A stretch of 64,000 nucleotides of DNA from Cytobacillus oceanisediminis 2691 (GTDB taxonomy: Bacteria; Bacillota; Bacilli; Bacillales; Cytobacillaceae). The translations under genes and the position numbers were made by a program. Each line of letters begins with the position of its first letter. Within the stretch, counting starts at the first letter, position 1. The stretch is taken from NCBI RefSeq assembly GCF_007678455.1, contig NZ_VEEP01000001.1:310001-374000 (forward strand). The letters run 5' to 3'. Below the pieces are notes generated by a model. That model saw nothing but the letters and a program-made list of their open reading frames with translations, was not told the origin of the DNA and did no database searches. Shown piece after piece: positions 1 to 64,000 of this stretch.

Positions 1-675
1 ACGACTGGCAACATGTGGATTATTGAAAGATGTATTTTTAACTACATCAATTTCAATTACTTTACCGGCGATTTCCATATCATCCTGACTCAAATTAAAT
101 GGATCATAGCCTAAACCGCCATCTCCTGTTGTTAAAACCAGTTTTCCTGTTTCAGGTGAAAAGTTTAAGCTATTGACACCATTATGATTAAAAAAGGGCC
201 TTCTTAAGTTCAGCAATGTTCGTCTCTTTTGAGGCTGTCCATTCATTTGGAGAATCCATTCTTCTACTGTATCAATATGATCAAATTGAACTTCTCTATT
301 ATCCCATTTTCGATTTAGGGTGTTTGGGTCACAGGGGTCAGGCATAGAAGTTTCAGGAAGTGCACCTGGACCTTGTGTTCCAGCTACTGAATAATGAAGA
401 TAGAATAGACCGTTGTAATAAAACTGAGGGTGAAACGCAAGCCCTAATAATCCCCGCTCATCATATCCGCCACCTTGATCACCAAGTTTAAGGACTTGCG
501 GTCGAATATCTAAAAAAGTTTTAATGTCTCCGTTACCTATATAAAAAATTTCTCCTATTTGGGTTGCAATAAATAATCTTTCAATTGAGTCTCCCGGTAA
601 AATGGCTGTTTTCATAATGGTGGGTAAATTGATCTTGCTTACTACAGGGCGTAAACTTACCTTAACTTTTTCCAA
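1..675 (-). CDS. PQQ-dependent sugar dehydrogenase-like protein (sorbosone dehydrogenase family), C-terminus outside window
   Basis: Translating the minus strand from a TTG at 673-675 gives an open frame of 225 codons that runs off the left edge, so the C-terminal part is missing. The reading has the family's N-terminal block: residues reading IATQIGEIFYIGNG, then GGGYDERGLLGLAFHPQF, a YLHYS strand and NHNGVNSLNFSPETGKL, as in soluble glucose/sorbosone dehydrogenase (GSDH, HHIP-like) beta-propellers that oxidise sugars or aldoses with PQQ. The start is chosen because a GAGGTGA Shine-Dalgarno lies 8 bases upstream, and no ATG occurs earlier in frame. No signal peptide is visible, which is unusual for a family that is often exported. 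The substrate cannot be told from sequence. Confidence 0.75.
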   Translation of the reverse strand, partial: MEKVKVSLRPVVSKINLPTIMKTAILPGDSIERLFIATQIGEIFYIGNGDIKTFLDIRPQVLKLGDQGGGYDERGLLGLAFHPQFYYNGLFYLHYSVAGTQGPGALPETSMPDPCDPNTLNRKWDNREVQFDHIDTVEEWILQMNGQPQKRRTLLNLRRPFFNHNGVNSLNFSPETGKLVLTTGDGGLGYDPFNLSQDDMEIAGKVIEIDVVKNTSFNNPHVASR

Positions 676-1071
676 TTAAATATTCACCTCGGCTTATTGT
701 TTTCTTTTATAAGAATATGGTCAGGAATCCTCTAACAGTACCTGATTAGGGTCATGGATCAGGTGAAGCCTTTTCTCAGCTATAAAGCAGCAGAACCAGG
801 TAAGTTAGCACATATGAGAAAAGCTTTTCCACATTCCATTTCATTATTTATAAATGCAGGCGGCCTATATAAGCTTTCCTGTGAGTGAATTGAGTGTGAA
901 ACAATATGAACGAGAAATAAGAAACAATTCATCAGCATTTTCGATTTTCTCCGCAAAGCTGTGATGAATGACTTATACTGCTTTTTAGTTTTTAAAAATT
1001 TATCATTTCCCCTGAATGAATCAGTAATCAAAGGAAACCATTAAATTAGTACATTTTTTTGGAGGGAAACG
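676..1071. other. Intergenic region between divergent genes
   Basis: This 396-base gap separates two divergently transcribed genes, so it must hold promoters for both. I see the Shine-Dalgarno of the left gene at 682-691 and a GGAGGG site just before 1072. An open frame on the minus strand (780-1031) has no Shine-Dalgarno and no recognisable sequence, and I do not call it. No other element is recognised. Confidence 0.5.
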
Positions 1072-2667
1072 ATGAAAACTTCTGATTTGCTTGTTCAATG
1101 TTTGGAAACGGAAGGAGTGAAGTACGTTTTTGGGATATTCGGCAAGGAAGTATTAGATCTAGCAGACTCGTTGTCCAGATCAACTTCGATCCAATATGTT
1201 CCTGTTCGCCACGAGCAAGGGGCAGCATTTATGGCGGATGTATATGGGAGGGTAGCGGGGAAACCTGGAGTTTGCCTGGCTACCCTGGGCCCTGGTGCCA
1301 CAAATTTATTAACAGGAGTTGCAAGTGCCACATTGGATGGCTCACCTGTTGTAGCGATAACTGGACAAGCCGGCATGGAAAGACAGCATAAACAGTCTCA
1401 TCAATTTATTGATGTAGAGAAAATCTTTGAACCAGCAACGAAATGGTCCGTTCAAATTAAACAGTCAGAAACGGTTCCAGAAATTATCCATAACGCTTTT
1501 TGGAGAGCAGCAAGTGAAAAGCCTGGAGCAGTGCTGGTAGAGTTACCAGAGAACCTGGCTTCAGAGGCGATTTCCAGAAAAGCAATGCCTAAAAGAGCTG
1601 CGCCAAGTGTCGTCCCTTCGATGGAGGAAATTGATGAAACAGAAGTAATTTTTAAACAGTGTCAAAAACCCTTTATCCTGATTGGGAACGGCGTAATTAG
1701 GCAAGGGGCTGGCGAAGCATTCCAAACCTTTGCTGAACTGCTTAGGGTACCAGTGGCAAACAGTTTTATGTCCAAAGGGGTCTTACCAAAAAATCATCCT
1801 CTTAACTACTTTACCTTTGGATTCAAAGACCATGATTTAGTACCAGAGGGAATAGCCGAGGCAGACTTACTGATTGTGATTGGTTTCGATCTGATTGAAA
1901 GCTTACCGAAAAACTGGAATAAAAACAAAGTTCCAGTTGTGCATATTCATTCTCAAGAAGCAGAGTATGATGAATATTATCCAGTTCGCAGTCAATTAAT
2001 CGGTGATTTGAATCAAATTTTTAAGCTATTAAAAAATAGGGAAATAGTTTCTAAACAATGGGTCCCCGCCAACAGTCTTAAAGAGAGGATTTTGCAAGAA
2101 AGTCAAGTCTCCTGGAATGAAGAAACGATAAGTAAACAGCCACTAACGACCAGGAATATTCTCCATATAATCGAAAAGCACACTGACGAAAACACCATCG
2201 TATTATCTGATGTGGGTGAACACAAAATGAAAATAGCACGTCACTTCCAACCTGATAAGCCAGGACAATTAATCATTTCAAATGGACTTGCATCCATGGG
2301 AATTGCGTTGCCAGGATCTATAGGGGCAAAATTGGCTGCGCCAAATAAAAATGTAATATGTATAACAGGAGACGGAGGACTCCTGATGAACGTTGCGGAA
2401 ATCGAAACAGCAAAAAGATTAGGGCTAGCTTTTGTGATCATTTGTCTGAATGATTCGATGCTTAAGATTGAAAAACAGATGATGGAAAAGCAGTTTGGCC
2501 ACAGTTATGGTGTAAATTTCAGCAATCCGGATTTTGTTCAACTTGCAGGGAGCTTTGGGATCAAGGGTGTTAGGGTGAATAACCTTATTGAGCTTGACAA
2601 CCTTCTTGCACATGAAATCTCATCACAGGAAGGAATTGTATTGATCGATGTCCCAATCAGTGAGTGA
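1072..2667 (+). CDS. Thiamine diphosphate-dependent acetolactate synthase-like enzyme (large subunit type)
   Basis: This 531-residue protein has the three-domain layout of the acetohydroxyacid synthase/pyruvate oxidase family: N-terminal pyrimidine domain with the cofactor-activating Glu48 in RHEQGAAFMADVYGR, central domain about 190-325, and C-terminal pyrophosphate domain. The ThDP motif is complete, with GDG at 433-435 and Asn460 exactly 24 residues later. It probably condenses pyruvate to acetolactate. It is shorter than AlsS (about 570 residues), no small subunit or acetolactate decarboxylase lies nearby, and the substrate loop after the motif (NDSMLKIEKQMMEKQFG) differs from AlsS, so another 2-oxoacid is possible. 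The ATG follows GGAGGG at good spacing. It appears to be a single-gene unit. Confidence 0.75.
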   Translation: MKTSDLLVQCLETEGVKYVFGIFGKEVLDLADSLSRSTSIQYVPVRHEQGAAFMADVYGRVAGKPGVCLATLGPGATNLLTGVASATLDGSPVVAITGQAGMERQHKQSHQFIDVEKIFEPATKWSVQIKQSETVPEIIHNAFWRAASEKPGAVLVELPENLASEAISRKAMPKRAAPSVVPSMEEIDETEVIFKQCQKPFILIGNGVIRQGAGEAFQTFAELLRVPVANSFMSKGVLPKNHPLNYFTFGFKDHDLVPEGIAEADLLIVIGFDLIESLPKNWNKNKVPVVHIHSQEAEYDEYYPVRSQLIGDLNQIFKLLKNREIVSKQWVPANSLKERILQESQVSWNEETISKQPLTTRNILHIIEKHTDENTIVLSDVGEHKMKIARHFQPDKPGQLIISNGLASMGIALPGSIGAKLAAPNKNVICITGDGGLLMNVAEIETAKRLGLAFVIICLNDSMLKIEKQMMEKQFGHSYGVNFSNPDFVQLAGSFGIKGVRVNNLIELDNLLAHEISSQEGIVLIDVPISE

Positions 2668-2837
2668 AGCATTCAGGCTTTTTAAGAATACAGTATGGGC
2701 TTAATCCAAAAGCTATTAAGTATACCTGATTGAAGACAATAGCACATTTACTTAATTTGTTTAACTTTTTGAAAATGATTTAATAACTTTTTGAAAGGAT
2801 AGAGGCTCCGGTTCGAACCCACGGGGAACCATAATCA

Positions 2838-2871
2838 AAAAGCCTGTAACAGTAGTATTTTACAGGCTTTT
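2838..2871 (+). terminator. Rho-independent terminator
   Basis: Arms AAAGCCTGTAA and TTACAGGCTTTT enclose a 10-base loop and end in a short T run. It lies about 170 bases after the acetolactate synthase-like gene and is the first terminator downstream of it. Confidence 0.7.
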
Positions 2872-2877
2872 GACTCT

Positions 2878-2897
2878 GCCTAATATGCATATTAGGC
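2878..2897. repeat. Perfect 20-bp palindrome
   Basis: GCCTAATATGCATATTAGGC is identical to its own reverse complement over all 20 bases. It lies 6 bases after a terminator and 19 bases beyond the end of the catalase remnant, outside any gene. There is no T run, so it is not a terminator. Confidence 0.9.
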
Positions 2898-2916
2898 TGC
2901 AAGTGCCAATCGTTCA

Positions 2917-3330
2917 TTACCGCAGGGAGGGATCATGGGTATAAGGAGGAGAAAGTTTCAGCTTTGGCTTTAGTCAGAATGGAGCCGGATTCTGGAAGTA
3001 TTGGAATGTTCCAAATCCATCCATCCATGCTTGGTCCGCTTGCCCATCTTCCTGCAGCACTTTCGTCCCCTTCTGAAAGGTTGAATAATACATAAGATAC
3101 TTTCTATTTTTCAAGATGTTTCGGGAAAGTGCTCGGCACTGCCACGTTTTCTTTGCTTCCATCCAGTTCCTTAATGGCTGCAATCCTCTGATTTTGATGG
3201 ATGGTGTCCCTTGCCAGCAGCAGGAAAGCATATCCCTGACCACAGGATCGGTTGTTACTTTATATAACCGGGCAGCATGCAGCCTCCATTGTGACTCAGC
3301 GTTCAGATTTGTCTCAAGGAAGATGCATCT
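2917..3330 (-). pseudogene. Manganese catalase (Mn-containing, CotJC/YjqC-like) C-terminal remnant
   Basis: Reading the minus strand in changing frames recovers a clear dimanganese catalase C-terminal half. Frame one gives ETNLNAESQWRLHAARLYK and DPVVRDML. After a frameshift near 3214 comes LLARDTIHQNQ with the metal-ligand region His and the segment AAIKELDGSKE. After an in-frame TAG comes YVLFNLSEGDESAAGRW. After a second frameshift near 3012 comes GTFQYFQNPAPF, then a TGA and LKPKLKLSPPYTHDP to a final TAA at 2917. So there are two frameshifts, two internal stops and no N-terminal half. The gene cannot make an active enzyme. The left part of the remnant lies under the 3' end of the neighbouring membrane protein gene. 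Confidence 0.85.
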
Positions 3331-3889
3331 CATGCTGTTGCTCTGGTGAATGCTGAAGATCTTGAATCCATTGTTCTTCTAAGAGATTTCCAGATAAAAG
3401 GTAAAGAGTAAGTAAAATAAAAACGATTGCTGGTTTAATAAGATCCTTTAATGATTTGATTACTGAAGAATGGTTCATGAGAACCTTAAAAAGGAATAGC
3501 GATGATAGTGAAAACGCTAAAAAAATATTTATGAAGACGAATGATTTTTCAGGCGGAAGCATTTCACCAAGCATAGCCCCCATCATCCCCCCCATTATAC
3601 CGGACATAAGCCCTTCAATTGATGTGACCGTATTGTAAGACGCTCCCAAAATGCAGCTACTGACGCCTCCTATCAATATGGATAGGAGGGTTGAACTAAA
3701 AAGATCACCGCGATAGATCGCACCAAGCAGAATTCCGGAAGTTAACCCTGTATTCATTCCAAAATACATTGCAAACATCATCCCATTCATTCCAGACATA
3801 ATGCCCCTGTGGTGAAGCAGCAATAGGATGGAAACCAATAAAAGAACAGTAAGAGATAAAAATATATAAGCAGTGAATATGATCATCAT
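3314..3889 (-). CDS. Met/Gly-rich integral membrane protein, function unknown
   Basis: The 191-residue product has about five to six hydrophobic segments. Two are glycine-zipper-like and rich in methionine: GMNGMMFAMYFGMNTGL near residues 33-49 and MSGIMGGMMGAMLGEM near 94-109. I do not recognise the family. Methionine clusters suggest metal or copper contact, but that is only inference. The start follows GAGGAGGA at good spacing. The last residues (SPEQQHEMHLP) are encoded in sequence that runs into the manganese catalase remnant, and the two overlap at 3314-3330, so the C-terminus may have been created or altered when the catalase gene decayed or was deleted. Confidence 0.65.
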   Translation of the reverse strand: MMIIFTAYIFLSLTVLLLVSILLLLHHRGIMSGMNGMMFAMYFGMNTGLTSGILLGAIYRGDLFSSTLLSILIGGVSSCILGASYNTVTSIEGLMSGIMGGMMGAMLGEMLPPEKSFVFINIFLAFSLSSLFLFKVLMNHSSVIKSLKDLIKPAIVFILLTLYLLSGNLLEEQWIQDLQHSPEQQHEMHLP

Positions 3890-4072
3890 CAGTCCTCCTC
3901 TTCAACATCATATGAAAAGGCTGGACAGCCCATGCATCTATTGGTGGGGGGATAAGAATGGATATAATGATCTTCGAATGTCAATAGGGGGGAGACCCAA
4001 GTTTATGCCCTTGTATGAAGGGTAGAAACAAAATAGGGACAAAAAACAATTCGATTACAGGAGGGAATGTAC

Positions 4073-4231
4073 ATGGATAAAAATAAAGCTCCTAACAAAG
4101 GGTTGAATACTGAACAGAACAATGGGTTATCTGACACTCAGGAAGTCCTATACGCAAAGGATTTTACAAAAGCCGTTAAAGCGGAAAATAAGTACAGAGA
4201 AGAAAACACAAATAAGGAAAAATATAAATAA
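4073..4231 (+). CDS. Small hydrophilic protein, 52 residues, unknown
   Basis: An ATG preceded by CAGGAGGG opens a 52-codon frame ending in TAA at 4229-4231. The product is very polar and Lys/Asn/Glu-rich (MDKNKAPNKGLNTEQNNG to the C-terminal NKEKYK), with no Cys and no hydrophobic segment. It has its own terminator directly downstream. Small proteins of this style are common in Bacillaceae and often sporulation- or stress-linked, but I do not recognise this one. An overlapping frame at 4122-4379 lacks a ribosome site and is not called. Confidence 0.6.
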   Translation: MDKNKAPNKGLNTEQNNGLSDTQEVLYAKDFTKAVKAENKYREENTNKEKYK

Positions 4232-4258
4232 TCGGTCACTAAGTCCGGTTGTGAGCAG

Positions 4259-4290
4259 GAGGCATTCCATTTTATTGGAATGCCTCTTAT
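4259..4290 (+). terminator. Rho-independent terminator
   Basis: GAGGCATTCCA and TGGAATGCCTC form an 11-bp stem with a 6-base loop, followed by TTATT. It ends the small gene at 4073-4231. Confidence 0.8.
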
Positions 4291-4311
4291 TATATAGTGA
4301 ATTAGCCTCTG

Positions 4312-4345
4312 AAAAGCACCTGCTTCCCGAGCAGGTGCTTTTTCT
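4312..4345 (-). terminator. Terminator for the M50-like gene
   Basis: AAAAGCACCTGCT and AGCAGGTGCTTTTT form a strong stem with a 5-base loop. It has A and T runs on its two sides and so can act in both directions. It lies 4 bases beyond the stop of the minus-strand gene. Confidence 0.8.
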
Positions 4346-4348
4346 TGT

Positions 4349-4828
4349 TTATCCGGTTAATTTTGGCCATTTATTATGACGAATGACCTGATAAATGGAC
4401 AGTCCATCACTGTAATTTTCGTTTCCATAATCGACTGGCACCAAAGAAAAGGTCGCAAGCCAGACAGAGAAATAGGAATAACGGACAAAAATCGTGTGAG
4501 GTTCAATTATGTTTTGTGAAATGAGCAGGTTTAACACAAGGACAGATCCGAGATTAAAAATGACTCCTCCGGCATGAACAAGAAAGTGAGTGAGCCGGTT
4601 ATTCCATTTCAAATGTCCATATTCACAAAAGGCATCTAAAAAATACATGCTATTTAAGATGAACGGGCCTTTTTTAAAAATTTGTCTTCCTCTTCCAAGT
4701 GAAAAACTGAATTTGCCGCCAAACAGCCATGCAAAGAAGGAATGGCCTAATTCATGGACGAGTGAAACGACAGGATAAATAAATAAAAGGGCAAGTAGAA
4801 AACCTAAAAAATCCGAAAAGCCGAACAT
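4349..4828 (-). CDS. Membrane metalloprotease-like protein (M50/site-2 protease type, HExxH)
   Basis: The 159-residue product starts with a hydrophobic helix carrying HELGH at residues 25-29, the zinc-binding HExxH of M50-family intramembrane proteases. A second hydrophobic region near 85-130 and a polar tail follow. It is much shorter than SpoIVFB or RseP and has no PDZ domain. The usual C-terminal NPxPxxxLDG zinc ligand motif is not evident; VPVDYGNENYSDGL may be a degenerate equivalent. It could be a minimal protease or an inactive relative. The ATG follows AAGGAGG. It is transcribed alone. Confidence 0.65.
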   Translation of the reverse strand: MFGFSDFLGFLLALLFIYPVVSLVHELGHSFFAWLFGGKFSFSLGRGRQIFKKGPFILNSMYFLDAFCEYGHLKWNNRLTHFLVHAGGVIFNLGSVLVLNLLISQNIIEPHTIFVRYSYFSVWLATFSLVPVDYGNENYSDGLSIYQVIRHNKWPKLTG

Positions 4829-5037
4829 GAAGTCAGAACCTCCTTCTTAGTGCTTTGAATCGCCAATGTACAAGTTATACCCGGGCGATATGATCATAAA
4901 CGAACCTGGGAACTGAAAAATATGGCATATCAACCTTATTATTGTCAGTGAATGGAAATATAAAACAATTCCGCCTATACCCCTTCGCCCGAGAAAGAAT
5001 AGGATAATACTGAATAAAAAAACAGGAGGCGAAAATT

Positions 5038-5277
5038 ATGTCCGGAAAAAAAGCAGGCAAGGAGATCCACGTTGATCATCTTACTATCCATGCGAATGAT
5101 GTAAAGATCATCCGCGAACGGTCAAGAGAACACGATGAAGAAAGAAGACACCCCTTGGATTTTTTTGGTCCTAGAAGAAGGCGAGAACAGGAAATGGATG
5201 AAGAACATCATCGGAAAGATGAAAGCAGTTCTGATGAGGGAAATGAAGAAAGGCGCAGAGGTTTTAGGTGGTTTTAA
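5038..5277 (+). CDS. Small highly charged hypothetical protein
   Basis: A 79-residue frame follows AGGAGGCGA at good spacing. The N-terminal part (KEIHVDHLTIHANDVKII) could form beta strands. The rest is dominated by Arg, Glu, Asp and His with runs such as RRRREQEMDEEHHRKDE. It has no Cys and no membrane segment. I do not recognise a family. It stands alone before a strong terminator. Confidence 0.65.
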   Translation: MSGKKAGKEIHVDHLTIHANDVKIIRERSREHDEERRHPLDFFGPRRRREQEMDEEHHRKDESSSDEGNEERRRGFRWF

Positions 5278-5372
5278 GAAGTTTTATTTGGTCTTTCTTT
5301 AAGCATAATCCTGTCATGTGTGTCCGAAGAGTTAGCCGATAAAAAGATGTAAAATATATCCCCTCTATATAT

Positions 5373-5415
5373 AACAGCCTGCAGGCTTTGATCGCTGCAG
5401 GCTGTTTTCTTTTTT
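5373..5415. terminator. Bidirectional terminator between convergent genes
   Basis: AACAGCCTGCAG and CTGCAGGCTGTT form a 12-bp stem followed by TTCTTTTTT on the plus strand. It separates the charged protein gene (plus) from the formate dehydrogenase-like gene (minus). Confidence 0.8.
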
Positions 5416-5423
5416 ATGCTGTT

Positions 5424-7784
5424 TTATGCTGGTGCATCAAGTTCATCTTCTTCAATCCGCTTTTCATAGTGTTCGACATCTTTGCGGGCGTTGAAGCGGT
5501 CAGCTTTTTCAAGGGTGACCGTGATATTGTAATCTGGTATGCCTGCATACTTTTCATAGCGTCCTCTTGGCAGCAGGAAGTTTCCTTCCGGGAAGTGAAC
5601 CTGGACGTTGCCACGGGAAATGTCTACGAATTTAGCCCTTCCCTGGAAAACACCAAAGCCATTATAGAGAACAATTCCTTCTCCTTCAGCGATGCTAAGA
5701 TCCTGGGCATCTTCTGCATTCATCAGGACATCATAACGCCCTGCGCCGTTAAGTGGATCGACTTCATTATAAACCATCGAATTAAATTGTTTTCCCCGGC
5801 GGGAGGTAACGATGAATTGGCCTTCCTTTTTGCCTAATTCTGGGATATCAACTGTGATCAGGTTTCCTTTGCCATCCGGGGTAGGGCAGATGCCCTCCTC
5901 ACATAACCAGGCGCCGCCCCATTGGAAAACGTCTCCCGCTTTTTTCAGGTGTTGGATTCCGTCATAATTGGGATTCGCCACGGCTATTTCATTCCGGATC
6001 TCCTGAGCATCTTTGAAGTCCACCATGTGGGCTGTCTCAGGCTTAACGCGTTTCGCTAAATCAATATAGATTTTCCATTCTGCACGAGCTTCTTCAACCT
6101 GGTTTTTGTTGCCCTCAATTTCGGGACTGAAGTAAACCATTCTTTCAGTGGAAGTGGACGTTCCTCCGCCTTCCTGCTCATAACGTGTTTTGGCAGGGAG
6201 GATAAGGACGGCTTCTTTAGCATCTACAAGAGTAGAAGTATTTAAGATGATATCCTGGTGGACACGGATGTCCAATTCGGATAATGCTTTTTCCACAAAA
6301 TTCGGGTCTGGCATCGTTTCAAGGAAATTGCCGCCCGATAAGTAGTACATCTTGATTTTTCGTTCATGATCCTCAGGGAGCATGATGTTTTCAAGTGTAA
6401 CACCGACGATGTCACCTTGCCATTCAGGAAGGTCAAATCCCCATAGCTTTTCGATGCGCTTAATGTTGTTTCCGTAGAAATCCCCGCCTGGCAGTACAAA
6501 AGGATCCGCACCCATTTCACCGCTTCCCTGGACTGAGGAGTGTCCGCGGAAAGGCATCAGCCCTGCATGCTTACGGCCAAGGTGACCGCGGAGCAGCGCC
6601 AGATTTGCCACTTGTGAGATATTATCGGTTGCGAATGAATGCATAGTCAAACCAAGTGCCCATGCATATACGGCATTCTTGCTGCTTGCGAGCAGTTCCG
6701 CCAACTCGATAATGCGTTTTTGTGTAATTCCGGAGGAAGCAACAATATCTTCCCATTCTTGTTTCTGAACCTTTGCTTTTAATTCCTCATAGCCATTTAC
6801 ATGTGCATTCACAAATTCATGATTGATCGCTGAGCCATACTTATTTGATTCCATCTCAAACCAGTGCTTCATGATTCCATGCATGAAGGCGATGTCTCCG
6901 CCGATATTTACCTGGTAGAAATCATCGGCAATTTTTGTGCCAAATAGCGCAGATTCAGGATTAGAAGGAATCCAATACTTGTCCATGGCAGGTTCTTTAT
7001 ATGGGTTGACGACGATGATTTTCGTTCCCTTTTTCTTTGCTTCGAGCATGTACTTCGAAGAAACAGGGGAGCTGTTCGATGCGACACTGCCCCAGAATAA
7101 TAAAACATCGGTTCCAATCCAGTCCTGGTAATTTGAAGTCGAAGCCCCCACGCCTATTGAGCGTTTCAATGCTGTTTTTGAAGGGGAGTGGCAAATCCTG
7201 CTGGCATTGTCGATATTATTCGTTCCAAGAAAACGGGAAACTTTTCCCGCAACATAGTAGGATTCATTTGTGATTCCCCGGCTTGTCAGGTAAAAAGCAT
7301 ACTGTTTCGGGTCAAGTTTTTGCATTTTCTCTGCGATCATGTCCATGGCATCATCCCAACTGATGCGTGAAAACTTACGCTCTCCATTTCTGCGGATCAT
7401 TGGATATGGGATGCGTCCCAGTTTGCGCAGCTGAGTGCTGTCATATTTTCTGAGTTCGTCAATGTCGGCGTGGAGGATTTCTGGCTTGATGGCACCAGAG
7501 GTATTCAGCCTTAGGACATTCAATCTTGTCGTACAAATATGCGGACCAGTCAATGTCTGGTCATGAAGGCCGGACACACCAAGTGCACAGCCATCACATA
7601 CACCTTTAGTCAGGATGTTGGTGGCATATCCGAAGTTATCCCTATTGTCCCAAAGGGTTTTCATCGTATCTCTAATATGTTTAGGCTTCACCTTTCCAAG
7701 CCCAAAAGGTATAGGGCTTACCCAATGCTTTGGTGCAGGCATAGCCGCTTTTTTCTGCGGTCCTGGATGTTTAGTTTTTCCCAA
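5424..7784 (-). CDS. FdhF/YdeP-family molybdopterin oxidoreductase (formate dehydrogenase alpha-like)
   Basis: The product, 786 residues from the chosen start, is a molybdopterin-guanine-dinucleotide enzyme of the FdhF/YdeP alpha-subunit type, which is usually 750-790 residues. An N-terminal cysteine group (CDGC at 63-66, another Cys at 84) may hold part of an iron-sulfur site. Cys198 followed by His in SRICHSPSK matches the Mo-ligand Cys-His pair of cysteine-type formate dehydrogenases. The C-terminal cofactor-binding barrel begins near residue 640 (GQFIVTSRRGKQFNSMVYN). The frame stays open upstream for 60 more codons, but those cross a terminator. The TTG at 7784 has GGGAG about 9 bases upstream, so I start there. 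Neighbours (DUF2294 protein, OFA transporter, FdhD) support formate oxidation. Confidence 0.85.
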   Translation of the reverse strand: MGKTKHPGPQKKAAMPAPKHWVSPIPFGLGKVKPKHIRDTMKTLWDNRDNFGYATNILTKGVCDGCALGVSGLHDQTLTGPHICTTRLNVLRLNTSGAIKPEILHADIDELRKYDSTQLRKLGRIPYPMIRRNGERKFSRISWDDAMDMIAEKMQKLDPKQYAFYLTSRGITNESYYVAGKVSRFLGTNNIDNASRICHSPSKTALKRSIGVGASTSNYQDWIGTDVLLFWGSVASNSSPVSSKYMLEAKKKGTKIIVVNPYKEPAMDKYWIPSNPESALFGTKIADDFYQVNIGGDIAFMHGIMKHWFEMESNKYGSAINHEFVNAHVNGYEELKAKVQKQEWEDIVASSGITQKRIIELAELLASSKNAVYAWALGLTMHSFATDNISQVANLALLRGHLGRKHAGLMPFRGHSSVQGSGEMGADPFVLPGGDFYGNNIKRIEKLWGFDLPEWQGDIVGVTLENIMLPEDHERKIKMYYLSGGNFLETMPDPNFVEKALSELDIRVHQDIILNTSTLVDAKEAVLILPAKTRYEQEGGGTSTSTERMVYFSPEIEGNKNQVEEARAEWKIYIDLAKRVKPETAHMVDFKDAQEIRNEIAVANPNYDGIQHLKKAGDVFQWGGAWLCEEGICPTPDGKGNLITVDIPELGKKEGQFIVTSRRGKQFNSMVYNEVDPLNGAGRYDVLMNAEDAQDLSIAEGEGIVLYNGFGVFQGRAKFVDISRGNVQVHFPEGNFLLPRGRYEKYAGIPDYNITVTLEKADRFNARKDVEHYEKRIEEDELDAPA

Positions 7785-7814
7785 TTTGAAACACTCCCAT
7801 TTTAAATCTAGTCG

Positions 7815-7865
7815 AAAAAAAACCACCGTTACCCGAAAACAATGCTTCGGATATAAACGGTGGTT
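7815..7865 (-). terminator. Terminator or attenuator between the DUF2294 and fdh-like genes
   Basis: On the minus strand, AACCACCGTT pairs with AACGGTGGTT over 10 bp, with an inner CCGAA/TTCGG stem, and eight T residues follow. It lies 38 bases after the DUF2294 stop and about 30 bases before the fdh TTG. It either ends the upstream gene or attenuates read-through into fdh. I could not match the preceding leader to a known riboswitch. Confidence 0.75.
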
Positions 7866-7902
7866 AGTCTTTAGCAGGGTCGCTGCCAAGTGCCATACCT
7901 GA

Positions 7903-8262
7903 TCAGTTATTGAATTTCGCTTGAATATCTTCGTCAAAAACAAAGATGGACATTCCGAAATCACGGTCGATATCTATGTCTACAAAAAGTTCGACAAGCT
8001 TGCAGCCTAGGAATTCTTCCATTTCAAGTGGAGGATTTTTCCGGTACATTTCCTTCACCATTTCCGTCCTGGCTGCCCGCAGTGCCTGCTTGCCTTCATT
8101 GGCAGAAGCAATGAACTTCTCAACTGGCGATAGATTCCCTTCCATTTCGCATATCGCCCACTTTTTGCAAAAGGTAGTGGTTATTTTGCTGGGGCCTTTG
8201 CCCATATGCTTCTTACGGAAGGAACGGACCAAATTGCTGAACTCTGCCTCGTATTTATTCAT
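7903..8262 (-). CDS. DUF2294 family protein
   Basis: The 119-residue soluble protein matches the DUF2294 pattern as I know it: an N-terminal helix, the GKGPSKITTTFCKKWAICEM segment near residues 21-40, NLSPVEKFIA, and a conserved Arg in RAARTEMVKE. Its biochemical role is unknown. In Bacillaceae such proteins occur next to formate dehydrogenase-type genes, as here, with the molybdoenzyme directly downstream on the same strand. AGGAGG precedes the ATG. A terminator-like hairpin separates it from the downstream gene, so co-expression may be partial. Confidence 0.75.
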   Translation of the reverse strand: MNKYEAEFSNLVRSFRKKHMGKGPSKITTTFCKKWAICEMEGNLSPVEKFIASANEGKQALRAARTEMVKEMYRKNPPLEMEEFLGCKLVELFVDIDIDRDFGMSIFVFDEDIQAKFNN

Positions 8263-8332
8263 GTTATCCTCCTGTCATCCATACAGGTTATAAGATGATT
8301 GGTATTTTACCATACTGTGAGGCAATTGGAAA

Positions 8333-8455
8333 AGCGCAAGCGCCTTGCTCAGTCTCGACAGGGGCTGGAAGTCCGTCCAGAGAAGGCGTTCCTTTGACTT
8401 CTTTTGGCGGACAGCAGCGACTGGAAGAGGGCAGGGGCTCAAGTCAGACATTTCT
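8333..8455 (+). repeat. Intergenic Bacillaceae-type repeat, copy A
   Basis: The segment starts AAAAGCGCAAGCGCCTTGCT and contains CTCGACAGGGGCTGGAAG and GTTCCTTTGACTTC. Sequences of this type recur between genes in Bacillaceae genomes. A second copy in the opposite orientation lies at 16612-16700 and shares the 14-base GTTCCTTTGACTTC exactly. It codes for nothing. Confidence 0.65.
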
Positions 8456-8481
8456 CGAAGCTCCTGATTGTAATAAAAGAA

Positions 8482-9744
8482 TTAACCAGCCATTCTTTCA
8501 TTTGCTTCATTTTGCTTGCGAAGCTTTTGGATATCACGGCGAATCAAGATGGATACCGCAAGGGCAACAACAAACAGTCCGCTAAAGAAAGTCAGGCTTG
8601 TTGCATAGCTTCCAGTAGTGTCCTTCATCCATGCTGCAAACATTGGGCCTGCAAGGCCGGCCGCTGCCCATGCTGTCAGGATATATCCATGAATCGCACC
8701 GAGCTGTTTGGTTCCGAAGATGTCGCCGATGAAGGCTGGGATTGCTGAAAACCCTCCGCCGTACATCGTATAGACCACTGCGAGCATAACTTGGAAAAGA
8801 AAAGCTTCTTTAGTATGCGGCAGCAGCATGAACAATACAATTTGAGTCGCAAAGAAAATGGTGTACGTATTCGGCCGTCCGATATAGTCGGAAATCGAAG
8901 CCCAGGCAATACGGCCGAAGCCATTGAAAAGTCCCATTATGCCAACGAGTGCTGCAGCCTCAGCTGTCGTCAGGCCAATACTTTCTTGTGCCAGAGGTTT
9001 TGCAGCAGAAAGGATGGCAATCCCGCAAGTAACATTGATGAATAGCATGATCCATAGATAATAAAAGCGTGAAGTCTTGATTGCTTCATTAGCTGTCAGC
9101 TGTGAAAGATCCTTTTTAACCTTAACTTTTCCTGCTTTAGCCTTTTCCTGGAACCCTTCAGGAAGCCAATCAACCGGAGGCTTTTCAAGATACAAGGATG
9201 ATAATGTCATGATAATAAAATAGGCTGCACCTAAAATGTAAAAAGTATTGGCAGTTCCAACAGACTTAATCAATGAATCCATGATCGGGCTGCTGATGGC
9301 GGCCGCAAATCCAAAACCCATGATCGCAAGTCCGGTAGCAAGCCCGCGTCTGTCCGGGAACCATTTAACTAAAGTAGAGACAGGAGCAATATAGCCAACC
9401 CCAAGTCCAATCCCGCCTAATACCCCATATGTAATATACAATAAAGGCAATGATCCAAGATTAACGGCAAATCCTGAACCTAAAATTCCTGCTCCAAAAA
9501 ATCCAGCAGCCAGCAGTCCGGCTTTTCTTGGACCATGTTTCTCCACGAAATGCCCCAGGAATGCGGCAGATAATCCTAAGAACAGGATTGCCAGACTGAA
9601 GGTGAATTGCACTTGCTTTGAAGTCCAGCCGAACTCCTCGATCAATGGGTTAGTAAAGTTACTCCAGGCATATACTGAGCCAATGGAAATATGGATGCCT
9701 ACTGCAGATGCTGCAATCAGCCACCGATTCTTTGTTTTCTTCAT
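8482..9744 (-). CDS. OFA-family MFS transporter (oxalate/formate antiporter-like)
   Basis: The 420-residue product shows about 12 hydrophobic segments and typical OFA-family features: GIHISIGSVYAWSNFTNPL in the first helix, the loop EKHGPRKAG between helices 2 and 3, and GGIGLGVGYIAPVSTLVKWF near helix 4. OFA carriers exchange formate, oxalate or related small carboxylates. I start at the inner ATG (9744), which has AAGGGG 7 bases upstream. The earlier in-frame ATG at 9786 has none. Lying between a formate dehydrogenase-like gene and fdhD, it is a candidate formate carrier. The substrate is inferred from context. Confidence 0.8.
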   Translation of the reverse strand: MKKTKNRWLIAASAVGIHISIGSVYAWSNFTNPLIEEFGWTSKQVQFTFSLAILFLGLSAAFLGHFVEKHGPRKAGLLAAGFFGAGILGSGFAVNLGSLPLLYITYGVLGGIGLGVGYIAPVSTLVKWFPDRRGLATGLAIMGFGFAAAISSPIMDSLIKSVGTANTFYILGAAYFIIMTLSSLYLEKPPVDWLPEGFQEKAKAGKVKVKKDLSQLTANEAIKTSRFYYLWIMLFINVTCGIAILSAAKPLAQESIGLTTAEAAALVGIMGLFNGFGRIAWASISDYIGRPNTYTIFFATQIVLFMLLPHTKEAFLFQVMLAVVYTMYGGGFSAIPAFIGDIFGTKQLGAIHGYILTAWAAAGLAGPMFAAWMKDTTGSYATSLTFFSGLFVVALAVSILIRRDIQKLRKQNEANERMAG

Positions 9745-10221
9745 GTTTTTACCCCTTTGCTTTGTTAATTTTTCATTCTGCGCCATGGCTGAAAGTGAAA
9801 GTCTTGGAATCTTCCAAACTACGATTCCCGGTCGTTATGTACATGGGTTGTCCATAAGTGTGCTTATTTCTTTGCCAACAGAAAACCGCCAATCTTTCCA
9901 GCCCTATGCTAAATACACAGGACGTCGTGAGAAAGATCGACGGTTAGAATCAAGCAGGTATCGCTACTCAATGGCCAACAGTTAATCGCTTACATCTCTG
10001 TGACACCTTAACCGATGACAGGATCGCTATCTCGAATCAAAATGTTACAGATTTGTGAACTTCGAAAAAATTTTATCACTTTACAAATGCAGATGCAACA
10101 ACTTTTAGCCTTGCTAAATCAATTTTACACTACACTCGTGTTGTAAATTTTTCTTGAGAAAAAGAAAATACTGTGTTTAGATTTTAAGTATTCTCAAATT
10201 CTCAAGATTCAGGTGAAGCCT
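9745..10221. other. Intergenic region between the OFA transporter and fdhD
   Basis: This 477-base gap between divergent genes holds the promoters of both units. I see no coding frame with a ribosome site and no riboswitch that I can name. An imperfect dyad, TTTACA with TGTAAA, spans roughly 10125-10148 in an AT-rich stretch upstream of fdhD and could be an operator. That is only a possibility. Confidence 0.4.
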
Positions 10222-11010
10222 ATGTTGGAAAATATGAGCGATAAATATACGATTACAAAATATCATGATGGACGATTCCAGGACGTAGAGGATGTCGTTG
10301 TCAATGAATTCCCGTTGACGATTTATGTGAACGATATGGAGTTCGCAACAATGGTCTGCACTCCGACTCATTTTGAAGAAATGGTTGTCGGCTTCCTGGC
10401 ATCCGAAGGGGTGATCCGCTCCTATAATGACATCCATTCCCTCAGTATTGACGAGAGCAGGGGATATGCTTACGTCATGCTAAAAGTAAATATGACGACA
10501 AACCAGGAATATTTTTCAAAGCGTTTTATTGGATCATGCTGCGGAAAAAGCAGGCAATTTTATTTTCACAATGATGCTAGGACAGCAAAGACTTCCATGT
10601 CCAAAACGACAATCACTGCGGCCCAGAGCATTGAACTTATGAACCAGATGCAGAATAATTCACAAGTTTTCCTTGAAACCGGCGGCGTACATAATGCAGC
10701 TCTCTGTTCCCCTGAGGAAATGATTGCAGTCAGGACGGATATTGGGCGCCATAATGCGCTAGATAAGTTATATGGATATAGTATTTTGAATAGAGTGCCA
10801 GTAAGGAATAAAATCATTGTTTTCAGCGGCCGTATATCATCGGAAGTTTTGTTGAAGGCAGCGAAAATCGGCGTGGGGATTGTGCTATCAAAATCCGCAC
10901 CAACTGATTTGGCAATCAAACTGGCTAAGGATTTAAACATCACCGCAGTTGGTTTTATAAGAGGAAAATCATTCAATGTCTATTCTTGTCCAGAAAGAAT
11001 TATAGATTAA
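10222..11010 (+). CDS. fdhD: Formate dehydrogenase accessory sulfurtransferase FdhD
   Basis: The 262-residue protein has the FdhD hallmarks: CTPTHFEEMVVGFLASEGVI near the N-terminus, RTDIGRHNALDKLYGY mid-protein, and the C-terminal block FSGRISSEVLLKAA, then GFIRGKSFNVYSCPERI. FdhD passes sulfur from a cysteine desulfurase to the molybdenum cofactor before its insertion into formate dehydrogenase. The cysteine region reads GSCCGKSRQ (Cys106-Cys107). The spaced CxxC of E. coli FdhD is not evident. I choose ATG 10222 with AGGTGA 5 bases upstream over GTG 10213, which lies inside that site. It matches the molybdoenzyme encoded at 5424-7784. Confidence 0.9.
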   Translation: MLENMSDKYTITKYHDGRFQDVEDVVVNEFPLTIYVNDMEFATMVCTPTHFEEMVVGFLASEGVIRSYNDIHSLSIDESRGYAYVMLKVNMTTNQEYFSKRFIGSCCGKSRQFYFHNDARTAKTSMSKTTITAAQSIELMNQMQNNSQVFLETGGVHNAALCSPEEMIAVRTDIGRHNALDKLYGYSILNRVPVRNKIIVFSGRISSEVLLKAAKIGVGIVLSKSAPTDLAIKLAKDLNITAVGFIRGKSFNVYSCPERIID

Positions 11011-11063
11011 TAACTTTAGTTCTTTTGTCGTGTCAGCTAATAACTTTATTAAATAATTAGAAT

Positions 11064-11098
11064 GAAGCCAGGCCCTATTTCAAGGGTTCTGGCTTTTT
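11064..11098 (+). terminator. Rho-independent terminator after fdhD
   Basis: AAGCCAGGCCCT and AGGGTTCTGGCTTTTT form a stem with one mismatched pair and a 6-base loop, ending in a T run 54 bases after the fdhD stop. Confidence 0.75.
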
Positions 11099-11490
11099 CC
11101 AGTATAATGTAATATTTCCGCGCACCTTGTCGGACAAGGAAGAATCGGGAGCATAAAAGAGTATATGCAGGGAAAAGGGAGGCTCGCCAAGCTGAGTGCG
11201 TGAGAAGGTGTATTTTCCTGTGATTTCAAGAATTATCAGACAATTTGAATTTTGAAAGCATATTACACGATTGTTACAATTATATTCATAAAAATGTTTT
11301 TGGAGTTCAAGATTTTCCACAGCCAAAAGTACGAAAGAACTGTTTTTTAAAATAATAGTTTACTTTATGGGGCAAGCGGGTAAATGATTTTCAGGGTGAA
11401 TGTTGCGGTTTTTCATACATAGTTGTTGAAGACCGATTAACAGAATAAATATGTACAGAAATTAATCATTATGAGGGGGAGTTTTAAACA
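11099..11490. other. Intergenic region upstream of the amino acid ABC operon
   Basis: The gap of 392 bases contains a short inverted repeat CCTTGTC-G-GACAAGG near 11126-11140 and otherwise unremarkable AT-rich sequence. An 83-codon frame on the minus strand (11075-11326) overlaps the fdhD terminator, has no ribosome site and is not called. No riboswitch is recognised. Confidence 0.4.
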
Positions 11491-12279
11491 GTGAAGAAAT
11501 TTTTATCATTAATCATTTTGATGGTGACCCTTACAGGTCTCCTCGCTGCATGTGGCAGTGATGAAAAGGCATCAGGCGATGGCGGGATGGATCTTGCTGA
11601 GGAGGGCAAATTCACTTTTGCGTCTTCTGGTGAATTCAAGCCATTCAGTGTAACAAGTGGCGGCGGTAAGATGTCAGGCTTTGACATTGATGTAGCCGAA
11701 GCAGTGGCAAAGGAACTGGGCCTTGAGCCAAACCAGAAGAAGTTCAAGTTTGCCAGTATTGTAGAAGGAGTCAAGTCAGGACGGTTCGATGCGGCTGTTG
11801 CCAGCCATACCATAAATGAAGACCGCTTAAAGCATGTTGATTTTTCCACTCCGTACTACTATTCTGGACCGCAAATCTTTGTCAGGCCTGACAGCGATGT
11901 TCAAAAACTTTCAGATCTAAAAGGAAAGGAAATCGCAGTTTCGAAAGGTTCTACCTATGCAAAAACAGCAGAAGAGGTAACAGATAATATTGTGCTTTAT
12001 GATAGTGACGTAACAGCTTTGGAAGCTTTGGCCAATAAAAGGCACGACGCTGTCATAACGGACTTTGTTACAGGAAAAGAAGCGATTGGTGCCGGTCTTA
12101 AAATCGAAGGCAGAGAGCTTCTTGGCCGAAGCGAGCAGGCAATTGCGGTAGCCAAAGACAACGACGAATTACTGAAAAAAGTCAACGAAGCATTGGATAC
12201 TTTGAGAGAAAATGGAACGTTGAAGAAAATCAGTGAAAAATATTTCGGTGAAGACATCACAGTTAAACCGGAGGAATAA
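11491..12279 (+). CDS. Polar amino acid ABC transporter, substrate-binding lipoprotein
   Basis: The 262-residue protein begins with a lipoprotein signal peptide (VKKFLSLIILMVTLTG, lipobox LAAC, lipidated Cys about residue 21). A family 3 solute-binding domain follows: GEFKPFSV, GFDIDVAEAVAKELG, FDAAVASHTINEDR and DLKGKEIAVSKGSTYAK. The family binds polar amino acids such as glutamine, arginine or cystine outside the membrane; which one cannot be told. The start is GTG, 9 bases after GAGGGGGAG. It is the first gene of an SBP-permease-ATPase operon, and a hairpin follows it. Confidence 0.9.
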   Translation: MKKFLSLIILMVTLTGLLAACGSDEKASGDGGMDLAEEGKFTFASSGEFKPFSVTSGGGKMSGFDIDVAEAVAKELGLEPNQKKFKFASIVEGVKSGRFDAAVASHTINEDRLKHVDFSTPYYYSGPQIFVRPDSDVQKLSDLKGKEIAVSKGSTYAKTAEEVTDNIVLYDSDVTALEALANKRHDAVITDFVTGKEAIGAGLKIEGRELLGRSEQAIAVAKDNDELLKKVNEALDTLRENGTLKKISEKYFGEDITVKPEE

Positions 12280-12294
12280 GTTGTCCATCAGGAG

Positions 12295-12321
12295 CGAATG
12301 TGCGGTAAAACCGCACATTCG
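12295..12321 (+). terminator. Hairpin between binding protein and permease (partial terminator or mRNA 3' stabiliser)
   Basis: CGAATGTGCGG and CCGCACATTCG form a perfect 11-bp stem with a TAAAA loop. Only a weak T-rich tail (TTTCTGCTT) follows. Such hairpins after the first gene of ABC operons let the binding protein be made in excess over the membrane parts. Confidence 0.75.
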
Positions 12322-12408
12322 TTTCTGCTTAAAAATGATGTTTAGCACAATCAGCAAACAATAATTAAGAACCACCGATAAATGAGCCCACAGGGAGTTG
12401 AATGAATT

Positions 12409-13068
12409 TTGCCAAGTCTATCGCATGTTATAGAAGTCTTTTTTGACACGTATGATATTTTCCTTAAAGGCATGCTGCTCACATTGCAAGTTACAGCAAT
12501 TTCGATTCTAATCGCTATTTTCATAGGATTGTTTTTCGCCTTTTTAAAAATTTCAGGAATCAAAGTACTGGAATGGATTGCTGATGTCTATATTTACCTT
12601 GTCAGAGGAACTCCATTGATTGTACAGATTTTCATCTTCTATTTTGGAATGACGAGCTTTAATATATCCGCGTTTTGGTCGGTAGCGCTTGGACTTGCTT
12701 TCCATAACGGTGCCTATATTGCCGAAATCTTCAGGGGAACCATCCAGTCCATAGACAAAGGCCAGATGGAAGCAGGCCGTTCACTTGGGATGAGCAAATC
12801 CCTTACTATGAGACGAATTATCCTTCCACAGGCTTTCCGTCGTGCCTTGCCCCCACTTGGGAATCAATTCATCATTGGCCTCAAGGATTCATCATTAGCA
12901 GCCTTCATAGGGATGTATGAATTATTCAATGTGGCAACGACAAAAGGAGCAAACGATTTTGACAATATGACGTATCTGCTCATTGTTGCCGTATACTACC
13001 TATTCCTTGTTTATTTGATATCTGCTCTAGTTGGATTGCTTGAGAAAAAACTATCCGTAAGTGATTAA
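12409..13068 (+). CDS. Amino acid ABC transporter permease
   Basis: The 219-residue membrane protein belongs to the His/Glu/Gln/Arg permease family. It has about five transmembrane segments, the family N-terminal block [31 protein letters not shown], and the ATPase-contacting EAA loop [20 protein letters not shown] followed by [13 protein letters not shown]. The start is a TTG with GGGAG about 11 bases upstream. An ATG at 12402 is in another frame and runs to an early stop. It works with the flanking binding protein and ATPase. Confidence 0.88.
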
Positions 13069-13081
13069 GGGGGAGACTATT

Positions 13082-13819
13082 TTGGACGGAAGAGACATGA
13101 TCAATGTTAAGAAAATGAATAAATCATTTGGCGACCTTCATGTATTGAAGGATGTCGATATAAACGTTAAGGAAAGCGACGTTGTCTGCTTGATTGGCGC
13201 CAGCGGCTCTGGCAAAAGCACCCTGCTCCGCTGCCTGAATTTCCTGGAACTAAAAGATAATGGCCAAATTATTATTGAAGGTGAAGAAATAAATTCTGAT
13301 AGCCACGACTTGAACGAAGTTCGCCAGAAGATCGGAATGGTATTTCAGCACTTCAACTTGTTTCCTCACAAAACCGTAATTGAGAATATTATCGAAGCAC
13401 CAGTCCATGTTAAGGGTGTCAGCAAAGCACAGGCGATCAAGGAGGCAAGGGAACTCCTCGGCAAGGTTGGGCTTGCAGACAAAGAAAAAGTGTATCCATC
13501 CAAACTATCCGGCGGACAGAAGCAGAGGGTGGCTATTGCGAGAGCGCTGGCCATGAAGCCTGATATCATGCTGTTCGATGAGCCAACTTCAGCACTTGAT
13601 CCGGAGCTGGTGGGAGAAGTATTGGCAACCATGAAGGAGCTTGCAGAAGAGGGCATGACCATGGTAGTCGTCACACATGAAATGGGATTTGCTCGTGAGG
13701 TTGCAGATTGGGTCGTTTACATGCATGGAGGAAGAATTGTAGAGGTTGGACATCCTGATGAAATTTTTGATAATCCAACAGAAGAACGCACACGTGAATT
13801 CTTAAGCAAGACATTTTAA
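13082..13819 (+). CDS. Amino acid ABC transporter ATP-binding protein
   Basis: The 245-residue ATPase has Walker [11 protein letters not shown]-loop [10 protein letters not shown], signature LSGGQKQR, Walker [13 protein letters not shown] and the H-loop in VVTHEMGFA. It belongs to the polar amino acid group (GlnQ-like). The TTG at 13082 lies 7 bases after AAGGGGGAG and 13 bases after the permease stop. An upstream in-frame GTG at 13061 overlaps the permease gene and has no ribosome site. It powers import by the preceding permease. Confidence 0.92.
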
Positions 13820-13820
13820 C

Positions 13821-13858
13821 AAAATGGACGCTTAGCACTATCTAAGCGTCCATTTTTC
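13821..13858 (+). terminator. Rho-independent terminator of the amino acid ABC operon
   Basis: AAAATGGACGCTTAG and CTAAGCGTCCATTTTT form a 15-bp stem with a short loop and a T run, starting one base after the ATPase stop. Confidence 0.9.
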
Positions 13859-14017
13859 TTTGAGATATCTGCTGAAGCAACTGATTAGACATGGATTTTT
13901 CTGGTTTCATAATGGATATTTCAGGGCGGAAATTTGCAGAATAATTACGTGCTTACATAATCCTTTGTTTCTTCCATCTACTAAATATCTGGAAAATTCA
14001 TATTATTGGAGGCTGAC

Positions 14018-15574
14018 ATGCTCAAAAATATTTTATCTAACTTTGTTTTTTCTATATCAGCTGCGGTGATCTTATTGTTCGTCGTAGTTGGGGCCGCCAT
14101 GCCAGAAAAATTTGGTGCGGTAGCTGGTGAGTTGTTTAGTTTTACAACCGTTAATTTCGGCTGGTTCTATTTACTGGCCGTGTTCATAATTGTTTTATTC
14201 TTGATCGGACTGGCTGTCAGTAAGTATGGAGCAATCCGGCTTGGCGGTGAAGGAGAGCGTCCTGAATTCTCCTTTTTTACCTGGATTGGCATGCTTTTTT
14301 CAGCAGGATTCGGGGCAGGACTAGTGTTCTGGGGAATCGCAGAACCTATGAGCCATTTCTTTAATACTCCGTTTGCGAGCATAGAAGGGGAATCCCGCAG
14401 TGCGGCAAGAATTGCGATGGGCTATTCCTTTTTCCACTGGGGACTCAGCCAGTGGTCCGTCTTTGCGATTGTTGGGCTGGTGATTGGTTTCTTGCAATTC
14501 AGGAAACAAAAAGACGGCTTAGTTTCTACGGCTCTTGAGCCAATTACAGGCACAAAGCCAGCAGTGAAAAACACTATTGATACACTCGCAGTTGTCGCAA
14601 CTGTCATGGGGATTGCCACTTCTGTAGGGCTTGGTGTTCTGCAAATGAATGGCGGATTGAACGCTGTATTTGATACAGGGAACTCTATCGGAATCCAAAT
14701 GGTCATTATTTTAATCATTTTCATTGCCTATATGATTTCTTCTTCCACCGGTCTTGATAAAGGTATTGCGATGTTGAGCAACCTTAATCTTGGAATCGCT
14801 CTTGTCCTCTTATTATTCGTCCTGATTGCCGGGCCAACTGTATTCATTATGGAAAGCTTCACGCTCGCGATTGGGGATTATTTTGCGAACTTCATCCAGT
14901 ACAGCCTCAGGCTTCAGCCTTACCAGGAAGGAACCTGGACAAGAGATTGGACAATCTTCTACTGGGCTTGGGCCATTGCCTGGTCGCCGTTTGTCGGGGC
15001 ATTCGTTGCCCGGGTTTCAAAGGGGAGAACAATACGTGAATACATCTTTGGTGTAATGGTGATTCCCCCTGTGATTGCCTGCCTCTGGATTGCGGCATTC
15101 GGCGGTACGGCTTTATGGAATGACCTCAATAACAACACAGGTATTGCTGCGGCAGTAGATGCAGATTTAACCTCTGCTTTATTCAAGACATTCGAAGTTT
15201 TGCCTATGTCAACGATTCTGTCGGTTCTATCGATTATCTTGATTTTCACATTCCTGGTAACATCCGCGGACTCTGCAACCTATATACTTGCAAGCATGAC
15301 GACCTCGGGAAGTCTGAACCCGCCAATATTTGCAAAAATCGTCTGGGGTTCACTAATGGCAGCTATTTCTGCAGTCCTCCTTTATGCTGGGGGACTTGAA
15401 GCATTACAGACTGCTTCCTTGATTGCTGCACTTCCATTCACCGTCTTGCTCTTGCTGTTGATGTTCGCGATCCTTAAGCTCCTGAAAAAAGAACCTTTGC
15501 CAATCAGGCCAGCAGATTTAAGGAGATTCAAAAGACTTGAGAAAGCAGCAGGAAAGGAACAGGAGAAAAAATGA
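14018..15574 (+). CDS. BCCT-family osmolyte (betaine/carnitine/choline) transporter
   Basis: The 518-residue product has about 12 membrane segments and the diagnostic BCCT stretch: TRDWTIFYWAWAIAWSPFVG followed by AFVARVSKGRTIREY near two thirds of the protein. GAGLVFWGIAEPMSHF and the tryptophan-rich substrate site are also present. These carriers import glycine betaine or related compounds with Na+ or H+ for osmoprotection. I use ATG 14018 with GGAGG 5 bases upstream; an upstream in-frame TTG overlaps that site. It is a single-gene unit closed by a terminator. The exact substrate is not decided by sequence. Confidence 0.9.
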   Translation: MLKNILSNFVFSISAAVILLFVVVGAAMPEKFGAVAGELFSFTTVNFGWFYLLAVFIIVLFLIGLAVSKYGAIRLGGEGERPEFSFFTWIGMLFSAGFGAGLVFWGIAEPMSHFFNTPFASIEGESRSAARIAMGYSFFHWGLSQWSVFAIVGLVIGFLQFRKQKDGLVSTALEPITGTKPAVKNTIDTLAVVATVMGIATSVGLGVLQMNGGLNAVFDTGNSIGIQMVIILIIFIAYMISSSTGLDKGIAMLSNLNLGIALVLLLFVLIAGPTVFIMESFTLAIGDYFANFIQYSLRLQPYQEGTWTRDWTIFYWAWAIAWSPFVGAFVARVSKGRTIREYIFGVMVIPPVIACLWIAAFGGTALWNDLNNNTGIAAAVDADLTSALFKTFEVLPMSTILSVLSIILIFTFLVTSADSATYILASMTTSGSLNPPIFAKIVWGSLMAAISAVLLYAGGLEALQTASLIAALPFTVLLLLLMFAILKLLKKEPLPIRPADLRRFKRLEKAAGKEQEKK

Positions 15575-15600
15575 TCCATGCCCATAAAGCAGATTCAGAT

Positions 15601-15650
15601 TGCAGAGAGACTCGATTTTTTCTCGAGACTCTCTGCAGTCTTTTTTTTTT
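15601..15650 (+). terminator. Rho-independent terminator
   Basis: TGCAGAGAGACTCGA pairs with TCGAGACTCTCTGCA except for one mismatch, and a run of ten T follows. It closes the BCCT gene. Confidence 0.85.
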
Positions 15651-15880
15651 GGAAAATTCCCATTAAAAAGGTATTTAAAAGAAAGGAAGAATTTCCGATA
15701 TAATAACCATGTAACCAATATGAAAACCTAACAAAGAATGTTTACCAGGGATGATTTTATGGAATCTAACATCTTCCTACGGCTGTTTCATAAAATATTC
15801 GATGTATTTGTTAATGATTTTAAAAATATACTTGGGGTATCTTCGTATTGTCAGTACAAACAACTATAGGAGGAGAAAGA
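15651..15880. other. Intergenic region upstream of the DUF975 gene
   Basis: AT-rich sequence of 230 bases, part of a 306-base gap. Apart from the AGGAGGAG site before the next start I see no defined element. Confidence 0.4.
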
Positions 15881-16570
15881 ATGAACTTATCGATTTCACA
15901 AATTAAAAAGAAGGCACTGGCATCATTGAAAGGAAAGTGGGGTATTGGAGTCGCCCTGACGTTCCTTATCTTTTTGATTACGACGATTGTGCCGGGAATT
16001 ATTGAAGTTTTATTGAGCGGCGGTTTTTCAGAGTGGGCTAATCAGGATGAAACCCCACTAATAGCAGATATGGTGAATCTATTGATCTCGTTTTTGTTTA
16101 TCCCGCTGACAGTTGCAAGCTACTGGTTCTTTCTTGTCATTACCAGGTGGAATGATCCAAAAATCTCCGATATCTTTGCTGTTTATAAAAAATGGGAGCT
16201 ATCGCTGAAGCTCATCGGAACATCTATCCTAGTCGGAATCTTTACGATTCTATGGTCTTTATTATTAATTATCCCGGGAATTATCAAGGGAATTTCCTAT
16301 TCTCAAGTATTTTTCCTGCTTAGAGATAATCCGCAGCTTTCCGCTCTTGAAGCGATTACAGAAAGTAAAATCAGGATGAAGGGGTACAAATGGAAGTATT
16401 TCCTGCTGAATCTTAGCTTTATTGGATGGGCATTCATTGCAATCTTTACTTTCGGAATTGGTTTCTTGTGGCTGGCTCCGTACATTAGTACCGCGAATGC
16501 TACTTTTTATAATGAACTAATCGCTCCCAAAGGTCATGAAGATGCAGAGTCATCCGACTTGGCTATCTAA
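15881..16570 (+). CDS. DUF975 family integral membrane protein
   Basis: The 229-residue protein has about five hydrophobic segments and the DUF975 N-terminal pattern: SISQIKKKALASLKGKWG, then a helix GVALTFLIFLITTIVPGI. Later come WSLLLIIPGIIKGISYSQVF and the conserved MKGYKWKYFLLNLSFIGW near residues 166-183. The function of the family is unknown. I use the ATG at 15881, which follows AGGAGGAG. An earlier in-frame ATG adds 11 residues without a ribosome site. It stands alone and ends in a terminator. Confidence 0.8.
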   Translation: MNLSISQIKKKALASLKGKWGIGVALTFLIFLITTIVPGIIEVLLSGGFSEWANQDETPLIADMVNLLISFLFIPLTVASYWFFLVITRWNDPKISDIFAVYKKWELSLKLIGTSILVGIFTILWSLLLIIPGIIKGISYSQVFFLLRDNPQLSALEAITESKIRMKGYKWKYFLLNLSFIGWAFIAIFTFGIGFLWLAPYISTANATFYNELIAPKGHEDAESSDLAI

Positions 16571-16576
16571 TTTTTC

Positions 16577-16605
16577 AGCCCGGCTATATTTTAGCTGGGC
16601 TTTTT
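16577..16605 (+). terminator. Rho-independent terminator
   Basis: AGCCCGGCTA and TTAGCTGGGCT pair through a short loop with one wobble, followed by TTTTT. It closes the DUF975 gene. Confidence 0.8.
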
Positions 16606-16611
16606 GTTTTG

Positions 16612-16700
16612 TTCGGCCGGCTCAGCGAAGTCAAAGGAACGACTTCATCGGTAGCCCATCCAGCACTTGTCCGGGCTGACCGAGCAGCTTGTGCCTTTTT
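16612..16700 (-). repeat. Intergenic Bacillaceae-type repeat, copy B (inverted)
   Basis: Read on the minus strand this segment has the same order of blocks as copy A at 8333-8455: a GCACAAGC-type start, GTCAGCCCGGACAAGTGCTG, then GTTCCTTTGACTTC. The shared 14-base block and equal order support common origin. Noncoding. Confidence 0.65.
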
Positions 16701-16848
16701 ATTCAAACTTATTATCACTCTTCAGTTTCTGGGAAGCTTTCCTCCCGCATTCGGGATTGTTCATCTGGATTCCATAAAATAAAGGATAATCATGGAAAAA
16801 GTCGAATAGTATTAATCTCAGTACGTTTCAGAAATGGAGGAAAAACTT

Positions 16849-17388
16849 GTGTTTGATATGTCTACGATTTTTCTGGTGGATCAAAAAGAAGGATTCACTC
16901 CAACACTCGGCCATTTGGTGTCGATGATGAACTACACGCGGAAAACCACTCTGGAGGCAGTGGAGGGGCTATCGATCGAGGAGTTGGATTACCTTATTCA
17001 TGATGAAGCAAATTCCATCGGCATGCTGCTTGGCCATATGGCTGCCGTGGAACGCATCTATCAAATTGTTACCTTTGAAAAGCGTGACCCTACTGAAGAA
17101 GAAGAGCATACTTTAGCTGCCGGACTAGAACTAGGCGAGAAGGGGAAGGCAGCTTTTAAAGGATTGCCGCTAGATCATTATCTTGAAGAACTCCAGACAG
17201 TCCGAAATGAAACCTATGAAAAATTCCAGACTCTTTCAGATGATTGGTTGTTTGAACAGACCAATTGGTGGTGGAACCAGCCTGGGAACAATTACTTTAA
17301 ATGGTTCCACGTGTACGAAGATGAAATCAACCACCGCGGCCAGATCAGGATGATCAAGAAAATGTACAGTAAAGAACTTGTAAAATAA
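16849..17388 (+). CDS. DinB-like (DUF664-type) putative metal-dependent protein
   Basis: The 179-residue product fits the DinB four-helix fold: TLGHLVSMMNYTRKTTLEAV in helix 1, NSIGMLLGHMAAVERIYQ in helix 2 and HVYEDEINHRGQIRMIKK in the last helix. Histidines at the ends of helices 2 and 4 would form the metal site. Bacillus DinB proteins include thiol transferases and damage-induced proteins; this member's activity is unknown. GTG 16849 is chosen because GGAGG lies 8 bases upstream. The upstream ATG at 16834 overlaps that site. Confidence 0.7.
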   Translation: MFDMSTIFLVDQKEGFTPTLGHLVSMMNYTRKTTLEAVEGLSIEELDYLIHDEANSIGMLLGHMAAVERIYQIVTFEKRDPTEEEEHTLAAGLELGEKGKAAFKGLPLDHYLEELQTVRNETYEKFQTLSDDWLFEQTNWWWNQPGNNYFKWFHVYEDEINHRGQIRMIKKMYSKELVK

Positions 17389-17483
17389 TATACCAGATGG
17401 CCGTTGGGAGATTAGAAGGTTTCTAATTTGCTATTGGGTGAACAGTCAGGAAATAAATTAATGGATTAAAAGGGGGCTGAGAA

Positions 17484-18098
17484 GTGAAAAAGCTATATAA
17501 GGACTTTTTGTTTTTTCCGGATATTAGTATCTTGATATTTTTAATATTTGCTGGCATCGGGATGTCCATCTTGAGAGGCATGACATGGTCCATGGTTTTA
17601 TTTTTCATTGCAGGTATGATTACATTCGCTTTCAGTGAATATTTTACCCACCGCTTCTTCTTCCATATTAAAGCACCGAAGAACCCATTATTCCTAAGAT
17701 TCATGAAAAGAATCCACTACGACCATCACACTGAACCGAATAACCTGAAGTTGTTATTCCTGCCATTGTGGTACAGTTTACCAGGCTTTTTGATCCTGTC
17801 GTTTCTTTTTTATCTAGTTTCTCAGAATGTGACTCAGACTATTGGATTTGGTACGGGGCTGATGACAATGCTGCTTGTCTATGAGTGGAAGCATTATGTT
17901 GCCCACCGGCCAATTAAGCCAAAGACCAAATTCGGACGTTGGGTGAAAAAGGTTCATCTTCTTCATCATTATAAGAATGAGAATTTTTGGTACGGTGTTA
18001 GCACCCCGTTTGCCGATTACTTATTTGGGACATTCGGGAACGAAAAGGAAGTTGAAACAAGCAAAACAGCGAAGGATTTGGAAAAACGAGTCTTATAA
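17484..18098 (+). CDS. Fatty acid hydroxylase/sterol desaturase superfamily membrane protein
   Basis: The 204-residue protein has about four membrane helices and the clustered histidine motifs of the di-iron hydroxylase superfamily: HRFFFH near residue 56, HYDHH near 77-81, HYVAHR near 137-142 and HLLHHYK near 157-163. Members hydroxylate or desaturate lipids, sterols or carotenoids in the membrane. The lipid substrate here is unknown. The start is GTG after AAAGGGGG. It is a single-gene unit with its own terminator, placed just upstream of the flotillin operon. Confidence 0.85.
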   Translation: MKKLYKDFLFFPDISILIFLIFAGIGMSILRGMTWSMVLFFIAGMITFAFSEYFTHRFFFHIKAPKNPLFLRFMKRIHYDHHTEPNNLKLLFLPLWYSLPGFLILSFLFYLVSQNVTQTIGFGTGLMTMLLVYEWKHYVAHRPIKPKTKFGRWVKKVHLLHHYKNENFWYGVSTPFADYLFGTFGNEKEVETSKTAKDLEKRVL

Positions 18099-18104
18099 CA
18101 GTAG

Positions 18105-18135
18105 GCCTGTTTCCTCTAATAGGAAACAGGCTTTT
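18105..18135 (+). terminator. Rho-independent terminator
   Basis: GCCTGTTTCCT and AGGAAACAGGC form a perfect 11-bp stem with a 5-base loop, then TTTT. Confidence 0.9.
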
Positions 18136-18194
18136 CATTAGTTTTGGTTTTCATGGAAGGCTTTAGCTATTTTTCTACAAATTTTTAAAAGTTT

Positions 18195-18220
18195 TGAAAC
18201 TTATTTCCAGTACAATCGTA
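18195..18220 (+). promoter_or_regulatory. Sigma-W-type promoter of the NfeD-flotillin operon
   Basis: TGAAAC at 18195-18200 is followed after 16 bases by CGTA at 18217-18220, which is the B. subtilis sigma-W consensus spacing. In B. subtilis the orthologous yuaF-yuaG operon is under sigma-W, so site and context agree. The start codon of the first gene is about 68 bases downstream. Confidence 0.85.
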
Positions 18221-18287
18221 TTACATATCAAGAAATAAATGGAAGAAGGGAGGGTGCGAATTTCGATTTTAGCAAGGGGTGATAATT

Positions 18288-18824
18288 ATGGAGATGTTTG
18301 GCATGCCATTAGAAACGATTTATTTATATGGATTGGTGATTTCGGGTGTTGTCACGATTCTTTATCTATTTTTCGGTGACGCCCTTGAAGGACTGGCAGA
18401 AGCGATTCCTTTTGTGAATCCGACCTTGATTTTTTCATTCGTGACGATTTTTTCTGCAGGAGGATATTTAGGAGAAATCTTCACACGTCTGCCCAGCTTA
18501 TTGATTGCTGGGGTTTCAGCGATTATTGCTCTTATTCTTGTCACTTTATTGAATGTGTTTGTATTGATTCCCTTATCGAATGCCGAGGAGTCACTTGTCT
18601 ACAAGGATAGTGACTTGCGGGGAAGAATCGGAACCGTCATCACCGGGATTCCGACTGATGGATATGGTGAAGTCTTGATTGAGAATATTAGCGGCCGCAT
18701 CTCCAAACCGGCAGTCAGCTTCACAAACACTAACATTCCTTATGGAAAAAAAGTACTCGTGATCGACATCGAAAACGGGGTTCTGCAAGTGAAATTATAT
18801 GAAGAATTAGAGACTTATATTTAG
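18288..18824 (+). CDS. yuaF: NfeD-family membrane protein (YuaF-like), flotillin partner
   Basis: The 178-residue protein has several N-terminal membrane helices (residues about 8-28, 44-62 and 70-97), then a soluble OB-fold-like domain (GRIGTVITGIPTDGYGEVLIE to KLYEELETYI). This is the layout of YuaF/NfeD-like proteins. They pair with flotillins and act in membrane microdomain organisation. The ATG at 18288 follows AAGGGGTG. The preceding GTG is part of the ribosome site. The flotillin gene starts 11 bases after its stop, so the two are surely one operon, driven by the sigma-W-type promoter at 18195. Confidence 0.88.
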   Translation: MEMFGMPLETIYLYGLVISGVVTILYLFFGDALEGLAEAIPFVNPTLIFSFVTIFSAGGYLGEIFTRLPSLLIAGVSAIIALILVTLLNVFVLIPLSNAEESLVYKDSDLRGRIGTVITGIPTDGYGEVLIENISGRISKPAVSFTNTNIPYGKKVLVIDIENGVLQVKLYEELETYI

Positions 18825-18835
18825 GAGGAGAAGGT

Positions 18836-20383
18836 ATGGATCTAATGTTAATTGTTATTGGTTTTGTTGTCTTTTTAATCATCGCATTGGTCGCCGTTTT
18901 CATTACGAAGTATAAAACAGCCGGACCTGATGAAGCTCTTATTGTGACTGGTAGCTTTCTTGGAAGCCGAAATGTCCACACAGATGAATCGAGTAACAAA
19001 ATAAAGATCATCAGGGGCGGAGGTACATTCATTTTCCCGGTATTCCAGCAATCACGTCCGCTTAGCCTGTTGTCCAGCAAGCTTGAAGTGACGACTCCTG
19101 AAGTTTACACAGAGCAGGGTGTACCGGTTATGGCAGATGGTACTGCGATTATCAAAATCGGCGGATCCATCAGTGAAATCGCCACAGCAGCTGAACAGTT
19201 CCTTGGCAAGACAAAAGAAGACAGGGAAAATGAAGCGAAGGAAGTTTTAGAAGGGCATCTTCGGTCGATTTTGGGGTCGATGACAGTAGAAGAAATCTAT
19301 AAGAACCGTGATAAATTCTCCCAGGAAGTACAGCGTGTGGCATCCCAGGACCTTGCAAAAATGGGGTTAGTGATCGTTTCGTTTACAATTAAAGATGTCC
19401 GGGATAAAAATGGATACCTTGATTCTCTTGGTAAACCTAGAATTGCCCAGGTCAAACGTGACGCAGATATCGCAACTGCTGATGCGGAAAAAGAGACACG
19501 CATCAAGAAAGCGGAAGCCGATAAAGAGGCCAAGAAAGCCGAATTCGAACGTGCGACAGAAATCGCCGAAGCCGAAAAAATCAATGGATTAAAAATGGCT
19601 GAATTCCGCCGTGAGCAGGACATTGCCAAGGCTCGTGCCGACCAGGCATATGACCTCGAAAATGCCCGTGCCCAGCAAGAGGTAACAGAGCAGGAAATGC
19701 AGGTCAAGATCATCGAGCGCCAAAAGCAAATCGAGCTCGAGGAAAAAGAAATCCTGCGCCGTGAACGCCAATATGATTCCGAGGTCAAGAAAAAAGCCGA
19801 CGCAGACCGCTACTCTGTTGAGCAATCCGCAGCCGCTGACAAAGCCAGACAAATCGCGGAAGCTGATGCAAATAAATACCGCATTGAAGCAATGGCACGT
19901 GCCGAAGCAGAGCGAATCCGCATGGATGGACTTGCAAAAGCCGAAGCCGAGCGGGCACAGGGTGAAACTGAAGCTGAAATCATCCGCCTGAAAGGGATTG
20001 CGGAAGCAGAGGCAAAAGAAAAGATTGCCGAAGCATTCGAACAGTTTGGCCAGGCAGCCATCCTCGATATGATCGTGAAAATGCTTCCTGAATACGCGAA
20101 GCAAGTGGCAGCCCCACTTGGAAACATTGACAAGATCACCGTTGTCGATACTGGCGGCAGTGACGCCAATGGCGGGGCAAACAAGGTAACAGGCTATGCA
20201 ACGAATCTAATGTCGACACTCCAGGAATCACTAAAAGCATCATCAGGTATTGATGTAAAGGAACTGATTGAGAACTTCTCAGGAAAAGCCAATGTCAGAC
20301 ACAGTATCGATGCATTGGCAGGCGAAATCCGTGAAAACAAGCCCGAAAATAGAATTGAAGCAGTGATTAAGCAGGAAGATTAA
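18836..20383 (+). CDS. floT: Flotillin-like protein FloT
   Basis: The 515-residue protein begins with a hydrophobic anchor (residues 2-24). An SPFH/band-7 domain follows (KYKTAGPDEALIVTG to about residue 215). Next is a long coiled coil rich in Ala-Glu repeats (about 215-385, for example AEADKEAKKAEFERATEIAE), then a Gly/Asn-containing C-terminal region. Length and order match B. subtilis FloT (YuaG, about 509). FloT scaffolds ordered membrane domains and affects membrane fluidity, signalling and secretion. AGGAGG precedes the ATG. It is co-transcribed with the NfeD-like gene; no third operon gene is present before the terminator. Confidence 0.93.
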   Translation: MDLMLIVIGFVVFLIIALVAVFITKYKTAGPDEALIVTGSFLGSRNVHTDESSNKIKIIRGGGTFIFPVFQQSRPLSLLSSKLEVTTPEVYTEQGVPVMADGTAIIKIGGSISEIATAAEQFLGKTKEDRENEAKEVLEGHLRSILGSMTVEEIYKNRDKFSQEVQRVASQDLAKMGLVIVSFTIKDVRDKNGYLDSLGKPRIAQVKRDADIATADAEKETRIKKAEADKEAKKAEFERATEIAEAEKINGLKMAEFRREQDIAKARADQAYDLENARAQQEVTEQEMQVKIIERQKQIELEEKEILRRERQYDSEVKKKADADRYSVEQSAAADKARQIAEADANKYRIEAMARAEAERIRMDGLAKAEAERAQGETEAEIIRLKGIAEAEAKEKIAEAFEQFGQAAILDMIVKMLPEYAKQVAAPLGNIDKITVVDTGGSDANGGANKVTGYATNLMSTLQESLKASSGIDVKELIENFSGKANVRHSIDALAGEIRENKPENRIEAVIKQED

Positions 20384-20387
20384 TTTG

Positions 20388-20425
20388 AAAACCCGCCTGG
20401 AGCGATGATTCCAGGCGGGTTTTTA
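20388..20425 (+). terminator. Rho-independent terminator of the flotillin operon
   Basis: AAAACCCGCCTGG and CCAGGCGGGTTTTT form a strong stem with a 10-base loop and T run. Confidence 0.9.
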
Positions 20426-20577
20426 TTTAAAACTAAAAGCAATCAATCAGAGGGCTTGAACAAAATTGTATGCAGGCTCATTTAATCAGGGAAACTACGG
20501 TGGGAAAAGTTAACGGAATATTCACAAATACGGAAGGCGGTTTAGATTAAAATAAGCTTAAAGAAAGGAAGTGGAAT

Positions 20578-21486
20578 ATGTTACTTAAAAAAAGAACTGA
20601 ATCGAATGAATTAGTTGCATTGAGGTATCTGAACACAAGGATGGAGTTGGCCGCAAATGAAAAATTCCATCTTGTGAATCTGGAAAAGGGGTATAAAGGA
20701 GAGGTTGAATTTGACCGGATGACTGAAAACCTCCCTGAGGAAAGGTATATCATGGATGACCTTCTACTCCAGGTAAATAATTCTTATTTTCAAATTGATA
20801 AGGTTATAATCTCTGGGGGATTGATCCATCTATTGGATGTGAAATATCATGAAGGTGATTTTTACCTGGAATCAGATAAATTTTACTCATTGAAAAGTGG
20901 CAAAGAATACAAAAATCCAGTCATACAATTAAAGCGAAGCGAGACACTCTTTCGCCAACTCCTTCAGAACCTCAAATTAAATTACCTCGTCCAGGCTTCT
21001 GTCGTGTTCAACAACCCCGAATTCACACTTTACCAAGCCCCAATGGACCAACCAATCATCTTACCAACCCAGATCAATCGCTTTTTAAAAGAACTTACCA
21101 ATACACCTTCTAAGTTAGACGAGAACCATAAAATACTAGCCCAAAAACTGCTCTCCTTGCACCATGATAAAAATCCATTTACCACTCTGCCTGAATATGA
21201 TTATGATCAGATGGAAAAGGGGATGCACTGCAGGACTTGTGGTTCATTCAATACAGTGATTAAAAACTATGACTTAGTCTGCGGTAAATGTAGTGAACAG
21301 GAAAGGATTGATCAAGCCATTCTGCGATATATACAGGAATTAAAAGTGCTTTTTCCTGAAATTAAAATTACAACGCAGATTATCTATGAATGGTGCCAAG
21401 AAAAAATTAGCAAGAAGACAATAACCAGAATTTTAAAGAAGAACTATGTATCAACCGGCAGGACCTGTGGTACTTATTATGAATAA
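20578..21486 (+). CDS. NERD-domain protein with C-terminal zinc ribbon
   Basis: The 302-residue protein has an N-terminal NERD (nuclease-related) domain, about residues 35-150. It includes the core GYKGEVEFDRMTENL, a DDLLLQ strand, GGLIHLLDVKYHEGDFY and the region around QLKRSETLFRQLL. A helical middle leads to a zinc-ribbon pair, CRTCGSF and LVCGKCSE near residues 219-243, and a tail that looks DNA-binding (ITTQIIYEWCQEKISKKTIT). NERD proteins are predicted to act on nucleic acids; no function is proven for this type. The ATG follows AAAGGAAG. No terminator separates it from the hairpin repeat array that begins 69 bases downstream. Confidence 0.82.
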   Translation: MLLKKRTESNELVALRYLNTRMELAANEKFHLVNLEKGYKGEVEFDRMTENLPEERYIMDDLLLQVNNSYFQIDKVIISGGLIHLLDVKYHEGDFYLESDKFYSLKSGKEYKNPVIQLKRSETLFRQLLQNLKLNYLVQASVVFNNPEFTLYQAPMDQPIILPTQINRFLKELTNTPSKLDENHKILAQKLLSLHHDKNPFTTLPEYDYDQMEKGMHCRTCGSFNTVIKNYDLVCGKCSEQERIDQAILRYIQELKVLFPEIKITTQIIYEWCQEKISKKTITRILKKNYVSTGRTCGTYYE

Positions 21487-21554
21487 TTCTAATAAAATCA
21501 TTTCAATGCTTTTTTAACACATTAAGAGTTGTATAAGGGTTGGGGAATGTTTCA

Positions 21555-22338
21555 AGCTTTCCGAAGTAGCTGTGTGTTCGGACAGGTTTCAGGGTGAACA
21601 AGGAAAAGTTGTCCGAAGTAGTGATGAGTTCGGACAGGTTCAGTGTGAACAAGGAAAAGTTGTCCCAAGTAATCCCGGGTTCGGACAGGTTTCAGGCAGA
21701 ACAAGTAAAAGCTGTCCGAAGTAGCTCTGTGTTCGGACAGGTTTCAAGCAGAACAAGCAGAAGCTGTCCAAAGTAGCCCTGAGTTCGGACAGGTTTCAGG
21801 AAGAACAAGCAAAAGCTGTCCAAAGTAGCTCTGTGTTCGGACAGGTTTCAGGCAGAATAAGCAAAAGCTGTCCGAAGTAGCCCTGTGTTCGGACAGGTTT
21901 CAGGCAGAACAAGGAAAAGCTGTCCGAAGTAGCCCTGTGTTTGGACAGGTTTCAGACTGAACGAGCAAAAGCTGTCCGAAGTAGTGCCGAGTTCAGACAG
22001 GTTTCAGACTGAACGAGCAAAAGCTGTCCGAAGTAGTGCCGAGTTCAGACAGGTTTCAGACTGAGCAAGCAAAAGCTGTCCGAAGTAGTCCCGGGTTCGG
22101 ACAGGTTTCAAGCAGAATAAGCAGAAGCTGTCCGAAGTAGTTCCGAGTTCGGACAGGTTTCAAGCCGAATAAGCAGAAGCTGTCCGAAGTAGCTCTGTGT
22201 TCGGACAGGTTTCAAGCAGATCAAGCAGACGCTGTCCAAAGTAGTCCTGAGTTCGGTCAGATTTCAGGCAGAACAAGGAAAAGCTGTCCGAAGTAATCCC
22301 GAGTTCGGACAGCTTTCGGGGCGAACAAGCAAAAACTA
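21555..22338. repeat. Tandem array 1: about 15 units of 52 bp, each an inverted repeat
   Basis: Right arms (TTCGGACAG or variants) start at 21577, 21629, 21680, 21732, 21784, 21836 and 21888 and continue every 52 bases to 22304, with one single-base deletion. Each unit is built as 9+23+9+11: TTCGGACAG, a 23-base spacer containing CAGGCAGAACAAGCAAAAG, CTGTCCGAA, and an 11-base loop. CTGTCCGAA pairs with the next TTCGGACAG, so each unit can form a 9-bp hairpin. Arms can also pair the other way across the 23-base spacer. The loop starts GTAG and then varies (CTCTGTG, CCCTGAG, TGCCGAG, TCCCGGG and others). No coding function is apparent. Confidence 0.92.
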
Positions 22339-22501
22339 CTGGTTAATCAGCAGAGCGCCATGGATGTTCTACAGTACGCTCCCAAATAGCATTCATTGTT
22401 ATTCCGTTATTGATAATTTTGTGATAATTGAAAAAACAATGTAATATAGATTATAATAAACCGACTGGATAGTTTATTTTAAAAAATTAGGGGGAGATAT
22501 C

Positions 22502-24034
22502 ATGGAACAAAAGGTGATGAATCAACCAATCATCTCAGCACTGGAAAAATTCACGGAGCTGGATGAAAAAATATCACATTTTAATAGTATTTCAGGATTG
22601 CTTAGCTGGGACCAGAAAGTGATCGCTCCAAAGAAGGGCCGATCTATTTTCGCGAAAGCCAGCAGTACCTTAAGAACAGAAGCGTTCAAGCTGACCGTTT
22701 CAGAGGAAATGGGAGAACTTTTAAGCGCACTCTCTTCTCCAGAAGCAGATGCTTATCTTGATGACGCAGCAAAAGCGAAGGTTCGTGAAAGGCTGAATTT
22801 CTATAACCGTTCAAAAAGTATTCCGGCAGAAATGATCAAGGATTTTTCCGTGCTGACATCACAGGCGAATGATGCCTGGGAAGAGGCAAGGGAGAATAAC
22901 GACTTTGAGAAATATCTGCCATACCTTGAAAAAATCGTTGATTTTAAAAGAAAGGCCGTTGAGATTTATGGCTATGAAAATCATCCATACGATGCGCTGC
23001 TTGATGAGTATGAACCTGGCTTGACTGTTGAAAGGCTGGATCCTTTATTTGATAAATTAAGAAAATCAAGCACTGATTTGCTAAAGAGGATTCAACATGC
23101 GCCCTATAAGCCGCGAGCAGAAATTTTTGATCAGGCTTATTCGGTGGCGAAACAAAAAGAGTTCAACCGATATATTTTGCCGCTGATTGGCTTTGATATG
23201 AATGCCGGCAGATTGGATGAGACAGTTCATCCATTCGCGCAGACGGTTAATACTGGAGATGTGCGGATTACCACCAGATATTTAGAAAATAATGTTCGTT
23301 CGGCCATTTTCGGTACGATCCATGAGGCCGGTCATGGTATTTATGAGCAAAACATTGATCAGCAGTTCGAAGATACTGTCCTCCAGGAAGGGGCTTCTTT
23401 CGGAATCCATGAGTCCCAGTCACGCTTCCTTGAAAATATGGTGGGGCGAAGCGAAGAATTCTGGAAATACTTTTATCCGAAGCTGCAAGAACATTTCCCT
23501 GAACAGCTTGGGGATGTCGAGCTGGATGATTTCTACCGTGCAGTCAATGCAGTTCAGCCATCATTCATCAGGGTCGAAGCCGATGAACTGACATATAATC
23601 TGCATATCATGGTCCGTTACGAAATTGAAAAGGCATTGATTGCCGGGGAAGTAGAAGCGAAGGATCTTCCTGCAATATGGAACTCGAAGATGAATGAATA
23701 TTTGGGAGTAACACCTTCCAGTGATAGCGAGGGAGTACTTCAGGACATTCACTGGTCGTTTGGCGGATTTGGATATTTCCCATCGTATTCTTTGGGGAAT
23801 TTGTATGCAGCCCAGATACTAAACAAAATTAAAACGGATGTGCCTGATTTTTACGGAAGCATTGAAAAAGGTGACTTTGCCGTGATCCAAAAATGGTTGA
23901 AGGAGAACATTCATCAATATGGTATGCTTTATACACCAAACGATTTAATCGTAAAAGCTACCGGTGAAGAACTGAATGCGGATTATCTGGTTCAATATCT
24001 GGAAGACAAATACAGCAAAGTATACAAACTATAA
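22502..24034 (+). CDS. M32 family metallocarboxypeptidase (carboxypeptidase Taq type)
   Basis: The 510-residue cytosolic protein carries the M32 zinc site HEAGHGIYEQ (His274, Glu275, His278) followed by the family motif HESQSR near residue 302, which supplies the third ligand. FNSISGLLSWDQKVIAPKKG near residues 30-49 and GDVRITTRY before the zinc site are also typical. It removes C-terminal residues from peptides. Its length agrees with B. subtilis YpwA (about 500). The ATG follows GGGGGAG. The TetR-type gene 27 bases downstream is probably co-transcribed. Confidence 0.92.
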   Translation: MEQKVMNQPIISALEKFTELDEKISHFNSISGLLSWDQKVIAPKKGRSIFAKASSTLRTEAFKLTVSEEMGELLSALSSPEADAYLDDAAKAKVRERLNFYNRSKSIPAEMIKDFSVLTSQANDAWEEARENNDFEKYLPYLEKIVDFKRKAVEIYGYENHPYDALLDEYEPGLTVERLDPLFDKLRKSSTDLLKRIQHAPYKPRAEIFDQAYSVAKQKEFNRYILPLIGFDMNAGRLDETVHPFAQTVNTGDVRITTRYLENNVRSAIFGTIHEAGHGIYEQNIDQQFEDTVLQEGASFGIHESQSRFLENMVGRSEEFWKYFYPKLQEHFPEQLGDVELDDFYRAVNAVQPSFIRVEADELTYNLHIMVRYEIEKALIAGEVEAKDLPAIWNSKMNEYLGVTPSSDSEGVLQDIHWSFGGFGYFPSYSLGNLYAAQILNKIKTDVPDFYGSIEKGDFAVIQKWLKENIHQYGMLYTPNDLIVKATGEELNADYLVQYLEDKYSKVYKL

Positions 24035-24061
24035 TATTAGCTGGAAATAGAGGTAACGGAA

Positions 24062-24676
24062 ATGGCGCCAATTGTTTCAGAGGAGTACAAGGAAAGGAAG
24101 CGGCAGGAGATTTTGCAGAGTGCCCATGCCTGTTTTGCCAAGAAAGGGTTTGAAGCATCAACTGTGGATGACATTGTCGCACAATCTGGCCTGAGCAAAG
24201 GGGCGATCTACAATTATTTCAAAAGTAAGGATGAAATCTACCTTGCCCTGATGGATGGCCAGACTAGAGAGTCAGGCACAAAATTCGCGAAGGCAATAGC
24301 AGAACGATCGACTGCTTTGGAGAAGCTTGATTTTCTGGTTGATGCCTATCTGGGTAATGACCCGAACGATGCTGAGAACAAGGACGAGGCACTTGTTCAT
24401 TTCGAGTTCAGGCTTTATTCAACACGAAATCCTGAATTAAAGAAAACATTGACGGAGAGATATAAAAATTTCTTTGTTACTTTGTTAGCAGGCATTATTG
24501 AGGAAGGGCAGGGATCGGGAGAATTTGATATTCATCTTGATCCAGCCACTTATGCGGATATTTTTTGGGCGATGGTAAATGGAGTCACATTACAGGCCAC
24601 AATTCTTGATGGGTATAGATATAAAAACACGTTAAAAGAAATGCAAGCGATGTTCGTCGAAAAACTGAGGGCATAA
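24062..24676 (+). CDS. TetR/AcrR family transcriptional regulator
   Basis: The 204-residue protein has an N-terminal helix-turn-helix typical of TetR: RQEILQSAHACFAKKGFEAS, then TVDDIVAQSGLSKGAIYNYF and KSKDEIYLAL (residues about 12-60). A helical ligand domain ends with FWAMVNGVTLQATILDG. It should bind DNA as a dimer and respond to an unknown ligand. It follows the carboxypeptidase gene by 27 bases and has GAGG upstream of the ATG. The target genes are not evident. Confidence 0.88.
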   Translation: MAPIVSEEYKERKRQEILQSAHACFAKKGFEASTVDDIVAQSGLSKGAIYNYFKSKDEIYLALMDGQTRESGTKFAKAIAERSTALEKLDFLVDAYLGNDPNDAENKDEALVHFEFRLYSTRNPELKKTLTERYKNFFVTLLAGIIEEGQGSGEFDIHLDPATYADIFWAMVNGVTLQATILDGYRYKNTLKEMQAMFVEKLRA

Positions 24677-24678
24677 TG

Positions 24679-24711
24679 AAAAACCAGTGGGGCAAAATCC
24701 CACTGGTTTTT
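24679..24711. terminator. Bidirectional terminator between convergent genes
   Basis: AAAACCAGTGGG and CCCACTGGTTTTT form a 12-bp stem with a 7-base loop. It serves the TetR gene and the minus-strand antiporter gene. Confidence 0.88.
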
Positions 24712-24719
24712 CAATTAAC

Positions 24720-26210
24720 TCAAGAGTTTTCTGGACTGATTGATTTTTCCTTTAAAAGTTTTTTTAACTGGGGTTTATTTTTCCTGGCAGACAAGATGTA
24801 AAGAAAATCCCCTGCCAATATGGCTGTATTTCCAGTAGGAGCTGTCAGTTTACCATCACGGATAATGGCATTTACCAGTGTCCCTTCCGGAAAGGGGATA
24901 TCCATCAAAGTTTTTCCTATGATCGCACTATCACTTTCCATCTCATATTCTATCATTTCAGCATCGGCTTTTCCAAGGGAAACTAGTTCAAGTGACTGCA
25001 TTGGTGTCGTTTTCTTGGGTCCGTTTAGTCCAAGTTTATCCGCTAACTTTGGAATCGTGGCACCTTGAATCAGGGCGCTTGTCAGTACGACGAAGAAAAC
25101 AACATTGAACATCTTATGGCTGTTTTCAATCCCGGCAAGTAACGGGAAGGTGGCCAGAATGATCGGAACTGCACCTTTAAGTCCTGCCCATGAAAGGAAA
25201 ATCCGTTCTTTTTGGGAGTAATTCATTTTTATTGTTGAGATAAAAACGGCTACAGGTCTAGCCACAAGCATTAGAATCACAGAAATTAGAAGACCCTGAA
25301 TTAAAATATCCAGACTGAATAGTTCTGTTGGAAATACAAGGAGTCCAAGGATGACAAACATTAGGATTTGCATCATCCAGGCGAACCCTTCTGAAAAACG
25401 GAAAATGGAATGGCGGTAAGCAATCTCAGCATTTCCGATTATGATGGCGGCAACGTAGACAGCAAGCAGACCACTTCCATTCAAAAACGCTGTTAGTCCA
25501 TAAGTCAGCAGAGCAAAAGCTGTTGCGAAAACTGGATACAGACCGCTGGAATCAAGGTTGATGGAGTTCAGGGCTTTAACAGCGATTCTTCCAAAGATTA
25601 TTCCAAGAATCAGGCCCAGTCCCATCTGCAAGAAAAAGTCCCCAATCAATTTTAGGATACTTGCATCAGGTAAGGTAATTAGTTCAATCATTGCTACTGT
25701 TAAGAACACAGCCATCGGATCATTAGAACCTGATTCGGCTTCGAGTGTTGAACCTAGTTTTGGAGAGACATTGTGACCCTTCAGGACAGCAAAAACAGCT
25801 GCAGCATCAGTGGATCCAACGATCGCACCAAATAATATCGCTTCTAGCCAATCAAGTCCCAAAATCCATTTTGCAGCAATAGCTACGATACCCGAGGTGA
25901 TCAACACTCCAAGCGTTGCAAGTGATAAAGAAGGTACGATCACCGGCCTGACGTCTTTCCAATTTGTTTGCAGTCCGCCTTCAAATAGAATGATGACGAG
26001 AGCAATGACACCGATCATTTGAGTCATTGCTGCATTATCAAAATAAACAATGCCAAGGACATCGCTGCCCATGATCATTCCTACCATGATAAAGAAGATA
26101 AGTGAGGGAACACCCAATCTGGTTGAAAATCTGGTCGTTAATACTCCGACAATAAATAAGAAAGCCAAAAGTAAAATAAACGAATCGGTACTTAGAACAC
26201 TTTCATTCAA
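24720..26210 (-). CDS. CPA1-family potassium/proton antiporter with C-terminal TrkA-C domain
   Basis: The 496-residue protein has about 13 membrane helices. It contains the exchanger core GAIVGSTDAAAVFAVL and LEAESGSNDPMAVFLTV (Asp residues of the ion site) and FLSWAGLKGAVPIILATFPL. A cytoplasmic tail from about residue 405 matches the TrkA-C ligand-binding domain (EYEMESDSAIIGKTLMDIPF). It resembles NhaP2/CvrA-type K+/H+ antiporters that release K+ and balance volume and pH. The start is TTG, 7 bases after AAGGGGG. It begins 12 bases after the stop of the recombinase-like gene, suggesting co-transcription. Confidence 0.9.
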   Translation of the reverse strand: MNESVLSTDSFILLLAFLFIVGVLTTRFSTRLGVPSLIFFIMVGMIMGSDVLGIVYFDNAAMTQMIGVIALVIILFEGGLQTNWKDVRPVIVPSLSLATLGVLITSGIVAIAAKWILGLDWLEAILFGAIVGSTDAAAVFAVLKGHNVSPKLGSTLEAESGSNDPMAVFLTVAMIELITLPDASILKLIGDFFLQMGLGLILGIIFGRIAVKALNSINLDSSGLYPVFATAFALLTYGLTAFLNGSGLLAVYVAAIIIGNAEIAYRHSIFRFSEGFAWMMQILMFVILGLLVFPTELFSLDILIQGLLISVILMLVARPVAVFISTIKMNYSQKERIFLSWAGLKGAVPIILATFPLLAGIENSHKMFNVVFFVVLTSALIQGATIPKLADKLGLNGPKKTTPMQSLELVSLGKADAEMIEYEMESDSAIIGKTLMDIPFPEGTLVNAIIRDGKLTAPTGNTAILAGDFLYILSARKNKPQLKKLLKEKSISPENS

Positions 26211-26222
26211 TGAAAGACCCCC

Positions 26223-26777
26223 TTATAAATTAATATTTATTGTGACTGTAACTGGCTGCTGGTCCAATCCGATGAAATGCATCGTTTCAGATGAAGATGA
26301 ATGCTGAAGTCTTTTCTGGATAAGAGAAATGGCAACACCCTGGGAATAGGCATGGTAACCAAAGGTCTTTCTGAGAGTGGTCATTCCAACAGGTTCCATG
26401 ATCCCAGCCTCTTTTGCAGCTGCATTGATGATTCGATATGCTTGCTGTCTTGTTATAGGTTCTGAAGTTTTTCTTGATTTAAAAAGATAATCCGTACTAA
26501 TTAGGGAATTTTCATTTAAGTATCTTTTAAGAACCTTCCTAATTAATGCATTTAAATAGATAGGAGGATTGGTGTAATGAGGAATTGAAAGAAATTCTGC
26601 TATTTTTCCTTCTTCGTTGCAGACATCATGAACACGAAGGCTCAAAAGTTCCTGAAGCTTGATGCCGGTATTTATCCCCAGCAAAAAAAGACTGTAATCC
26701 CTGGTTGAATGTGCTTCTAGATATCTCTTCATTTGTTCAATCTGATTTTTTGATTTTATGGGGCTTACTGCATGCAT
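26223..26777 (-). CDS. Tyrosine recombinase-like protein lacking catalytic residues
   Basis: The 184-residue protein resembles the short tyrosine-type integrases common in Bacillaceae and has no separate core-binding domain. The fold landmarks are present but altered: box I reads NTGIKLQELLSL, with Lys where the first catalytic Arg is expected; box II reads TTLRKTFGYHAY, keeping the second Arg but with Thr for the preceding His; LQHSSSSETMHFIG has Phe where the nucleophilic Tyr is expected. So three of the expected catalytic residues are replaced. It is probably not an active recombinase and may keep a DNA-binding role. AAGGAGG precedes the ATG. No attachment site or mobile genes flank it. 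Confidence 0.8.
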   Translation of the reverse strand: MHAVSPIKSKNQIEQMKRYLEAHSTRDYSLFLLGINTGIKLQELLSLRVHDVCNEEGKIAEFLSIPHYTNPPIYLNALIRKVLKRYLNENSLISTDYLFKSRKTSEPITRQQAYRIINAAAKEAGIMEPVGMTTLRKTFGYHAYSQGVAISLIQKRLQHSSSSETMHFIGLDQQPVTVTININL

Positions 26778-26922
26778 TGTTCCACCTCCTTATGTAACTT
26801 AATTATACCCTATTTCAGGTTGTGTAACATATAAAATGCTTAAAAAGAGTTTTTTTTATTTAGCTTTTCCTAAATGGTATAATGAACAGAATCAAAAATT
26901 TGTCCTTAATCTGGAGGCAATT

Positions 26923-27393
26923 ATGCTGACTTTTGAACAAAAACTTTCAATTATTGAATCTTTTCCGGAACTGGAACGGAAAAATGTATCTTTGGGCCGT
27001 GTTAACTTCCATTATGAAGATAGCATCTATGACAAGAAAAATGTTGTATACCACTTACATCCAAATGGGAATGGGTTTGTCTATGGAGAATTTTTAGAGG
27101 GATATGACCTTGATCCTAAGGGCATGGTGAATATTCGCGAATTTACTGCGGAGGAGCTTAAATCGATCATTGAACTTTCAATTGAGTCCCTTTCACCTAA
27201 CAGTACCATTGAATCAGCCATCATAGAGGACAATGAGGAAGAACGCTGGGTGAATACAGAAAACCACACACTGATTCTTGTCCATGAAGATGATATGTGG
27301 AATGTGTATGCCGGACTGAATCTGGACGGTACCTTTCTTTCTTACAATGAAGCGAAACAATATTTAGAAGAAGAAGGATTCAGGAAAAGATAA
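26923..27393 (+). CDS. Hypothetical acidic protein, 156 residues
   Basis: I do not recognise a family. From ATG 26923, which has GGAGG 7 bases upstream, the product is acidic and soluble. It has two similar-looking strand-rich stretches (SLGRVNFHYEDSIYDKKNVV and LILVHEDDMWNVYAGLNLDG) and no Cys or membrane segment. An upstream in-frame ATG at 26836 adds 29 residues without a ribosome site and overlaps a TATAAT-like -10, so I leave it out. It stands alone, divergent from the recombinase-like gene. Confidence 0.65.
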   Translation: MLTFEQKLSIIESFPELERKNVSLGRVNFHYEDSIYDKKNVVYHLHPNGNGFVYGEFLEGYDLDPKGMVNIREFTAEELKSIIELSIESLSPNSTIESAIIEDNEEERWVNTENHTLILVHEDDMWNVYAGLNLDGTFLSYNEAKQYLEEEGFRKR

Positions 27394-27419
27394 AAAGGAT
27401 GCCCGCAGGCATCCTTTTT
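27392..27419. terminator. Bidirectional terminator
   Basis: AAAAAGGATGCC and GGCATCCTTTTT form a 12-bp stem with a CGCA loop between two convergent genes. Confidence 0.88.
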
Positions 27420-27453
27420 ACTTTTTATCATTCCAATAAGAATTAACAGAAGC

Positions 27454-29247
27454 TTATAATTTAAATCTGCCAGTCAACTTTTCTAACTCTAATGCTGTTT
27501 GTTGGAGCACTTTAGTTGTTTCATTCACATTTTCAGCTATTCTCAACTGGTCCTGTGTTGATTGGTCTGTCTGGCTTGTACCTGCGGCAATTTGCTGGGA
27601 TGCCTGTGAGACAGTATCGAGTGAGTTTGTGATTTGTTCGATTGCAATGACCTGCTGTTCAATCGCGGAAGCAATATTGCTCGAGTTATCTTCGATCTCC
27701 AATGTTGTTTCATATATTTCTTTCAGTGTATCTTTGGCGTGAATCGAAAGGTTTTTATTGAATTGAACAGCTTCTTTCGTCTTGATGATGTAATCTACTG
27801 CATTACGTGTATTTTGAACATTCTCATTAACAATGGAAATAATTGTTGAAGCTGACTTCGCACTCTCTTCAGCAAGTTTCCTGACTTCATTTGCGACCAC
27901 TGCAAAGCCTTTTCCATGTTCACCGGCCCTTGCAGCTTCTATAGCTGCGTTTAAAGCCAGCAGGTTTGTCTGGTCAGAAATTGTGTTGATGATTTTAACA
28001 AACTGGGTGATTTTGTCGGACTGTTTTTCAAGTTCTGTTATGATATCAGCCAGCTGATTGGTATTCTCATCAACTGCTTCCAGTCCCTCGAGCATTTCAT
28101 CAATTCTCTTCGTGCCTTCTCTGGAGGTCGCAGTTGAATTTTTGGCGATGTAGCTTGCCTGTTGTGCCGAGGCGTTGATTTCCTCGATTCCTGCATTGAT
28201 TTCTTCCAAAGTTGCCTGCATTTCCTCTATATTGGCATTCTGCTCCTGTGTGCTTGCAGCTGCCTGTTGGTTCGCTGCAGTCAATTCCCTGATGGCTTCT
28301 ACAGAACTTGAAGCTACCTTGGATAACCCCATAGTTTCAGTGGATACTTCCTTTGTACTGTCCTGAACCTGTGAAACCAAAGTACGGAGTGAAGCAGTCA
28401 TCTTATTGATGCTATCAGCCAGTGCGCCGATTTCATCCTTTGAACGGACCTTTATGTCATCCTGTGACAAATCGCCATTTGCAATATTTGATGTCAGGTT
28501 TTTTATTTTATCCAATGGCGTAATCAGTCTTGAAACCAGGAAATACATTGCTGCGCTTGAAAGAAGCAGGATTATGATGGACAGGATCCAAATTCCTGCA
28601 ACTTCACCATTGATCTTTTTATTTATTTGGGAAACATCAAACTCGACCCCGTATAATGCGATTGTTTTTCCACCCATGTCATTGATTGGGGCAAATCCGG
28701 TCATTTTTTCCCCAGTATCCGACTTATATATTTCAGTTGTCGTTCTTTTGTTTTCCTTAAAAGCCTCTACTGCGGCCCGGTCAAATGCTTTTCCGCCTGA
28801 ATATTGTGAACCATATGTGAGCTCATCCGTCATCATTGCAGAACTCATAGTCGGAATTATGAATTTGTCACCATCCATGGTGATTAAATAAAGATTATGT
28901 ATTAAAGGATTCTCCTTCAAAATTTGATCCATTTGTTTTTGCATTGAGGTGACACCAGGATTGTTTTTAGATGGATTGCTGATGATGGTCTGTGCTTTAC
29001 CGACTGAAACCTGATCCGACAACAAGCTTGAAAGCGTAGTGAGTTCGGCTTCCATTGAGTCGAAATTGCTGGACTTTATCGTATGCTGGGCATAGAAAGT
29101 TGTAGCCATTGCAAGGACAAGTATTGAAATGATACTTAAAGATACAATTTTCAGCTTTAAACTCATATTTCTGTTAAGCAGTTTTTTGCCTGGCTTTTTC
29201 TGTACTGCTGTCTTTTTGACAGAGTTCTGTCTTTTCTTAAAACGCAA
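27454..29247 (-). CDS. Methyl-accepting chemotaxis protein
   Basis: The 597-residue receptor has a basic N-terminus, a first membrane helix about residues 30-50, an extracellular sensor of about 165 residues (single-Cache-like, with [20 protein letters not shown] and [20 protein letters not shown]) and a second helix about 220-243. A HAMP domain follows ([21 protein letters not shown]), then a long cytoplasmic coiled coil with the conserved tip [20 protein letters not shown] and [20 protein letters not shown]. It signals to CheA. TTG 29247 has GAGGGAG 8 bases upstream; the GTG 9 bases earlier sits inside that site. A sigma-D-type promoter lies upstream. Confidence 0.92.
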
Positions 29248-29295
29248 TTTGTCCACTCCCTCTTTTCTACATAGACGAAAATATCGTTATTGTTA

Positions 29296-29322
29296 TTTTC
29301 GGCAAATTTCAAAATTTGTTAA
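29296..29322 (-). promoter_or_regulatory. Sigma-D-type promoter of the chemotaxis receptor gene
   Basis: On the minus strand, TTAA at 29322-29319 is followed after 15 bases by GCCGAAAA at 29303-29296. The consensus is TAAA-N15-GCCGATAT. Sigma-D drives motility and chemotaxis genes in Bacillus. The start codon is about 49 bases downstream. Confidence 0.7.
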
Positions 29323-29508
29323 GCAAAAAGTACTATTCTGTGAAATGTTTATTACATGTTTTCTATTGATTGCTGAATATGGAAATGTTCTCAGGGACCG
29401 AGACCCTATTCGACCCACCTGAAAAATTCATGTTTGTTAATATAAGCCTTGTAAATTGACTAATAACAGATGCTCCAATATATTTAAGTTAAGAGGATCA
29501 TCCTTTTT

Positions 29509-29624
29509 AAAGGGGAGTAGCTGTCACAATAAAGTCGTCATGCCGAGATGGAAATCTCCGGCTTTATTGGCAACATGACGTTGTTAGCAAGACCTTTACT
29601 GGAAACGGTAAAGGTCTTTTTCTA
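29509..29624 (+). ncRNA. yybP-ykoY manganese riboswitch
   Basis: The leader begins with AAAGGGGAGTAGC at 29509 and contains the second conserved block AGCAAGACCTTTA near 29586. They are separated by an internal stem (GTCGTCATG with CATGACG) around a GAGATGGAAATCTC hairpin. This is the conserved architecture of the Mn2+-sensing yybP-ykoY aptamer. The 3' end forms the terminator ACCTTTAC/GTAAAGGT with a T run, so it can switch transcription of the TerC-family gene that starts at 29702. Confidence 0.9.
29590..29623 (+). terminator. Riboswitch expression-platform terminator
   Basis: AGACCTTTAC and GTAAAGGTCTTTTT form a 10-bp stem overlapping the conserved GCAAGACCTT of the aptamer, as expected for Mn2+-controlled anti-termination. 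Confidence 0.8.
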
Positions 29625-29701
29625 TTTGATTCAGCCCTTTGCCATTTGAGGCAAGGGTTTTTATCGTTTGCCGCGGATGATTCGGAATGGAGGAGTAGAA
29701 A

Positions 29702-30484
29702 ATGGAATTTACTTTGTTGCTTGAGTATGGCTGGGTACTGCTTGTGCTTATATTTATGGAGGGGCTTTTAGCGGCGGATAATGCATTGGTGCTGGCGATC
29801 ATGGTGAAGCACCTTCCTGAAGATAAACGTAAAAAAGCCCTGTTTTATGGCCTCGCAGGAGCATTCGTATTTCGATTTACATCATTATTTGTTCTTTCTT
29901 TCATGGTTGATATATGGCAAGTTCAGGCTATTGGGGCATTGTATCTTTTGTTCATGTCATTAAGCCAAATTATTAAAAAACTGTTCCCTCATGAAAAAAT
30001 TAAGAAGGAAGTCAGGACCCAAAAAAGGGAAAACAAAAGCGGCTTTTGGATGACCGTACTGAAAGTGGAAGTAGCCGACATTGCCTTTGCCATCGATTCG
30101 ATTCTCGCAGCAGTTGCATTGGCAGTGGTGTTGCCAGAAACTCCAATCCCCGATATCGGCGGAATGGACGGTGGTCAATTTCTTGTCATATTTGCGGGCG
30201 GCATGATTGGAGTGATCATCATGAGATTCGCTGCGAATATGTTCGTCAATCTGCTTGAAAAAAGGCCAGGTCTTGAAATTGCTGCATTTGCAATCGTCGG
30301 CTGGGTTGGGGTGAAACTGGCAGTATTGACCTTATCTCATCCGGCACTGGGAGTAATCAATCAGGATTTCCCTCACTCGACATTATGGAAGGTGATTTTC
30401 TATGCTGTTCTAGGCGGGATAGCTGCTGCTGGATGGTTCCTATCCAATAGAAGGGTTGAAAAGACCTTTAAAAAGGCATCATAA
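29702..30484 (+). CDS. ykoY: TerC-family membrane protein (YkoY-like, probable Mn2+ exporter)
   Basis: The 260-residue protein has about seven to eight membrane helices and TerC-family motifs: FMEGLLAADNALVLAIMVKH near residues 19-38 and KVEVADIAFAIDSILAAVAL near 121-140. Both have acidic residues in the membrane that could carry a metal. The yybP-ykoY riboswitch directly upstream links it to manganese, and B. subtilis YkoY, regulated the same way, is implicated in Mn2+ efflux or delivery to exported enzymes. The ATG follows GGAGGAG. A CNNM-type metal-related gene follows 225 bases later. Confidence 0.88.
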   Translation: MEFTLLLEYGWVLLVLIFMEGLLAADNALVLAIMVKHLPEDKRKKALFYGLAGAFVFRFTSLFVLSFMVDIWQVQAIGALYLLFMSLSQIIKKLFPHEKIKKEVRTQKRENKSGFWMTVLKVEVADIAFAIDSILAAVALAVVLPETPIPDIGGMDGGQFLVIFAGGMIGVIIMRFAANMFVNLLEKRPGLEIAAFAIVGWVGVKLAVLTLSHPALGVINQDFPHSTLWKVIFYAVLGGIAAAGWFLSNRRVEKTFKKAS

Positions 30485-30672
30485 TCAAATATAACATCCA
30501 TCGGCAATTAGGGAATTGTTCAAGATTTGCTGATATATTGCGGTGCAATATCGAATACTAGGATTGTATTGATTCATGTTCTTTCTATATAATGCGTTAG
30601 TTGCTTAACATACGGGTATAATTTAAAAAATGATTTCATTTGGGTAATGAAATTTTGGAGGAAATGTTGGTT

Positions 30673-30702
30673 AGGAGGTGAATGCCTTACTAAATGTAAG
30701 GC
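30673..30702 (+). promoter_or_regulatory. Shine-Dalgarno and start codon bridged by a hairpin
   Basis: AGGAGGTG at 30673-30680 lies 29 bases before the TTG start at 30710, too far for normal initiation. Between them GCCTTAC (30684-30690) pairs with GTAAGGC (30696-30702) around a TAAAT loop. Folding this hairpin shortens the effective spacing to about 10 bases. A three-codon frame ATG-CCT-TAC-TAA begins at 30682, just after the ribosome site. Confidence 0.6.
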
Positions 30703-30709
30703 TTGCCCA

Positions 30710-32014
30710 TTGATTATTACGAACTTGCTGTTAGTTATCCTTTTGATTGCATTAACCGGCTTTTTCGTTGCGACAGAATTTGCGATTGTAAAAGTCAGGA
30801 GTTCAAGGATTGATCAACTGATTGCTGAAGGAAGGAAAGGTGCACAGTCTGCCAAACATGTGATCACGCATCTCGATGAATATCTGTCCGCCTGCCAGCT
30901 GGGGATTACGATTACAGCCCTTGGGCTTGGATGGTTAGGGGAACCGACAGTTGAAGCGCTGCTCCATCCCGTTTTTGAAAGCTTTCATCTAAATGCGTCA
31001 TTATCTGGTCTTTTATCGTTCGCAATCGCCTTTGCTTCGATTACCTTTTTGCATGTAGTAGTTGGGGAGCTTGCCCCAAAAACGGTTGCCATCCAAAAAG
31101 CAGAATCAATAACCATGGCATTTTCAAAGCCGATCATCTTGTTTTATAAAATTATGTACCCCTTCATCTGGGCGCTGAATGGATCTGCCAGGCTTCTGGT
31201 TGGATTATTTGGTTTAAAGTCAGCCTCAGAACATGAAATAGCCCTTTCAGAGGAAGAGCTTCGGATTCTTTTATCTGAGAGCTATGAAAGTGGAGAAATC
31301 AATCAGAATGAATTGAACTTTGTAAACAATATATTTGAATTTGATGAACGGATTGCCAAGGAAATCATGGTTCCGAGAACTGAGATTGTTACGTTTGACA
31401 TTTCTGATGATATTGAAAAAATTATCAATGTGATCCAGCAAGAAAAATATACTCGTTATCCCGTAATCGATGGTGAAAAGGATAATGTAGTAGGTATGAT
31501 CAACATCAAGGAGATACTCACAGCCAAACTGACACAAAAAGAGCTTCAAAAAGAATCGATTTTATCGTCATTTATTAAACCTGTCATCAGAGTGATCGAG
31601 ACAATACCTATCCATGATTTGCTCGTGAAGATGCAAAAAGAGCGCATCCACATGGCTATCTTGATTGATGAATATGGCGGCACATCAGGACTCGTGACCG
31701 TTGAAGACATACTGGAAGAAATCGTTGGTGACATCCGTGACGAATTTGATGTAGACGAAATTGCGGAAATTAGAAAAGTGAAAGAAGACCATTATCTTTT
31801 CAGCTCAAGAGTATTGATTGATGAGGTGAATGACCTACTAGGCATCCATATTTCCGAGGAAGATGTCGATACCATTGGCGGCTGGTTCATGACCAAGAAT
31901 ATTGACGCGATAATTGGAGATGAGATCGAGGAAGAGGGATATCTTTTCAAAATCATTGAAATTGATGAATACCATATTGCCTATTTAGAGGTGACAAAGT
32001 TAGAGGAGGAATGA
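30710..32014 (+). CDS. CNNM/CorC-type transmembrane protein (hemolysin C-like family)
   Basis: The 434-residue protein has an N-terminal CNNM (DUF21) membrane domain of about four helices ([19 protein letters not shown], then [20 protein letters not shown]). Next are a CBS pair about residues 200-320 ([20 protein letters not shown] and [20 protein letters not shown]) and a C-terminal transporter-associated domain ([20 protein letters not shown]). Relatives act in Mg2+ or Co2+ export. The TTG at 30710 matches the usual N-terminus of the family ([13 protein letters not shown]). The frame is open to an ATG at 30647, but that adds a Cys-rich stretch unlike the family. Confidence 0.85.
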
Positions 32015-32039
32015 AAACCGGTGTAATCCGGTTTTTTTC
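32014..32039 (+). terminator. Rho-independent terminator
   Basis: AAAACCGG and CCGGTTTTTTT form an 8-bp stem with a TGTAAT loop, directly at the stop of the CNNM gene. Confidence 0.85.
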
Positions 32040-32179
32040 TTTTTATTTAGTTGTGGCTCAGCGCTTGTCGTGGCTGTATGATGAGCTTGACACTTTTTGT
32101 TCCTGCAAACAGTCATCTCTTAGAAGATTCTTCTTCCCCTGCTTTTTCGGTGGTGGCTAATTTTGGTATGTTCTAAATT

Positions 32180-32206
32180 GTTTGAGGGGTTGGACGTGCA
32201 GGGTAA
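32180..32206 (+). promoter_or_regulatory. Sigma-B-type promoter of the ysnF-like gene
   Basis: GTTTGA at 32180-32185 is followed after 15 bases by GGGTAA at 32201-32206, close to the sigma-B consensus GTTTAA-N13-15-GGGWAW. The start codon is 56 bases downstream. The product is of a general stress type, which supports the call. Confidence 0.75.
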
Positions 32207-32261
32207 GAATACACTACCGGTGCAGCCGGATGTAACTCACATTGAATTGGAGGAATTTAAA

Positions 32262-33209
32262 ATGGCTAAAAAAGTAGTTGGAGTTTACGATAATCAAACA
32301 GAATTAATTGAAGCGATTGAAGAGTATAAAAACAATGGATATGCTGTTCAGGATTTTTCCATCATTGGGGACACAAATGACATTACCACTGCACTAGAAA
32401 GCAGGACAGGTGTAACGGCAGAAACTGTCGGAACAGATCATGATGATCATAAAGAAGGAGGATTCTGGCAGAGCCTGATGACTGCATTTGATGCTGACCG
32501 AAATCTCGGCGGCAATGAACCATCTATTTCAGACCGTCTTGTAGGGCTTGGATTGACAGATGACTTTGCAAGGGAATATGAAGCGGATGTACGAGCTGGC
32601 CGCATCATTCTATTAGCGGAAACCAATGCTTCCGGCCTTGATCTTGAAGACAAGGGCTATGCTACGGACACATCATTAACAGGAAATTATGAAGGTAGGG
32701 GCACATCAGTCACTGGAAATTATGAGGATGCGGACGAACAAACATTGAAATTAAGGGAAGAACAGCTGGATGTTTCCAAGGATCGCGTCCAGACAGGTGA
32801 AGTAGAGGTACACAAAGAAGTAGTTGAAGACCAGCAAAAGGTTAACATTCCAGTTTCCCGTGAGGAAGTATATATTGAAAGACGGGATGTGAATGAGGCC
32901 GCTTCTGGCACTGACGCTACAATTGAAGATGATGAAACAATCCGTGTACCGATCATGGAAGAAAAAGTAGAGGTTACGAAGAAACCTGTTGTTTCTGAAG
33001 AACTTGTCATCGGCAAGCGGGAAGTGACTGATACTGAACAGGTTGTCGAAAGTGTCAAGCGTGAGGAGGCTTATCTTGATGCTGATGACGACAGGATCGT
33101 GGATGATGCTGACCTGAACCGCAATAAGTTAAGAAACGATACTGATCTTAATCGCAATGAGTTAAGAAATGATACTGATTTGGATCGTGACGGTTACAAA
33201 AATCGATAA
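32262..33209 (+). CDS. ysnF: General stress protein with YflT-like and YsnF/AvaK (DUF2382) domains
   Basis: The 315-residue hydrophilic protein starts with a YflT-like (GSP17M) domain about residues 1-110 (KKVVGVYDNQTELIEAIEEY, YAVQDFSIIGD). A DUF2382 domain follows at about 165-275, with the repeating strands LREEQLDVSKDRVQTGEVEV and IPVSREEVYIERRDV. The tail has short repeats (NDTDLNRNELR twice, then NDTDLDRDGYKN), whose Asp spacing resembles calcium-binding loops. It probably protects cells under stress by an unknown mechanism. The ATG at 32262 follows TTGGAGG. An open frame 33 codons upstream overlaps the sigma-B-type promoter and is excluded. Confidence 0.82.
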   Translation: MAKKVVGVYDNQTELIEAIEEYKNNGYAVQDFSIIGDTNDITTALESRTGVTAETVGTDHDDHKEGGFWQSLMTAFDADRNLGGNEPSISDRLVGLGLTDDFAREYEADVRAGRIILLAETNASGLDLEDKGYATDTSLTGNYEGRGTSVTGNYEDADEQTLKLREEQLDVSKDRVQTGEVEVHKEVVEDQQKVNIPVSREEVYIERRDVNEAASGTDATIEDDETIRVPIMEEKVEVTKKPVVSEELVIGKREVTDTEQVVESVKREEAYLDADDDRIVDDADLNRNKLRNDTDLNRNELRNDTDLDRDGYKNR

Positions 33210-33222
33210 GAAGATAAAAAGG

Positions 33223-33249
33223 AAAAGACGCCTCAAGGGGCGTCTTTTC
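33223..33249 (+). terminator. Rho-independent terminator
   Basis: AAAAGACGCC and GGCGTCTTTT form a 10-bp stem with a short CAAGG-type loop. Confidence 0.88.
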
Positions 33250-33457
33250 TGCGTATTGAGGCGACTGACTGTACGCCACATCGTACATTTCCATAATGGA
33301 GTGTCAGTCGGCTTACACAATTCAGCTCATCGCTTGATTAATATATCATTTAAAAGCATAGGTTAGCAAGAGGAAATTTCAGGGAAGACACTTTAGGTTT
33401 CAGGTACAGTACCAAAGGGGTAAGAAAAAGGGAAAACAAACAGAGAAGGGAAACATC

Positions 33458-34168
33458 ATGAAAACCAATCGAATTCTAATAACACTAGTTGTTGTAATTG
33501 CACTGCTGGCAGCAGTCAGCGTTTATGGAAACACACAAGTAAAGGACGAGGATGAAAAGCTGGTAATTGCATTTGGCGACTCACTTACGTATGGGTATGG
33601 AGATGAAAAAGGATCAGGTTATATCGATACATTAAAAGTGAAATTAAATAACCAGAACAAAGAAGAATTCAACTTTGACAACGAAGCAATTTATGGCCTG
33701 GAATCATCAGGGATCCTTACCCAACTGTCTGATGTCGGGATAAGAGGGGAACTCGATGAAGCAGACTATTTTATTCTTTTTATTGGTACGAACGATTTGA
33801 TCAACAGCAACGGCGGAAACTTGAAAAACCTTAAGCACGAAGAAATTGCAATAGGTAAGGAAGACTATATGAAGAACCTGAATGCCATCATCAGCATTCT
33901 GACTGAACAAAATGAGCAAGCGCCAATCCTGCTGCTTGGACTTTATAACCCATATCCTGACAGCAAGGCAATAGAGACTGTGATTGATGACTGGAATAAT
34001 GGAATCAATAAAATGATAAAGGACGAAAAACGGATTGTTTACATTCCTACCAATGATTTGTTTAAAGGGAAAAACAAAAAACAATATTTCAGTGATTCCC
34101 TCCATTTAAATGATAAAGGGTACAAGCTGGTCTCTGATCGTATTTTAGAGAAATACCAGTTCGAATAG
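33458..34168 (+). CDS. SGNH/GDSL-type hydrolase, exported or membrane-anchored
   Basis: The 236-residue protein starts with a signal anchor or signal peptide (KTNRILITLVVVIALLAAVS). The SGNH fold follows: block I IAFGDSLTYG with the nucleophile Ser42, block III around FILFIGTNDLINS (Gly, Asn), and block V SLHLNDKGYKLV, with the catalytic Asp just before and His in HLND. These enzymes hydrolyse esters or acyl groups of lipids, sugars or cell-wall polymers. The substrate is unknown. AAGGGAAA precedes the ATG. The gene ends with its own terminator. Confidence 0.88.
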   Translation: MKTNRILITLVVVIALLAAVSVYGNTQVKDEDEKLVIAFGDSLTYGYGDEKGSGYIDTLKVKLNNQNKEEFNFDNEAIYGLESSGILTQLSDVGIRGELDEADYFILFIGTNDLINSNGGNLKNLKHEEIAIGKEDYMKNLNAIISILTEQNEQAPILLLGLYNPYPDSKAIETVIDDWNNGINKMIKDEKRIVYIPTNDLFKGKNKKQYFSDSLHLNDKGYKLVSDRILEKYQFE

Positions 34169-34177
34169 AATTGGCTG

Positions 34178-34205
34178 CCTGGCAAAGTAATTGCCAGGTT
34201 TTTTC
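34178..34205 (+). terminator. Rho-independent terminator
   Basis: CCTGGCA and TGCCAGG pair around AAGTAAT and are followed by TTTTTT. Confidence 0.85.
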
Positions 34206-34219
34206 AATTTATCTATCAA

Positions 34220-34246
34220 TGAAACCTGATGTCGTTCGAATTCGTA
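34220..34246 (+). promoter_or_regulatory. ECF-type (sigma-W/M-like) promoter candidate
   Basis: TGAAAC at 34220-34225 is followed after 17 bases by CGTA at 34243-34246. This resembles cell-envelope-stress ECF promoters, though sigma-W usually has 16 bases. An overlapping TATAAT lies just after it. It precedes a cell-wall peptidase gene, which fits. Confidence 0.55.
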
Positions 34247-34285
34247 ATATAATAGACTGAAAGACTTACTGAAAGGACTTTTGCC

Positions 34286-34852
34286 GTGAAAAAAAAGCTG
34301 TTTGGGAATGCATCCGTTACTTTCTTGCTGATTTTGGTGGTGCTCCTGCTATATTATCAGTTCCTGACCAGGCCGGAAATCAATGAAGACGTTCCCTTGC
34401 CAGTGGAACTCCATCCAGTTATCTTGGAGAATAAGGAGGCTCTGATTCAAAGAGCGTCTGATTTAGGAATCAGGGTCATTGTTACAGATGGATTCAGGAG
34501 TTTCCAGGAACAGGACTCTTTGTATGAAAAGGGCAGGACGGCAGACGGCCAAATTGTCACCCATGCAAAAGGCGGGGATTCTTATCATAATTTTGGACTC
34601 GCAATAGATTTTGCTTTATTGGATAAACAAGGTAAAGCCTTGTGGGATACTGCCTACGACGGGAATGGAAACGGAAAATCTGATTGGATGGAGGTAGTTG
34701 CCATTGCCAAGGACCTTGGATTTCAATGGGGTGGAGATTGGAAACATTTTAAAGATTATCCGCATTTGGAAATGCGCTTTGGACTGAAGATTGATGATTT
34801 GAAAAGAGGAAAGCGCCCTCCGGAAAAATCACTGACAGCATCACAAAAATAA
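34286..34852 (+). CDS. M15-family cell-wall peptidase (CwlK/VanY-like)
   Basis: The 188-residue protein has an N-terminal signal anchor (residues 8-25) and an M15 peptidase domain. Zinc-site motifs are RVIVTDGFRSFQEQDSLYEK near residues 60-79, GGDSYHNFGLAIDFAL near 99-114 (His and Asp ligands) and KHFKDYPHLEMRFG near 157-170 (catalytic Glu region and His). It is close in layout to CwlK, an L-alanyl-D-glutamate endopeptidase, and to VanY-type D,D-carboxypeptidases. It acts on peptidoglycan outside the membrane. The start is GTG, 8 bases after GAAAGGA. An ECF-like promoter precedes it. Confidence 0.88.
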   Translation: MKKKLFGNASVTFLLILVVLLLYYQFLTRPEINEDVPLPVELHPVILENKEALIQRASDLGIRVIVTDGFRSFQEQDSLYEKGRTADGQIVTHAKGGDSYHNFGLAIDFALLDKQGKALWDTAYDGNGNGKSDWMEVVAIAKDLGFQWGGDWKHFKDYPHLEMRFGLKIDDLKRGKRPPEKSLTASQK

Positions 34853-34854
34853 AC

Positions 34855-34898
34855 AAAGCATCGGGTACCGTTCACAGTGAACTGCTCCGATGCTTTTG
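34855..34898. terminator. Bidirectional terminator between convergent genes
   Basis: AAAGCATCGG and CCGATGCTTTTG form a 10-bp stem whose loop holds a smaller GTTCAC/GTGAAC stem. Confidence 0.82.
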
Positions 34899-34902
34899 TC
34901 TG

Positions 34903-36135
34903 TTATTTTTGATTGGAGACAGTGGAAACCTTTGAATAAGGCTTTCCAATCTTAAGGAACTGCCTAATGACGAGGCCAGGCCCACCGAGCACGAAGAGAT
35001 AGCGCGCCTCGATGACTTGTTTCATTAAGGCAGCAAATGAACCTGAGATTTTCAAACCAAAGACTTTTCCTACGGCCGCCTTATTACCAATGGACGCTAC
35101 TGTTCCTTTATGGTGGTAAACGAAAGTTTTGAGCGGTTCACCCCTCAGGCTGGCAATTATATTTGGGCCGCATAGTTCTGCCTGCTGTATGGCCACCTGC
35201 GCAGTCGGAGGCAGGGCGTTTTTCTCATCCTTCATGAATAAGGCGGCATCCCCGATACAAAAGACATTTTCAAGTCCTTTTACCCGCAAATATTCATCGA
35301 CCGGAATGCGTCCTCTTGAAATGGGCAGGTCCAGTTTTTCCAGGAGGGTATTGCCACGGACACCGCCAGACCAGATCAAAGTCCTGGACGGAAGTACTTC
35401 TCCATTGTCAAATTCAATGGAAGTTGGAGAACATTCTAGTATTTTTGTAGATGTCATTAATTCAACGTTGTTCTTCTTTAAATAATTCGTTGTAAAATCA
35501 ATCGCTTCTTGATCAAACCCTGGCAGAACGGTTGGAGAAGCTTCGATATTGATGATTCTTGTTTCAGATAATGGAATATCATATGTGCGACAAAGCTTTG
35601 GCAAAGCTTCAATCAGTTCGCCAACCATTTCAATACCGGTAAAGCCTGCCCCGGCAACCGCAAATGTAAGTCTTGAAGGATCAGAATCTTCTTTGTAAGC
35701 AGCCATCTGTCTGAGAACATGGTTGTAGATGGCTTTAGTGCTCCTGAAGCTTTTAATTTTAAACGCATTTTCTTCTACTCCAGGGATACCAAAAGTAGCA
35801 ACATCAAAACCAAGGGAGATCAGCAAGTAGTCATATTCAATTTCATCTCCAGAATCCAGGCGGACCTTCTTTTCATCAAAGTCAACATCTTGTACGGTTC
35901 CTTTTTTGAACTGGACCTTATTTGTCTTGAGGAGGTCAGGGATATGCAATGTAATTTTATCGTCCGATGCAGTACCTGCACCTGTTTTATGAAGTTGGGT
36001 AGAAATATAATGGTAATCATGTTTATTGATCAATGTTACTTCAGCTTCGCCGTTCCTTAGAGATTTCTCAAGTTGGCGGCTTGTAATCAGTCCGCCATAT
36101 CCAGCGCCTAATATGACTATTTTGGGAGTCTTCAC
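34903..36135 (-). CDS. Type II NADH:quinone oxidoreductase-like flavoprotein (NDH-2)
   Basis: The 410-residue protein has an N-terminal FAD motif KIVILGAGYGGLITSRQL, a second dinucleotide motif FAVAGAGFTGIEMVGELIEA about residues 160-179 for NADH, and the FAD-contacting ENVFCIGDAALF near 280-291. A C-terminal amphipathic region (FGLKISGSFAALMKQVIEAR) probably docks to the membrane. This is the NDH-2 layout that passes electrons from NADH to menaquinone without pumping protons. GTG 36135 is chosen because AAGGA lies at good spacing; the ATG at 36189 lies upstream of a Rex site. Two Rex operators in the leader support an NADH-linked role. Confidence 0.85.
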   Translation of the reverse strand: MKTPKIVILGAGYGGLITSRQLEKSLRNGEAEVTLINKHDYHYISTQLHKTGAGTASDDKITLHIPDLLKTNKVQFKKGTVQDVDFDEKKVRLDSGDEIEYDYLLISLGFDVATFGIPGVEENAFKIKSFRSTKAIYNHVLRQMAAYKEDSDPSRLTFAVAGAGFTGIEMVGELIEALPKLCRTYDIPLSETRIINIEASPTVLPGFDQEAIDFTTNYLKKNNVELMTSTKILECSPTSIEFDNGEVLPSRTLIWSGGVRGNTLLEKLDLPISRGRIPVDEYLRVKGLENVFCIGDAALFMKDEKNALPPTAQVAIQQAELCGPNIIASLRGEPLKTFVYHHKGTVASIGNKAAVGKVFGLKISGSFAALMKQVIEARYLFVLGGPGLVIRQFLKIGKPYSKVSTVSNQK

Positions 36136-36161
36136 TGTATTTCCTTCTTTCTGGCTGTTTA

Positions 36162-36179
36162 TTGTGAAGTAATTCACAA
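36162..36179 (-). promoter_or_regulatory. Rex operator 1 (redox repressor site)
   Basis: TTGTGAAGTAATTCACAA matches the Rex consensus TTGTGAA-N4-TTCACAA exactly. It lies in the 5' leader of the NDH-2 gene, 27 bases before its start codon. Rex is displaced by NADH, giving feedback between the NADH/NAD+ ratio and NDH-2 expression, as known for ndh in B. subtilis. Confidence 0.88.
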
Positions 36180-36224
36180 GAAAGGGCAAAAAAATAAAAC
36201 TTGCAGTTGGTTTTTAATACCCTT

Positions 36225-36242
36225 TTGTGAAATATTTCACAT
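36225..36242 (-). promoter_or_regulatory. Rex operator 2
   Basis: TTGTGAAATATTTCACAT differs from the symmetric Rex consensus at only the last base. Its centre is 63 bp from that of operator 1, about six helical turns, so both sites face the same side of the DNA. Confidence 0.85.
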
Positions 36243-36255
36243 TGTTTATACCAAT

Positions 36256-36284
36256 AGAATACAATAATCCTATTTATATATCAA
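36256..36284 (-). promoter_or_regulatory. Sigma-A promoter candidate for the NDH-2 gene
   Basis: On the minus strand TTGATA (36284-36279) is followed after 17 bases by TATTCT (36261-36256). The predicted start near 36249 puts both Rex operators just downstream of the promoter. Confidence 0.5.
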
Positions 36285-36351
36285 GTCTTTTCATGCTGCT
36301 ATTTTTAACAAAAGTTTGAACAAAATTCTTGATTCTGCCGCACATATACAT

Positions 36352-36382
36352 AAAAAAGAGAGAGGGTACTTTCCCACTCTCC
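36352..36382 (-). terminator. Terminator of the PNPOx-like gene
   Basis: On the minus strand GGAGAGTGGG and CCCTCTCTC pair with one mismatch around AAAGTA, followed by TTTTTT. Confidence 0.7.
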
Positions 36383-36391
36383 ATCGGAAGT

Positions 36392-36811
36392 TTATAATTT
36401 CAATACTTCAGGCTCGCCATTGTCATTCATCAGCCGGATTGTTTCCGGCTTAATTTCTAAGATAATGAACTCGGGATCATTTGGACTTTCTATCCATTTC
36501 TTCATTCTTTCGTTCCAAAATTTATCCTTTAAGCTTTGTTCTTCCCGGATTGCAGCTTTGCCCTGCACTTCGATATAGGCGTCACCCATTCCTTCGCCTT
36601 CGTAGCCAAGCAGGATGTGGACATTGGCATTCTTTTCAATCTCTTCAGCTTTATATGTTTCCTTGCTGGTTGGGGTGTAAATTGTCAATTCTTCATGGAA
36701 GAAAGTCATATAGCGTGTGTGTGGCTTATTATCCACTACTGTCGCAAGGGTTCCTACCTTTGACTCACCGAGAACATCTTTGATTTTTTCCTTCAAAAGT
36801 TGTTGGTTCAT
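36392..36811 (-). CDS. Pyridoxamine 5'-phosphate oxidase-like protein (general stress protein 26 type)
   Basis: The 139-residue protein has the split beta-barrel of PNPOx-like flavin- or cofactor-binding proteins: KVGTLATVVDNKPHTRYMTFFH near residues 18-39, then LTIYTPTSKETYKAEEIEKN and VHILLGYEGEG. Its length and motif order match B. subtilis YdaG (GSP26). The reaction is unknown. AAGGAGG precedes the ATG. I looked for a sigma-B promoter and found a possible -35 (GTTTAT) but no convincing -10. Confidence 0.78.
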   Translation of the reverse strand: MNQQLLKEKIKDVLGESKVGTLATVVDNKPHTRYMTFFHEELTIYTPTSKETYKAEEIEKNANVHILLGYEGEGMGDAYIEVQGKAAIREEQSLKDKFWNERMKKWIESPNDPEFIILEIKPETIRLMNDNGEPEVLKL

Positions 36812-36869
36812 ATAGTTTCCTCCTTTTTGTTCACCTTCTTACTATTCTCTTTTTTAGCAGGGATAAACC

Positions 36870-36896
36870 AAACAGCCCTGGAATCCCAGGGCTGTT
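36870..36896 (-). terminator. Probable terminator
   Basis: ACAGCCCTGG and CCAGGGCTGT form a perfect 10-bp stem with a GATT-type loop just after the stop of the gene at 36898. The T run is weak. Confidence 0.65.
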
Positions 36897-36897
36897 G

Positions 36898-37137
36898 TTA
36901 TAATTCATTATCAATATCAACATTGTACTTCTTCTCACTTGAGGACGAATCCTTTGTATGATGACCGTCCTTTTCTTCTTGCTTTTCCTGATTGAGGTCT
37001 TCCATCGGAATCGTGTCTACTGTCAATTCACTTTTGTATCGATCATGGAGGCTTTTCGTCCGGGTTTCATACTGTTCCGGGTTGTCCATATTTTGAGTAT
37101 TATCTACTGGTATAGGCTTTTTATCATCTTTTTTCAT
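36898..37137 (-). CDS. Small hydrophilic hypothetical protein, 79 residues
   Basis: The frame follows AGGTGAG at good spacing. The product is rich in Asp, Glu, Lys, Asn and Ser (DDKKPIPVDNTQNMDNPEQY, SSSSEKKYNVDIDNEL) with no hydrophobic core, so it is probably disordered. No family is recognised. The neighbouring short gene upstream on the same strand encodes a similar type of polypeptide. Confidence 0.6.
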   Translation of the reverse strand: MKKDDKKPIPVDNTQNMDNPEQYETRTKSLHDRYKSELTVDTIPMEDLNQEKQEEKDGHHTKDSSSSEKKYNVDIDNEL

Positions 37138-37184
37138 AATTTCTCACCTCACTGATTAATTCTTACGGGTATCGCACTTAAGGC

Positions 37185-37306
37185 CTACTTATCATTTTTC
37201 GACTCTTCCTGAGGTTTTACTGGATCCCTTTGAGGCTCGATATCCTTTTTGTGCGCTTGCTTATTCTCCTGTTCTGGTGAACCATCATTGTGTTTTTTTC
37301 TGGCAT
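37185..37306 (-). CDS. Small hydrophilic protein requiring a one-base slip at an A7 run
   Basis: ATG 37306 has a perfect AAAAGGAGG site upstream and opens MPEK. Directly after the fourth codon lies a run of seven A (37298-37292). In the encoded frame translation soon turns into unlikely sequence and stops. If one A is added (A8), the frame continues for about 40 residues as MPEKKHNDGSPEQENKQAHK and then KDIEPQRDPVKPQEESKNDK to the TAG at 37185. That second frame has typical hydrophilic Bacillus small-protein composition and extends open upstream without a start. So the gene either uses slippage at A7, is mutated, or holds a sequencing error. Confidence 0.55.
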
Positions 37307-37593
37307 GATAAAACCTCCTTTTAATTGAAAATACCCTTTCATACCAATTTAAAACAAACTCCACTGTGAGCAGGGAAGCCCTCATACAAAATGGATAAAG
37401 GCAGCACCCATTAAATACCTCAAAGTACAACCGAATGATTTTCATAAATGCGGGGTACGGAATTGACCAGTATTCACCATAAACAATTAAATCGTGAATT
37501 CCAATTAACCACCCTGTCCAATGTCTTTTGTGCCAGGAAACTTCATATAGTTAGAATGTATGTTTAATTATTTGGATATGGAGGGGGAGCGTG

Positions 37594-38325
37594 ATGATTA
37601 TCATCCGGTTTCCAGATGCTGCAGGCAAGCAAAAGCTGCAAAATCTGTCTGGGAAACAGAGGGAAATATACGACCATCTGGATCATAGCCTGACTTTGTT
37701 TGAGTTTGATTCAACCTTTCAGCTCCTATTTGAAATCAGGCTCAGGGAAAATATCATTGAAGCGGCACTGAAACTGAAAGATGCTTCGGTGGCCTTCACT
37801 TCATTCAAATACTCTAAATTCAATCCGATTTATTGGACAAAAGGACCAAGTGGTTATCTTTTGAATCCAAATGTACGGCCGTCTGATGCCATATCTGATA
37901 TTTTTAACAATGGGCAGGAGTATGGGTTTGAATGCTCTACCGCAATGGTGATCATTTTTTATAAAGCAGTCCTTGAATCCATCAGAGTGGCGGATTTTAA
38001 CTATTTATTCAGGGGGCTGCTTGTATGGAACTGGAATTATGACCCTGATTTAGCCATCATCACCTTGGAAGGGAGTGAGTTCATCCCCGGCGATGTCGTC
38101 TATTTCATGAATCCCGATTTCGAAATGCCCATCTGGCGAGGCGAAAACGCGGTTGTTCTGGGAAAAGGGCTATACTATGGGCATGGAATTGGAATTGGCA
38201 CGGCGAAGGAAATGATCGAGGCACTTAACACCCTTCGGAAAGAAGGCTCGACAACATCTGCCTTTATGCTGCAGCAACATAGCAGGCTGAACTCGAAATA
38301 CTTGTCCCAGTTCTCCGACAGATAA
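37594..38325 (+). CDS. tgl: Spore-coat protein-glutamine gamma-glutamyltransferase (transglutaminase)
   Basis: The 243-residue protein matches bacterial Tgl in length (B. subtilis 245) and in its catalytic block YGFECSTAMVIIFYKAVL with Cys114. The downstream FIPGDVVYFMNPDFEMPIWR and GKGLYYGHGIGIGTAKEMIE blocks supply the remaining active-site region. Tgl cross-links Gln and Lys side chains of coat proteins during sporulation. I start at the ATG 4 bases after GAGGGGGAG; the GTG directly before it lies too close. It is a single gene with a terminator. Confidence 0.93.
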   Translation: MIIIRFPDAAGKQKLQNLSGKQREIYDHLDHSLTLFEFDSTFQLLFEIRLRENIIEAALKLKDASVAFTSFKYSKFNPIYWTKGPSGYLLNPNVRPSDAISDIFNNGQEYGFECSTAMVIIFYKAVLESIRVADFNYLFRGLLVWNWNYDPDLAIITLEGSEFIPGDVVYFMNPDFEMPIWRGENAVVLGKGLYYGHGIGIGTAKEMIEALNTLRKEGSTTSAFMLQQHSRLNSKYLSQFSDR

Positions 38326-38340
38326 TCCCAGAAAACAGTA

Positions 38341-38369
38341 AAAGGCTGGCTGTATTGCCGGTCTTTTTT
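38341..38369 (+). terminator. Rho-independent terminator of tgl
   Basis: AGGCTGGC pairs with GCCGGTCT using G-T wobbles around TGTATT, followed by six T. Confidence 0.7.
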
Positions 38370-38524
38370 GCTGCTCCTTTCTGCTCATTTTTTTTAAAGC
38401 GATTTCTTATACAATTTACGAGGCATAGTTTTAGAAATTGGGGGAATATAAAAAGAGACATATTCTATACGTTTCTAGGTTCCGAATGTGGAATTTATAG
38501 GCAGTTAAAAAGGGAGTTTTGGAA

Positions 38525-39997
38525 ATGAGATTATCAAAAGTACTTGAAGCCCTCGGCAACAGTTTGAAAAAATACATAAACGATGCAGATCCTGAATTGA
38601 CAGGTATACAAATGGATTCACGCAAGGTGAAGCCTGGGGATTTGTTTGTTGCGATTTCTGGTTTTCAAATTGATGGTCACCAGTTTATTCAAGAAGCAAT
38701 TGAAAAAGGTGCTGCTGCCGTTATTGGAGAAAATGAGCTTGAACTTGCTGTACCGTATATCCAGGTATTTGACAGCAGACTGGCTCTAGGGAGAGCTGCA
38801 AGTACTTATTATCAACATCCGTCAAGGAAGCATACAGTGATTGGCATTACAGGCACAAATGGAAAAACGACGGTTTCTTATATATTAAAGCATATTCTTG
38901 AGCATGCCGGCAAAAGCTGTTCTTTGCTCGGAACGGTGTCTTATATTATAAATAATGAAGTGTACAAGCCTTCGAATACTACTCCGGATGCTTTGCAAAT
39001 CCAGGAATTAATGGCAGCCAGCAATGATGAATTTGTTGTTCTTGAGATATCATCACATGCCTTGAAGCAATATCGTATTGAAGGATTGGAACTGGATTAC
39101 GGATTGTTCACGAACCTTTCCCATGACCATCTGGATTATCATCCGACGATTGAGGATTATTTCGAGGCAAAAACACTGATGTACAATTACATGAAGCAAG
39201 AAGGTTCAGCAGTTGTCAGCATGTTGACCGAGTGGGGAGAAAAGCTGGCCGATCTATTAAGTGCCAAGGAAATCCCTGTCTATTCAATGGGGAATCACGA
39301 AACAGATGATTTGAAAATAGAGGATATCAGGCTGAATGGTTCGACAAGGTTTGATGTCAAGATGGGAGGGATTGTCTATTCTTTAAGTTTCCCTTCTCCT
39401 GGTCTCCATAATGTCTATAATGCTGCAATGGCCTTTTTGACAGCAATAAAAATCGGCATTCACCCTGATGTGATCACTGATGCATTAAAGACGTTCCCTG
39501 GTGTGCCGGGGAGGTTCGAAATGATTTCACATCCAGAAGGTGCAACATTCATTATTGACTATGCCCACACGCAGGACGCGATAGAATATTGTCTGCATGC
39601 GGCACAAGAACATGATGCTGTGAAGATAAAGCATATATTCGGGTTTCGCGGAGAGCGGGACAAGACGAAGAGAGAGCATATGGTAAAGACGTCTGCGGCC
39701 ATGAGTGATGAATTCATTTTGACATTCGATGACTTGAACGGCGTTTCAGAAGATGAAATGGAGAATGAGCTGAAGGAATTGAATGAACGGTTTGGGATGA
39801 AAAAGGGAAGGGTAATCACCGACAGGACGATTGCGATCCAGGAAGCTTGGGAAAGTGCCGGGATGGGTGAATGGGTCCTCATCACCGGCAAAGGACCCGA
39901 GGAATATCAGACCATATATGAACTTCCCACATCTTCCGATAAAGAGACGCTGTTATACTTACAAAAACAGCAGGATAAAGAAAAAATAATCGGTTGA
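38525..39997 (+). CDS. MurE-type UDP-MurNAc-tripeptide synthetase paralogue with altered specificity motif
   Basis: The 490-residue Mur ligase has an N-terminal UDP-binding domain (TGIQMDSRKVKPGDLFVAI), the ATP loop GTNGKTT at residues 110-116, the carbamylated-lysine region DYFEAKTLMYNYM and the C-terminal domain beginning near HPEGATFIIDYAHTQDAIEY. Where meso-DAP-adding MurE has DNPR, this protein reads TFDDLNGVSEDE, so DAP recognition is doubtful. It stands alone, far from any cell-wall cluster, and is probably a second MurE-like enzyme adding another amino acid or acting on another substrate. ATG 38525 follows AAAGGGAG; the TTG 6 bases earlier is less well placed. Confidence 0.82.
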   Translation: MRLSKVLEALGNSLKKYINDADPELTGIQMDSRKVKPGDLFVAISGFQIDGHQFIQEAIEKGAAAVIGENELELAVPYIQVFDSRLALGRAASTYYQHPSRKHTVIGITGTNGKTTVSYILKHILEHAGKSCSLLGTVSYIINNEVYKPSNTTPDALQIQELMAASNDEFVVLEISSHALKQYRIEGLELDYGLFTNLSHDHLDYHPTIEDYFEAKTLMYNYMKQEGSAVVSMLTEWGEKLADLLSAKEIPVYSMGNHETDDLKIEDIRLNGSTRFDVKMGGIVYSLSFPSPGLHNVYNAAMAFLTAIKIGIHPDVITDALKTFPGVPGRFEMISHPEGATFIIDYAHTQDAIEYCLHAAQEHDAVKIKHIFGFRGERDKTKREHMVKTSAAMSDEFILTFDDLNGVSEDEMENELKELNERFGMKKGRVITDRTIAIQEAWESAGMGEWVLITGKGPEEYQTIYELPTSSDKETLLYLQKQQDKEKIIG

Positions 39998-40000
39998 ACA

Positions 40001-40042
40001 ATCCACAGGCTGAGTAGTTACAGCCTGTGGATTTATTCTTTT
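40001..40042 (+). terminator. Rho-independent terminator
   Basis: ATCCACAGGCT and AGCCTGTGGAT form an 11-bp stem with a 10-base loop and a T-rich tail. Confidence 0.85.
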
Positions 40043-40087
40043 AAATGATCTGTTAAAGCCGAATGTTGTTTTTACATCTGTTGATAG

Positions 40088-40335
40088 TAGTGGAAGACGC
40101 GTAGACTCCTCCGAAAATGCTAACGCATTTCCATCGGGCGTGGGCTGATTCGAGGATGCAATTCAGTGTCCTGCGGGCGCAGCTGGTCAGGTGAGACCCC
40201 GCAGGAGCAAGCGACGAGGAGGCTCAGCGCCAGCCAAGAAGAATTTGGTCTTTGAAAAAGCTGGCACTTGAGCTTTTTCATAATTCTTCCCCCGCGGAAA
40301 GCGAAGCGCCTGGAACGAAAATCAACAGTCTTGTT
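40088..40335 (+). repeat. Long Bacillaceae-type intergenic repeat element
   Basis: The segment runs from GTGGAAGACGCG to GCGCCTGGAACGAAAATCAACAG-like sequence. It contains a perfect inverted repeat CCTGCGGG/CCCGCAGG (40172-40206), the block AGCGACGAGGAGGCTCAGCG, and GCGGAAAGCGAAGCGCCTGG. Elements with these blocks are scattered between genes in Bacillaceae. Here it also has inserted or diverged parts (for example ATGCTAACGCAT). It fills most of the 500-base gap between the MurE-like gene and the MIP18 gene. An 86-codon frame across it (40120-40380, minus) is not called. Confidence 0.7.
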
Positions 40336-40505
40336 TAACAGAGCATTTTTAAAATAAACCTTTTTGTAAGGAAATGACACAAATTAGCCTTTTAATCATG
40401 ACAATAATATGAAATGTGATGTGATTAACTCCAAATTTTTTCCACCATCTTTTATCATATAAGTAAGTATTATAAGGCATGACTTTGCGGGAGGAGGTAC
40501 TCAAT

Positions 40506-40805
40506 ATGGATAAAGTGGATATTTATAAAATGCTCGAAGAGGTAAAAGAACCAATGCTGGGAGTCGATATTGTGAACCTTGGCCTTGTCTATGAAGTCAG
40601 TGTCAAGGACGATCGTGATGTGGAAATCGTGATGACCACCAGGAATGAGAACTGTATGCTTGCTGACTATATCGCCCTCTCTGCTAGGGAACATTTGACA
40701 GACCAGATAAAAAACCTGGAGCATATCGACATCAAAATGGTTTCCGCCCCAAAATGGACTAAGGATCGCATGACGAGATATGCGAAATTTTTACTGGATC
40801 TTTAA
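40506..40805 (+). CDS. MIP18/DUF59-family metal-sulfur cluster assembly factor
   Basis: The 99-residue protein fits the MIP18 (DUF59) family: helix LEEVKEPMLGVDIVNLGLVY, strand VEIVMTTRNENCMLADYIAL with a single Cys, and a C-terminal strand DIKMVSAPKWTKDRMTRYAK. Members such as SufT and PaaD help place or mature Fe-S clusters. The usual TxxxCP reads TTRNENCM here. ATG 40506 follows GGGAGGAGG at good spacing; the frame upstream lacks a ribosome site. It is not linked to a suf cluster in this window. Confidence 0.8.
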   Translation: MDKVDIYKMLEEVKEPMLGVDIVNLGLVYEVSVKDDRDVEIVMTTRNENCMLADYIALSAREHLTDQIKNLEHIDIKMVSAPKWTKDRMTRYAKFLLDL

Positions 40806-40959
40806 CATAAGTGAGAAGATTGCAGCTTATATTGCGATCTTTTTTTGTTTCCATTCTACAAAAGTTATCTTGGAATTTCTTCCATACCCCAATATAAGTT
40901 TACTTTTAAACGAATTGTCTTTTAGAATGTGAGTTGGGGGAAAAATGGAGGCATTAATT

Positions 40960-41325
40960 ATGATTTATAAAAAAATATCAGGAATCAACTTGTGGAAATT
41001 GAACAGGACATTAAAGAAACTGGCGTTTGCAAGGATGGAATTGGAGAAACAGATGAGGAAAGAATTGATCGTCGTCCTGCTGGAGCCGAAAAAGGATAAT
41101 GTGCTTTCCAGTCCGGAGGAGAGACAGGAAATTGAAAGGGCAGTGCTGGAATTAAGCGGGTTTGAGACATTGAGGATTTGCCTGCTTGAAGACTGCAAGC
41201 CGGTATACAGGGAAAAACTGACGAACAATGGAATATCAAGATGGCTGGAAATACCGGTGAAGCCGTTGATTACATATGAGTTTTTGTATGCGAACGAGGA
41301 AGTCCAAATGCAAAAAATTGGATAG
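40960..41325 (+). CDS. Hypothetical protein, 121 residues
   Basis: I recognise no family. The product has a basic helical N-terminal half (LWKLNRTLKKLAFARMELEK, QMRKELIVVLLEPKKDNVLS) and a mixed C-terminal half with two Cys (RICLLEDCKPVYREK). It has no signal peptide. ATG 40960 has GGAGG 8 bases upstream; an in-frame ATG at 40945 has GGGGG only 4 bases upstream and adds five residues. Confidence 0.55.
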   Translation: MIYKKISGINLWKLNRTLKKLAFARMELEKQMRKELIVVLLEPKKDNVLSSPEERQEIERAVLELSGFETLRICLLEDCKPVYREKLTNNGISRWLEIPVKPLITYEFLYANEEVQMQKIG

Positions 41326-41473
41326 CAACAGGCAGAAAGAGAACCTCCATGGTTCTTTTTTTTATTGGCATTTTTTAAATATTGAATTGGGCTAGTATTT
41401 TTTTTGGTGTTTAATTGCACAAATGTCCCGGGTTGAATAGGATATAGGGACACAAAAAAAGGAGGTTGTTACG

Positions 41474-41572
41474 ATGTCAGATGGATGCGGCTACGGCGGA
41501 GGTTTTGCTTTGCTTGTTGTTTTGTTCATTCTTTTAATCATTATCGGAGCGTCTTGGGGTTTCGGTTACTAA
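41474..41572 (+). CDS. YjcZ-family sporulation peptide (copy 1, 32 residues)
   Basis: ATG 41474 follows AAAGGAGG and encodes a 32-residue peptide: SDGCGYGGG, then one hydrophobic helix [18 protein letters not shown], ending GFGY. A Gly/Cys/Tyr-rich head with a single short membrane helix is the YjcZ-type sporulation peptide pattern. Role unknown; probably membrane- or coat-associated during sporulation. A related peptide is encoded 26 bases downstream. Confidence 0.82.
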   Translation: MSDGCGYGGGFALLVVLFILLIIIGASWGFGY

Positions 41573-41598
41573 AGTGAACTTCAATAGGAGGTTTTAAA

Positions 41599-41733
41599 AT
41601 GTACGGATATGGCGGATGCTGTGGTTATGGCGGCTATGGCGTAGGAGGAGTTGGATACGGCAGCGGATTTGTATTGATCGTTGTGCTGTTTATCCTCTTG
41701 ATTATCGTCGGCTGCTCATGCTATCGCTACTAA
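41599..41733 (+). CDS. YjcZ-family sporulation peptide (copy 2, 44 residues)
   Basis: ATG 41599 follows ATAGGAGG and encodes [20 protein letters not shown], then the helix [18 protein letters not shown] and the tail YRY. It shares the helix ([10 protein letters not shown] pattern) with copy 1 and has a longer Gly/Tyr/Cys head. Four Cys residues could allow cross-linking. The pair likely arose by duplication and forms a small operon ended by the hairpin at 41800. Confidence 0.82.
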
Positions 41734-41799
41734 TGATACTCTAGCGTCTTGGTCAGTTACGACAAGCGCCTTGAGCGATAAGTGATCGATGTTAGTGAT

Positions 41800-41836
41800 A
41801 AAAAGGTGTTTGAGCCATTGGTTCAAGCACCTTTTT
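41800..41836 (+). terminator. Rho-independent terminator
   Basis: AAAAAGGTGTTTGA pairs with TTCAAGCACCTTTTT using one G-T wobble. Confidence 0.75.
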
Positions 41837-41982
41837 CATATTATCGGACACAATTTTGGTTATATAGCACGATGAAAAAAATATAAATTCCTGTTATTTT
41901 TAGATAAATTAAAAATATTCCGAAAATAGTGTTGCTTTTTTCGTGCTTGTTCGTCTAACTGTTTGTAAAAGGGGGGAGAAAT

Positions 41983-42510
41983 TTGAGCGATTATTACAAC
42001 ATTCATTTCCAAAAGGTATATGAGGAATACAGTGATAAGGTATTCGGCTATCTGCTGCTATTGACAGGAAAGAAGGAAGTCGCGGAAGATTTAACCCAGG
42101 AAACTTTTCTAAGAGTGTACAAGAACATTAACCAATTTAATGGAGACTCGCAAATTTTCACATGGCTGGTGAAAATAGCACGGAATGTGGCGATTGACCA
42201 CTTAAGAAGGGGAAGAAGGCTGCGGTTTTTTTCATTGGACAAGTATGCGATCCAATCAAGTCAGCCTTCTCCGGTAGAGATTATCGTAAAAGGAGAAAAG
42301 ACATCGCTTCTTTACAAAGCAATCAAAGCATTGAAGCTAAGTTACCAGGAAGTGTTGATTTTAAGGAAGATCAAGGAATTTTCAATTAGGGAAACTGCCT
42401 TGATTCTTGGATGGAGCGAAAGTAAAGTGAAAATCACCACTTCCAGGGCAATGGCCGCCCTAAAAAAAGAGTTGAAGAGAAGAGGGGAACTAATTGAGGA
42501 AATCATTTGA
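41983..42510 (+). CDS. ECF RNA polymerase sigma factor (SigX-like)
   Basis: The 175-residue protein has region 2 (VYEEYSDKVFGYLLLLTGKK, DLTQETFLRVYKNINQF, FTWLVKIARNVAIDHLRR) and region 4 (LSYQEVLILRKIKEFSIRET, ILGWSESKVKITTSRAMAAL), separated by a short linker. This is a group 4 sigma factor. It resembles SigX of B. subtilis most, but I cannot assign orthology. The TTG follows GGGGGGAG. A possible autoregulatory site, TGTTGC-N16-CGTC, lies at 41930-41955. The next gene overlaps by 17 bases and looks like its anti-sigma factor. Confidence 0.85.
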   Translation: MSDYYNIHFQKVYEEYSDKVFGYLLLLTGKKEVAEDLTQETFLRVYKNINQFNGDSQIFTWLVKIARNVAIDHLRRGRRLRFFSLDKYAIQSSQPSPVEIIVKGEKTSLLYKAIKALKLSYQEVLILRKIKEFSIRETALILGWSESKVKITTSRAMAALKKELKRRGELIEEII

Positions 42511-43111
42511 ACTAGAAGATAGCTTCAGGAATCTAAACCAGATACCTAGGTCGGAAATTCAAAAAAGGAAAACCTATAATACTATCCTCCAAAATGGAAA
42601 GCCAGGAAGACAGCTGAACTACATAGTAAAACACTGGACAGGCAGTTTCCTGACATTTGTGATGGTCCTAGCCTGTGCAGCATTCCTTTTTACGGAAGTC
42701 CAAACTCCAGCATATGATGGCCAAACTGCTTCTAATCCGGCACAAGTCTTGGCGACAAGCGCTCCTGTCATAACGTATCTCACCAAATCGGATTCGGGTG
42801 ACCTTTTTAATCTGCACTCGAACCTGACTAGAAAAGGAGTGACCATTATTGATGATCCTTCCTGGATGGAGACACTGAATAGGACTCTCAATGGGCAAAG
42901 CAGCGTAAAGGAGGTCAAATCCCTGGATCAAGCGTATGATATATTGGTGATTTATGAAAACCGGAAGCCGGATAAATGCAAATTATGGATTGACGGTGAT
43001 AAGGTTTATATCAAAAAGATTAAAGAACAACGTATATACAAAATTGAAAAAGATAAGTCGGAAAAAGTCATTGCGATGATCAGAGACATGGAAGAACAGG
43101 TTCAGTTTTGA
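42494..43111 (+). CDS. Probable anti-sigma factor of the adjacent ECF sigma
   Basis: The 205-residue protein has a cytoplasmic N-terminal region of about 45 residues (FELEDSFRNLNQIPRSEIQK), one membrane helix (GSFLTFVMVLACAAFLF, about residues 50-66) and an extracytoplasmic domain of about 135 residues. This one-pass layout, with a start (TTG 42494) inside the sigma gene, is typical of sigma/anti-sigma pairs and implies translational coupling. The outer domain shows no family I know. No zinc HxxxCxxC motif is seen in the N-terminal part. Confidence 0.72.
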   Translation: MRKSFELEDSFRNLNQIPRSEIQKRKTYNTILQNGKPGRQLNYIVKHWTGSFLTFVMVLACAAFLFTEVQTPAYDGQTASNPAQVLATSAPVITYLTKSDSGDLFNLHSNLTRKGVTIIDDPSWMETLNRTLNGQSSVKEVKSLDQAYDILVIYENRKPDKCKLWIDGDKVYIKKIKEQRIYKIEKDKSEKVIAMIRDMEEQVQF

Positions 43112-43246
43112 GCCTGTTTTTTATTTTTTGATGATCCTTTTGTCTTATATTTAAAAAAATATCGAAAAAAAGTTTAGAGACCCGAAAAAGGTGGTAAAAG
43201 TGAGGTTGTACTTATTAATCAACTTGAATATACAGGAGGATCAGAG

Positions 43247-44539
43247 ATGAAGAGAGGTCTAGCATTACTTATTGCAGCAACCATGCTTATCGGCTTGCTG
43301 GCTGGATGCTCAGGGGAGCAGAGCGGAGAAGCAGAAAAAACGAAAGACGGGAAAGTCATTGTTGATTTCTGGACATTCTGGGGATCAGAAACACGTCGTC
43401 CGATCATCGAAAAAATCATTGATGATTACAACAAGTCCCAGGACAAAGTTTTTGTGAAGCACACATTCCTGCCATGGGGTGATATTTGGACAAAGAACCT
43501 TGCATCCGTTGCTGCAGGAAATCCAGCAGATGTCATCGTTAATGATATCAATACTGTTGCCCAGCGTGCTGAAAACAAGCAGGTTGAGGATTTAAGCAAG
43601 TATGTTGATGATTCATTCAAGCAGCAGTTTTATCCTCATCTTTGGGATACAGTCGAACATGAAGGAAATACATACGCAGTACCATTCAATACTGATACGC
43701 GTCTTCTTTTTTATAACAAAAAAGCTTTCAAAGAAGCTGGACTTGATCCAAACAAGCCACCAGCAACCTGGGCTGAACTTGAAGAATATGCTCAAAAATT
43801 AGATGTGAAAAATGGCGATAAATATGATCGCGTTGGATTCTATCCGCTGTGGGGAAGTGTCGGCGCTTCCAGCTGGATGACGAACGCAGATGATGGCAAA
43901 GGCTTCATTGAGGATGGAGAGCTGGCAATCAACACTCCGAAAAAAGTGGAAGCACTAAATTGGATTCTTGATTGGAAAGAGCGTCTTGGTGAAAGTACAG
44001 TACAGGCTTTCCAGGCAGAATTCGGCAGTGAACAGTCAAATCCTTTCATCGCAGGAAAAGTTGCGATGTGGGTTGATGTAGGCACATTCTATACACAATT
44101 ACGTGATTATGGTCAGGATGTTGAATTTGGCGTTGCACCAATTCCAGCCAAAGAAGCAGGAGCGGGGAATTGGGCAGAAGGCGGCGGTTTCGTCGTTGAA
44201 GTACCAAAAGGTTCCAAGCATCCAAAAGAAGCCATGGACTTTATTAAATATTTGACAGATGTTGAGGCCCAGAAATATTGGGCTGTCAAAAACTATGACA
44301 ATGTAGCGAATATTGAAGCAGCTGAAGCAGCTCTGGAAGAACTCGAAGGGCCGGATAAAATGGTTTATGAAGCTTCAGTCAAAAATCTGGAACAAACAAA
44401 GATGTTCCCGGTACCTGTTGAGTATCCAGATTATCAGAGCAGATTGAACCCGCACATCGACAATGCCTTATTAGGAAAAACAGCTCCTGAAAAAGCATTG
44501 AAGCAAGCGGAAGAAGATATTGAAAAAATGAAGAAGTAA
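43247..44539 (+). CDS. Sugar ABC transporter, substrate-binding lipoprotein
   Basis: The 430-residue protein has a lipoprotein signal (KRGLALLIAATMLIGL, lipobox LAGC) and the family 1 solute-binding fold: VDFWTFWGSETRRPIIEKII, DVIVNDINTVAQRAENKQ, YAVPFNTDTRLLFYNKKAF and a C-terminal helix pair. Such proteins bind oligosaccharides, often maltose-type or other disaccharides. The sugar is not decided. GGAGGATC precedes the ATG. Two permease genes follow after a hairpin. No ATPase gene is in the operon. Confidence 0.9.
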   Translation: MKRGLALLIAATMLIGLLAGCSGEQSGEAEKTKDGKVIVDFWTFWGSETRRPIIEKIIDDYNKSQDKVFVKHTFLPWGDIWTKNLASVAAGNPADVIVNDINTVAQRAENKQVEDLSKYVDDSFKQQFYPHLWDTVEHEGNTYAVPFNTDTRLLFYNKKAFKEAGLDPNKPPATWAELEEYAQKLDVKNGDKYDRVGFYPLWGSVGASSWMTNADDGKGFIEDGELAINTPKKVEALNWILDWKERLGESTVQAFQAEFGSEQSNPFIAGKVAMWVDVGTFYTQLRDYGQDVEFGVAPIPAKEAGAGNWAEGGGFVVEVPKGSKHPKEAMDFIKYLTDVEAQKYWAVKNYDNVANIEAAEAALEELEGPDKMVYEASVKNLEQTKMFPVPVEYPDYQSRLNPHIDNALLGKTAPEKALKQAEEDIEKMKK

Positions 44540-44545
44540 TGTAAG

Positions 44546-44579
44546 AAAAAGAGAAGGCGCATTCCGCCCTTCTCTTTTT
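44546..44579 (+). terminator. Partial terminator between binding protein and permeases
   Basis: AAAAAGAGAAGG and CCTTCTCTTTTT pair as a long stem with CGCATTCCGC as internal part. It lies 7 bases after the binding-protein stop and about 97 before the first permease, and likely lowers permease expression relative to the binding protein. Confidence 0.8.
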
Positions 44580-44675
44580 GATAAGGTTCTTTTGTCAAAA
44601 TACTAAAAAGATGGTTGAATTATTTTTTCTGAATTATCGTTTTCATTTATATGCAACAAGGGGGTTTAGGAAAGT

Positions 44676-45668
44676 ATGAAGTCATCGGAAAGTACAATAG
44701 TGCACACAAAAGCTGGGTCAAAAGTAATAAGTGAACGTAAAGCTGCCGCAGCAACCCAACGTAAGGGCCTCAGCAAGAAAGCGAAAGATAATCTGGCTGG
44801 TTACTTATTCATTTCCCCATGGATCATAGGATTTCTCGGGCTGACTCTGGGCCCATTGCTGTTCAGTCTGGCAGCAAGTTTCACAGATTACAATATTACC
44901 TCGAAAATGAATTTCATCGGTTTGGAAAACTATAAACGCATGTTTACAATGGACGATTTATTCCGCACTTCTCTTTTTAATACCATTTATTATGTTGTTT
45001 TCTCGGTACCATTGACCACTGCGGGAGCGATTATTCTGGCCGTCCTGCTGAATCAGAAGATCAAGGGGATGAAGTTTTTCCGGACAATCTATTATCTTCC
45101 GGCGGTCTTATCCGGTGTAGCAGTCTACTTTCTCTGGATGCAGCTTTTGAGTCCTTCGACTGGCCTTGTGAACACAATGCTCGGCTGGTTCGGCATTGAT
45201 GGGCCGGCCTGGCTGTTTGATCCTGAATGGACCAAGCCTGCATTGTTATTGATGAAAATGTGGAGTGTTGGCGGAGGAATGCTATTATACCTGGCCATCA
45301 TGCAAGGGGTATCGCCTCAAATGTATGAGGCGGCAGACATTGAGGGAGCTTCGCCATGGCAAAAGTTTTATCATATCACATTGCCAATGATTTCTCCGAT
45401 CATCTTTTTTGATGTCATCACAAGTACCATTGGTGCTTTCCAAATCTTCCAGGAAGCATATGTAATGACCGAAAACGGAAGTGGCGGCCCTGGAAATTCC
45501 CTATTATTCTATAATCTGCATATGTGGAACAACGCCTTTGAGATTTTTAACATGGGTTATGCGTCCGCAATGGCATGGCTGTTGTTCATCATTGTAATGA
45601 TCCTGACGGCAGTGAATATGAAGCTCGGGAAAAGATGGGTGCATTATGAAGGGGGTGACGGCAAATGA
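44676..45668 (+). CDS. Sugar ABC transporter permease (MalF/UgpA type)
   Basis: The 330-residue protein has a hydrophilic N-terminal extension of about 40 residues, then six membrane helices beginning LAGYLFISPWIIGFLGLTLG. The family motif YEAADIEGASPWQKFYHITL (EAA loop) lies near residues 219-238. It pairs with the next permease to form the channel of an oligosaccharide importer. The ATG follows TTTAGGAAAG. The next gene overlaps its stop by 4 bases (ATGA), so the two are translationally coupled. Confidence 0.9.
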   Translation: MKSSESTIVHTKAGSKVISERKAAAATQRKGLSKKAKDNLAGYLFISPWIIGFLGLTLGPLLFSLAASFTDYNITSKMNFIGLENYKRMFTMDDLFRTSLFNTIYYVVFSVPLTTAGAIILAVLLNQKIKGMKFFRTIYYLPAVLSGVAVYFLWMQLLSPSTGLVNTMLGWFGIDGPAWLFDPEWTKPALLLMKMWSVGGGMLLYLAIMQGVSPQMYEAADIEGASPWQKFYHITLPMISPIIFFDVITSTIGAFQIFQEAYVMTENGSGGPGNSLLFYNLHMWNNAFEIFNMGYASAMAWLLFIIVMILTAVNMKLGKRWVHYEGGDGK

Positions 45669-46534
45669 GTTCAACGACAGCCCCAAAATTTCATGAGACT
45701 AAGAAGTTCAAAGATAGGGTAAGACATACATTTGTGACGCTGTTGCTGATTGCCGGCAGTACGCTGATTTTACTGCCATTATGGTGGATGATCTCGACAT
45801 CATTGAAATCACCTGCTGAGATTGCGCAATATCCCCCGACGTTTTTTCCTGAGGAGTTCAATTTCAACAATTATATCGAGGCCTGGCAGACTGCGCCTTT
45901 CACTCGTTGGGCTTTGAATACTCTTTTCCTTGCGACCGTCGGAACCATCGGAAGTGTAGTTGTTAACTCATTGGTGGCTTATGGCTTTGCGAAAATTAAA
46001 TTCAGGGGCAGGAATGCTTTATTTGTACTGGTTCTCTCAACCATGCTTATCCCCGGATTTGTGACGATGGTGCCGCAATATATCCTTTTTTCAAAACTTG
46101 GCTGGGTGAACACATACTTGCCTTTGCTCGTTCCAGCATTTCTTGGCAGTGCTTTTTTCATATTCCTGCTCCGCCAGTTCATGATGGGGATTCCGAATGA
46201 ACTGATCGAGGCGGCCGTACTTGATGGAGCGGGCCATTTGCAGATCTGGTGGCATATCATGCTGCCACTGACAAAGCCCGCTTTGATTACTGTAGCAATT
46301 TTCTCTTTCAATGGTGCATGGAATGACCTGTTGGGACCACTGCTGTACATCAATGATGAAAGCATGTACACCTTGCAGATTGGTCTGCAAACCTTCAAAG
46401 GTACTGTCCAGACGCAGTGGCATTATTTGATGGCAATGTCTGTCACGGTATTGCTGCCAGTTATTCTGTTATTCTTCTTTTTCCAAAAGTACTTCATAGA
46501 AGGCTCGAATATCTCATCCGGAACAAAGGGATGA
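45665..46534 (+). CDS. Sugar ABC transporter permease (MalG/UgpE type)
   Basis: The 289-residue protein has six membrane helices and the EAA loop ELIEAAVLDGAGHLQIWWHI near residues 179-198, followed by MLPLTKPALITVAIFSFNGA, the classical MalG-type block. It starts at the ATGA overlap with the upstream permease, with AAGGGGGTG ahead. The operon ends here in a strong terminator with no ATP-binding gene, so a shared MsmX-like ATPase elsewhere must energise it. Confidence 0.9.
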   Translation: MSSTTAPKFHETKKFKDRVRHTFVTLLLIAGSTLILLPLWWMISTSLKSPAEIAQYPPTFFPEEFNFNNYIEAWQTAPFTRWALNTLFLATVGTIGSVVVNSLVAYGFAKIKFRGRNALFVLVLSTMLIPGFVTMVPQYILFSKLGWVNTYLPLLVPAFLGSAFFIFLLRQFMMGIPNELIEAAVLDGAGHLQIWWHIMLPLTKPALITVAIFSFNGAWNDLLGPLLYINDESMYTLQIGLQTFKGTVQTQWHYLMAMSVTVLLPVILLFFFFQKYFIEGSNISSGTKG

Positions 46535-46570
46535 AAAAAAGGATGCTGAAAAAATTCAGCATCCTTTTTT
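46534..46570. terminator. Bidirectional terminator
   Basis: AAAAAAAGGATGCTGAA and TTCAGCATCCTTTTTT form a 16-bp stem between the sugar permease gene and the minus-strand peptide gene. Confidence 0.92.
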
Positions 46571-46574
46571 GAGG

Positions 46575-46811
46575 TTAATTTGTTACCGGGCAGGTGGTTA
46601 GCCATACGCCAGAGACACAGGTTCTGTAACCATTATAGTAGGCATATTTTGTGCATTGCCAGCATGTATAGCCCTCAGGATTTATATCGGTCTTACTTTT
46701 ATAATCCTCTGTTGGACTGGTATTCCTGTTTGGATTTTGAGCAGAAGAGGCAATGACAGAACCAGAGAAAACAAGCAACAAAACAAAGGTCAACATGAAT
46801 AGCTTTTGCAT
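46575..46811 (-). CDS. Small secreted peptide with four cysteines
   Basis: The 78-residue product starts with a convincing signal peptide (QKLFMLTFVLLLVFSGSVIA, likely cut after ASSA near residue 24). The mature part is about 54 residues. It has a polar N-terminal half (NPNRNTSPTEDYKSKTDINP) and a Cys/Tyr/Trp-rich half with CWQC, then TC and TC (GYTCWQCTKYAYYNGYRTC, VSGVWLTTCPVTN). Two disulfides are likely. No family is recognised; an antimicrobial or signalling role is possible but unproven. AAGGGGGAAG precedes the ATG. No immunity or processing gene is next to it. Confidence 0.7.
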   Translation of the reverse strand: MQKLFMLTFVLLLVFSGSVIASSAQNPNRNTSPTEDYKSKTDINPEGYTCWQCTKYAYYNGYRTCVSGVWLTTCPVTN

Positions 46812-46959
46812 GATTCTTCCCCCTTATTTTTCAATAGCAGATAGTAAACTTTGTAAAAAATTTACTATTACTTTAAGGTACGGAATAGATGATTGGATTA
46901 GAATAGGACAAAATGTTTATTCGCCAAAAACCATCTTTTGTACCAGGAATTTTCCCAAG

Positions 46960-46984
46960 AAAAAAAGCCCGTAAAATTCGGGCT
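46960..46984 (-). terminator. Terminator overlapping the stop of the DUF1232 gene
   Basis: On the minus strand AGCCCG and CGGGCT pair around AATTTTA and are followed by TTTTTT. The stop codon lies at the base of the stem. Confidence 0.75.
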
Positions 46985-47435
46985 AGTTCAGAGTTGGCGT
47001 GTTGCTTTCATGTGGGGTCTCTTCTATGATGAGATGATTTGTACCCTGATTTTCCTTCCAGAGACTGAATTTTTCCAAATCGTTGGTGATTTGTTTCAGA
47101 ACAAATCCAATCACGGCAGCATCATCGACTATTCCAAGCCCAATCAGGAAGTCTGGTATAAAATCGATGGGAGATACAAAGTAAATGATTGCGGCAATGA
47201 TGGTCACTATTGATCCAGTCGGTATTTTTCGGTATTCTCCACGCCGCCAGGCTCCGACTAATTCGAACAAAAGCTGGAGGTTGTCCCAACTTTCAGCAAG
47301 GACCCCTTTGTTCTCATCAGCCTTTTTGCCTGCATCCTTTAAAAGAATATCCGTTTTTTCTGGCCGCTTGATATACTCTTTAGCTTTTGATTCAAATCTT
47401 TTATAGCCTTCTTCAAATTTTTTTGTACCTAACAT
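46983..47435 (-). CDS. DUF1232 (YkvA-type) membrane-associated protein
   Basis: The 150-residue protein has the DUF1232 core near residues 72-112: IPTGSIVTIIAAIIYFVSPI, DFIPDFLIGLGIVDDAAVIG. It is a helical hairpin with the signature SPIDxIPD. A charged helical N-terminal region precedes it. Function unknown; members are often linked to envelope or division processes. GGAAGGGTG precedes the ATG. It is monocistronic. Confidence 0.82.
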   Translation of the reverse strand: MLGTKKFEEGYKRFESKAKEYIKRPEKTDILLKDAGKKADENKGVLAESWDNLQLLFELVGAWRRGEYRKIPTGSIVTIIAAIIYFVSPIDFIPDFLIGLGIVDDAAVIGFVLKQITNDLEKFSLWKENQGTNHLIIEETPHESNTPTLN

Positions 47436-47601
47436 GAAAAAACACCCTTCCGTCTCAGTTTCATTATTTTATATTTTTACCCTTAGATAACGGTAATCAA
47501 AACAAAACTGTTATCTGGTAATATTTTTCACAAGCAGCTGTCATCTTGTGATGGCGGTTTTTATTACTGTTTTTGGGGAATGTAGAAGATGATTAAAATA
47601 A

Positions 47602-47630
47602 TTGACTTATCTTGTATATACAAGTACAAT
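47602..47630 (+). promoter_or_regulatory. Sigma-A promoter of the trehalose operon
   Basis: TTGACT (47602-47607), a 17-base spacer and TACAAT (47625-47630) form a strong sigma-A promoter. TreR operator 1 fills the spacer. Confidence 0.88.
47611..47624 (+). promoter_or_regulatory. TreR operator 1
   Basis: CTTGTATATACAAG is a perfect 14-bp palindrome containing the known TreR site TTGTATATACAA of B. subtilis. It lies between -35 and -10, so bound repressor would block RNA polymerase until trehalose-6-phosphate releases it. Confidence 0.88.
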
Positions 47631-47645
47631 GAGAGCGTAAACATG

Positions 47646-47657
47646 ATGTATATACAA
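47646..47657 (+). promoter_or_regulatory. TreR operator 2
   Basis: ATGTATATACAA matches TTGTATATACAA except for the first base. Its centre is 34 bp downstream of that of operator 1, just after the expected transcription start. The paired arrangement matches the B. subtilis tre operon. Confidence 0.82.
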
Positions 47658-47719
47658 GTGTTTTGGTTCAAAGCAATTTTTTTATATTAAATGAAAACGG
47701 TAACAGGAGGAGAGAAACT

Positions 47720-49126
47720 ATGGATCGCAAAGCAGTTGAACAAATTGTTGAGGCTGTGGGCGGCAAAGAGAATATCGCCGCGGCTACTCATTGTGTGACA
47801 AGGCTTCGTTTTGCTTTAAAGGATGAAGGAAAAGTGGACAAGGATCAGCTAGAGAATAATGACCTTGTAAAAGGGTCATTTTCTGCGAATGGTCAATACC
47901 AGGTAGTCATTGGCCAGGGTCTTGTCGATAAGGTATACGCTGAAATGGTAGCGATTACCGGAATAGGAGAAGCTTCAAAACAAGAAATCAAAGATGCGGC
48001 AGCGCAAAACTTGAATCCCCTGCAAAGGGCGATCAAGACACTTGCCGATATCTTCATTCCAATCCTGCCAGCGATCGTGACTGCTGGTTTATTGATGGGT
48101 ATCAATAATATCCTGACCGGAAAGAATATCTTCTTTGAAGGTAAGGCGTTAATTGATGTGTATACTGGCTGGGCTGATTTTGCCAGCATCATCAATTTAA
48201 TTGCCAATACTGCGTTCGTGTTCCTGCCTGGTTTGATTGGCTGGAGTGCGGTAAATAAATTTGGCGGAAGTCCGCTTCTTGGTATTGTATTGGGACTTAT
48301 GCTCGTCCACCCTGACCTGCTGAATGCATGGGGATACGGAGCAGCAAAAGAAATCCCTACATGGAATTTATTTGGACTGACTGTTGAGAAAGTTGGCTAT
48401 CAAGGACAAGTATTACCAGTATTGTTAGCTTCTTATGTACTTGCGAAAATGGAAATTTTCTTACGAAAGCGTATCCCTGATGCTTTTCAGTTGTTGACGG
48501 TAGCTCCGATTGCTTTATTGGTAACTGGTTTCCTGTCATTCATCGTGATAGGGCCGATTACTTTTGCGATTGGGAACCTGATTACAGACGGTGTTGTCGG
48601 AATTTTTGATGCAGCACCTGCACTTGGCGGTTTAATTTACGGCGGACTTTATGCACCGCTCGTTATCACTGGTATGCACCATACCTTCCTTGCGGTTGAC
48701 TTGCAGCTGATCGGATCAATTGGCGGAACATTCCTCTGGCCGATGGTTGCACTTTCAAACATCGCTCAGGGCTCGGCTGCTTTTGCAATGATGTTCGCTG
48801 AAAAAGATAATGAGAAATTAAAAGGTCTTTCCATGACTTCGGCCATTTCTGCATGGCTTGGAATTACCGAGCCTGCCATGTTCGGTGTGAATCTGCGCTA
48901 CAGATATCCATTCATTGCAGCAATCATCGGTTCTGCAATCGCGGGAATCGTCATCACGCTTCGTGGTGTTATGGCACCATCAATCGGTGTGGGAGGCCTG
49001 CCGGCATTCCTTTCAATCTTCACTGAATTCTGGGGTGTGTTCTTTATCGGAATGGGCATTGCGCTCGTTGTACCGTTTGTACTGACATTCATTATGGCAA
49101 AGACGAGAAAGAAAAAAGAAGCATAA
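47720..49126 (+). CDS. treP: PTS trehalose-specific EIIBC component
   Basis: The 468-residue protein has an N-terminal EIIB domain with the phosphorylated Cys25 in AATHCVTRLRF, followed from about residue 105 by an EIIC domain of about ten membrane helices (ADIFIPILPAIVTAGLLMG, GLYAPLVITGMHHTFLAVDL, ITEPAMFGVNLRYRYPF). There is no EIIA domain, so a glucose-type EIIA must be shared. It imports trehalose as the 6-phosphate. ATG 47720 follows CAGGAGGAG; the frame upstream lies in the operator region. TreA follows 38 bases later, and TreR sites precede it. Confidence 0.92.
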   Translation: MDRKAVEQIVEAVGGKENIAAATHCVTRLRFALKDEGKVDKDQLENNDLVKGSFSANGQYQVVIGQGLVDKVYAEMVAITGIGEASKQEIKDAAAQNLNPLQRAIKTLADIFIPILPAIVTAGLLMGINNILTGKNIFFEGKALIDVYTGWADFASIINLIANTAFVFLPGLIGWSAVNKFGGSPLLGIVLGLMLVHPDLLNAWGYGAAKEIPTWNLFGLTVEKVGYQGQVLPVLLASYVLAKMEIFLRKRIPDAFQLLTVAPIALLVTGFLSFIVIGPITFAIGNLITDGVVGIFDAAPALGGLIYGGLYAPLVITGMHHTFLAVDLQLIGSIGGTFLWPMVALSNIAQGSAAFAMMFAEKDNEKLKGLSMTSAISAWLGITEPAMFGVNLRYRYPFIAAIIGSAIAGIVITLRGVMAPSIGVGGLPAFLSIFTEFWGVFFIGMGIALVVPFVLTFIMAKTRKKKEA

Positions 49127-49164
49127 ACAGCTAGATTAATCCTGATGGAGGTGGAAGTTTTATC

Positions 49165-50850
49165 ATGACTGAACCATGGTGGAAAAAATCGGTTGTCTAT
49201 CAAATCTATCCAAAGAGTTTTTGTGATACGACCGGCAATGGAACAGGCGACCTTCCGGGGATTATCGCCAAACTTGATTATTTAAAAGAACTGGGTGTGG
49301 ATGTCATCTGGCTTACGCCAATCTATGATTCACCTCAGCGGGATAACGGTTACGATATTAAGGATTACTTCAAGATCTATGAGGAATACGGGACGATGGA
49401 AGAGTTCGATCGTCTTCTTGAAGAAGCACATAAACGCGGCATCAAGCTGATCATGGATATCGTTGTGAACCACTCATCAACTGAGCATGAGTGGTTCCAG
49501 GATGCAAGGAAATCCAAGGATAGTCCATACCGTAACTATTATATTTGGAAGGATCCAAAAGAGGATGGAAGTGCCCCGACCAATTGGGAGTCCAAATTTG
49601 GAGGAAATGCCTGGGAGTATGATGAGGCGACAGGACAATACTATCTTCATTTATTCGATGTGACCCAGGCTGATTTGAACTGGGAAAATGAACAGCTTCG
49701 TAATGAAGTTTATGAAATGATGCATTTCTGGTTCAAAAAAGGCGTTGATGGCTTCAGGCTTGATGTCATCAATCTGATCTCAAAGGACCAGGACTTCCCT
49801 GAAGATGACGGCTCGGTGCCTCCGGGAGACGGCCGTAAATTTTACACAGATGGCCCTCGAGTCCATGAGTATCTGCAGGAAATGAATCGAGAAGTATTCT
49901 CTAAATATGACAGCATGACGGTCGGCGAGATGTCTTCGACCACGATTGAGAACTGCATCAAATACTCGAATCCAGAGCGGAACGAATTGAGCATGACATT
50001 CAATTTCCATCATTTAAAGGTCGATTATGAAAACGGCGATAAATGGACACTGGCTGATTTCGACTTCCTCGCACTTAAGCGGATATTATCATTATGGCAA
50101 GAAGAAATGCATAAGGGCGGGGGATGGAATGCTCTGTTCTGGTGCAACCATGACCAGCCGCGTGTTGTTTCCCGTTATGGAAATGACGGTGAATACCACC
50201 GGGAATCTGCTAAAATGCTTGGGACTGCAATCCATATGATGCAAGGTACACCTTATATTTATCAAGGTGAAGAAATAGGCATGACCAATCCTTATTTTGA
50301 AAAAATTGAGGATTATCGAGATGTGGAATCCTTGAATATGTATAAAATCAAAAAAGAAGAAGGCATGCCTGAAGAGAAAATCCTAAAAATCCTGCAGAGC
50401 AAGTCACGTGATAATTCTCGGACGCCAGTTCAGTGGAATGCCGAGGAGCACGCCGGCTTCACAAAAGGGATTCCATGGATTGATGCAGCGAAAAATTATC
50501 AGAGTGTAAATGTTGAAAATGCGCTTGCAGATGAAAATTCAGTTTTCTATCATTATAAAAAGCTGATTCAACTACGAAAGCAATACGACATCATCACATA
50601 TGGTGATTACCAGCTGATTCTTGAAGAACATCCAGAACTTTTTGCATATGTCAGGAACGGACAGGATGAAAAGCTGCTTGTTGTGAACAATTTTTATGGT
50701 GTAGATACGGTGTTTGAATTGCCGAATACAGTGGAAACTGAGGGCTTTAAGGTAGAAATCCTGCTCTCTAACTATGCCGATTCGAGTAAAGATGTGTCAC
50801 GGGTCAAGCTTCGTCCGTACGAATCTGTAGTGTATCATTTAACGAAATAA
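49165..50850 (+). CDS. treA: Trehalose-6-phosphate hydrolase (phosphotrehalase, GH13)
   Basis: The 561-residue length equals B. subtilis TreA. GH13 catalytic regions are clear: DIVVNHSSTEH (region I), GFRLDVINLISKD with the nucleophile Asp (II), VGEMSST with the acid/base Glu (III) and WCNHDQPRVVSRYG with the transition-state Asp (IV). It cleaves trehalose-6-phosphate to glucose and glucose-6-phosphate in the cytosol. It is coupled to treP and shares the TreR-controlled promoter. No treR gene follows; a terminator and a 21-bp repeat array do. Confidence 0.92.
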   Translation: MTEPWWKKSVVYQIYPKSFCDTTGNGTGDLPGIIAKLDYLKELGVDVIWLTPIYDSPQRDNGYDIKDYFKIYEEYGTMEEFDRLLEEAHKRGIKLIMDIVVNHSSTEHEWFQDARKSKDSPYRNYYIWKDPKEDGSAPTNWESKFGGNAWEYDEATGQYYLHLFDVTQADLNWENEQLRNEVYEMMHFWFKKGVDGFRLDVINLISKDQDFPEDDGSVPPGDGRKFYTDGPRVHEYLQEMNREVFSKYDSMTVGEMSSTTIENCIKYSNPERNELSMTFNFHHLKVDYENGDKWTLADFDFLALKRILSLWQEEMHKGGGWNALFWCNHDQPRVVSRYGNDGEYHRESAKMLGTAIHMMQGTPYIYQGEEIGMTNPYFEKIEDYRDVESLNMYKIKKEEGMPEEKILKILQSKSRDNSRTPVQWNAEEHAGFTKGIPWIDAAKNYQSVNVENALADENSVFYHYKKLIQLRKQYDIITYGDYQLILEEHPELFAYVRNGQDEKLLVVNNFYGVDTVFELPNTVETEGFKVEILLSNYADSSKDVSRVKLRPYESVVYHLTK

Positions 50851-50857
50851 ATCATTT

Positions 50858-50887
50858 GTGGAGGCCTGAATGAGGCCTCCACTTTTT
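50858..50887 (+). terminator. Rho-independent terminator of the trehalose operon
   Basis: GTGGAGGCCT and AGGCCTCCAC form a perfect 10-bp stem around GAATG, then TTTTT. Confidence 0.9.
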
Positions 50888-50903
50888 CTGTTTATTGGAA
50901 AAT

Positions 50904-51018
50904 GTAGAGAATAAGGTCATTTTCGTAGAGATTAACCTGGAGTTCGTAGAGAATATGGTCGTAACCGTAGAGATAAACTGCAAAACTGTAGAGATTAGCG
51001 GCTAAAACGTAGAGATTG
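50904..51018. repeat. Tandem array 4: six units with an exact 21-bp period
   Basis: GTAGAGA begins at 50904, 50925, 50946, 50967, 50988 and 51009, each exactly 21 bases after the last. The 14 bases between copies are much less conserved (for example TTAACCTGGAGTTC, TATGGTCGTAACC-like). The array lies after the trehalose-operon terminator, in the 322-base gap before the YugN-like gene. No coding function is seen. Confidence 0.88.
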
Positions 51019-51172
51019 GACTGGTTTTAAAAAAGCTCATTTTTACGGCGCTTATGGATATAACAAAAGTGGCCCGTCCAAATATTTTACCAGTGTGCTC
51101 CTGCATGTTTGATAACCTTATTGCGGTGGAAGAAGTTAATATACGATTCCAATACGAAATGAGGTTTGCAAA

Positions 51173-51583
51173 ATGGTACCGATTCAATCAAATATAGATG
51201 GCAAAGAGATCACAATGGGTGAGCTGAAGAAAAACCTGGAGCCGCTTGGCTTCACGCTGAACGGCAACTGGGAATATGACCATGCCTTCATCGATTACAA
51301 AATGAATGATGATCATGGTGACCAGCAGTATGTCAGGATTCCTTTCAAGTCAAAGGGCGGTCCGCTTGACGATGAGGGAACATTCGTCAAGATTGGGACA
51401 CCCTTCCTCCTGGATCACCAATTTGAAACAGATGTCGATGATGAAGGGAATATTGGTGCCCTGACTGGTTCTTTTGACCAGTTCAAATCACCTGCCGACA
51501 AGGACGCTCCATTTCCGGAGGAACTTATGGAACGTGGAAAAGTATTGGTCAGCAAAGCTGAACAGGCTCTGGGGACTTTATAA
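51173..51583 (+). CDS. yugN: YugN-like family protein
   Basis: The 136-residue soluble protein matches the YugN-like family: an N-terminal helix GELKKNLEPLGFTLNGNWEY, the strand DHAFIDYKMNDDHGDQQYVR, IPFKSKGGPLDDEGTFVKIG, and the DHQFETDVDDEGNIGALTGS segment. The function of the family is unknown; it is common in Bacillaceae. The ATG follows GAGG. It is a single gene with a terminator. Confidence 0.85.
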   Translation: MVPIQSNIDGKEITMGELKKNLEPLGFTLNGNWEYDHAFIDYKMNDDHGDQQYVRIPFKSKGGPLDDEGTFVKIGTPFLLDHQFETDVDDEGNIGALTGSFDQFKSPADKDAPFPEELMERGKVLVSKAEQALGTL

Positions 51584-51588
51584 ACGAA

Positions 51589-51620
51589 GAAGACAGCTTC
51601 CGATTAGGGAGCTGTCTTTT
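51589..51620 (+). terminator. Rho-independent terminator
   Basis: AAGACAGCT and AGCTGTCTT pair, with an inner TCC/GGG part, ending in TTTT. Confidence 0.8.
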
Positions 51621-51681
51621 CTATAGATATAAGGAAAAAATGATATACTGGAAAGCATAAGTTGTAATCTGGAGCGTGAGT

Positions 51682-52869
51682 TTGATCATGGAGAATAAGT
51701 TATATTATCAAGATGCTTACATAAAAAGCTTTACTGCTCAACTGATCAGGCAGGGAGCCGATGAGTCAGGCAGGAATTATGCAGTATTAACTCAGACAGC
51801 TTTTTACCCGACAGGCGGCGGACAGCCATTCGATACTGGCATTCTGAATGGTGTAGAAGTTGTGGATGTCGAGGAAATTGACGGAGAGATACGCCATTAC
51901 ATAAAAGAGCTGCTGGAAGAAGGAATGCCGATAGAAGGGGAAATTGATTGGGGCCGCCGGTTTGACCACATGCAGCAACATGCAGGACAGCATATTCTTT
52001 CGGCTGCTTTCGAGGAATTGTATGGCTATAAAACAGTCAGTTTCCATTTAGGGAAAGATATGCTCACAATTGATTTAGATACAGAAAGTCTGTCAGCGGA
52101 GGAAGCTGACAGGGTTGAGGAGCTGGCTAACCAGGTAATACTTGAAAATCGTCCAGTCATTACTAAATGGGTCGATGAAGACGAATTAAAGCAATACAAA
52201 CTCAGGAAAGCACTGTCAGTATCGAACAACATCAGGCTCGTCATCATACCTGAATTTGATTATAACGGCTGCGGAGGAACACACCCAAACAGTACAGCGG
52301 AAGTAGGCTACTTGAAAATCCTTGGATGGGAAAGGCAAAAGAAAATCATCCGGGTTGAGTTTGTATGTGGGCAAAGAGTTTTGAAGAAGCTCGGGCAAAA
52401 GCATGAAATCCTAAAAGAGCTGTCGGTCCTGCTGAATGCATCTGAACAGGATATGGTATCGGCCGTTAATAGACTGCTTGGCCAGAAAAAGACAACTGAA
52501 AAGTCAATCGAGGAAATGAGAGACCAATTACTTAAATATGAAGCAGCTGATCTCGCAGAAGCCAATACGGGAGCAATTATCAGCCGTGTTTATCAAAATA
52601 GGGGTATCCAGGAACTTCAAAGACTTGCAAGATTACTTGCTGAACAGGCAGATGACAAGGTATTCCTGTTAGTGGCCGAAAACGAAGACAAACTTCAATT
52701 TGTTTTTGCCCGGGGTAAGAACGCCCGGGGAAATTTGAAAGATTGGTCAAAACATGCTCTTTCATTAATTGACGGCAAAGGGGGAGGCAGCGATCAGCTT
52801 GTTCAGGGCGGAGGCAGGTTGATGCCAGGTGAGGAATTCATCAGAGAAATTACTAGGGTTATCCAATAA
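51682..52869 (+). CDS. Alanyl-tRNA editing protein (AlaX-L type, with DHHA1-like tail)
   Basis: The 395-residue protein has an AlaRS-like N-terminal strand region (TAFYPTGGGQPFDTG), the zinc-binding editing site HMQQHAGQHILSAAF near residues 94-108 and the second zinc motif CGGTH near 195-199. A coiled coil (residues about 255-285) and a DHHA1-like C-terminus ending GGGSDQLVQGGGRLMP follow. It hydrolyses mischarged Ser- or Gly-tRNA(Ala). The start is uncertain: TTG 51682 has GGAG 7 bases upstream, GTG 51676 is too close, and ATG 51688 is a little far. All give nearly the same protein. Confidence 0.88.
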   Translation: MIMENKLYYQDAYIKSFTAQLIRQGADESGRNYAVLTQTAFYPTGGGQPFDTGILNGVEVVDVEEIDGEIRHYIKELLEEGMPIEGEIDWGRRFDHMQQHAGQHILSAAFEELYGYKTVSFHLGKDMLTIDLDTESLSAEEADRVEELANQVILENRPVITKWVDEDELKQYKLRKALSVSNNIRLVIIPEFDYNGCGGTHPNSTAEVGYLKILGWERQKKIIRVEFVCGQRVLKKLGQKHEILKELSVLLNASEQDMVSAVNRLLGQKKTTEKSIEEMRDQLLKYEAADLAEANTGAIISRVYQNRGIQELQRLARLLAEQADDKVFLLVAENEDKLQFVFARGKNARGNLKDWSKHALSLIDGKGGGSDQLVQGGGRLMPGEEFIREITRVIQ

Positions 52870-53104
52870 TATGAACGCCTAATGAAAAATCCAGCATGAA
52901 TTCAGGAGTAATGACCCGGTTCATAAGAAGTGATTTTGGCAGTAAAGATAGTTTTCAAGCCGATATTTTTTAAAAAATCTCAAAAACACCAACTAATAAC
53001 CTATTTTTTACAGTGCAACTGGTTATAGATGAAAGTTTTACCATTTAAAAATAGGTTTGACTCCCTCATAATGGAATTCAACCAGAGAAATAGGGGGAAT
53101 CAGA

Positions 53105-53320
53105 ATGTATGAAGTTGAGAGAGGATCTGTAGAAGAGGCAATCATGATCCTGCAAAATCTCGGTCTTAAAGTGAATGAATACGAGAAGACGAATTCAATG
53201 ATTCCAGTAGATAAATATAAAGAGTTATTGGAATTCACGATTGCAGTAGCCAGGAAAACGAATGATATCACTGTCACAATAGATGAACTTATGGACGATA
53301 TAGAAGCGAGAATGGAATAA
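53105..53320 (+). CDS. Small hypothetical protein, 71 residues
   Basis: The ATG follows TAGGGGGAAT. The product is acidic and mostly helical (VERGSVEEAIMILQNLGLKV, KELLEFTIAVARKTNDITVT) with no Cys, signal peptide or known motif. No family is recognised. It is a single gene ended by a bidirectional hairpin. Confidence 0.6.
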   Translation: MYEVERGSVEEAIMILQNLGLKVNEYEKTNSMIPVDKYKELLEFTIAVARKTNDITVTIDELMDDIEARME

Positions 53321-53324
53321 CAGA

Positions 53325-53349
53325 AGAGCAGCCAGTGGGCTGCTCTTTT
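53325..53349. terminator. Bidirectional terminator between convergent genes
   Basis: AGAGCAGCC and GGCTGCTCT form a 9-bp stem with a short AGTG-type loop, then TTTT. Confidence 0.85.
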
Positions 53350-54223
53350 ATTTGGCCTGGGTTTTATCGATATATTCAAACAGGAACGACTGTCCATTTC
53401 GGTAAAAGCGCGGATCATAGATTCCGAGCTTCTCGCCATCATTGACGATGACCACAAATGGCGACCATTCGTAAAGCGTCTTCGCTTCAGGTTTCTTCGC
53501 AAAAAGCCCATTCAGGTCTGTTTCCTCAGAAGAAGTGAGCTCATATTGCAGCTTTCTGTCAGTAAACAGATTGTCCTGAAAGATTTTAACATTGCTGTCG
53601 TTTTTCGCAATTACTGAATATGTCCAAGGAATAAAGCCTGCTGAAAGAGCAATCTGCTTATAATCATTTTCATACTGATTATAGATTAACCAGCCCTGGA
53701 CGCTCTGGACAACAATGTGCAGCGCAATGAAAACCCATGCAAATTTAAAATAATAGGGGCTCTTCGCTTTATTTTTCCGGGAAGCAATAAAGGCTGTCCC
53801 AAGAATGAACCAGAATACAAAATCAATGATCGGTATTGTGCCGAAGGTGATCCTAATGTTTGAATACGGTTCTAGATAGCCTGTTCCCCAGGCGTTGAAC
53901 AAATCACTCGTATTATGGATAAAGACGGCCAGCCAGCCAAGGAAAAATAATTTGAGATCCTTCACTTTAAAAAGGAGAAAAGACAGCAATACAAATAACA
54001 ATGCCCAAATTGGCGTCAGAAACACAGAATGGGTGATGCCTCTGTGCCACATCTGATAAAGTCCATCAGTATCCCAAAATTGGGAAATGACGTCTATGTC
54101 AGGAATCTGGCTTGCGCCAACCGCGGTCAGCAAATAGGCACGCTTTTGCGTTTTCTCCATATGTTTTTTATCAACGGCTCCATATAAGGCTAAGCCGAAT
54201 AATGTATGGGTAACTGAATCCAC
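53348..54223 (-). CDS. yfhP: YfhP-type membrane-bound metal-dependent hydrolase family protein
   Basis: The 291-residue protein fits the YdjM/YfhP family. It has the N-terminal metal motif DSVTHTLFGLAL (His), then ASQIPDIDVISQ (Asp pair), MWHRGITHSVF (His pair) and FIHNTSDLFNAWGT (His, Asp), spread between about four to five membrane helices, with a soluble C-terminal domain. Members are predicted membrane hydrolases; the substrate is unknown. GTG 54223 lies 5 bases after AGGAGGTG. It is divergent from prfC. Confidence 0.85.
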   Translation of the reverse strand: MDSVTHTLFGLALYGAVDKKHMEKTQKRAYLLTAVGASQIPDIDVISQFWDTDGLYQMWHRGITHSVFLTPIWALLFVLLSFLLFKVKDLKLFFLGWLAVFIHNTSDLFNAWGTGYLEPYSNIRITFGTIPIIDFVFWFILGTAFIASRKNKAKSPYYFKFAWVFIALHIVVQSVQGWLIYNQYENDYKQIALSAGFIPWTYSVIAKNDSNVKIFQDNLFTDRKLQYELTSSEETDLNGLFAKKPEAKTLYEWSPFVVIVNDGEKLGIYDPRFYRNGQSFLFEYIDKTQAK

Positions 54224-54373
54224 TTTCGCACCTCCTGAAATATTATTATAATGCTTCCAGGAAAATAATTAAAAGTTCTGATATGCATTTGCAGGATTGC
54301 AAACTTTCCGCCAGAAAGATAAGATTAATTTTATGAGGAATTTTGCCTTTAAACAGAAAGGAAACATCAAATC

Positions 54374-55948
54374 ATGAAAAAATTACAAGATGAAGTATTA
54401 TCACGCAGAACGTTTGCGATTATATCACACCCGGATGCCGGGAAAACGACGCTTACGGAGAAACTGTTGTTATTCGGCGGCGCAATCCGTGACGCGGGTA
54501 CTGTAAAAGCGAAGAAAACAGGGAAGTTTGCGACGAGTGACTGGATGGAAATCGAAAAGCAGCGCGGAATTTCCGTAACCTCCAGTGTCATGCAATTCGA
54601 TTATGACGGTTTCAAGGTGAACATTCTCGACACACCTGGACACCAGGATTTCTCCGAAGACACCTACAGAACATTGACAGCTGTTGACAGCGCTGTGATG
54701 ATCATCGACTCAGCAAAAGGGATTGAGGACCAGACGCTCAAGCTCTTCAAGGTTTGCCGCATGAGAGGGATTCCAATCTTCACTTTTATCAATAAGCTGG
54801 ATCGCCAGGGGAAAGCGCCTCTTGAATTATTAGCTGAACTTGAAGAAGTGCTTGGCATCGAATCTTATCCGATGAACTGGCCAATCGGAATGGGTAAAGA
54901 ATTCCTCGGAATCTATGACCGTTTCAATAACCGGATCGAGCAATTCCGGGTTGATGAAGACAAAAGGTTTATTTCGTTAAATGAAGAAGGCGAAATTGAT
55001 GGAGACCATTCCATAAAAGAGTCTTCACTGTATGAACAGACATTAGAGGAAATCATGCTTTTGGATGAGGCTGGAAATGAATTTTCCAAGGAAAAGATTG
55101 TCGATGGTACATTAACGCCGGTATTCTTTGGCAGTGCCTTGACGACTTTCGGAGTCCAGACATTCCTTGATTCATATTTACAATTCGCACCTGCGCCACA
55201 GCCAAGGAACTCTACGGCAGGAGAAATTGATCCTAAATCTGAGGAATTCTCAGGATTTATTTTCAAAATCCAGGCCAATATGAACCCGGCCCATCGTGAC
55301 AGAATTGCTTTTCTGCGCATTTGCTCAGGAAAGTTCGAACGGGGAATGACCGTCCAGCTTAGCCGGACAGGAAAAACAATGAAGCTGGCGCAGTCCACCC
55401 AGTTCATGGCTGATGACCGCAGTACCGTTGAGGAAGCCGTTGCCGGTGATATCATCGGACTTTACGACCCGGGCACATACCAGATTGGCGATACCATCGT
55501 ATCTGGCAAGGAAGGGTTCCTATATGAAAAACTTCCGCAGTTCACACCCGAGCTTTTCGTTAGGGTTTCGGCCAAGAATGTCATGAAGCAAAAGCATTTC
55601 CATAAAGGAATCCAGCAGCTTGTCCAGGAAGGAGCCATCCAGCTGTTCAAGACATTGAAGACGGAAGAATACCTTCTCGGTGCTGTCGGACAGCTTCAAT
55701 TCGAAGTATTCGAAGCCAGGATGCGGAATGAATATAATGTTGAAGTCATCATGGAAAGACAAGGCTCCAAAATTGCCCGCTGGATCGAAGGCGACGATGT
55801 GAACGAGAATCTGTCCAGCTCCCGAAGCCTGCTTGTGGCGGACCGCTTTGACAAAAAAGTATTCCTGTTCGAAAATGAATTTGCCCTACGATGGTTCCAG
55901 GATAAAAATCCGGAAGTAAAACTTTATAACCCTATGGATGTATCCTAA
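54374..55948 (+). CDS. prfC: Peptide chain release factor 3
   Basis: The 524-residue GTPase has G1 [16 protein letters not shown], switch [16 protein letters not shown] and G4 [10 protein letters not shown], then domain II ([20 protein letters not shown]) and a C-terminal domain III with [15 protein letters not shown]. The layout and length match RF3, which recycles RF1/RF2 after termination. The N-terminal [12 protein letters not shown]-type start ([13 protein letters not shown]) is typical. AAAGGAAA precedes the ATG. B. subtilis lacks prfC while many other Bacillaceae have it. Confidence 0.93.
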
Positions 55949-55955
55949 ACAATTT

Positions 55956-55984
55956 GAGTCGGCATAATTTGCCGGCTCTTTTTT
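55956..55984 (+). terminator. Rho-independent terminator of prfC
   Basis: GAGTCGGCA and TGCCGGCTC pair with one wobble around TAATT, followed by TTTTTT. Confidence 0.85.
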
Positions 55985-56128
55985 GTGGGATTGGCAATCA
56001 ACCGGCTGCTTTGTGGGTCTGTTTTGGACCAGAAAAGATAAAAAGCCATGCGATGGGGATCAGCGGATGTGAGGATCTGCCCGAAAGCCTGCTATGACGG
56101 CAATTTTTTGTCAGATTTTTCTCTGATT

Positions 56129-57019
56129 TGCGGATAGAATATGGTCCGAGCTTGCTGCGTTCTCCGCCCGAAACCAGGAAGGGTGCAAGAATACGGTCGG
56201 AGCTTGCATTGTTCTGCGCCCGAAACCAGGAAGGGTGCAAGAATACGGTAGGAGCTTGCATTGTTCTGCGCCCGAAACCAGTAAGGGTCCAAGAATACGG
56301 TCGGAGCTTGCATTGTTCTGCGCCCGAAATCAGGAAGGGTCCAAGAATACGGTCGGAGCTTGCATTGTTCTGCGCCCGAAATCAGGAAGGGTCCAAGAAT
56401 ACGGTAGGAGCTTGCATTATTCTGCCCCCGAAATCAGGAAGGGTCCAAGAATATGGTAGGAGCTTGCATTGTTCTGCGCCCGAAACCAGGAAGGGTCCAA
56501 GAATATGGTAGGAGCTTGCATTGTTCTGCGCCCGAAACCAAGAAGGGTCCATTAATACGGTAGGAGCTTGCTTCGTTCTGCGCCCGAAATAAGGAAGGGT
56601 CCAAGAATACGGTCGGAGCTTGCTTCGTTCTGCGCCCGAAATAAAGAAGGGTCCAAGAATACGGTCGGTGCTTGCATTATTCTGCGCCCGAAATAAGGAA
56701 GGGTCCAAGAATATGGTAGGAGCTTGCATTGTTCTGCGCCCGAAACCAGGAAGGGTCCAAGAATATGGTAGGAGCTTGCTGCGTTCTCCACCCGAAATAA
56801 GGAAGGGTCCAAGAATACGGTAGGAGCTTGCTTCGTTCTGCGCCCGAAATAAAGAAGGGTCCAAGAATACGGTCGGAGCTTGCTTCGTTCTGCGCCCGAA
56901 ATAAGGAAGGGTCCAAGAATACGGTCGGAGCTTGCTGCGTTCTCCGCCCGATACCAAGAAGTGGCCATGCATATGGTCGGAGGTTGTTCCACACCATGCT
57001 CGAAATCCTGCTAGAAGGA
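56129..57019. repeat. Tandem array 2: about 17 units of 52 bp
   Basis: GGGTCC or GGGTGC begins at 56181, 56233, 56285, 56337 and 56389 and continues every 52 bases to 56909, with degenerate units at each end (56129 and 56961). The unit is about GGGTCCAAGAATACGGT, (A/C)GGAGCTTGC, a variable six-base stretch, then TGCGCCCGAAACCAGGAA. Variants are mixed along the array (CGGTAGG or CGGTCGG; CATTG, CTGCG or CTTCG; ACCAGG, ATCAGG or ATAAGG), as if shuffled by recombination. No stop codons fall in the units, so long meaningless frames are open on both strands. It lies between the prfC terminator and the promoter of the T-box leader. Confidence 0.92.
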
Positions 57020-57092
57020 TGCTTCAATCGCTTCTGCTCAAGTGCATGTCAGAACACCGCCTCCAAACTACAAACATACGACAGTTTTTTTC

Positions 57093-57121
57093 TTGACGTT
57101 CTATTACTTTCATAATATAGT
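57093..57121 (+). promoter_or_regulatory. Sigma-A promoter of the T-box/NhaC transcription unit
   Basis: TTGACG (57093-57098), a 17-base spacer and TATAGT (57116-57121). It lies about 75 bases after the last array unit. Confidence 0.8.
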
Positions 57122-57134
57122 ATTAGTATTCTAT

Positions 57135-57158
57135 AACGCTTTTATGCATAAAAGCGTT
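57135..57158 (+). repeat. Perfect 24-bp palindrome at the 5' end of the T-box leader
   Basis: AACGCTTT, the centre TATGCATA and AAAGCGTT form a fully symmetric 24-bp sequence that begins about 7 bases after the predicted transcription start. It can be a DNA operator or an RNA hairpin with an 8-bp stem and the loop UAUGCAUA. The same centre TATGCATA occurs in the palindrome at 2878-2897. Confidence 0.85.
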
Positions 57159-57159
57159 T

Positions 57160-57371
57160 AAGTGAAAAAGAAATATAGTGCTGACAGAAACTAGTAGAAT
57201 CCCCATGAGCAGCAAATAGAAACTGGATGGCAGATGAAAATCCAGGCAGTGGCAGATTCGAAATACACCTGTCTCAAAAAGGCACTGTTAACGAAGTGGG
57301 TAGACAAATTGTTTGCCAATTAGGGTGGTACCGCGGAGCTCCTTCGTCCCTATACGTTGAGGAGTTTTTTG
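57160..57371 (+). ncRNA. T-box leader, probably tyrosine-specific (UAC specifier)
   Basis: The leader has the invariant T-box AGGGTGGTACCGCGG at 57322-57336, followed by the complementary TCCTTCGTCCCT and a terminator (CTCCT with AGGAG, then TTTTTT, to 57370). At the base of Stem I, GACAG (57183-57187) pairs with CTGTC (57269-57273). The specifier loop reads AGUA on the 5' side and GAAAUACAC on the 3' side. With the codon placed one base after GAA, the specifier is UAC (57264-57266), tyrosine. Uncharged tRNA(Tyr) would then allow read-through into the carrier gene. Confidence 0.88.
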
Positions 57372-57399
57372 CATTTTACAACTAATTGGAGGAATCAGC

Positions 57400-58797
57400 A
57401 TGATACATCAAAATGAATCCATCACATTAAAAACTTCGGAGGCCGCAGCGGTTATAGTGCTGCTTTTGGCAGGTATAAGCTATGGCATGATCAAGCTGGA
57501 ATTAATGCCCCATATTCCTGTCATCATGGGAATCATGGCGCTGATGATTTATGGATTATTGAAAAAAATTAAGATGGCCGATCTTGAAAAAAGTATGGTT
57601 GAAGGTGCAAAGGCCGGCCTTGGCGCAGTAATGATATTTTTCTTCATCGGCATGCTTGTCAGCAGCTGGATTGCTGCTGGTACCATTCCGACTCTGATAT
57701 TTTTTGCATTCGATCTGGTGACTGGCAAATGGTTCTATGCAATTGTCTTTATCATCACATCTATAGTTGGATTGAGCATAGGAAGTTCGTTGACCACATC
57801 GGCAGTGATTGGGGTAGCTTTCATTGCAGTCAGTGAAGCACTGGGTTTCTCCCTGGCTATCACAGCCGGAGCGGTGATTTCTGGTGCCTTTCTGGGGGAT
57901 AAAATGTCGCCGCTATCTGATACGACGGTGCTCGCTTCAACCACTGTTAAGGTGGACCTGTTTGAACATATTAAAAATATGTCCTGGACAACGATCCCTG
58001 CTTTCTTCATTTCACTTATTTTATTTGGGTTTCTATCGCCAGAGCTCCATTCAGCGGATTTCACCCAACTAGCGAATTTGCAGAACACCCTTATGAAGAT
58101 GAACCTTGTACACTGGTACTCTTTGATTCCGCTGGCGGTCATCTTGGTTCTGGCTATTAAAAAAGTATCATCAATTATAACCCTTGCAGCAGGGACTCTC
58201 ACAGCGATGGCAATCAGTATGTTCATTGTCCCAAAGCAAGAGTGGAAAGCGCTGCCGGAAATTTTATATTCTGGCTATGTTTCCGAAAGCGGAAATGCCC
58301 AGTTGGATTCACTGTTGTCAAGGGGCGGAATTGAAAGCATGTTTTTCTCCATATCACTGGTTCTTCTTGCCTTGAGCATGGGCGGATTGTTATTCAAACT
58401 CGGGGTACTGCCCTCGTTATTACAAGGTCTTGCCGGCAGGCTTGAAAAAGGACCTGTGCTGATTGGTTCAGCCGCATTGTCTGCTCTCGGAATCAATTTG
58501 CTGATCGGTGAGCAATACCTTTCGATCCTTTTGACAGGGAATACATTCGCAGACCATTTTGAAAGAGCCGGGCTGCATGCGAAAAACCTGTCCCGAGTCC
58601 TCGAAGATGCAGGAACGGTAACCAATCCGCTTGTTCCCTGGAGCGTTTGCGGTGTTTTCCTCAGCAGCGTCCTGGGAGTCAGCACAATGGAGTATGTTCC
58701 CTTTGCATTCTTTTGCCTGCTGTCACCTGTATTGACCCTTGCAGCAGGTTTCACCGGTATAACTTTATCAAAGACTAGGAAAAACGCGGTAGCTTAG
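57400..58797 (+). CDS. NhaC-family Na+/H+ antiporter-like carrier, probable tyrosine transporter (YheL-like)
   Basis: The 465-residue protein has about 11-12 membrane helices and NhaC-family blocks: VEGAKAGLGAVMIFFFIGML near residues 67-86, SSLTTSAVIGVAFIAVSEAL, GAFLGDKMSPLSDTTVLAST near 163-182 and EDAGTVTNPLVPWSVCGVFL near 400-420. The family is annotated as Na+/H+ antiporters. The tyrosine-type T-box directly upstream indicates that this member supplies tyrosine, as predicted for YheL in other Bacillaceae. TTGGAGGA precedes the ATG. Its terminator overlaps the stop, and repeat array 3 follows. Confidence 0.85.
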   Translation: MIHQNESITLKTSEAAAVIVLLLAGISYGMIKLELMPHIPVIMGIMALMIYGLLKKIKMADLEKSMVEGAKAGLGAVMIFFFIGMLVSSWIAAGTIPTLIFFAFDLVTGKWFYAIVFIITSIVGLSIGSSLTTSAVIGVAFIAVSEALGFSLAITAGAVISGAFLGDKMSPLSDTTVLASTTVKVDLFEHIKNMSWTTIPAFFISLILFGFLSPELHSADFTQLANLQNTLMKMNLVHWYSLIPLAVILVLAIKKVSSIITLAAGTLTAMAISMFIVPKQEWKALPEILYSGYVSESGNAQLDSLLSRGGIESMFFSISLVLLALSMGGLLFKLGVLPSLLQGLAGRLEKGPVLIGSAALSALGINLLIGEQYLSILLTGNTFADHFERAGLHAKNLSRVLEDAGTVTNPLVPWSVCGVFLSSVLGVSTMEYVPFAFFCLLSPVLTLAAGFTGITLSKTRKNAVA

Positions 58798-58812
58798 GCT
58801 CCCGCGTTTTTT
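58781..58812 (+). terminator. Terminator overlapping the NhaC stop codon
   Basis: AACGCGG and CCGCGTT pair around the stop codon region (TAGCTTAGGCTC) and are followed by TTTT. Confidence 0.78.
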
Positions 58813-59205
58813 ATGCCGAGTATGTGCCCGAAATCCAAGAGAACAGAGGATTTGGGTAACATAAACTCTGAATATGTACCCGAAACCCGTGAGAACAGAG
58901 GATTTGGGTAACATAAACCCTGAATATGTGCCCGAAATCCAAGAGAACAGAGGATTTGGGTAACATAAACCCCGAGTATGTGCCCGTAATCTAAGAGAAC
59001 ACAGGATTTGGGTAACATAAACCCCGAGTATGTGCCCGAAACCAGGAAGAACAAAGGATTTGGGTAACATAAACCCCTAATATGTGCCCGAAACCAGGAA
59101 GAACAAAGGATTTGGGTAACATAAACCCCTAATATGTGCCCGAAACCAGGAAGAACAAAGGATTTGGGTAACATAAACCCTGAATATGTACCCTTAATCC
59201 AAATA
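58812..59205. repeat. Tandem array 3: about 8 units of 52 bp
   Basis: TTTGGGTAAC begins at 58851, 58903, 58955, 59007, 59059, 59111 and 59163, exactly 52 bases apart, with part units at both ends. The unit is TATGTGCCCGAAACCAGGAA, GAACAAAGGA, then TTTGGGTAACATAAACCCC. It shares the 16-base GCCCGAAACCAGGAAG with array 2 and the 12-base CAGGAAGAACAA with one unit of array 1. It lies directly after the NhaC terminator and before the RND pump gene. Frames on the minus strand across it are by-products. Confidence 0.92.
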
Positions 59206-59434
59206 ACTATCAAGTTGGGGCACCCGCCCTAATGAGAAATCTGGTGTCAGTTAGGGGATTTGAGTTTGATTAATCCGTTGCTTCATTTAAAATGGAGGGT
59301 ATGTTGAAAATTGTTCTAAACATTGCATATTGGATAGTTGAATTATCCTTGATGCTTCACTATATTAAGTATGGTATCTTTTTAAAAAAATGTCCGGTCA
59401 GTCATAAGGTTTTACCGCCGAAAGGAGTTAGCGT
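59206..59434. other. Intergenic region upstream of the RND pump gene
   Basis: About 230 AT-rich bases between array 3 and the next start. I see the ribosome site AAAGGAG and no other element I can name. No TetR-type regulator gene lies beside the pump. Confidence 0.4.
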
Positions 59435-62400
59435 ATGAAAGTCAGCAATTTTTCGATCAGGAGACCTGTTTTTACATTGGTTACGATGTTTTTGGTCTTG
59501 ATTCTCGGGGTGGTTTCATTGATGAGGATTCCTTTGAAGCTCATTCCGGATATAAATCCGCCTGTAGGTGTGGTGGTGACGAATTATCAGGGAGCAAGTC
59601 CTGAAGAGGTTATGGAGAAGGTGACGAAGCCGCTGGAGGCGAATCTGGCGACACTGCCGGGAATCAAAACGATGACATCGACTTCCCAGGAGGGTGCAAA
59701 CCTGATCCTGATGCAGTTTTCATGGACCACCAATATTGATGATATACAGGATGAGATCATCCAAAGGCTGGATATGACGCCTATTCCGGACGATGCGAAC
59801 AAGCCAAGGTTCATGAAGTTTGACCCGTCTCAATTCCCTATCATCCAGCTATCACTAAGCTCTGGAAAGGATGAATCGGCGTTAAGAGAACTTGCGGAAG
59901 AGCTCGAATTGGAACTCACCAAGGTTGAGGGGGTTGCAAGCATCAATTTATCGGGCACATCCGTACGTGAAGTGAGGGTGAAACTGGACCAGGAAAAGTT
60001 GAGGGATTATAAGCTGAGTCAGTCGGACATTGTCGATCTAATCAGAGCGAATGATGTCTCGATGCCAGGCGATACGATTTTGACCGACGGCAAAGAACTG
60101 ACTACGAGGGTCATCAGTACTCTGGATTCGCTGGATACATTGAAGAATCTGACGGTGTTCACCAATCCGGTGACCAAACAAAAGGTAACCCTGGATGATG
60201 TCGGAAACGTCGAACTGCAAAAACAGGATGACCGGACGATCACAAGGACGAATCAGACTCCGTCAGTGCTGCTGAGTGTCCTACAGCAGTCTGATGCGAA
60301 TACGGCAGCAGTATCAAAAGCGTTCCTTGATGAGCTTGAAACTTTGCTTGAGAGAGATAAATACGCTGGAATCAAGTCTGATGTACTCTTTGACCAGGGC
60401 GATTATATAAAACTGGCGATCGGCAATATTTCAAACTCGCTTATTGTCGGAGGCCTATTGGCGATGCTGGTGCTGTTCTTCTTCCTGAGAAATGTGAAGA
60501 GTCCGCTCATCATCGGAATTGCTATTCCTTATTCTGTTATTTTTACGTTTGTATTGATGTTTTTCGCTGACTTTACATTGAATATCATGACGCTTGGCGG
60601 CCTGGCTCTCGGAATCGGGATGCTCGTGGATAATGCCATTGTTGTCATTGAAAATATTTACCGGCATCTGTCAATGGGCAAGGATTCGAAAACCGCTGCC
60701 AGGGATGGTTCCAGGGAAGTTGGTGCTGCAATTACTGCTTCGACTTTGACGACAGTTGCCGTGTTCTTGCCGGTTGTATTCATTTCCGGAATCATAGGGG
60801 AACTGTTCACAGAGTTTGCATTGACGATTTCATTCAGTTTGTTTGCCTCATTGGTGGTCGCTTTGACAGTTGTCCCGATGCTGGCAAGCAGGCTGCTGAA
60901 GGCGCCTAAGAAAAATATTGAAGCGAGAAGGCAGCGCTCCAGCTCGATGAGAGGACTTGAGAAATCAGTCAGGTGGGCTCTGCGTCATCGTTTTGCCGTC
61001 ATTCTGATCACACTGCTGATGCTTGCCGGAGGCGCTTATGGGGTGACGACTGTCGGTACTCAGTTCATCCCGCCTACAGATGAGGGCTTCTTCAGCATCA
61101 GGGTTAATCTTGAAAATGGATCAGCTTTGACAGAGACCGAAAAGGTTTTGTCAGCGTTGGAAGATAAGTTGAAAGATGAAGAAGATGTAGATGTATACGT
61201 AAGTCTGGTCGGAACAACCCAGGAGTCCTCCTTCAGAGGTACAACAAACACGAATATCGGGGAATTGTATGTAAAAATGGATGAGCTGGAGGAAAGAGAA
61301 ATCAGCACCTTCCAGTTTGTCGATGATGTGAAAAAAGAACTTGAGCAAGCTGCAGTTGAGGCAAACAGCAGTGCCGAGCTGAGTTTCAATCTCCAGTCCA
61401 CATCAGGTTCTGCTCCTAATACACTTACATTCAATGTTCGTGATTCCAGTGAAAAAAGGCTGGATGAATCGGTTGGAAAAATATATGATTCCCTGAAGGA
61501 TTTGGACGATGTCAATGAATTGACGACGAGCCAAAATGACACTGTCGAAGAAGTCCAGATCACTGTTGACAGGGAAAAGGCTCTCGCACAGGGTCTTGCA
61601 CCAGCGCAAGTTGCGATGGTGGTCAACAACGTGACAAGAGGGGATATGGCGACCCAAATGCCTGGAGAGGATGAAGAAATTTTAGGTGTTTTTGTGGAAT
61701 ATGACCGCGATGTAACCCAGAATATCGATAATCTAAAGAAACTGCTGATCAAGAAGCCTGATGGCAACTATGTTTCACTTGGCCAGATTGCCAATATTGA
61801 AACGGGCAGCGGACCTGTTAAAATCCAGAGGATCAATCAGCAGGGTGCAGTTGAATTCACAATGAAATACAAGTCTTCAACGAATCTTGGAGATATGTCC
61901 AAACAAGTGGATAAAAAGATAGAAGAGCTTGATTTGCCTGATGAAACCGAGATTGTTTTCAGTGGGGACAGAGAGCTTCTCGAATCTTCAATTGATGACT
62001 TGCTTCTCGCTTTCGTTCTCGCAATCATCCTGATTTATCTTGTCATGGCTGCGCAGTTCGAATCATTGAAGTATCCATTTGTCATCATGTTCACTGTGCC
62101 GTTGATGGTGATTGGAGTTGCCATTGCATTGACCGCAACGCAAACTCCAGTCAGCTTAACCGTAATTATCGGTATTATTGTCCTTGCAGGGATTGTAGTG
62201 AACAACGCGATTGTGATTGTCGATTACATCAATCAGAAGAAGGAGCGCGGTTTGAATCCGCATGAGGCGATTGTTCTGTCGGTAAAAGACCGCGCACGTC
62301 CAATCCTGATGACGGCTTTAACTACCATTCTTGGTTTGATTCCGCTCGCACTTGGAATTGGCGAAGGTACCGAAATCAATCAGCCAATGGGGATCACCGT

Positions 62401-62701
62401 TATTGGCGGTTTGATCAGCAGTACGTTCCTGACACTGTTCGTGATACCGGTTGTCTACAGCTTTTTTGACAGGGATTATCGCAGAAGAAATAAAATGTAT
62501 GCAACACCGGATGGCCATCTTGTACCAGCTTATCTGCTGAAAGAGCATACAGATCCTGAATATGAAACAGGAGTGGAGCAGCGGACAGAATCCTTCCAAA
62601 AAGGGAAATACTCGAAGGAAGAGATGGCAGGTATGCTGGAGGAACTTCTCCAACAGATAAAAGAAGAAGATTCAACTCAAGATTTTAGAAGAAGAAGATA
62701 A
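59435..62701 (+). CDS. swrC: RND-family efflux transporter permease (SwrC-like)
   Basis: The 1088-residue protein has the RND fold. It starts SNFSIRRPVFTLVTMFLVLI, has two large extracytoplasmic loops (about residues 35-330 and 545-845), 12 membrane helices, and proton-relay residues in GGLALGIGMLVDNAIVVIEN (helix 4, two adjacent conserved residues D and N) and the matching IVLAGIVVNNAIVIVDYINQ in helix 10. B. subtilis SwrC, its close relative, exports surfactin and aids swarming. Gram-positive RND pumps lack an outer-membrane channel. The 40-residue hydrophilic C-terminal tail is Glu/Lys-rich. AAAGGAG precedes the ATG. Confidence 0.92.
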   Translation: MKVSNFSIRRPVFTLVTMFLVLILGVVSLMRIPLKLIPDINPPVGVVVTNYQGASPEEVMEKVTKPLEANLATLPGIKTMTSTSQEGANLILMQFSWTTNIDDIQDEIIQRLDMTPIPDDANKPRFMKFDPSQFPIIQLSLSSGKDESALRELAEELELELTKVEGVASINLSGTSVREVRVKLDQEKLRDYKLSQSDIVDLIRANDVSMPGDTILTDGKELTTRVISTLDSLDTLKNLTVFTNPVTKQKVTLDDVGNVELQKQDDRTITRTNQTPSVLLSVLQQSDANTAAVSKAFLDELETLLERDKYAGIKSDVLFDQGDYIKLAIGNISNSLIVGGLLAMLVLFFFLRNVKSPLIIGIAIPYSVIFTFVLMFFADFTLNIMTLGGLALGIGMLVDNAIVVIENIYRHLSMGKDSKTAARDGSREVGAAITASTLTTVAVFLPVVFISGIIGELFTEFALTISFSLFASLVVALTVVPMLASRLLKAPKKNIEARRQRSSSMRGLEKSVRWALRHRFAVILITLLMLAGGAYGVTTVGTQFIPPTDEGFFSIRVNLENGSALTETEKVLSALEDKLKDEEDVDVYVSLVGTTQESSFRGTTNTNIGELYVKMDELEEREISTFQFVDDVKKELEQAAVEANSSAELSFNLQSTSGSAPNTLTFNVRDSSEKRLDESVGKIYDSLKDLDDVNELTTSQNDTVEEVQITVDREKALAQGLAPAQVAMVVNNVTRGDMATQMPGEDEEILGVFVEYDRDVTQNIDNLKKLLIKKPDGNYVSLGQIANIETGSGPVKIQRINQQGAVEFTMKYKSSTNLGDMSKQVDKKIEELDLPDETEIVFSGDRELLESSIDDLLLAFVLAIILIYLVMAAQFESLKYPFVIMFTVPLMVIGVAIALTATQTPVSLTVIIGIIVLAGIVVNNAIVIVDYINQKKERGLNPHEAIVLSVKDRARPILMTALTTILGLIPLALGIGEGTEINQPMGITVIGGLISSTFLTLFVIPVVYSFFDRDYRRRNKMYATPDGHLVPAYLLKEHTDPEYETGVEQRTESFQKGKYSKEEMAGMLEELLQQIKEEDSTQDFRRRR

Positions 62702-62707
62702 AACGTG

Positions 62708-62737
62708 ATGCCTGGCAGAAATCAGCCAGGCATTTTT
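62708..62737 (+). terminator. Rho-independent terminator
   Basis: ATGCCTGGC and GCCAGGCAT form a perfect 9-bp stem around AGAAATCA, followed by six T. Confidence 0.9.
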
Positions 62738-62889
62738 TAGTGGCGTGTGAACTTCACGATAAAAAAGGGACTTCAATCAAGAATCATACCCGTTATTCAT
62801 CGTATTTTTCTGAATAGTCAGCAAAGTGATTGCGGATGTAAGCGCTTATCGATAAAATATAGCTAATTACTGTGTTTAGGAGGACGTTC

Positions 62890-63987
62890 ATGGAATACGG
62901 ATATTTTTTCACTGGCTTTCCAGGATTCATCAGCAATCAATTGATTAGGGAAGTATTACGGAGAAATGAAGGGAAAGGGACAGTTTATGTCCTGGTATTG
63001 CCTTCTATGGCTGATAAGGCAGAGGCTGAAAGGGCTTCAATTGTTGGGGATCTTAACCTTGATGAAAGTCAATTTGAGATTATAACAGGTGACATAACGG
63101 TTTCAGGTCTGGACATAGTTCCGGAAAAGGCTGATCAACTTGAGAATACCGTCACCCATGTCTTCCACCTTGCAGCTATATATGATCTGGCAGTTCCTAA
63201 GGATATCGCTTACCGGGTGAATGTTGAGGGGACCAGGAATGTGAATGAATGGGTGAAAAAATTAAAAAATATCCAGCGCTACACGTATTTCAGCACAGCA
63301 TATGTTGCCGGTAAACGAGAGGGAATCCTTTATGAAGATGAATTAATAAAGCCACCAGGATTCAAAAACTTCTATGAGGAGACTAAATATGAAGCTGAAG
63401 TTCTGGTAGACTCGCTTAAGTCAGAGATTCCGGTCACCATTATCAGGCCGGGAATCGTTAAAGGTCATTCAAAAACAGGGGAAACCATAAAATTTGATGG
63501 ACCATATTTCATCATGAATTTTATCGACCGGCTTGGCTTCATGCCTTTCTTGCCTAAGCTTGGCACGGGCGAAACAGTTGTCAATCTAGTTCCCGTGGAT
63601 TATATTATTGAAGCGACCACCTATTTAACATTTGCAGAAATCGGGTCAGGCAAAACGTATCATCTCACTGATCCGAAACCTTACAAAGTATCAGAGCTGT
63701 ATGAAATGATGATGTTTGAATTGCTGAAGAAGCAGCCAGTGGGTTCGGTGCCTTTGTCCCTGGCAAAAGCAGGGCTTCATTTCAGGGGCTTGAGAAGGTA
63801 TCTTGGTGTTGAAAAGGAGGCGCTCGATTATTTTACATGGAAAGGCCGTTTTGACTCTTCCCAGGCCCAGGACGACTTGAAAGACTCAGGGATCGTATGT
63901 CCGGATTTCAGGGATGGGATTGCTGCAATGGCAGCCTTTTACCGGGAGAATAAGCATAAGCCGCATTATCAGATAAACATAATATAA
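62890..63987 (+). CDS. Extended SDR-family NAD(P)-dependent oxidoreductase (acyl/thioester reductase-like)
   Basis: The 365-residue protein opens with an unusual nucleotide loop FFTGFPGFISNQLIREVLR (normally TGxxGxxG), then GDITVSGLDI, the conserved FHLAAIYDLAVPKDIAYRVN and VEGTRNVNEW. The catalytic Tyr and Lys are in FYEETKYEAE near residues 162-171. The mid-protein VTIIRPGIVKGHSKTGET and NLVPVDYIIEATTYL blocks resemble extended SDRs and NAD-binding_4 (fatty acyl-CoA reductase-like) proteins. The substrate is unknown. ATG 62890 follows TAGGAGG; the ATG 18 bases earlier has no site. It is complete, ending 13 bases before the window edge. Confidence 0.82.
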   Translation: MEYGYFFTGFPGFISNQLIREVLRRNEGKGTVYVLVLPSMADKAEAERASIVGDLNLDESQFEIITGDITVSGLDIVPEKADQLENTVTHVFHLAAIYDLAVPKDIAYRVNVEGTRNVNEWVKKLKNIQRYTYFSTAYVAGKREGILYEDELIKPPGFKNFYEETKYEAEVLVDSLKSEIPVTIIRPGIVKGHSKTGETIKFDGPYFIMNFIDRLGFMPFLPKLGTGETVVNLVPVDYIIEATTYLTFAEIGSGKTYHLTDPKPYKVSELYEMMMFELLKKQPVGSVPLSLAKAGLHFRGLRRYLGVEKEALDYFTWKGRFDSSQAQDDLKDSGIVCPDFRDGIAAMAAFYRENKHKPHYQINII

Positions 63988-64000
63988 ATACTTGATTAGT

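Follow-up and report, generated by a model that had tools for sequence, protein, structure and literature searches.

NERD-domain genes were paired with adjacent tandem arrays of fixed unit length. The window, which is the whole 64,000-nucleotide stretch of Cytobacillus oceanisediminis 2691 DNA that was analysed, holds three arrays and a NERD gene (NERD-1), and array 1 begins 68 bp past the stop codon of this gene. In addition to the pairing, sequence specificity, constraint on both the protein and the inverted-repeat arms of the unit, length changes of mostly whole units, and co-occurrence of genes and arrays in the sampled genomes were observed. These results were best read as a two-part system similar to REPIN/RAYT, in which a NERD nuclease would bind, cut and spread the 52-bp arrays; the chance that this reading is correct was put at about even. 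The arrays themselves are already in print, and the novelty lies in the paired gene–array system.

Arrays and neighbouring genes in the window

The positions of the three arrays and of the neighbouring genes are listed in Table 1. The 52-bp period given for each array in the first-pass annotation was confirmed by TRF, and the ends agreed to within 33 bp. The arrays were non-coding; they lay between called genes, had a period that was not a multiple of three, and each contained at least four repeats. Six open frames of 100–196 aa over arrays 2 and 3 were taken as mechanical. The consensus of array 1 holds the inverted repeat CTGTCCGAA..TTCGGACAG. Array 3 lies directly 3′ of the terminator-like hairpin (judged by eye) of the nhaC-type gene, and the 3′ end of this gene was a recurrent array site across the genus Mesobacillus. 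In some array-less relatives (L189 and L196), a single palindrome was kept at this site, again as judged by eye.

Table 1. Arrays and neighbouring genes in the window.
Feature	Position	Strand	Remarks
Array 1	21554..22334	+	15.0 units of 52 bp; TRF: 86% matches, 0% indels
Array 2	56136..56986	+	16.4 units of 52 bp; TRF: 91% matches, 0% indels; 3′ of RF3 gene
Array 3	58816..59193	+	7.3 units of 52 bp; TRF: 89% matches, 1% indels
NERD-domain protein (NERD-1), type A, 302 aa	20578..21486	+	Proposed partner of array 1
Flotillin-family gene, upstream of NERD gene	18836..20383	+	Pfam; synteny
M32 carboxypeptidase gene, downstream of array 1	22502..24034	+	Context
Peptide chain release factor 3 (RF3) gene, upstream of array 2	54374..55948	+	Context
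NhaC/ArcD-type antiporter gene, between arrays 2 and 3	57400..58797	+	

Core sequences shared among the arrays had also been claimed. The link between arrays 2 and 3 was real because the 16-base shared word GCCCGAAACCAGGAAG, with four copies in array 2 and three in array 3, was reached by 0 of 200 column-shuffled controls. The link between arrays 1 and 3 was marginal; the 12-base word CAGGAAGAACAA had three copies in array 3 but came from a single unit of array 1, and 1 of 200 controls reached this length. For arrays 1 and 2, the longest common word was 10 bases, which is the chance level (28 of 200 column-shuffled controls). Moreover, ATATGTGCCCG was common to array 3 and the array adjoining the NERD gene at G000:C221:389539. 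No partner gene was found for array 2 by matching that included the NERD genes of other species.

NERD genes are paired with tandem arrays

An array of 41–61 bp period was present in the 3′ flank of 77 of the 80 distinct type-A NERD loci, at a median of 52 bp past the stop codon. The array was within 150 bp 3′ of the stop at 74 loci, and a 5′ array was found at 3. At the array-less loci L177 and L310, the contig ended after 119 and 192 bp, respectively, and at L236 TRF missed a pair of copies spaced by exactly 52 bp together with a worn third copy. Mesobacillus contributed 38 of the 80 loci, whose orthologues are not independent samples; outside this genus, the array was present at 40 of 42 loci. 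As the background, a 50–54-bp array in G000 lay within 150 bp 3′ of 11 of 402 genes and 5′ of 4, and the corresponding values for ten other genomes were 10 of 360 and 2. In the genome of the window, an array stood beside all six type-A genes, each array being different in sequence, and the same was true of the six type-A genes of G041, which belongs to the same species. For the type-B subfamily, arrays of 20–21 bp adjoined 29 of 39 genes and were solely 5′ of 13. The period classes beside NERD genes were 20–21, 41, 51–53 and 61 bp.

The occurrence of the arrays followed that of the genes in the genomes sampled. Ten non-Mesobacillus genomes with NERD-A contained eleven 50–54-bp arrays in 400 kb, and none was found in 400 kb of ten genomes that had no NERD-A match at E 1e-20 and were chosen without phylogenetic matching. 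The 20–21-bp class was less specific, with six short arrays in 280 kb of genomes without a type-B match; in this comparison, the TRF score was 40 at NERD loci and 50 on the genome samples. A genome had several NERD paralogues, and the sequences of their arrays were unrelated to one another. Unit similarity followed protein identity among 62 protein–array pairs, and the correlation was reached by 0 of 500 Mantel permutations. Below 45% protein identity, unit similarity was near chance (the 95% null was exceeded by 5–14% of the pairs), and therefore a common ancestry of the units, which the first-pass annotation had suggested in the form of a single 52-bp module, cannot be shown. The C-terminus was not singled out as the reader of the unit by partial correlations.

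The distribution of arrays was also explored in twenty unselected 20-kb stretches (400 kb) of the genome of the window. Thirty-four arrays with periods of at least 15 bp were found, of which 14 had periods of 50–54 bp and 14 had periods of 18–23 or 40–42 bp; three were other multiples of three and three had other periods. The periods clustered, and the broad spread that would have counted against the first-pass annotation was absent from this sample; the constant period with diverging sequence that had been described for the three arrays was seen as a genome-wide phenomenon. The arrays were dispersed round the genome, with dozens per genome. Another count in 400 kb of unselected stretches gave 15 arrays of 50–54 bp. 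Six of these 15, including one NERD gene's own array, clearly matched a NERD family resident in the same genome (at least 34 of 52 positions), and 11 of the 15 did so under a loose criterion (beating 12 shuffles). When array 2, array 3 and a further nine orphan arrays were compared with the NERD genes of other species, the matches were mostly at chance level; three of these 11 queries scored above all 30 shuffles, and at least one of the three was of low complexity. All three arrays of the window follow plus-strand genes, as had been pointed out, and a 3′ bias was evident in the wider sets (11 genes with 3′ and 4 with 5′ arrays in G000, 10 and 2 in the ten other genomes). A preference for gene orientation was not clear (9 tandem, 5 convergent and 2 divergent vs. 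178, 67 and 57 in the background).

Between two strains, the length difference of 11 of 12 measured arrays corresponded, to within 3 bp, to 0, 1, 3 or 5 whole units, and array 2 differed by 606 bp, which is not a whole number of units. Arrays similar to array 1 occurred in the G016 and G018 samples, where the best NERD matches were 71% and 68%. Hence, the persistence of such arrays does not need the array-1 gene, and a dependence of the array-1 family on its NERD gene was not supported in these samples. Cross-searches for species-specific unit variants in the dispersed arrays did not discriminate, and both variants were found in every genome searched.

The NERD protein, the unit arms and a proposed mechanism

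NERD-1 matched Pfam PF08378 with 51.2 bits (gathering cut-off 22.1), and Pfam gave no match besides NERD at E 0.001. The layout consisted of a PD-(D/E)XK nuclease-like domain, a Cys4 zinc ribbon and a C-terminal helix-turn-helix-like region. The AlphaFold2 model (pLDDT 93.1) resembled PD-(D/E)XK nucleases, and a PDB sequence search returned nothing at 0.001. Residues E42, Q72, D74 and K89 were invariant among 54 aligned type-A proteins, and Q79, D81 and K96 were invariant among 20 type-B proteins. According to these features and the model, NERD-1 is predicted to be a putative PD-(D/E)XK nuclease. The dN/dS values of 10 NERD pairs ranged from 0.085 to 0.21. The flotillin gene marked the NERD-1 locus, being a neighbour in 13 of 13 Mesobacillus genomes with a NERD-1 orthologue, and no NERD homologue was found in phage and plasmid records at E 1e-5. 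NERD-1 itself is not visibly mobile because of this fixed genomic place and the absence of a phage or plasmid match.

Scoring by the longest stem gave a significant inverted repeat for 43 of 73 home arrays, with array 1 among them, and for none of the other 30. This was the second test applied to these data and replaced a whole-unit reflection score that was too blunt (median z 1.4; all 200 shuffles beaten by 6 of 73). Divergence was 5.8% in the arms and 13.2% in the rest of the unit, and it was lower in the arms of 42 of 44 arrays. In a rotation test, no more than 5% of the rotations fell below the true arms in 27 of these 44 arrays. A fixed two-arm geometry (e.g., 2 + 3 turns) was ruled out because the arm spacing ranged from 10 to 26 bp.

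In the proposed system, the arrays would be the DNA half, and the protein half would be a NERD-family PD-(D/E)XK nuclease encoded beside one "home" array. The zinc ribbon and the C-terminal helix-turn-helix-like region would bind each unit at its inverted-repeat arms. A unit spacing of whole turns would align all sites along the same face of the helix and allow cooperative binding of neighbouring units, which would be the reason that the length is held while the sequence drifts. An occasional cut or nick in the array may be repaired from neighbouring units or from other arrays, and such repair would lengthen or shorten the array by whole units and give rise to family members at other sites. 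The resulting behaviour would be like that of REPINs and the RAYT transposase, with an unrelated enzyme. Several of the observations weigh against this reading: a clear match to a resident NERD family was limited to 6 of 15 unselected arrays, array 2 has no assigned partner and changed by 606 bp between strains, arrays similar to array 1 occur in the G016 and G018 samples, the inverted repeat and the arm spacing are not constant among home arrays, the partial correlations do not point to the C-terminus, NERD-1 is not visibly mobile, and the excess of G-U over A-C in the arms allows for an RNA role to some degree. The phased DNA-binding partner proposed in the first-pass annotation is plausible, and the NERD proteins are now the named candidate; the term "nuclear proteins" used there does not apply because the organism is bacterial. 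The first-pass annotation equated 52 bp with five helical turns. The period classes beside NERD genes lie near 2, 4, 5 and 6 turns, and this agreement is suggestive only, with few independent classes. A wider claim, possible but doubtful, is that of a new kind of system, in which a sequence-specific NERD nuclease would create, maintain and spread its own satellite, with the unit set to 2, 4, 5 or 6 turns by oligomeric geometry, so that the two size classes in print would be accounted for by one enzyme family.

With each size class linked to a particular nuclease subfamily, the enigma becomes a two-part system that can be tested, and the pairing suggests a physical basis for the constant unit length. 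If the enzyme drives the arrays, the system would be a bacterial nuclease–satellite element parallel to REPIN/RAYT but based on another, unrelated kind of enzyme. The widespread NERD domain, the bacterial function of which is nearly unstudied according to PMC9040797, would thereby acquire a role, and the system would supply nuclease–site pairs of diverse specificities.

Comparison with known systems and alternative explanations

The 52-bp arrays had been thought to correspond to no described element. However, tandem repeats of 52 or 20–21 nt with constant size, variable sequence and unexplained function are described for Bacillus by Subirana and Messeguer (PMC8161180). The present arrays agree with these repeats in the period of 52 ± 1, the variable sequence, the non-coding location, the several unrelated families per genome and the patchy distribution in Firmicutes. 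According to PMC8161180, a repeat "often" contains a short sequence together with its reverse, and the inverted repeats of the home arrays correspond to this. In contrast, no partner gene is mentioned in PMC8161180 (the words NERD, nuclease, adjacent, upstream and downstream have 0 occurrences), whereas here a separate NERD subfamily adjoins each size class, and members with periods of 41 and 61 bp join the set. The founding description cited there is the authors' J Bacteriol 2020 paper, which lies outside the open-licence PMC literature in which no link between NERD proteins and tandem repeats was found.

The partner in REPIN/RAYT is a Y1 (HUH) tyrosine transposase. The partner here was not of this type; it was NERD in Pfam, with PD-(D/E)XK sequence features and modelled fold, i.e., a predicted nuclease. 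The arrays are long and of fixed period, and each of the several paralogues in a genome has a repeat family of its own. Both systems combine dispersed palindromic repeats outside genes, a tied and stable enzyme gene, and local changes in copy number, as outlined for REPIN/RAYT in PMC8049555. The flotillin synteny in 13 genomes indicates a stable, vertically inherited partner, yet there are several paralogues and not one copy. SmdA of Staphylococcus aureus shares the Pfam domain PF08378 and is described in PMC9040797 as a membrane-anchored cell-morphology protein without several of the most conserved NERD residues; by contrast, the catalytic-type residues are invariant in the present proteins, which also carry a zinc ribbon and end in a helix-turn-helix-like region. 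CRISPR arrays also have constant-length, partly palindromic repeats near a nuclease gene, whereas the three arrays of the window had no unique spacers, their whole 52-bp units were 86–91% alike over the full length, and dozens of arrays occur per genome.

A role in organising the nucleoid or chromosome was considered unlikely. NERD would be an architectural protein, phased array sites would fold or anchor the chromosome, and the fold would be kept for binding or rare processing. This role corresponds to the published guess of a protein polymerising on the repeat, for which a candidate protein is now named. It is favoured by the constant spacing near whole helical turns, the dispersal of the arrays, the conserved arms, and the purifying selection and stable position of NERD. 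However, several paralogues with unrelated arrays and a patchy distribution (NERD-A in 20 of 299 Bacilli genomes) are unsuited to a core role, and the invariant catalytic-type residues of the type-A proteins also argue against it. A system acting at the RNA level, in which the 3′ arrays would yield hairpin-rich transcripts with a regulatory or guiding effect on the NERD protein, was judged quite unlikely. It fits the small-RNA proposal for the satellites of B. coagulans, whose 52-nt repeats are reported to be transcribed (PMC8625621), and read-through into the type-A home arrays 3′ of the NERD stop is possible. On the NERD strand, G-U slightly exceeded A-C in the arms (129 vs. 88, pooled p 0.006), but the excess was not significant per array (p = 0.08). 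Furthermore, the terminator-like hairpin precedes array 3, some type-B arrays are solely 5′, dispersed arrays occur in all gene orientations, and Rfam gave no family over the window's arrays at the gathering score or over arrays 2 and 3 at E 0.5.

The nuclease–satellite reading was also weighed against a mutational by-product, which was regarded as improbable. Arrays would arise by slippage at palindromes near gene ends, with the period of 52 as a replication or repair constraint and the NERD link as mere linkage of old neighbours. Whole-unit length changes, single-palindrome sites and the general 3′ bias of arrays are consistent with slippage, but the contrast of 77/80 with 11/402 in adjacency, the tracking of the protein by the unit sequence, the zero arrays in the ten sampled NERD-A-less genomes and the different periods of different NERD subfamilies are left unexplained. 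A defence or addiction module, with a nuclease that is harmless on the home array and attacks invading DNA, or with arrays that mark self, has a very slight chance of being correct. In its favour, NERD-type nucleases occur in some defence systems, as seen in a weak match to NCBIfam MAD6 (26 bits vs. a cut-off of 460) and in a rare YprA-linked system (PMC12458937), interrupted NERD copies in relatives (internal stops in 13 of 115 matches) suggest turnover, and the distribution is patchy. On the other side, PADLOC gave no convincing match (best Cas10, E 8e-4), and the absence from phage and plasmid records argues against defence; moreover, the neighbours of NERD-1 are flotillin and carboxypeptidase genes.

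Repeat arrays of the window and their periods

All three tandem-repeat arrays of the window were found where the first-pass annotation had placed them, and each had a period of 52 bp. None of 200 column-shuffled controls matched the 16-base core common to arrays 2 and 3. For arrays 1 and 3, the reported 12-base core exists; one of 200 controls reached it, and it depended on a single array-1 unit. ATATGTGCCCG was also common to array 3 and the array adjoining the NERD gene at C221:389539 (0/100 shuffles). Array 2 fell into one group with the fetched loci L135, L136 and L052 (0/50 shuffles each), and no partner NERD gene was assigned to this array. The interval separating array 2 from the nhaC/ArcD-type gene contained a T-box leader match below the gathering score of 93; this sequence match suggests amino-acid control of the transporter.

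Coordinates of the features (L-numbers are fetched loci; other positions refer to the window)
Feature	Position	Strand	Description
NERD-1 gene	20578–21486	+	type-A NERD-domain protein
Array 1	21554–22334		15.0 copies, indels 0%
BsrF small RNA match	33224–33333	−	RF01411, 93.1 bits
Array 2	56136–56986		16.4 copies, indels 0%; after RF3 gene
T-box leader match	57172–57354		RF00230, 74.6 bits
Array 3	58816–59193		7.3 copies, indels 1%; after nhaC-type gene
135-bp-period array	L221 733–1255		5' of NERD gene at G000:C444:122266
56-bp-period array	L233 991–1265		5' of NERD gene at G000:C477:123045

The window corresponds to C111:310001–374000 of the strain's own 4.9-Mb genome (G000). Twenty unselected 20-kb stretches of this genome contained 15 non-overlapping 50–54-bp arrays, approximately one per 27 kb. 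The periods in this sample clustered, in line with the earlier claim of a conserved repeat length. Among 34 arrays, 14 had periods of 50–54 bp (14 rather than 15 because overlapping rows were merged differently), 14 of 18–23 or 40–42 bp, three of other multiples of three and three of other lengths. The array period classes fall close to whole helical turns and are consistent with cooperative binding on one DNA face. The class had already been published, whereas the first-pass annotation knew of no described element. Subirana and Messeguer (PMC8161180) described tandem repeats of 52 or 20–21 nt with constant size and variable sequence, the 52-nt class occurring in ~30% of species in a survey of 176 Bacillus genomes, for which there was "no obvious explanation". 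They proposed a polymerising protein or small RNA. The terms NERD, nuclease, adjacent, upstream and downstream were absent from their text and likewise from that of their companion paper (PMC8625621).

NERD-domain genes are paired with adjacent arrays

Array 1 began 68 bp past the end of the NERD-1 gene (PF08378, 51.2 bits against a cut-off of 22.1), and a 52-bp array lay just 3' of the gene at nearly every homologous locus fetched across the genus. The NERD gene search in G000 and the same-species complete genome G041 gave two types, type A (~302–310 aa) and type B (~311–330 aa). A 52/53-bp array lay directly 3' of type A in 6/6 cases in each genome (for one G041 copy ending early, L224, distance was measured from the early stop), and the sequence family of these home arrays differed for every gene within a genome. 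A 20–21 (40)-bp array lay directly 5' of type B in 3/4 (G000) and 4/5 (G041) cases, and the remaining gene of each genome had a 135-bp array 5'.

A type-A homologue (E 1e-20) occurred in 20 of 299 Bacilli genomes, in 11 of 118 genera, and in 28 of 44 named genomes. The best 30 or fewer loci of each search gave 80 distinct type-A loci (38 Mesobacillus, 42 other). Among these best matches, 77/80 had a 41–61-period array in the 3' flank (period 52 in 63, 51 in five, 53 in four, 41 in four and 61 in one), the stop-to-array distance had a median of 52 bp and was at most 150 bp in 74/80, and such an array lay within 150 bp 5' in only 3/80. Three shortened or interrupted genes gave 310–449 bp, measured from the early stop. 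As for the exceptions, the contigs of L177 and L310 ended 119 and 192 bp after the gene, and L236, missed by TRF, contained a pair of copies spaced by exactly 52 bp plus a worn third one. In non-Mesobacillus named genomes, 17/18 type-A loci had the array; species with a type-A locus outside Mesobacillus included Neobacillus niacini, N. notoginsengisoli, Cytobacillus kochii, Lysinibacillus composti, Ureibacillus acetophenoni and Cerasibacillus quisquiliarum. Distant NERD homologues (24–32% identity; L247–L251) had a 41-bp array directly 3' at four loci and a 61-bp array, with a 20-bp sub-period, at one; these are possibly four- and six-turn versions of the system. Internal stops occurred in 13/115 type-A matches in the search of named genomes, and five interrupted copies in relatives (L298, L300, L301, L309 and L316) each still had the 3' array.

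The arrays and type-A genes also co-occurred in the control samples. A 50–54-bp array lay within 150 bp 3' of 11/402 genes in G000, 10/360 in ten other NERD-A genomes and 0/357 in ten genomes that gave no NERD-A hit. Sampled sequence contained 11 arrays per 400 kb in NERD-A genomes versus 0 per 400 kb in those without a hit, the sets being unmatched by phylogeny. For type B, an 18–23- or 40–42-bp array lay within 150 bp at 29/39 distinct loci (13 only 5', nine only 3', seven both). Short arrays of this class were also present in genome samples without type B; hence, this pairing was weaker than that of type A.

Unit constraint, protein specificity and interpretation

A significant inverted repeat was present in 43/73 home arrays (at most 5/100 shuffles reached the stem; ~4/73 expected), with varying arm spacing. 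The arms were constrained: divergence from the majority within arrays was 5.8% in the arms and 13.2% in the rest of the unit, and was lower in the arms in 42/44 arrays. In 27/44 arrays, no more than 5% of the possible rotations of the arm pattern gave a lower divergence. Arm mismatches on the NERD strand were G-U in 129 and A-C in 88 cases (p 0.006 in a binomial test on pooled counts, p 0.08 per array), compatible with either an RNA or a DNA role of the arms. Moreover, unit similarity followed protein identity in 62 type-A protein–array pairs (Mantel rho 0.38, 0/500 permutations). Every unit pair exceeded the 95% null at protein identity above 80%, and 5–14% did so below 45%. Partial correlations (C given N 0.16, N given C 0.21) did not single out the C-terminus; therefore, co-inheritance and co-evolution were not separated.

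In our analysis, these results are best fitted by a nuclease–satellite pair that would work similarly to REPIN/RAYT (PMC8049555). The enzyme of the NERD pair is unrelated, which places the pair outside the REPIN/RAYT family. The observations cover pairing, specificity, constraint, co-occurrence in the samples and length changes mostly by whole units. Beyond these, the NERD protein would bind the unit arms, its putative nuclease activity may cut the array, and the units could thereby spread, with a possible benefit to the host. The main points against the nuclease–satellite reading are, above all, dispersed arrays without an assigned partner and arrays resembling array 1 in genomes that lack the NERD-1 gene. 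A clear match to a resident NERD family was found for 6/15 unselected dispersed arrays, one being a NERD gene's own array, and a loose test gave 11/15.

Array lengths change mostly by whole units

Array lengths in G000 and G041 were gauged by their flanks; 12 arrays were measured and two more gave no value. The difference was 0 units (within 3 bp) in 7/12 arrays and one unit in 2/12 (52 and 53 bp); one array with a 53-bp unit differed by three units (159 bp), and another array by five (259 bp). Array 2 differed by 606 bp, and its left edge was also different. The relatives of G000 identified via the nhaC-type protein were Mesobacillus species and ISL strains. In relatives, the site 3' of nhaC held longer or shorter arrays of the array 3 family; L189 and L196 had a single palindrome there (seen by eye), and L190 and L192 had an unrelated 53-bp family, ACCCTTATG..CATAAGGG, indicating that a single site can host different families. 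L062 (JAGGQZ010000026.1), labelled "Chryseobacterium sp. ISL-80", shares its array family with the window, encodes an nhaC-type protein 95% identical to that of the window, and looks like a mislabelled Mesobacillus.
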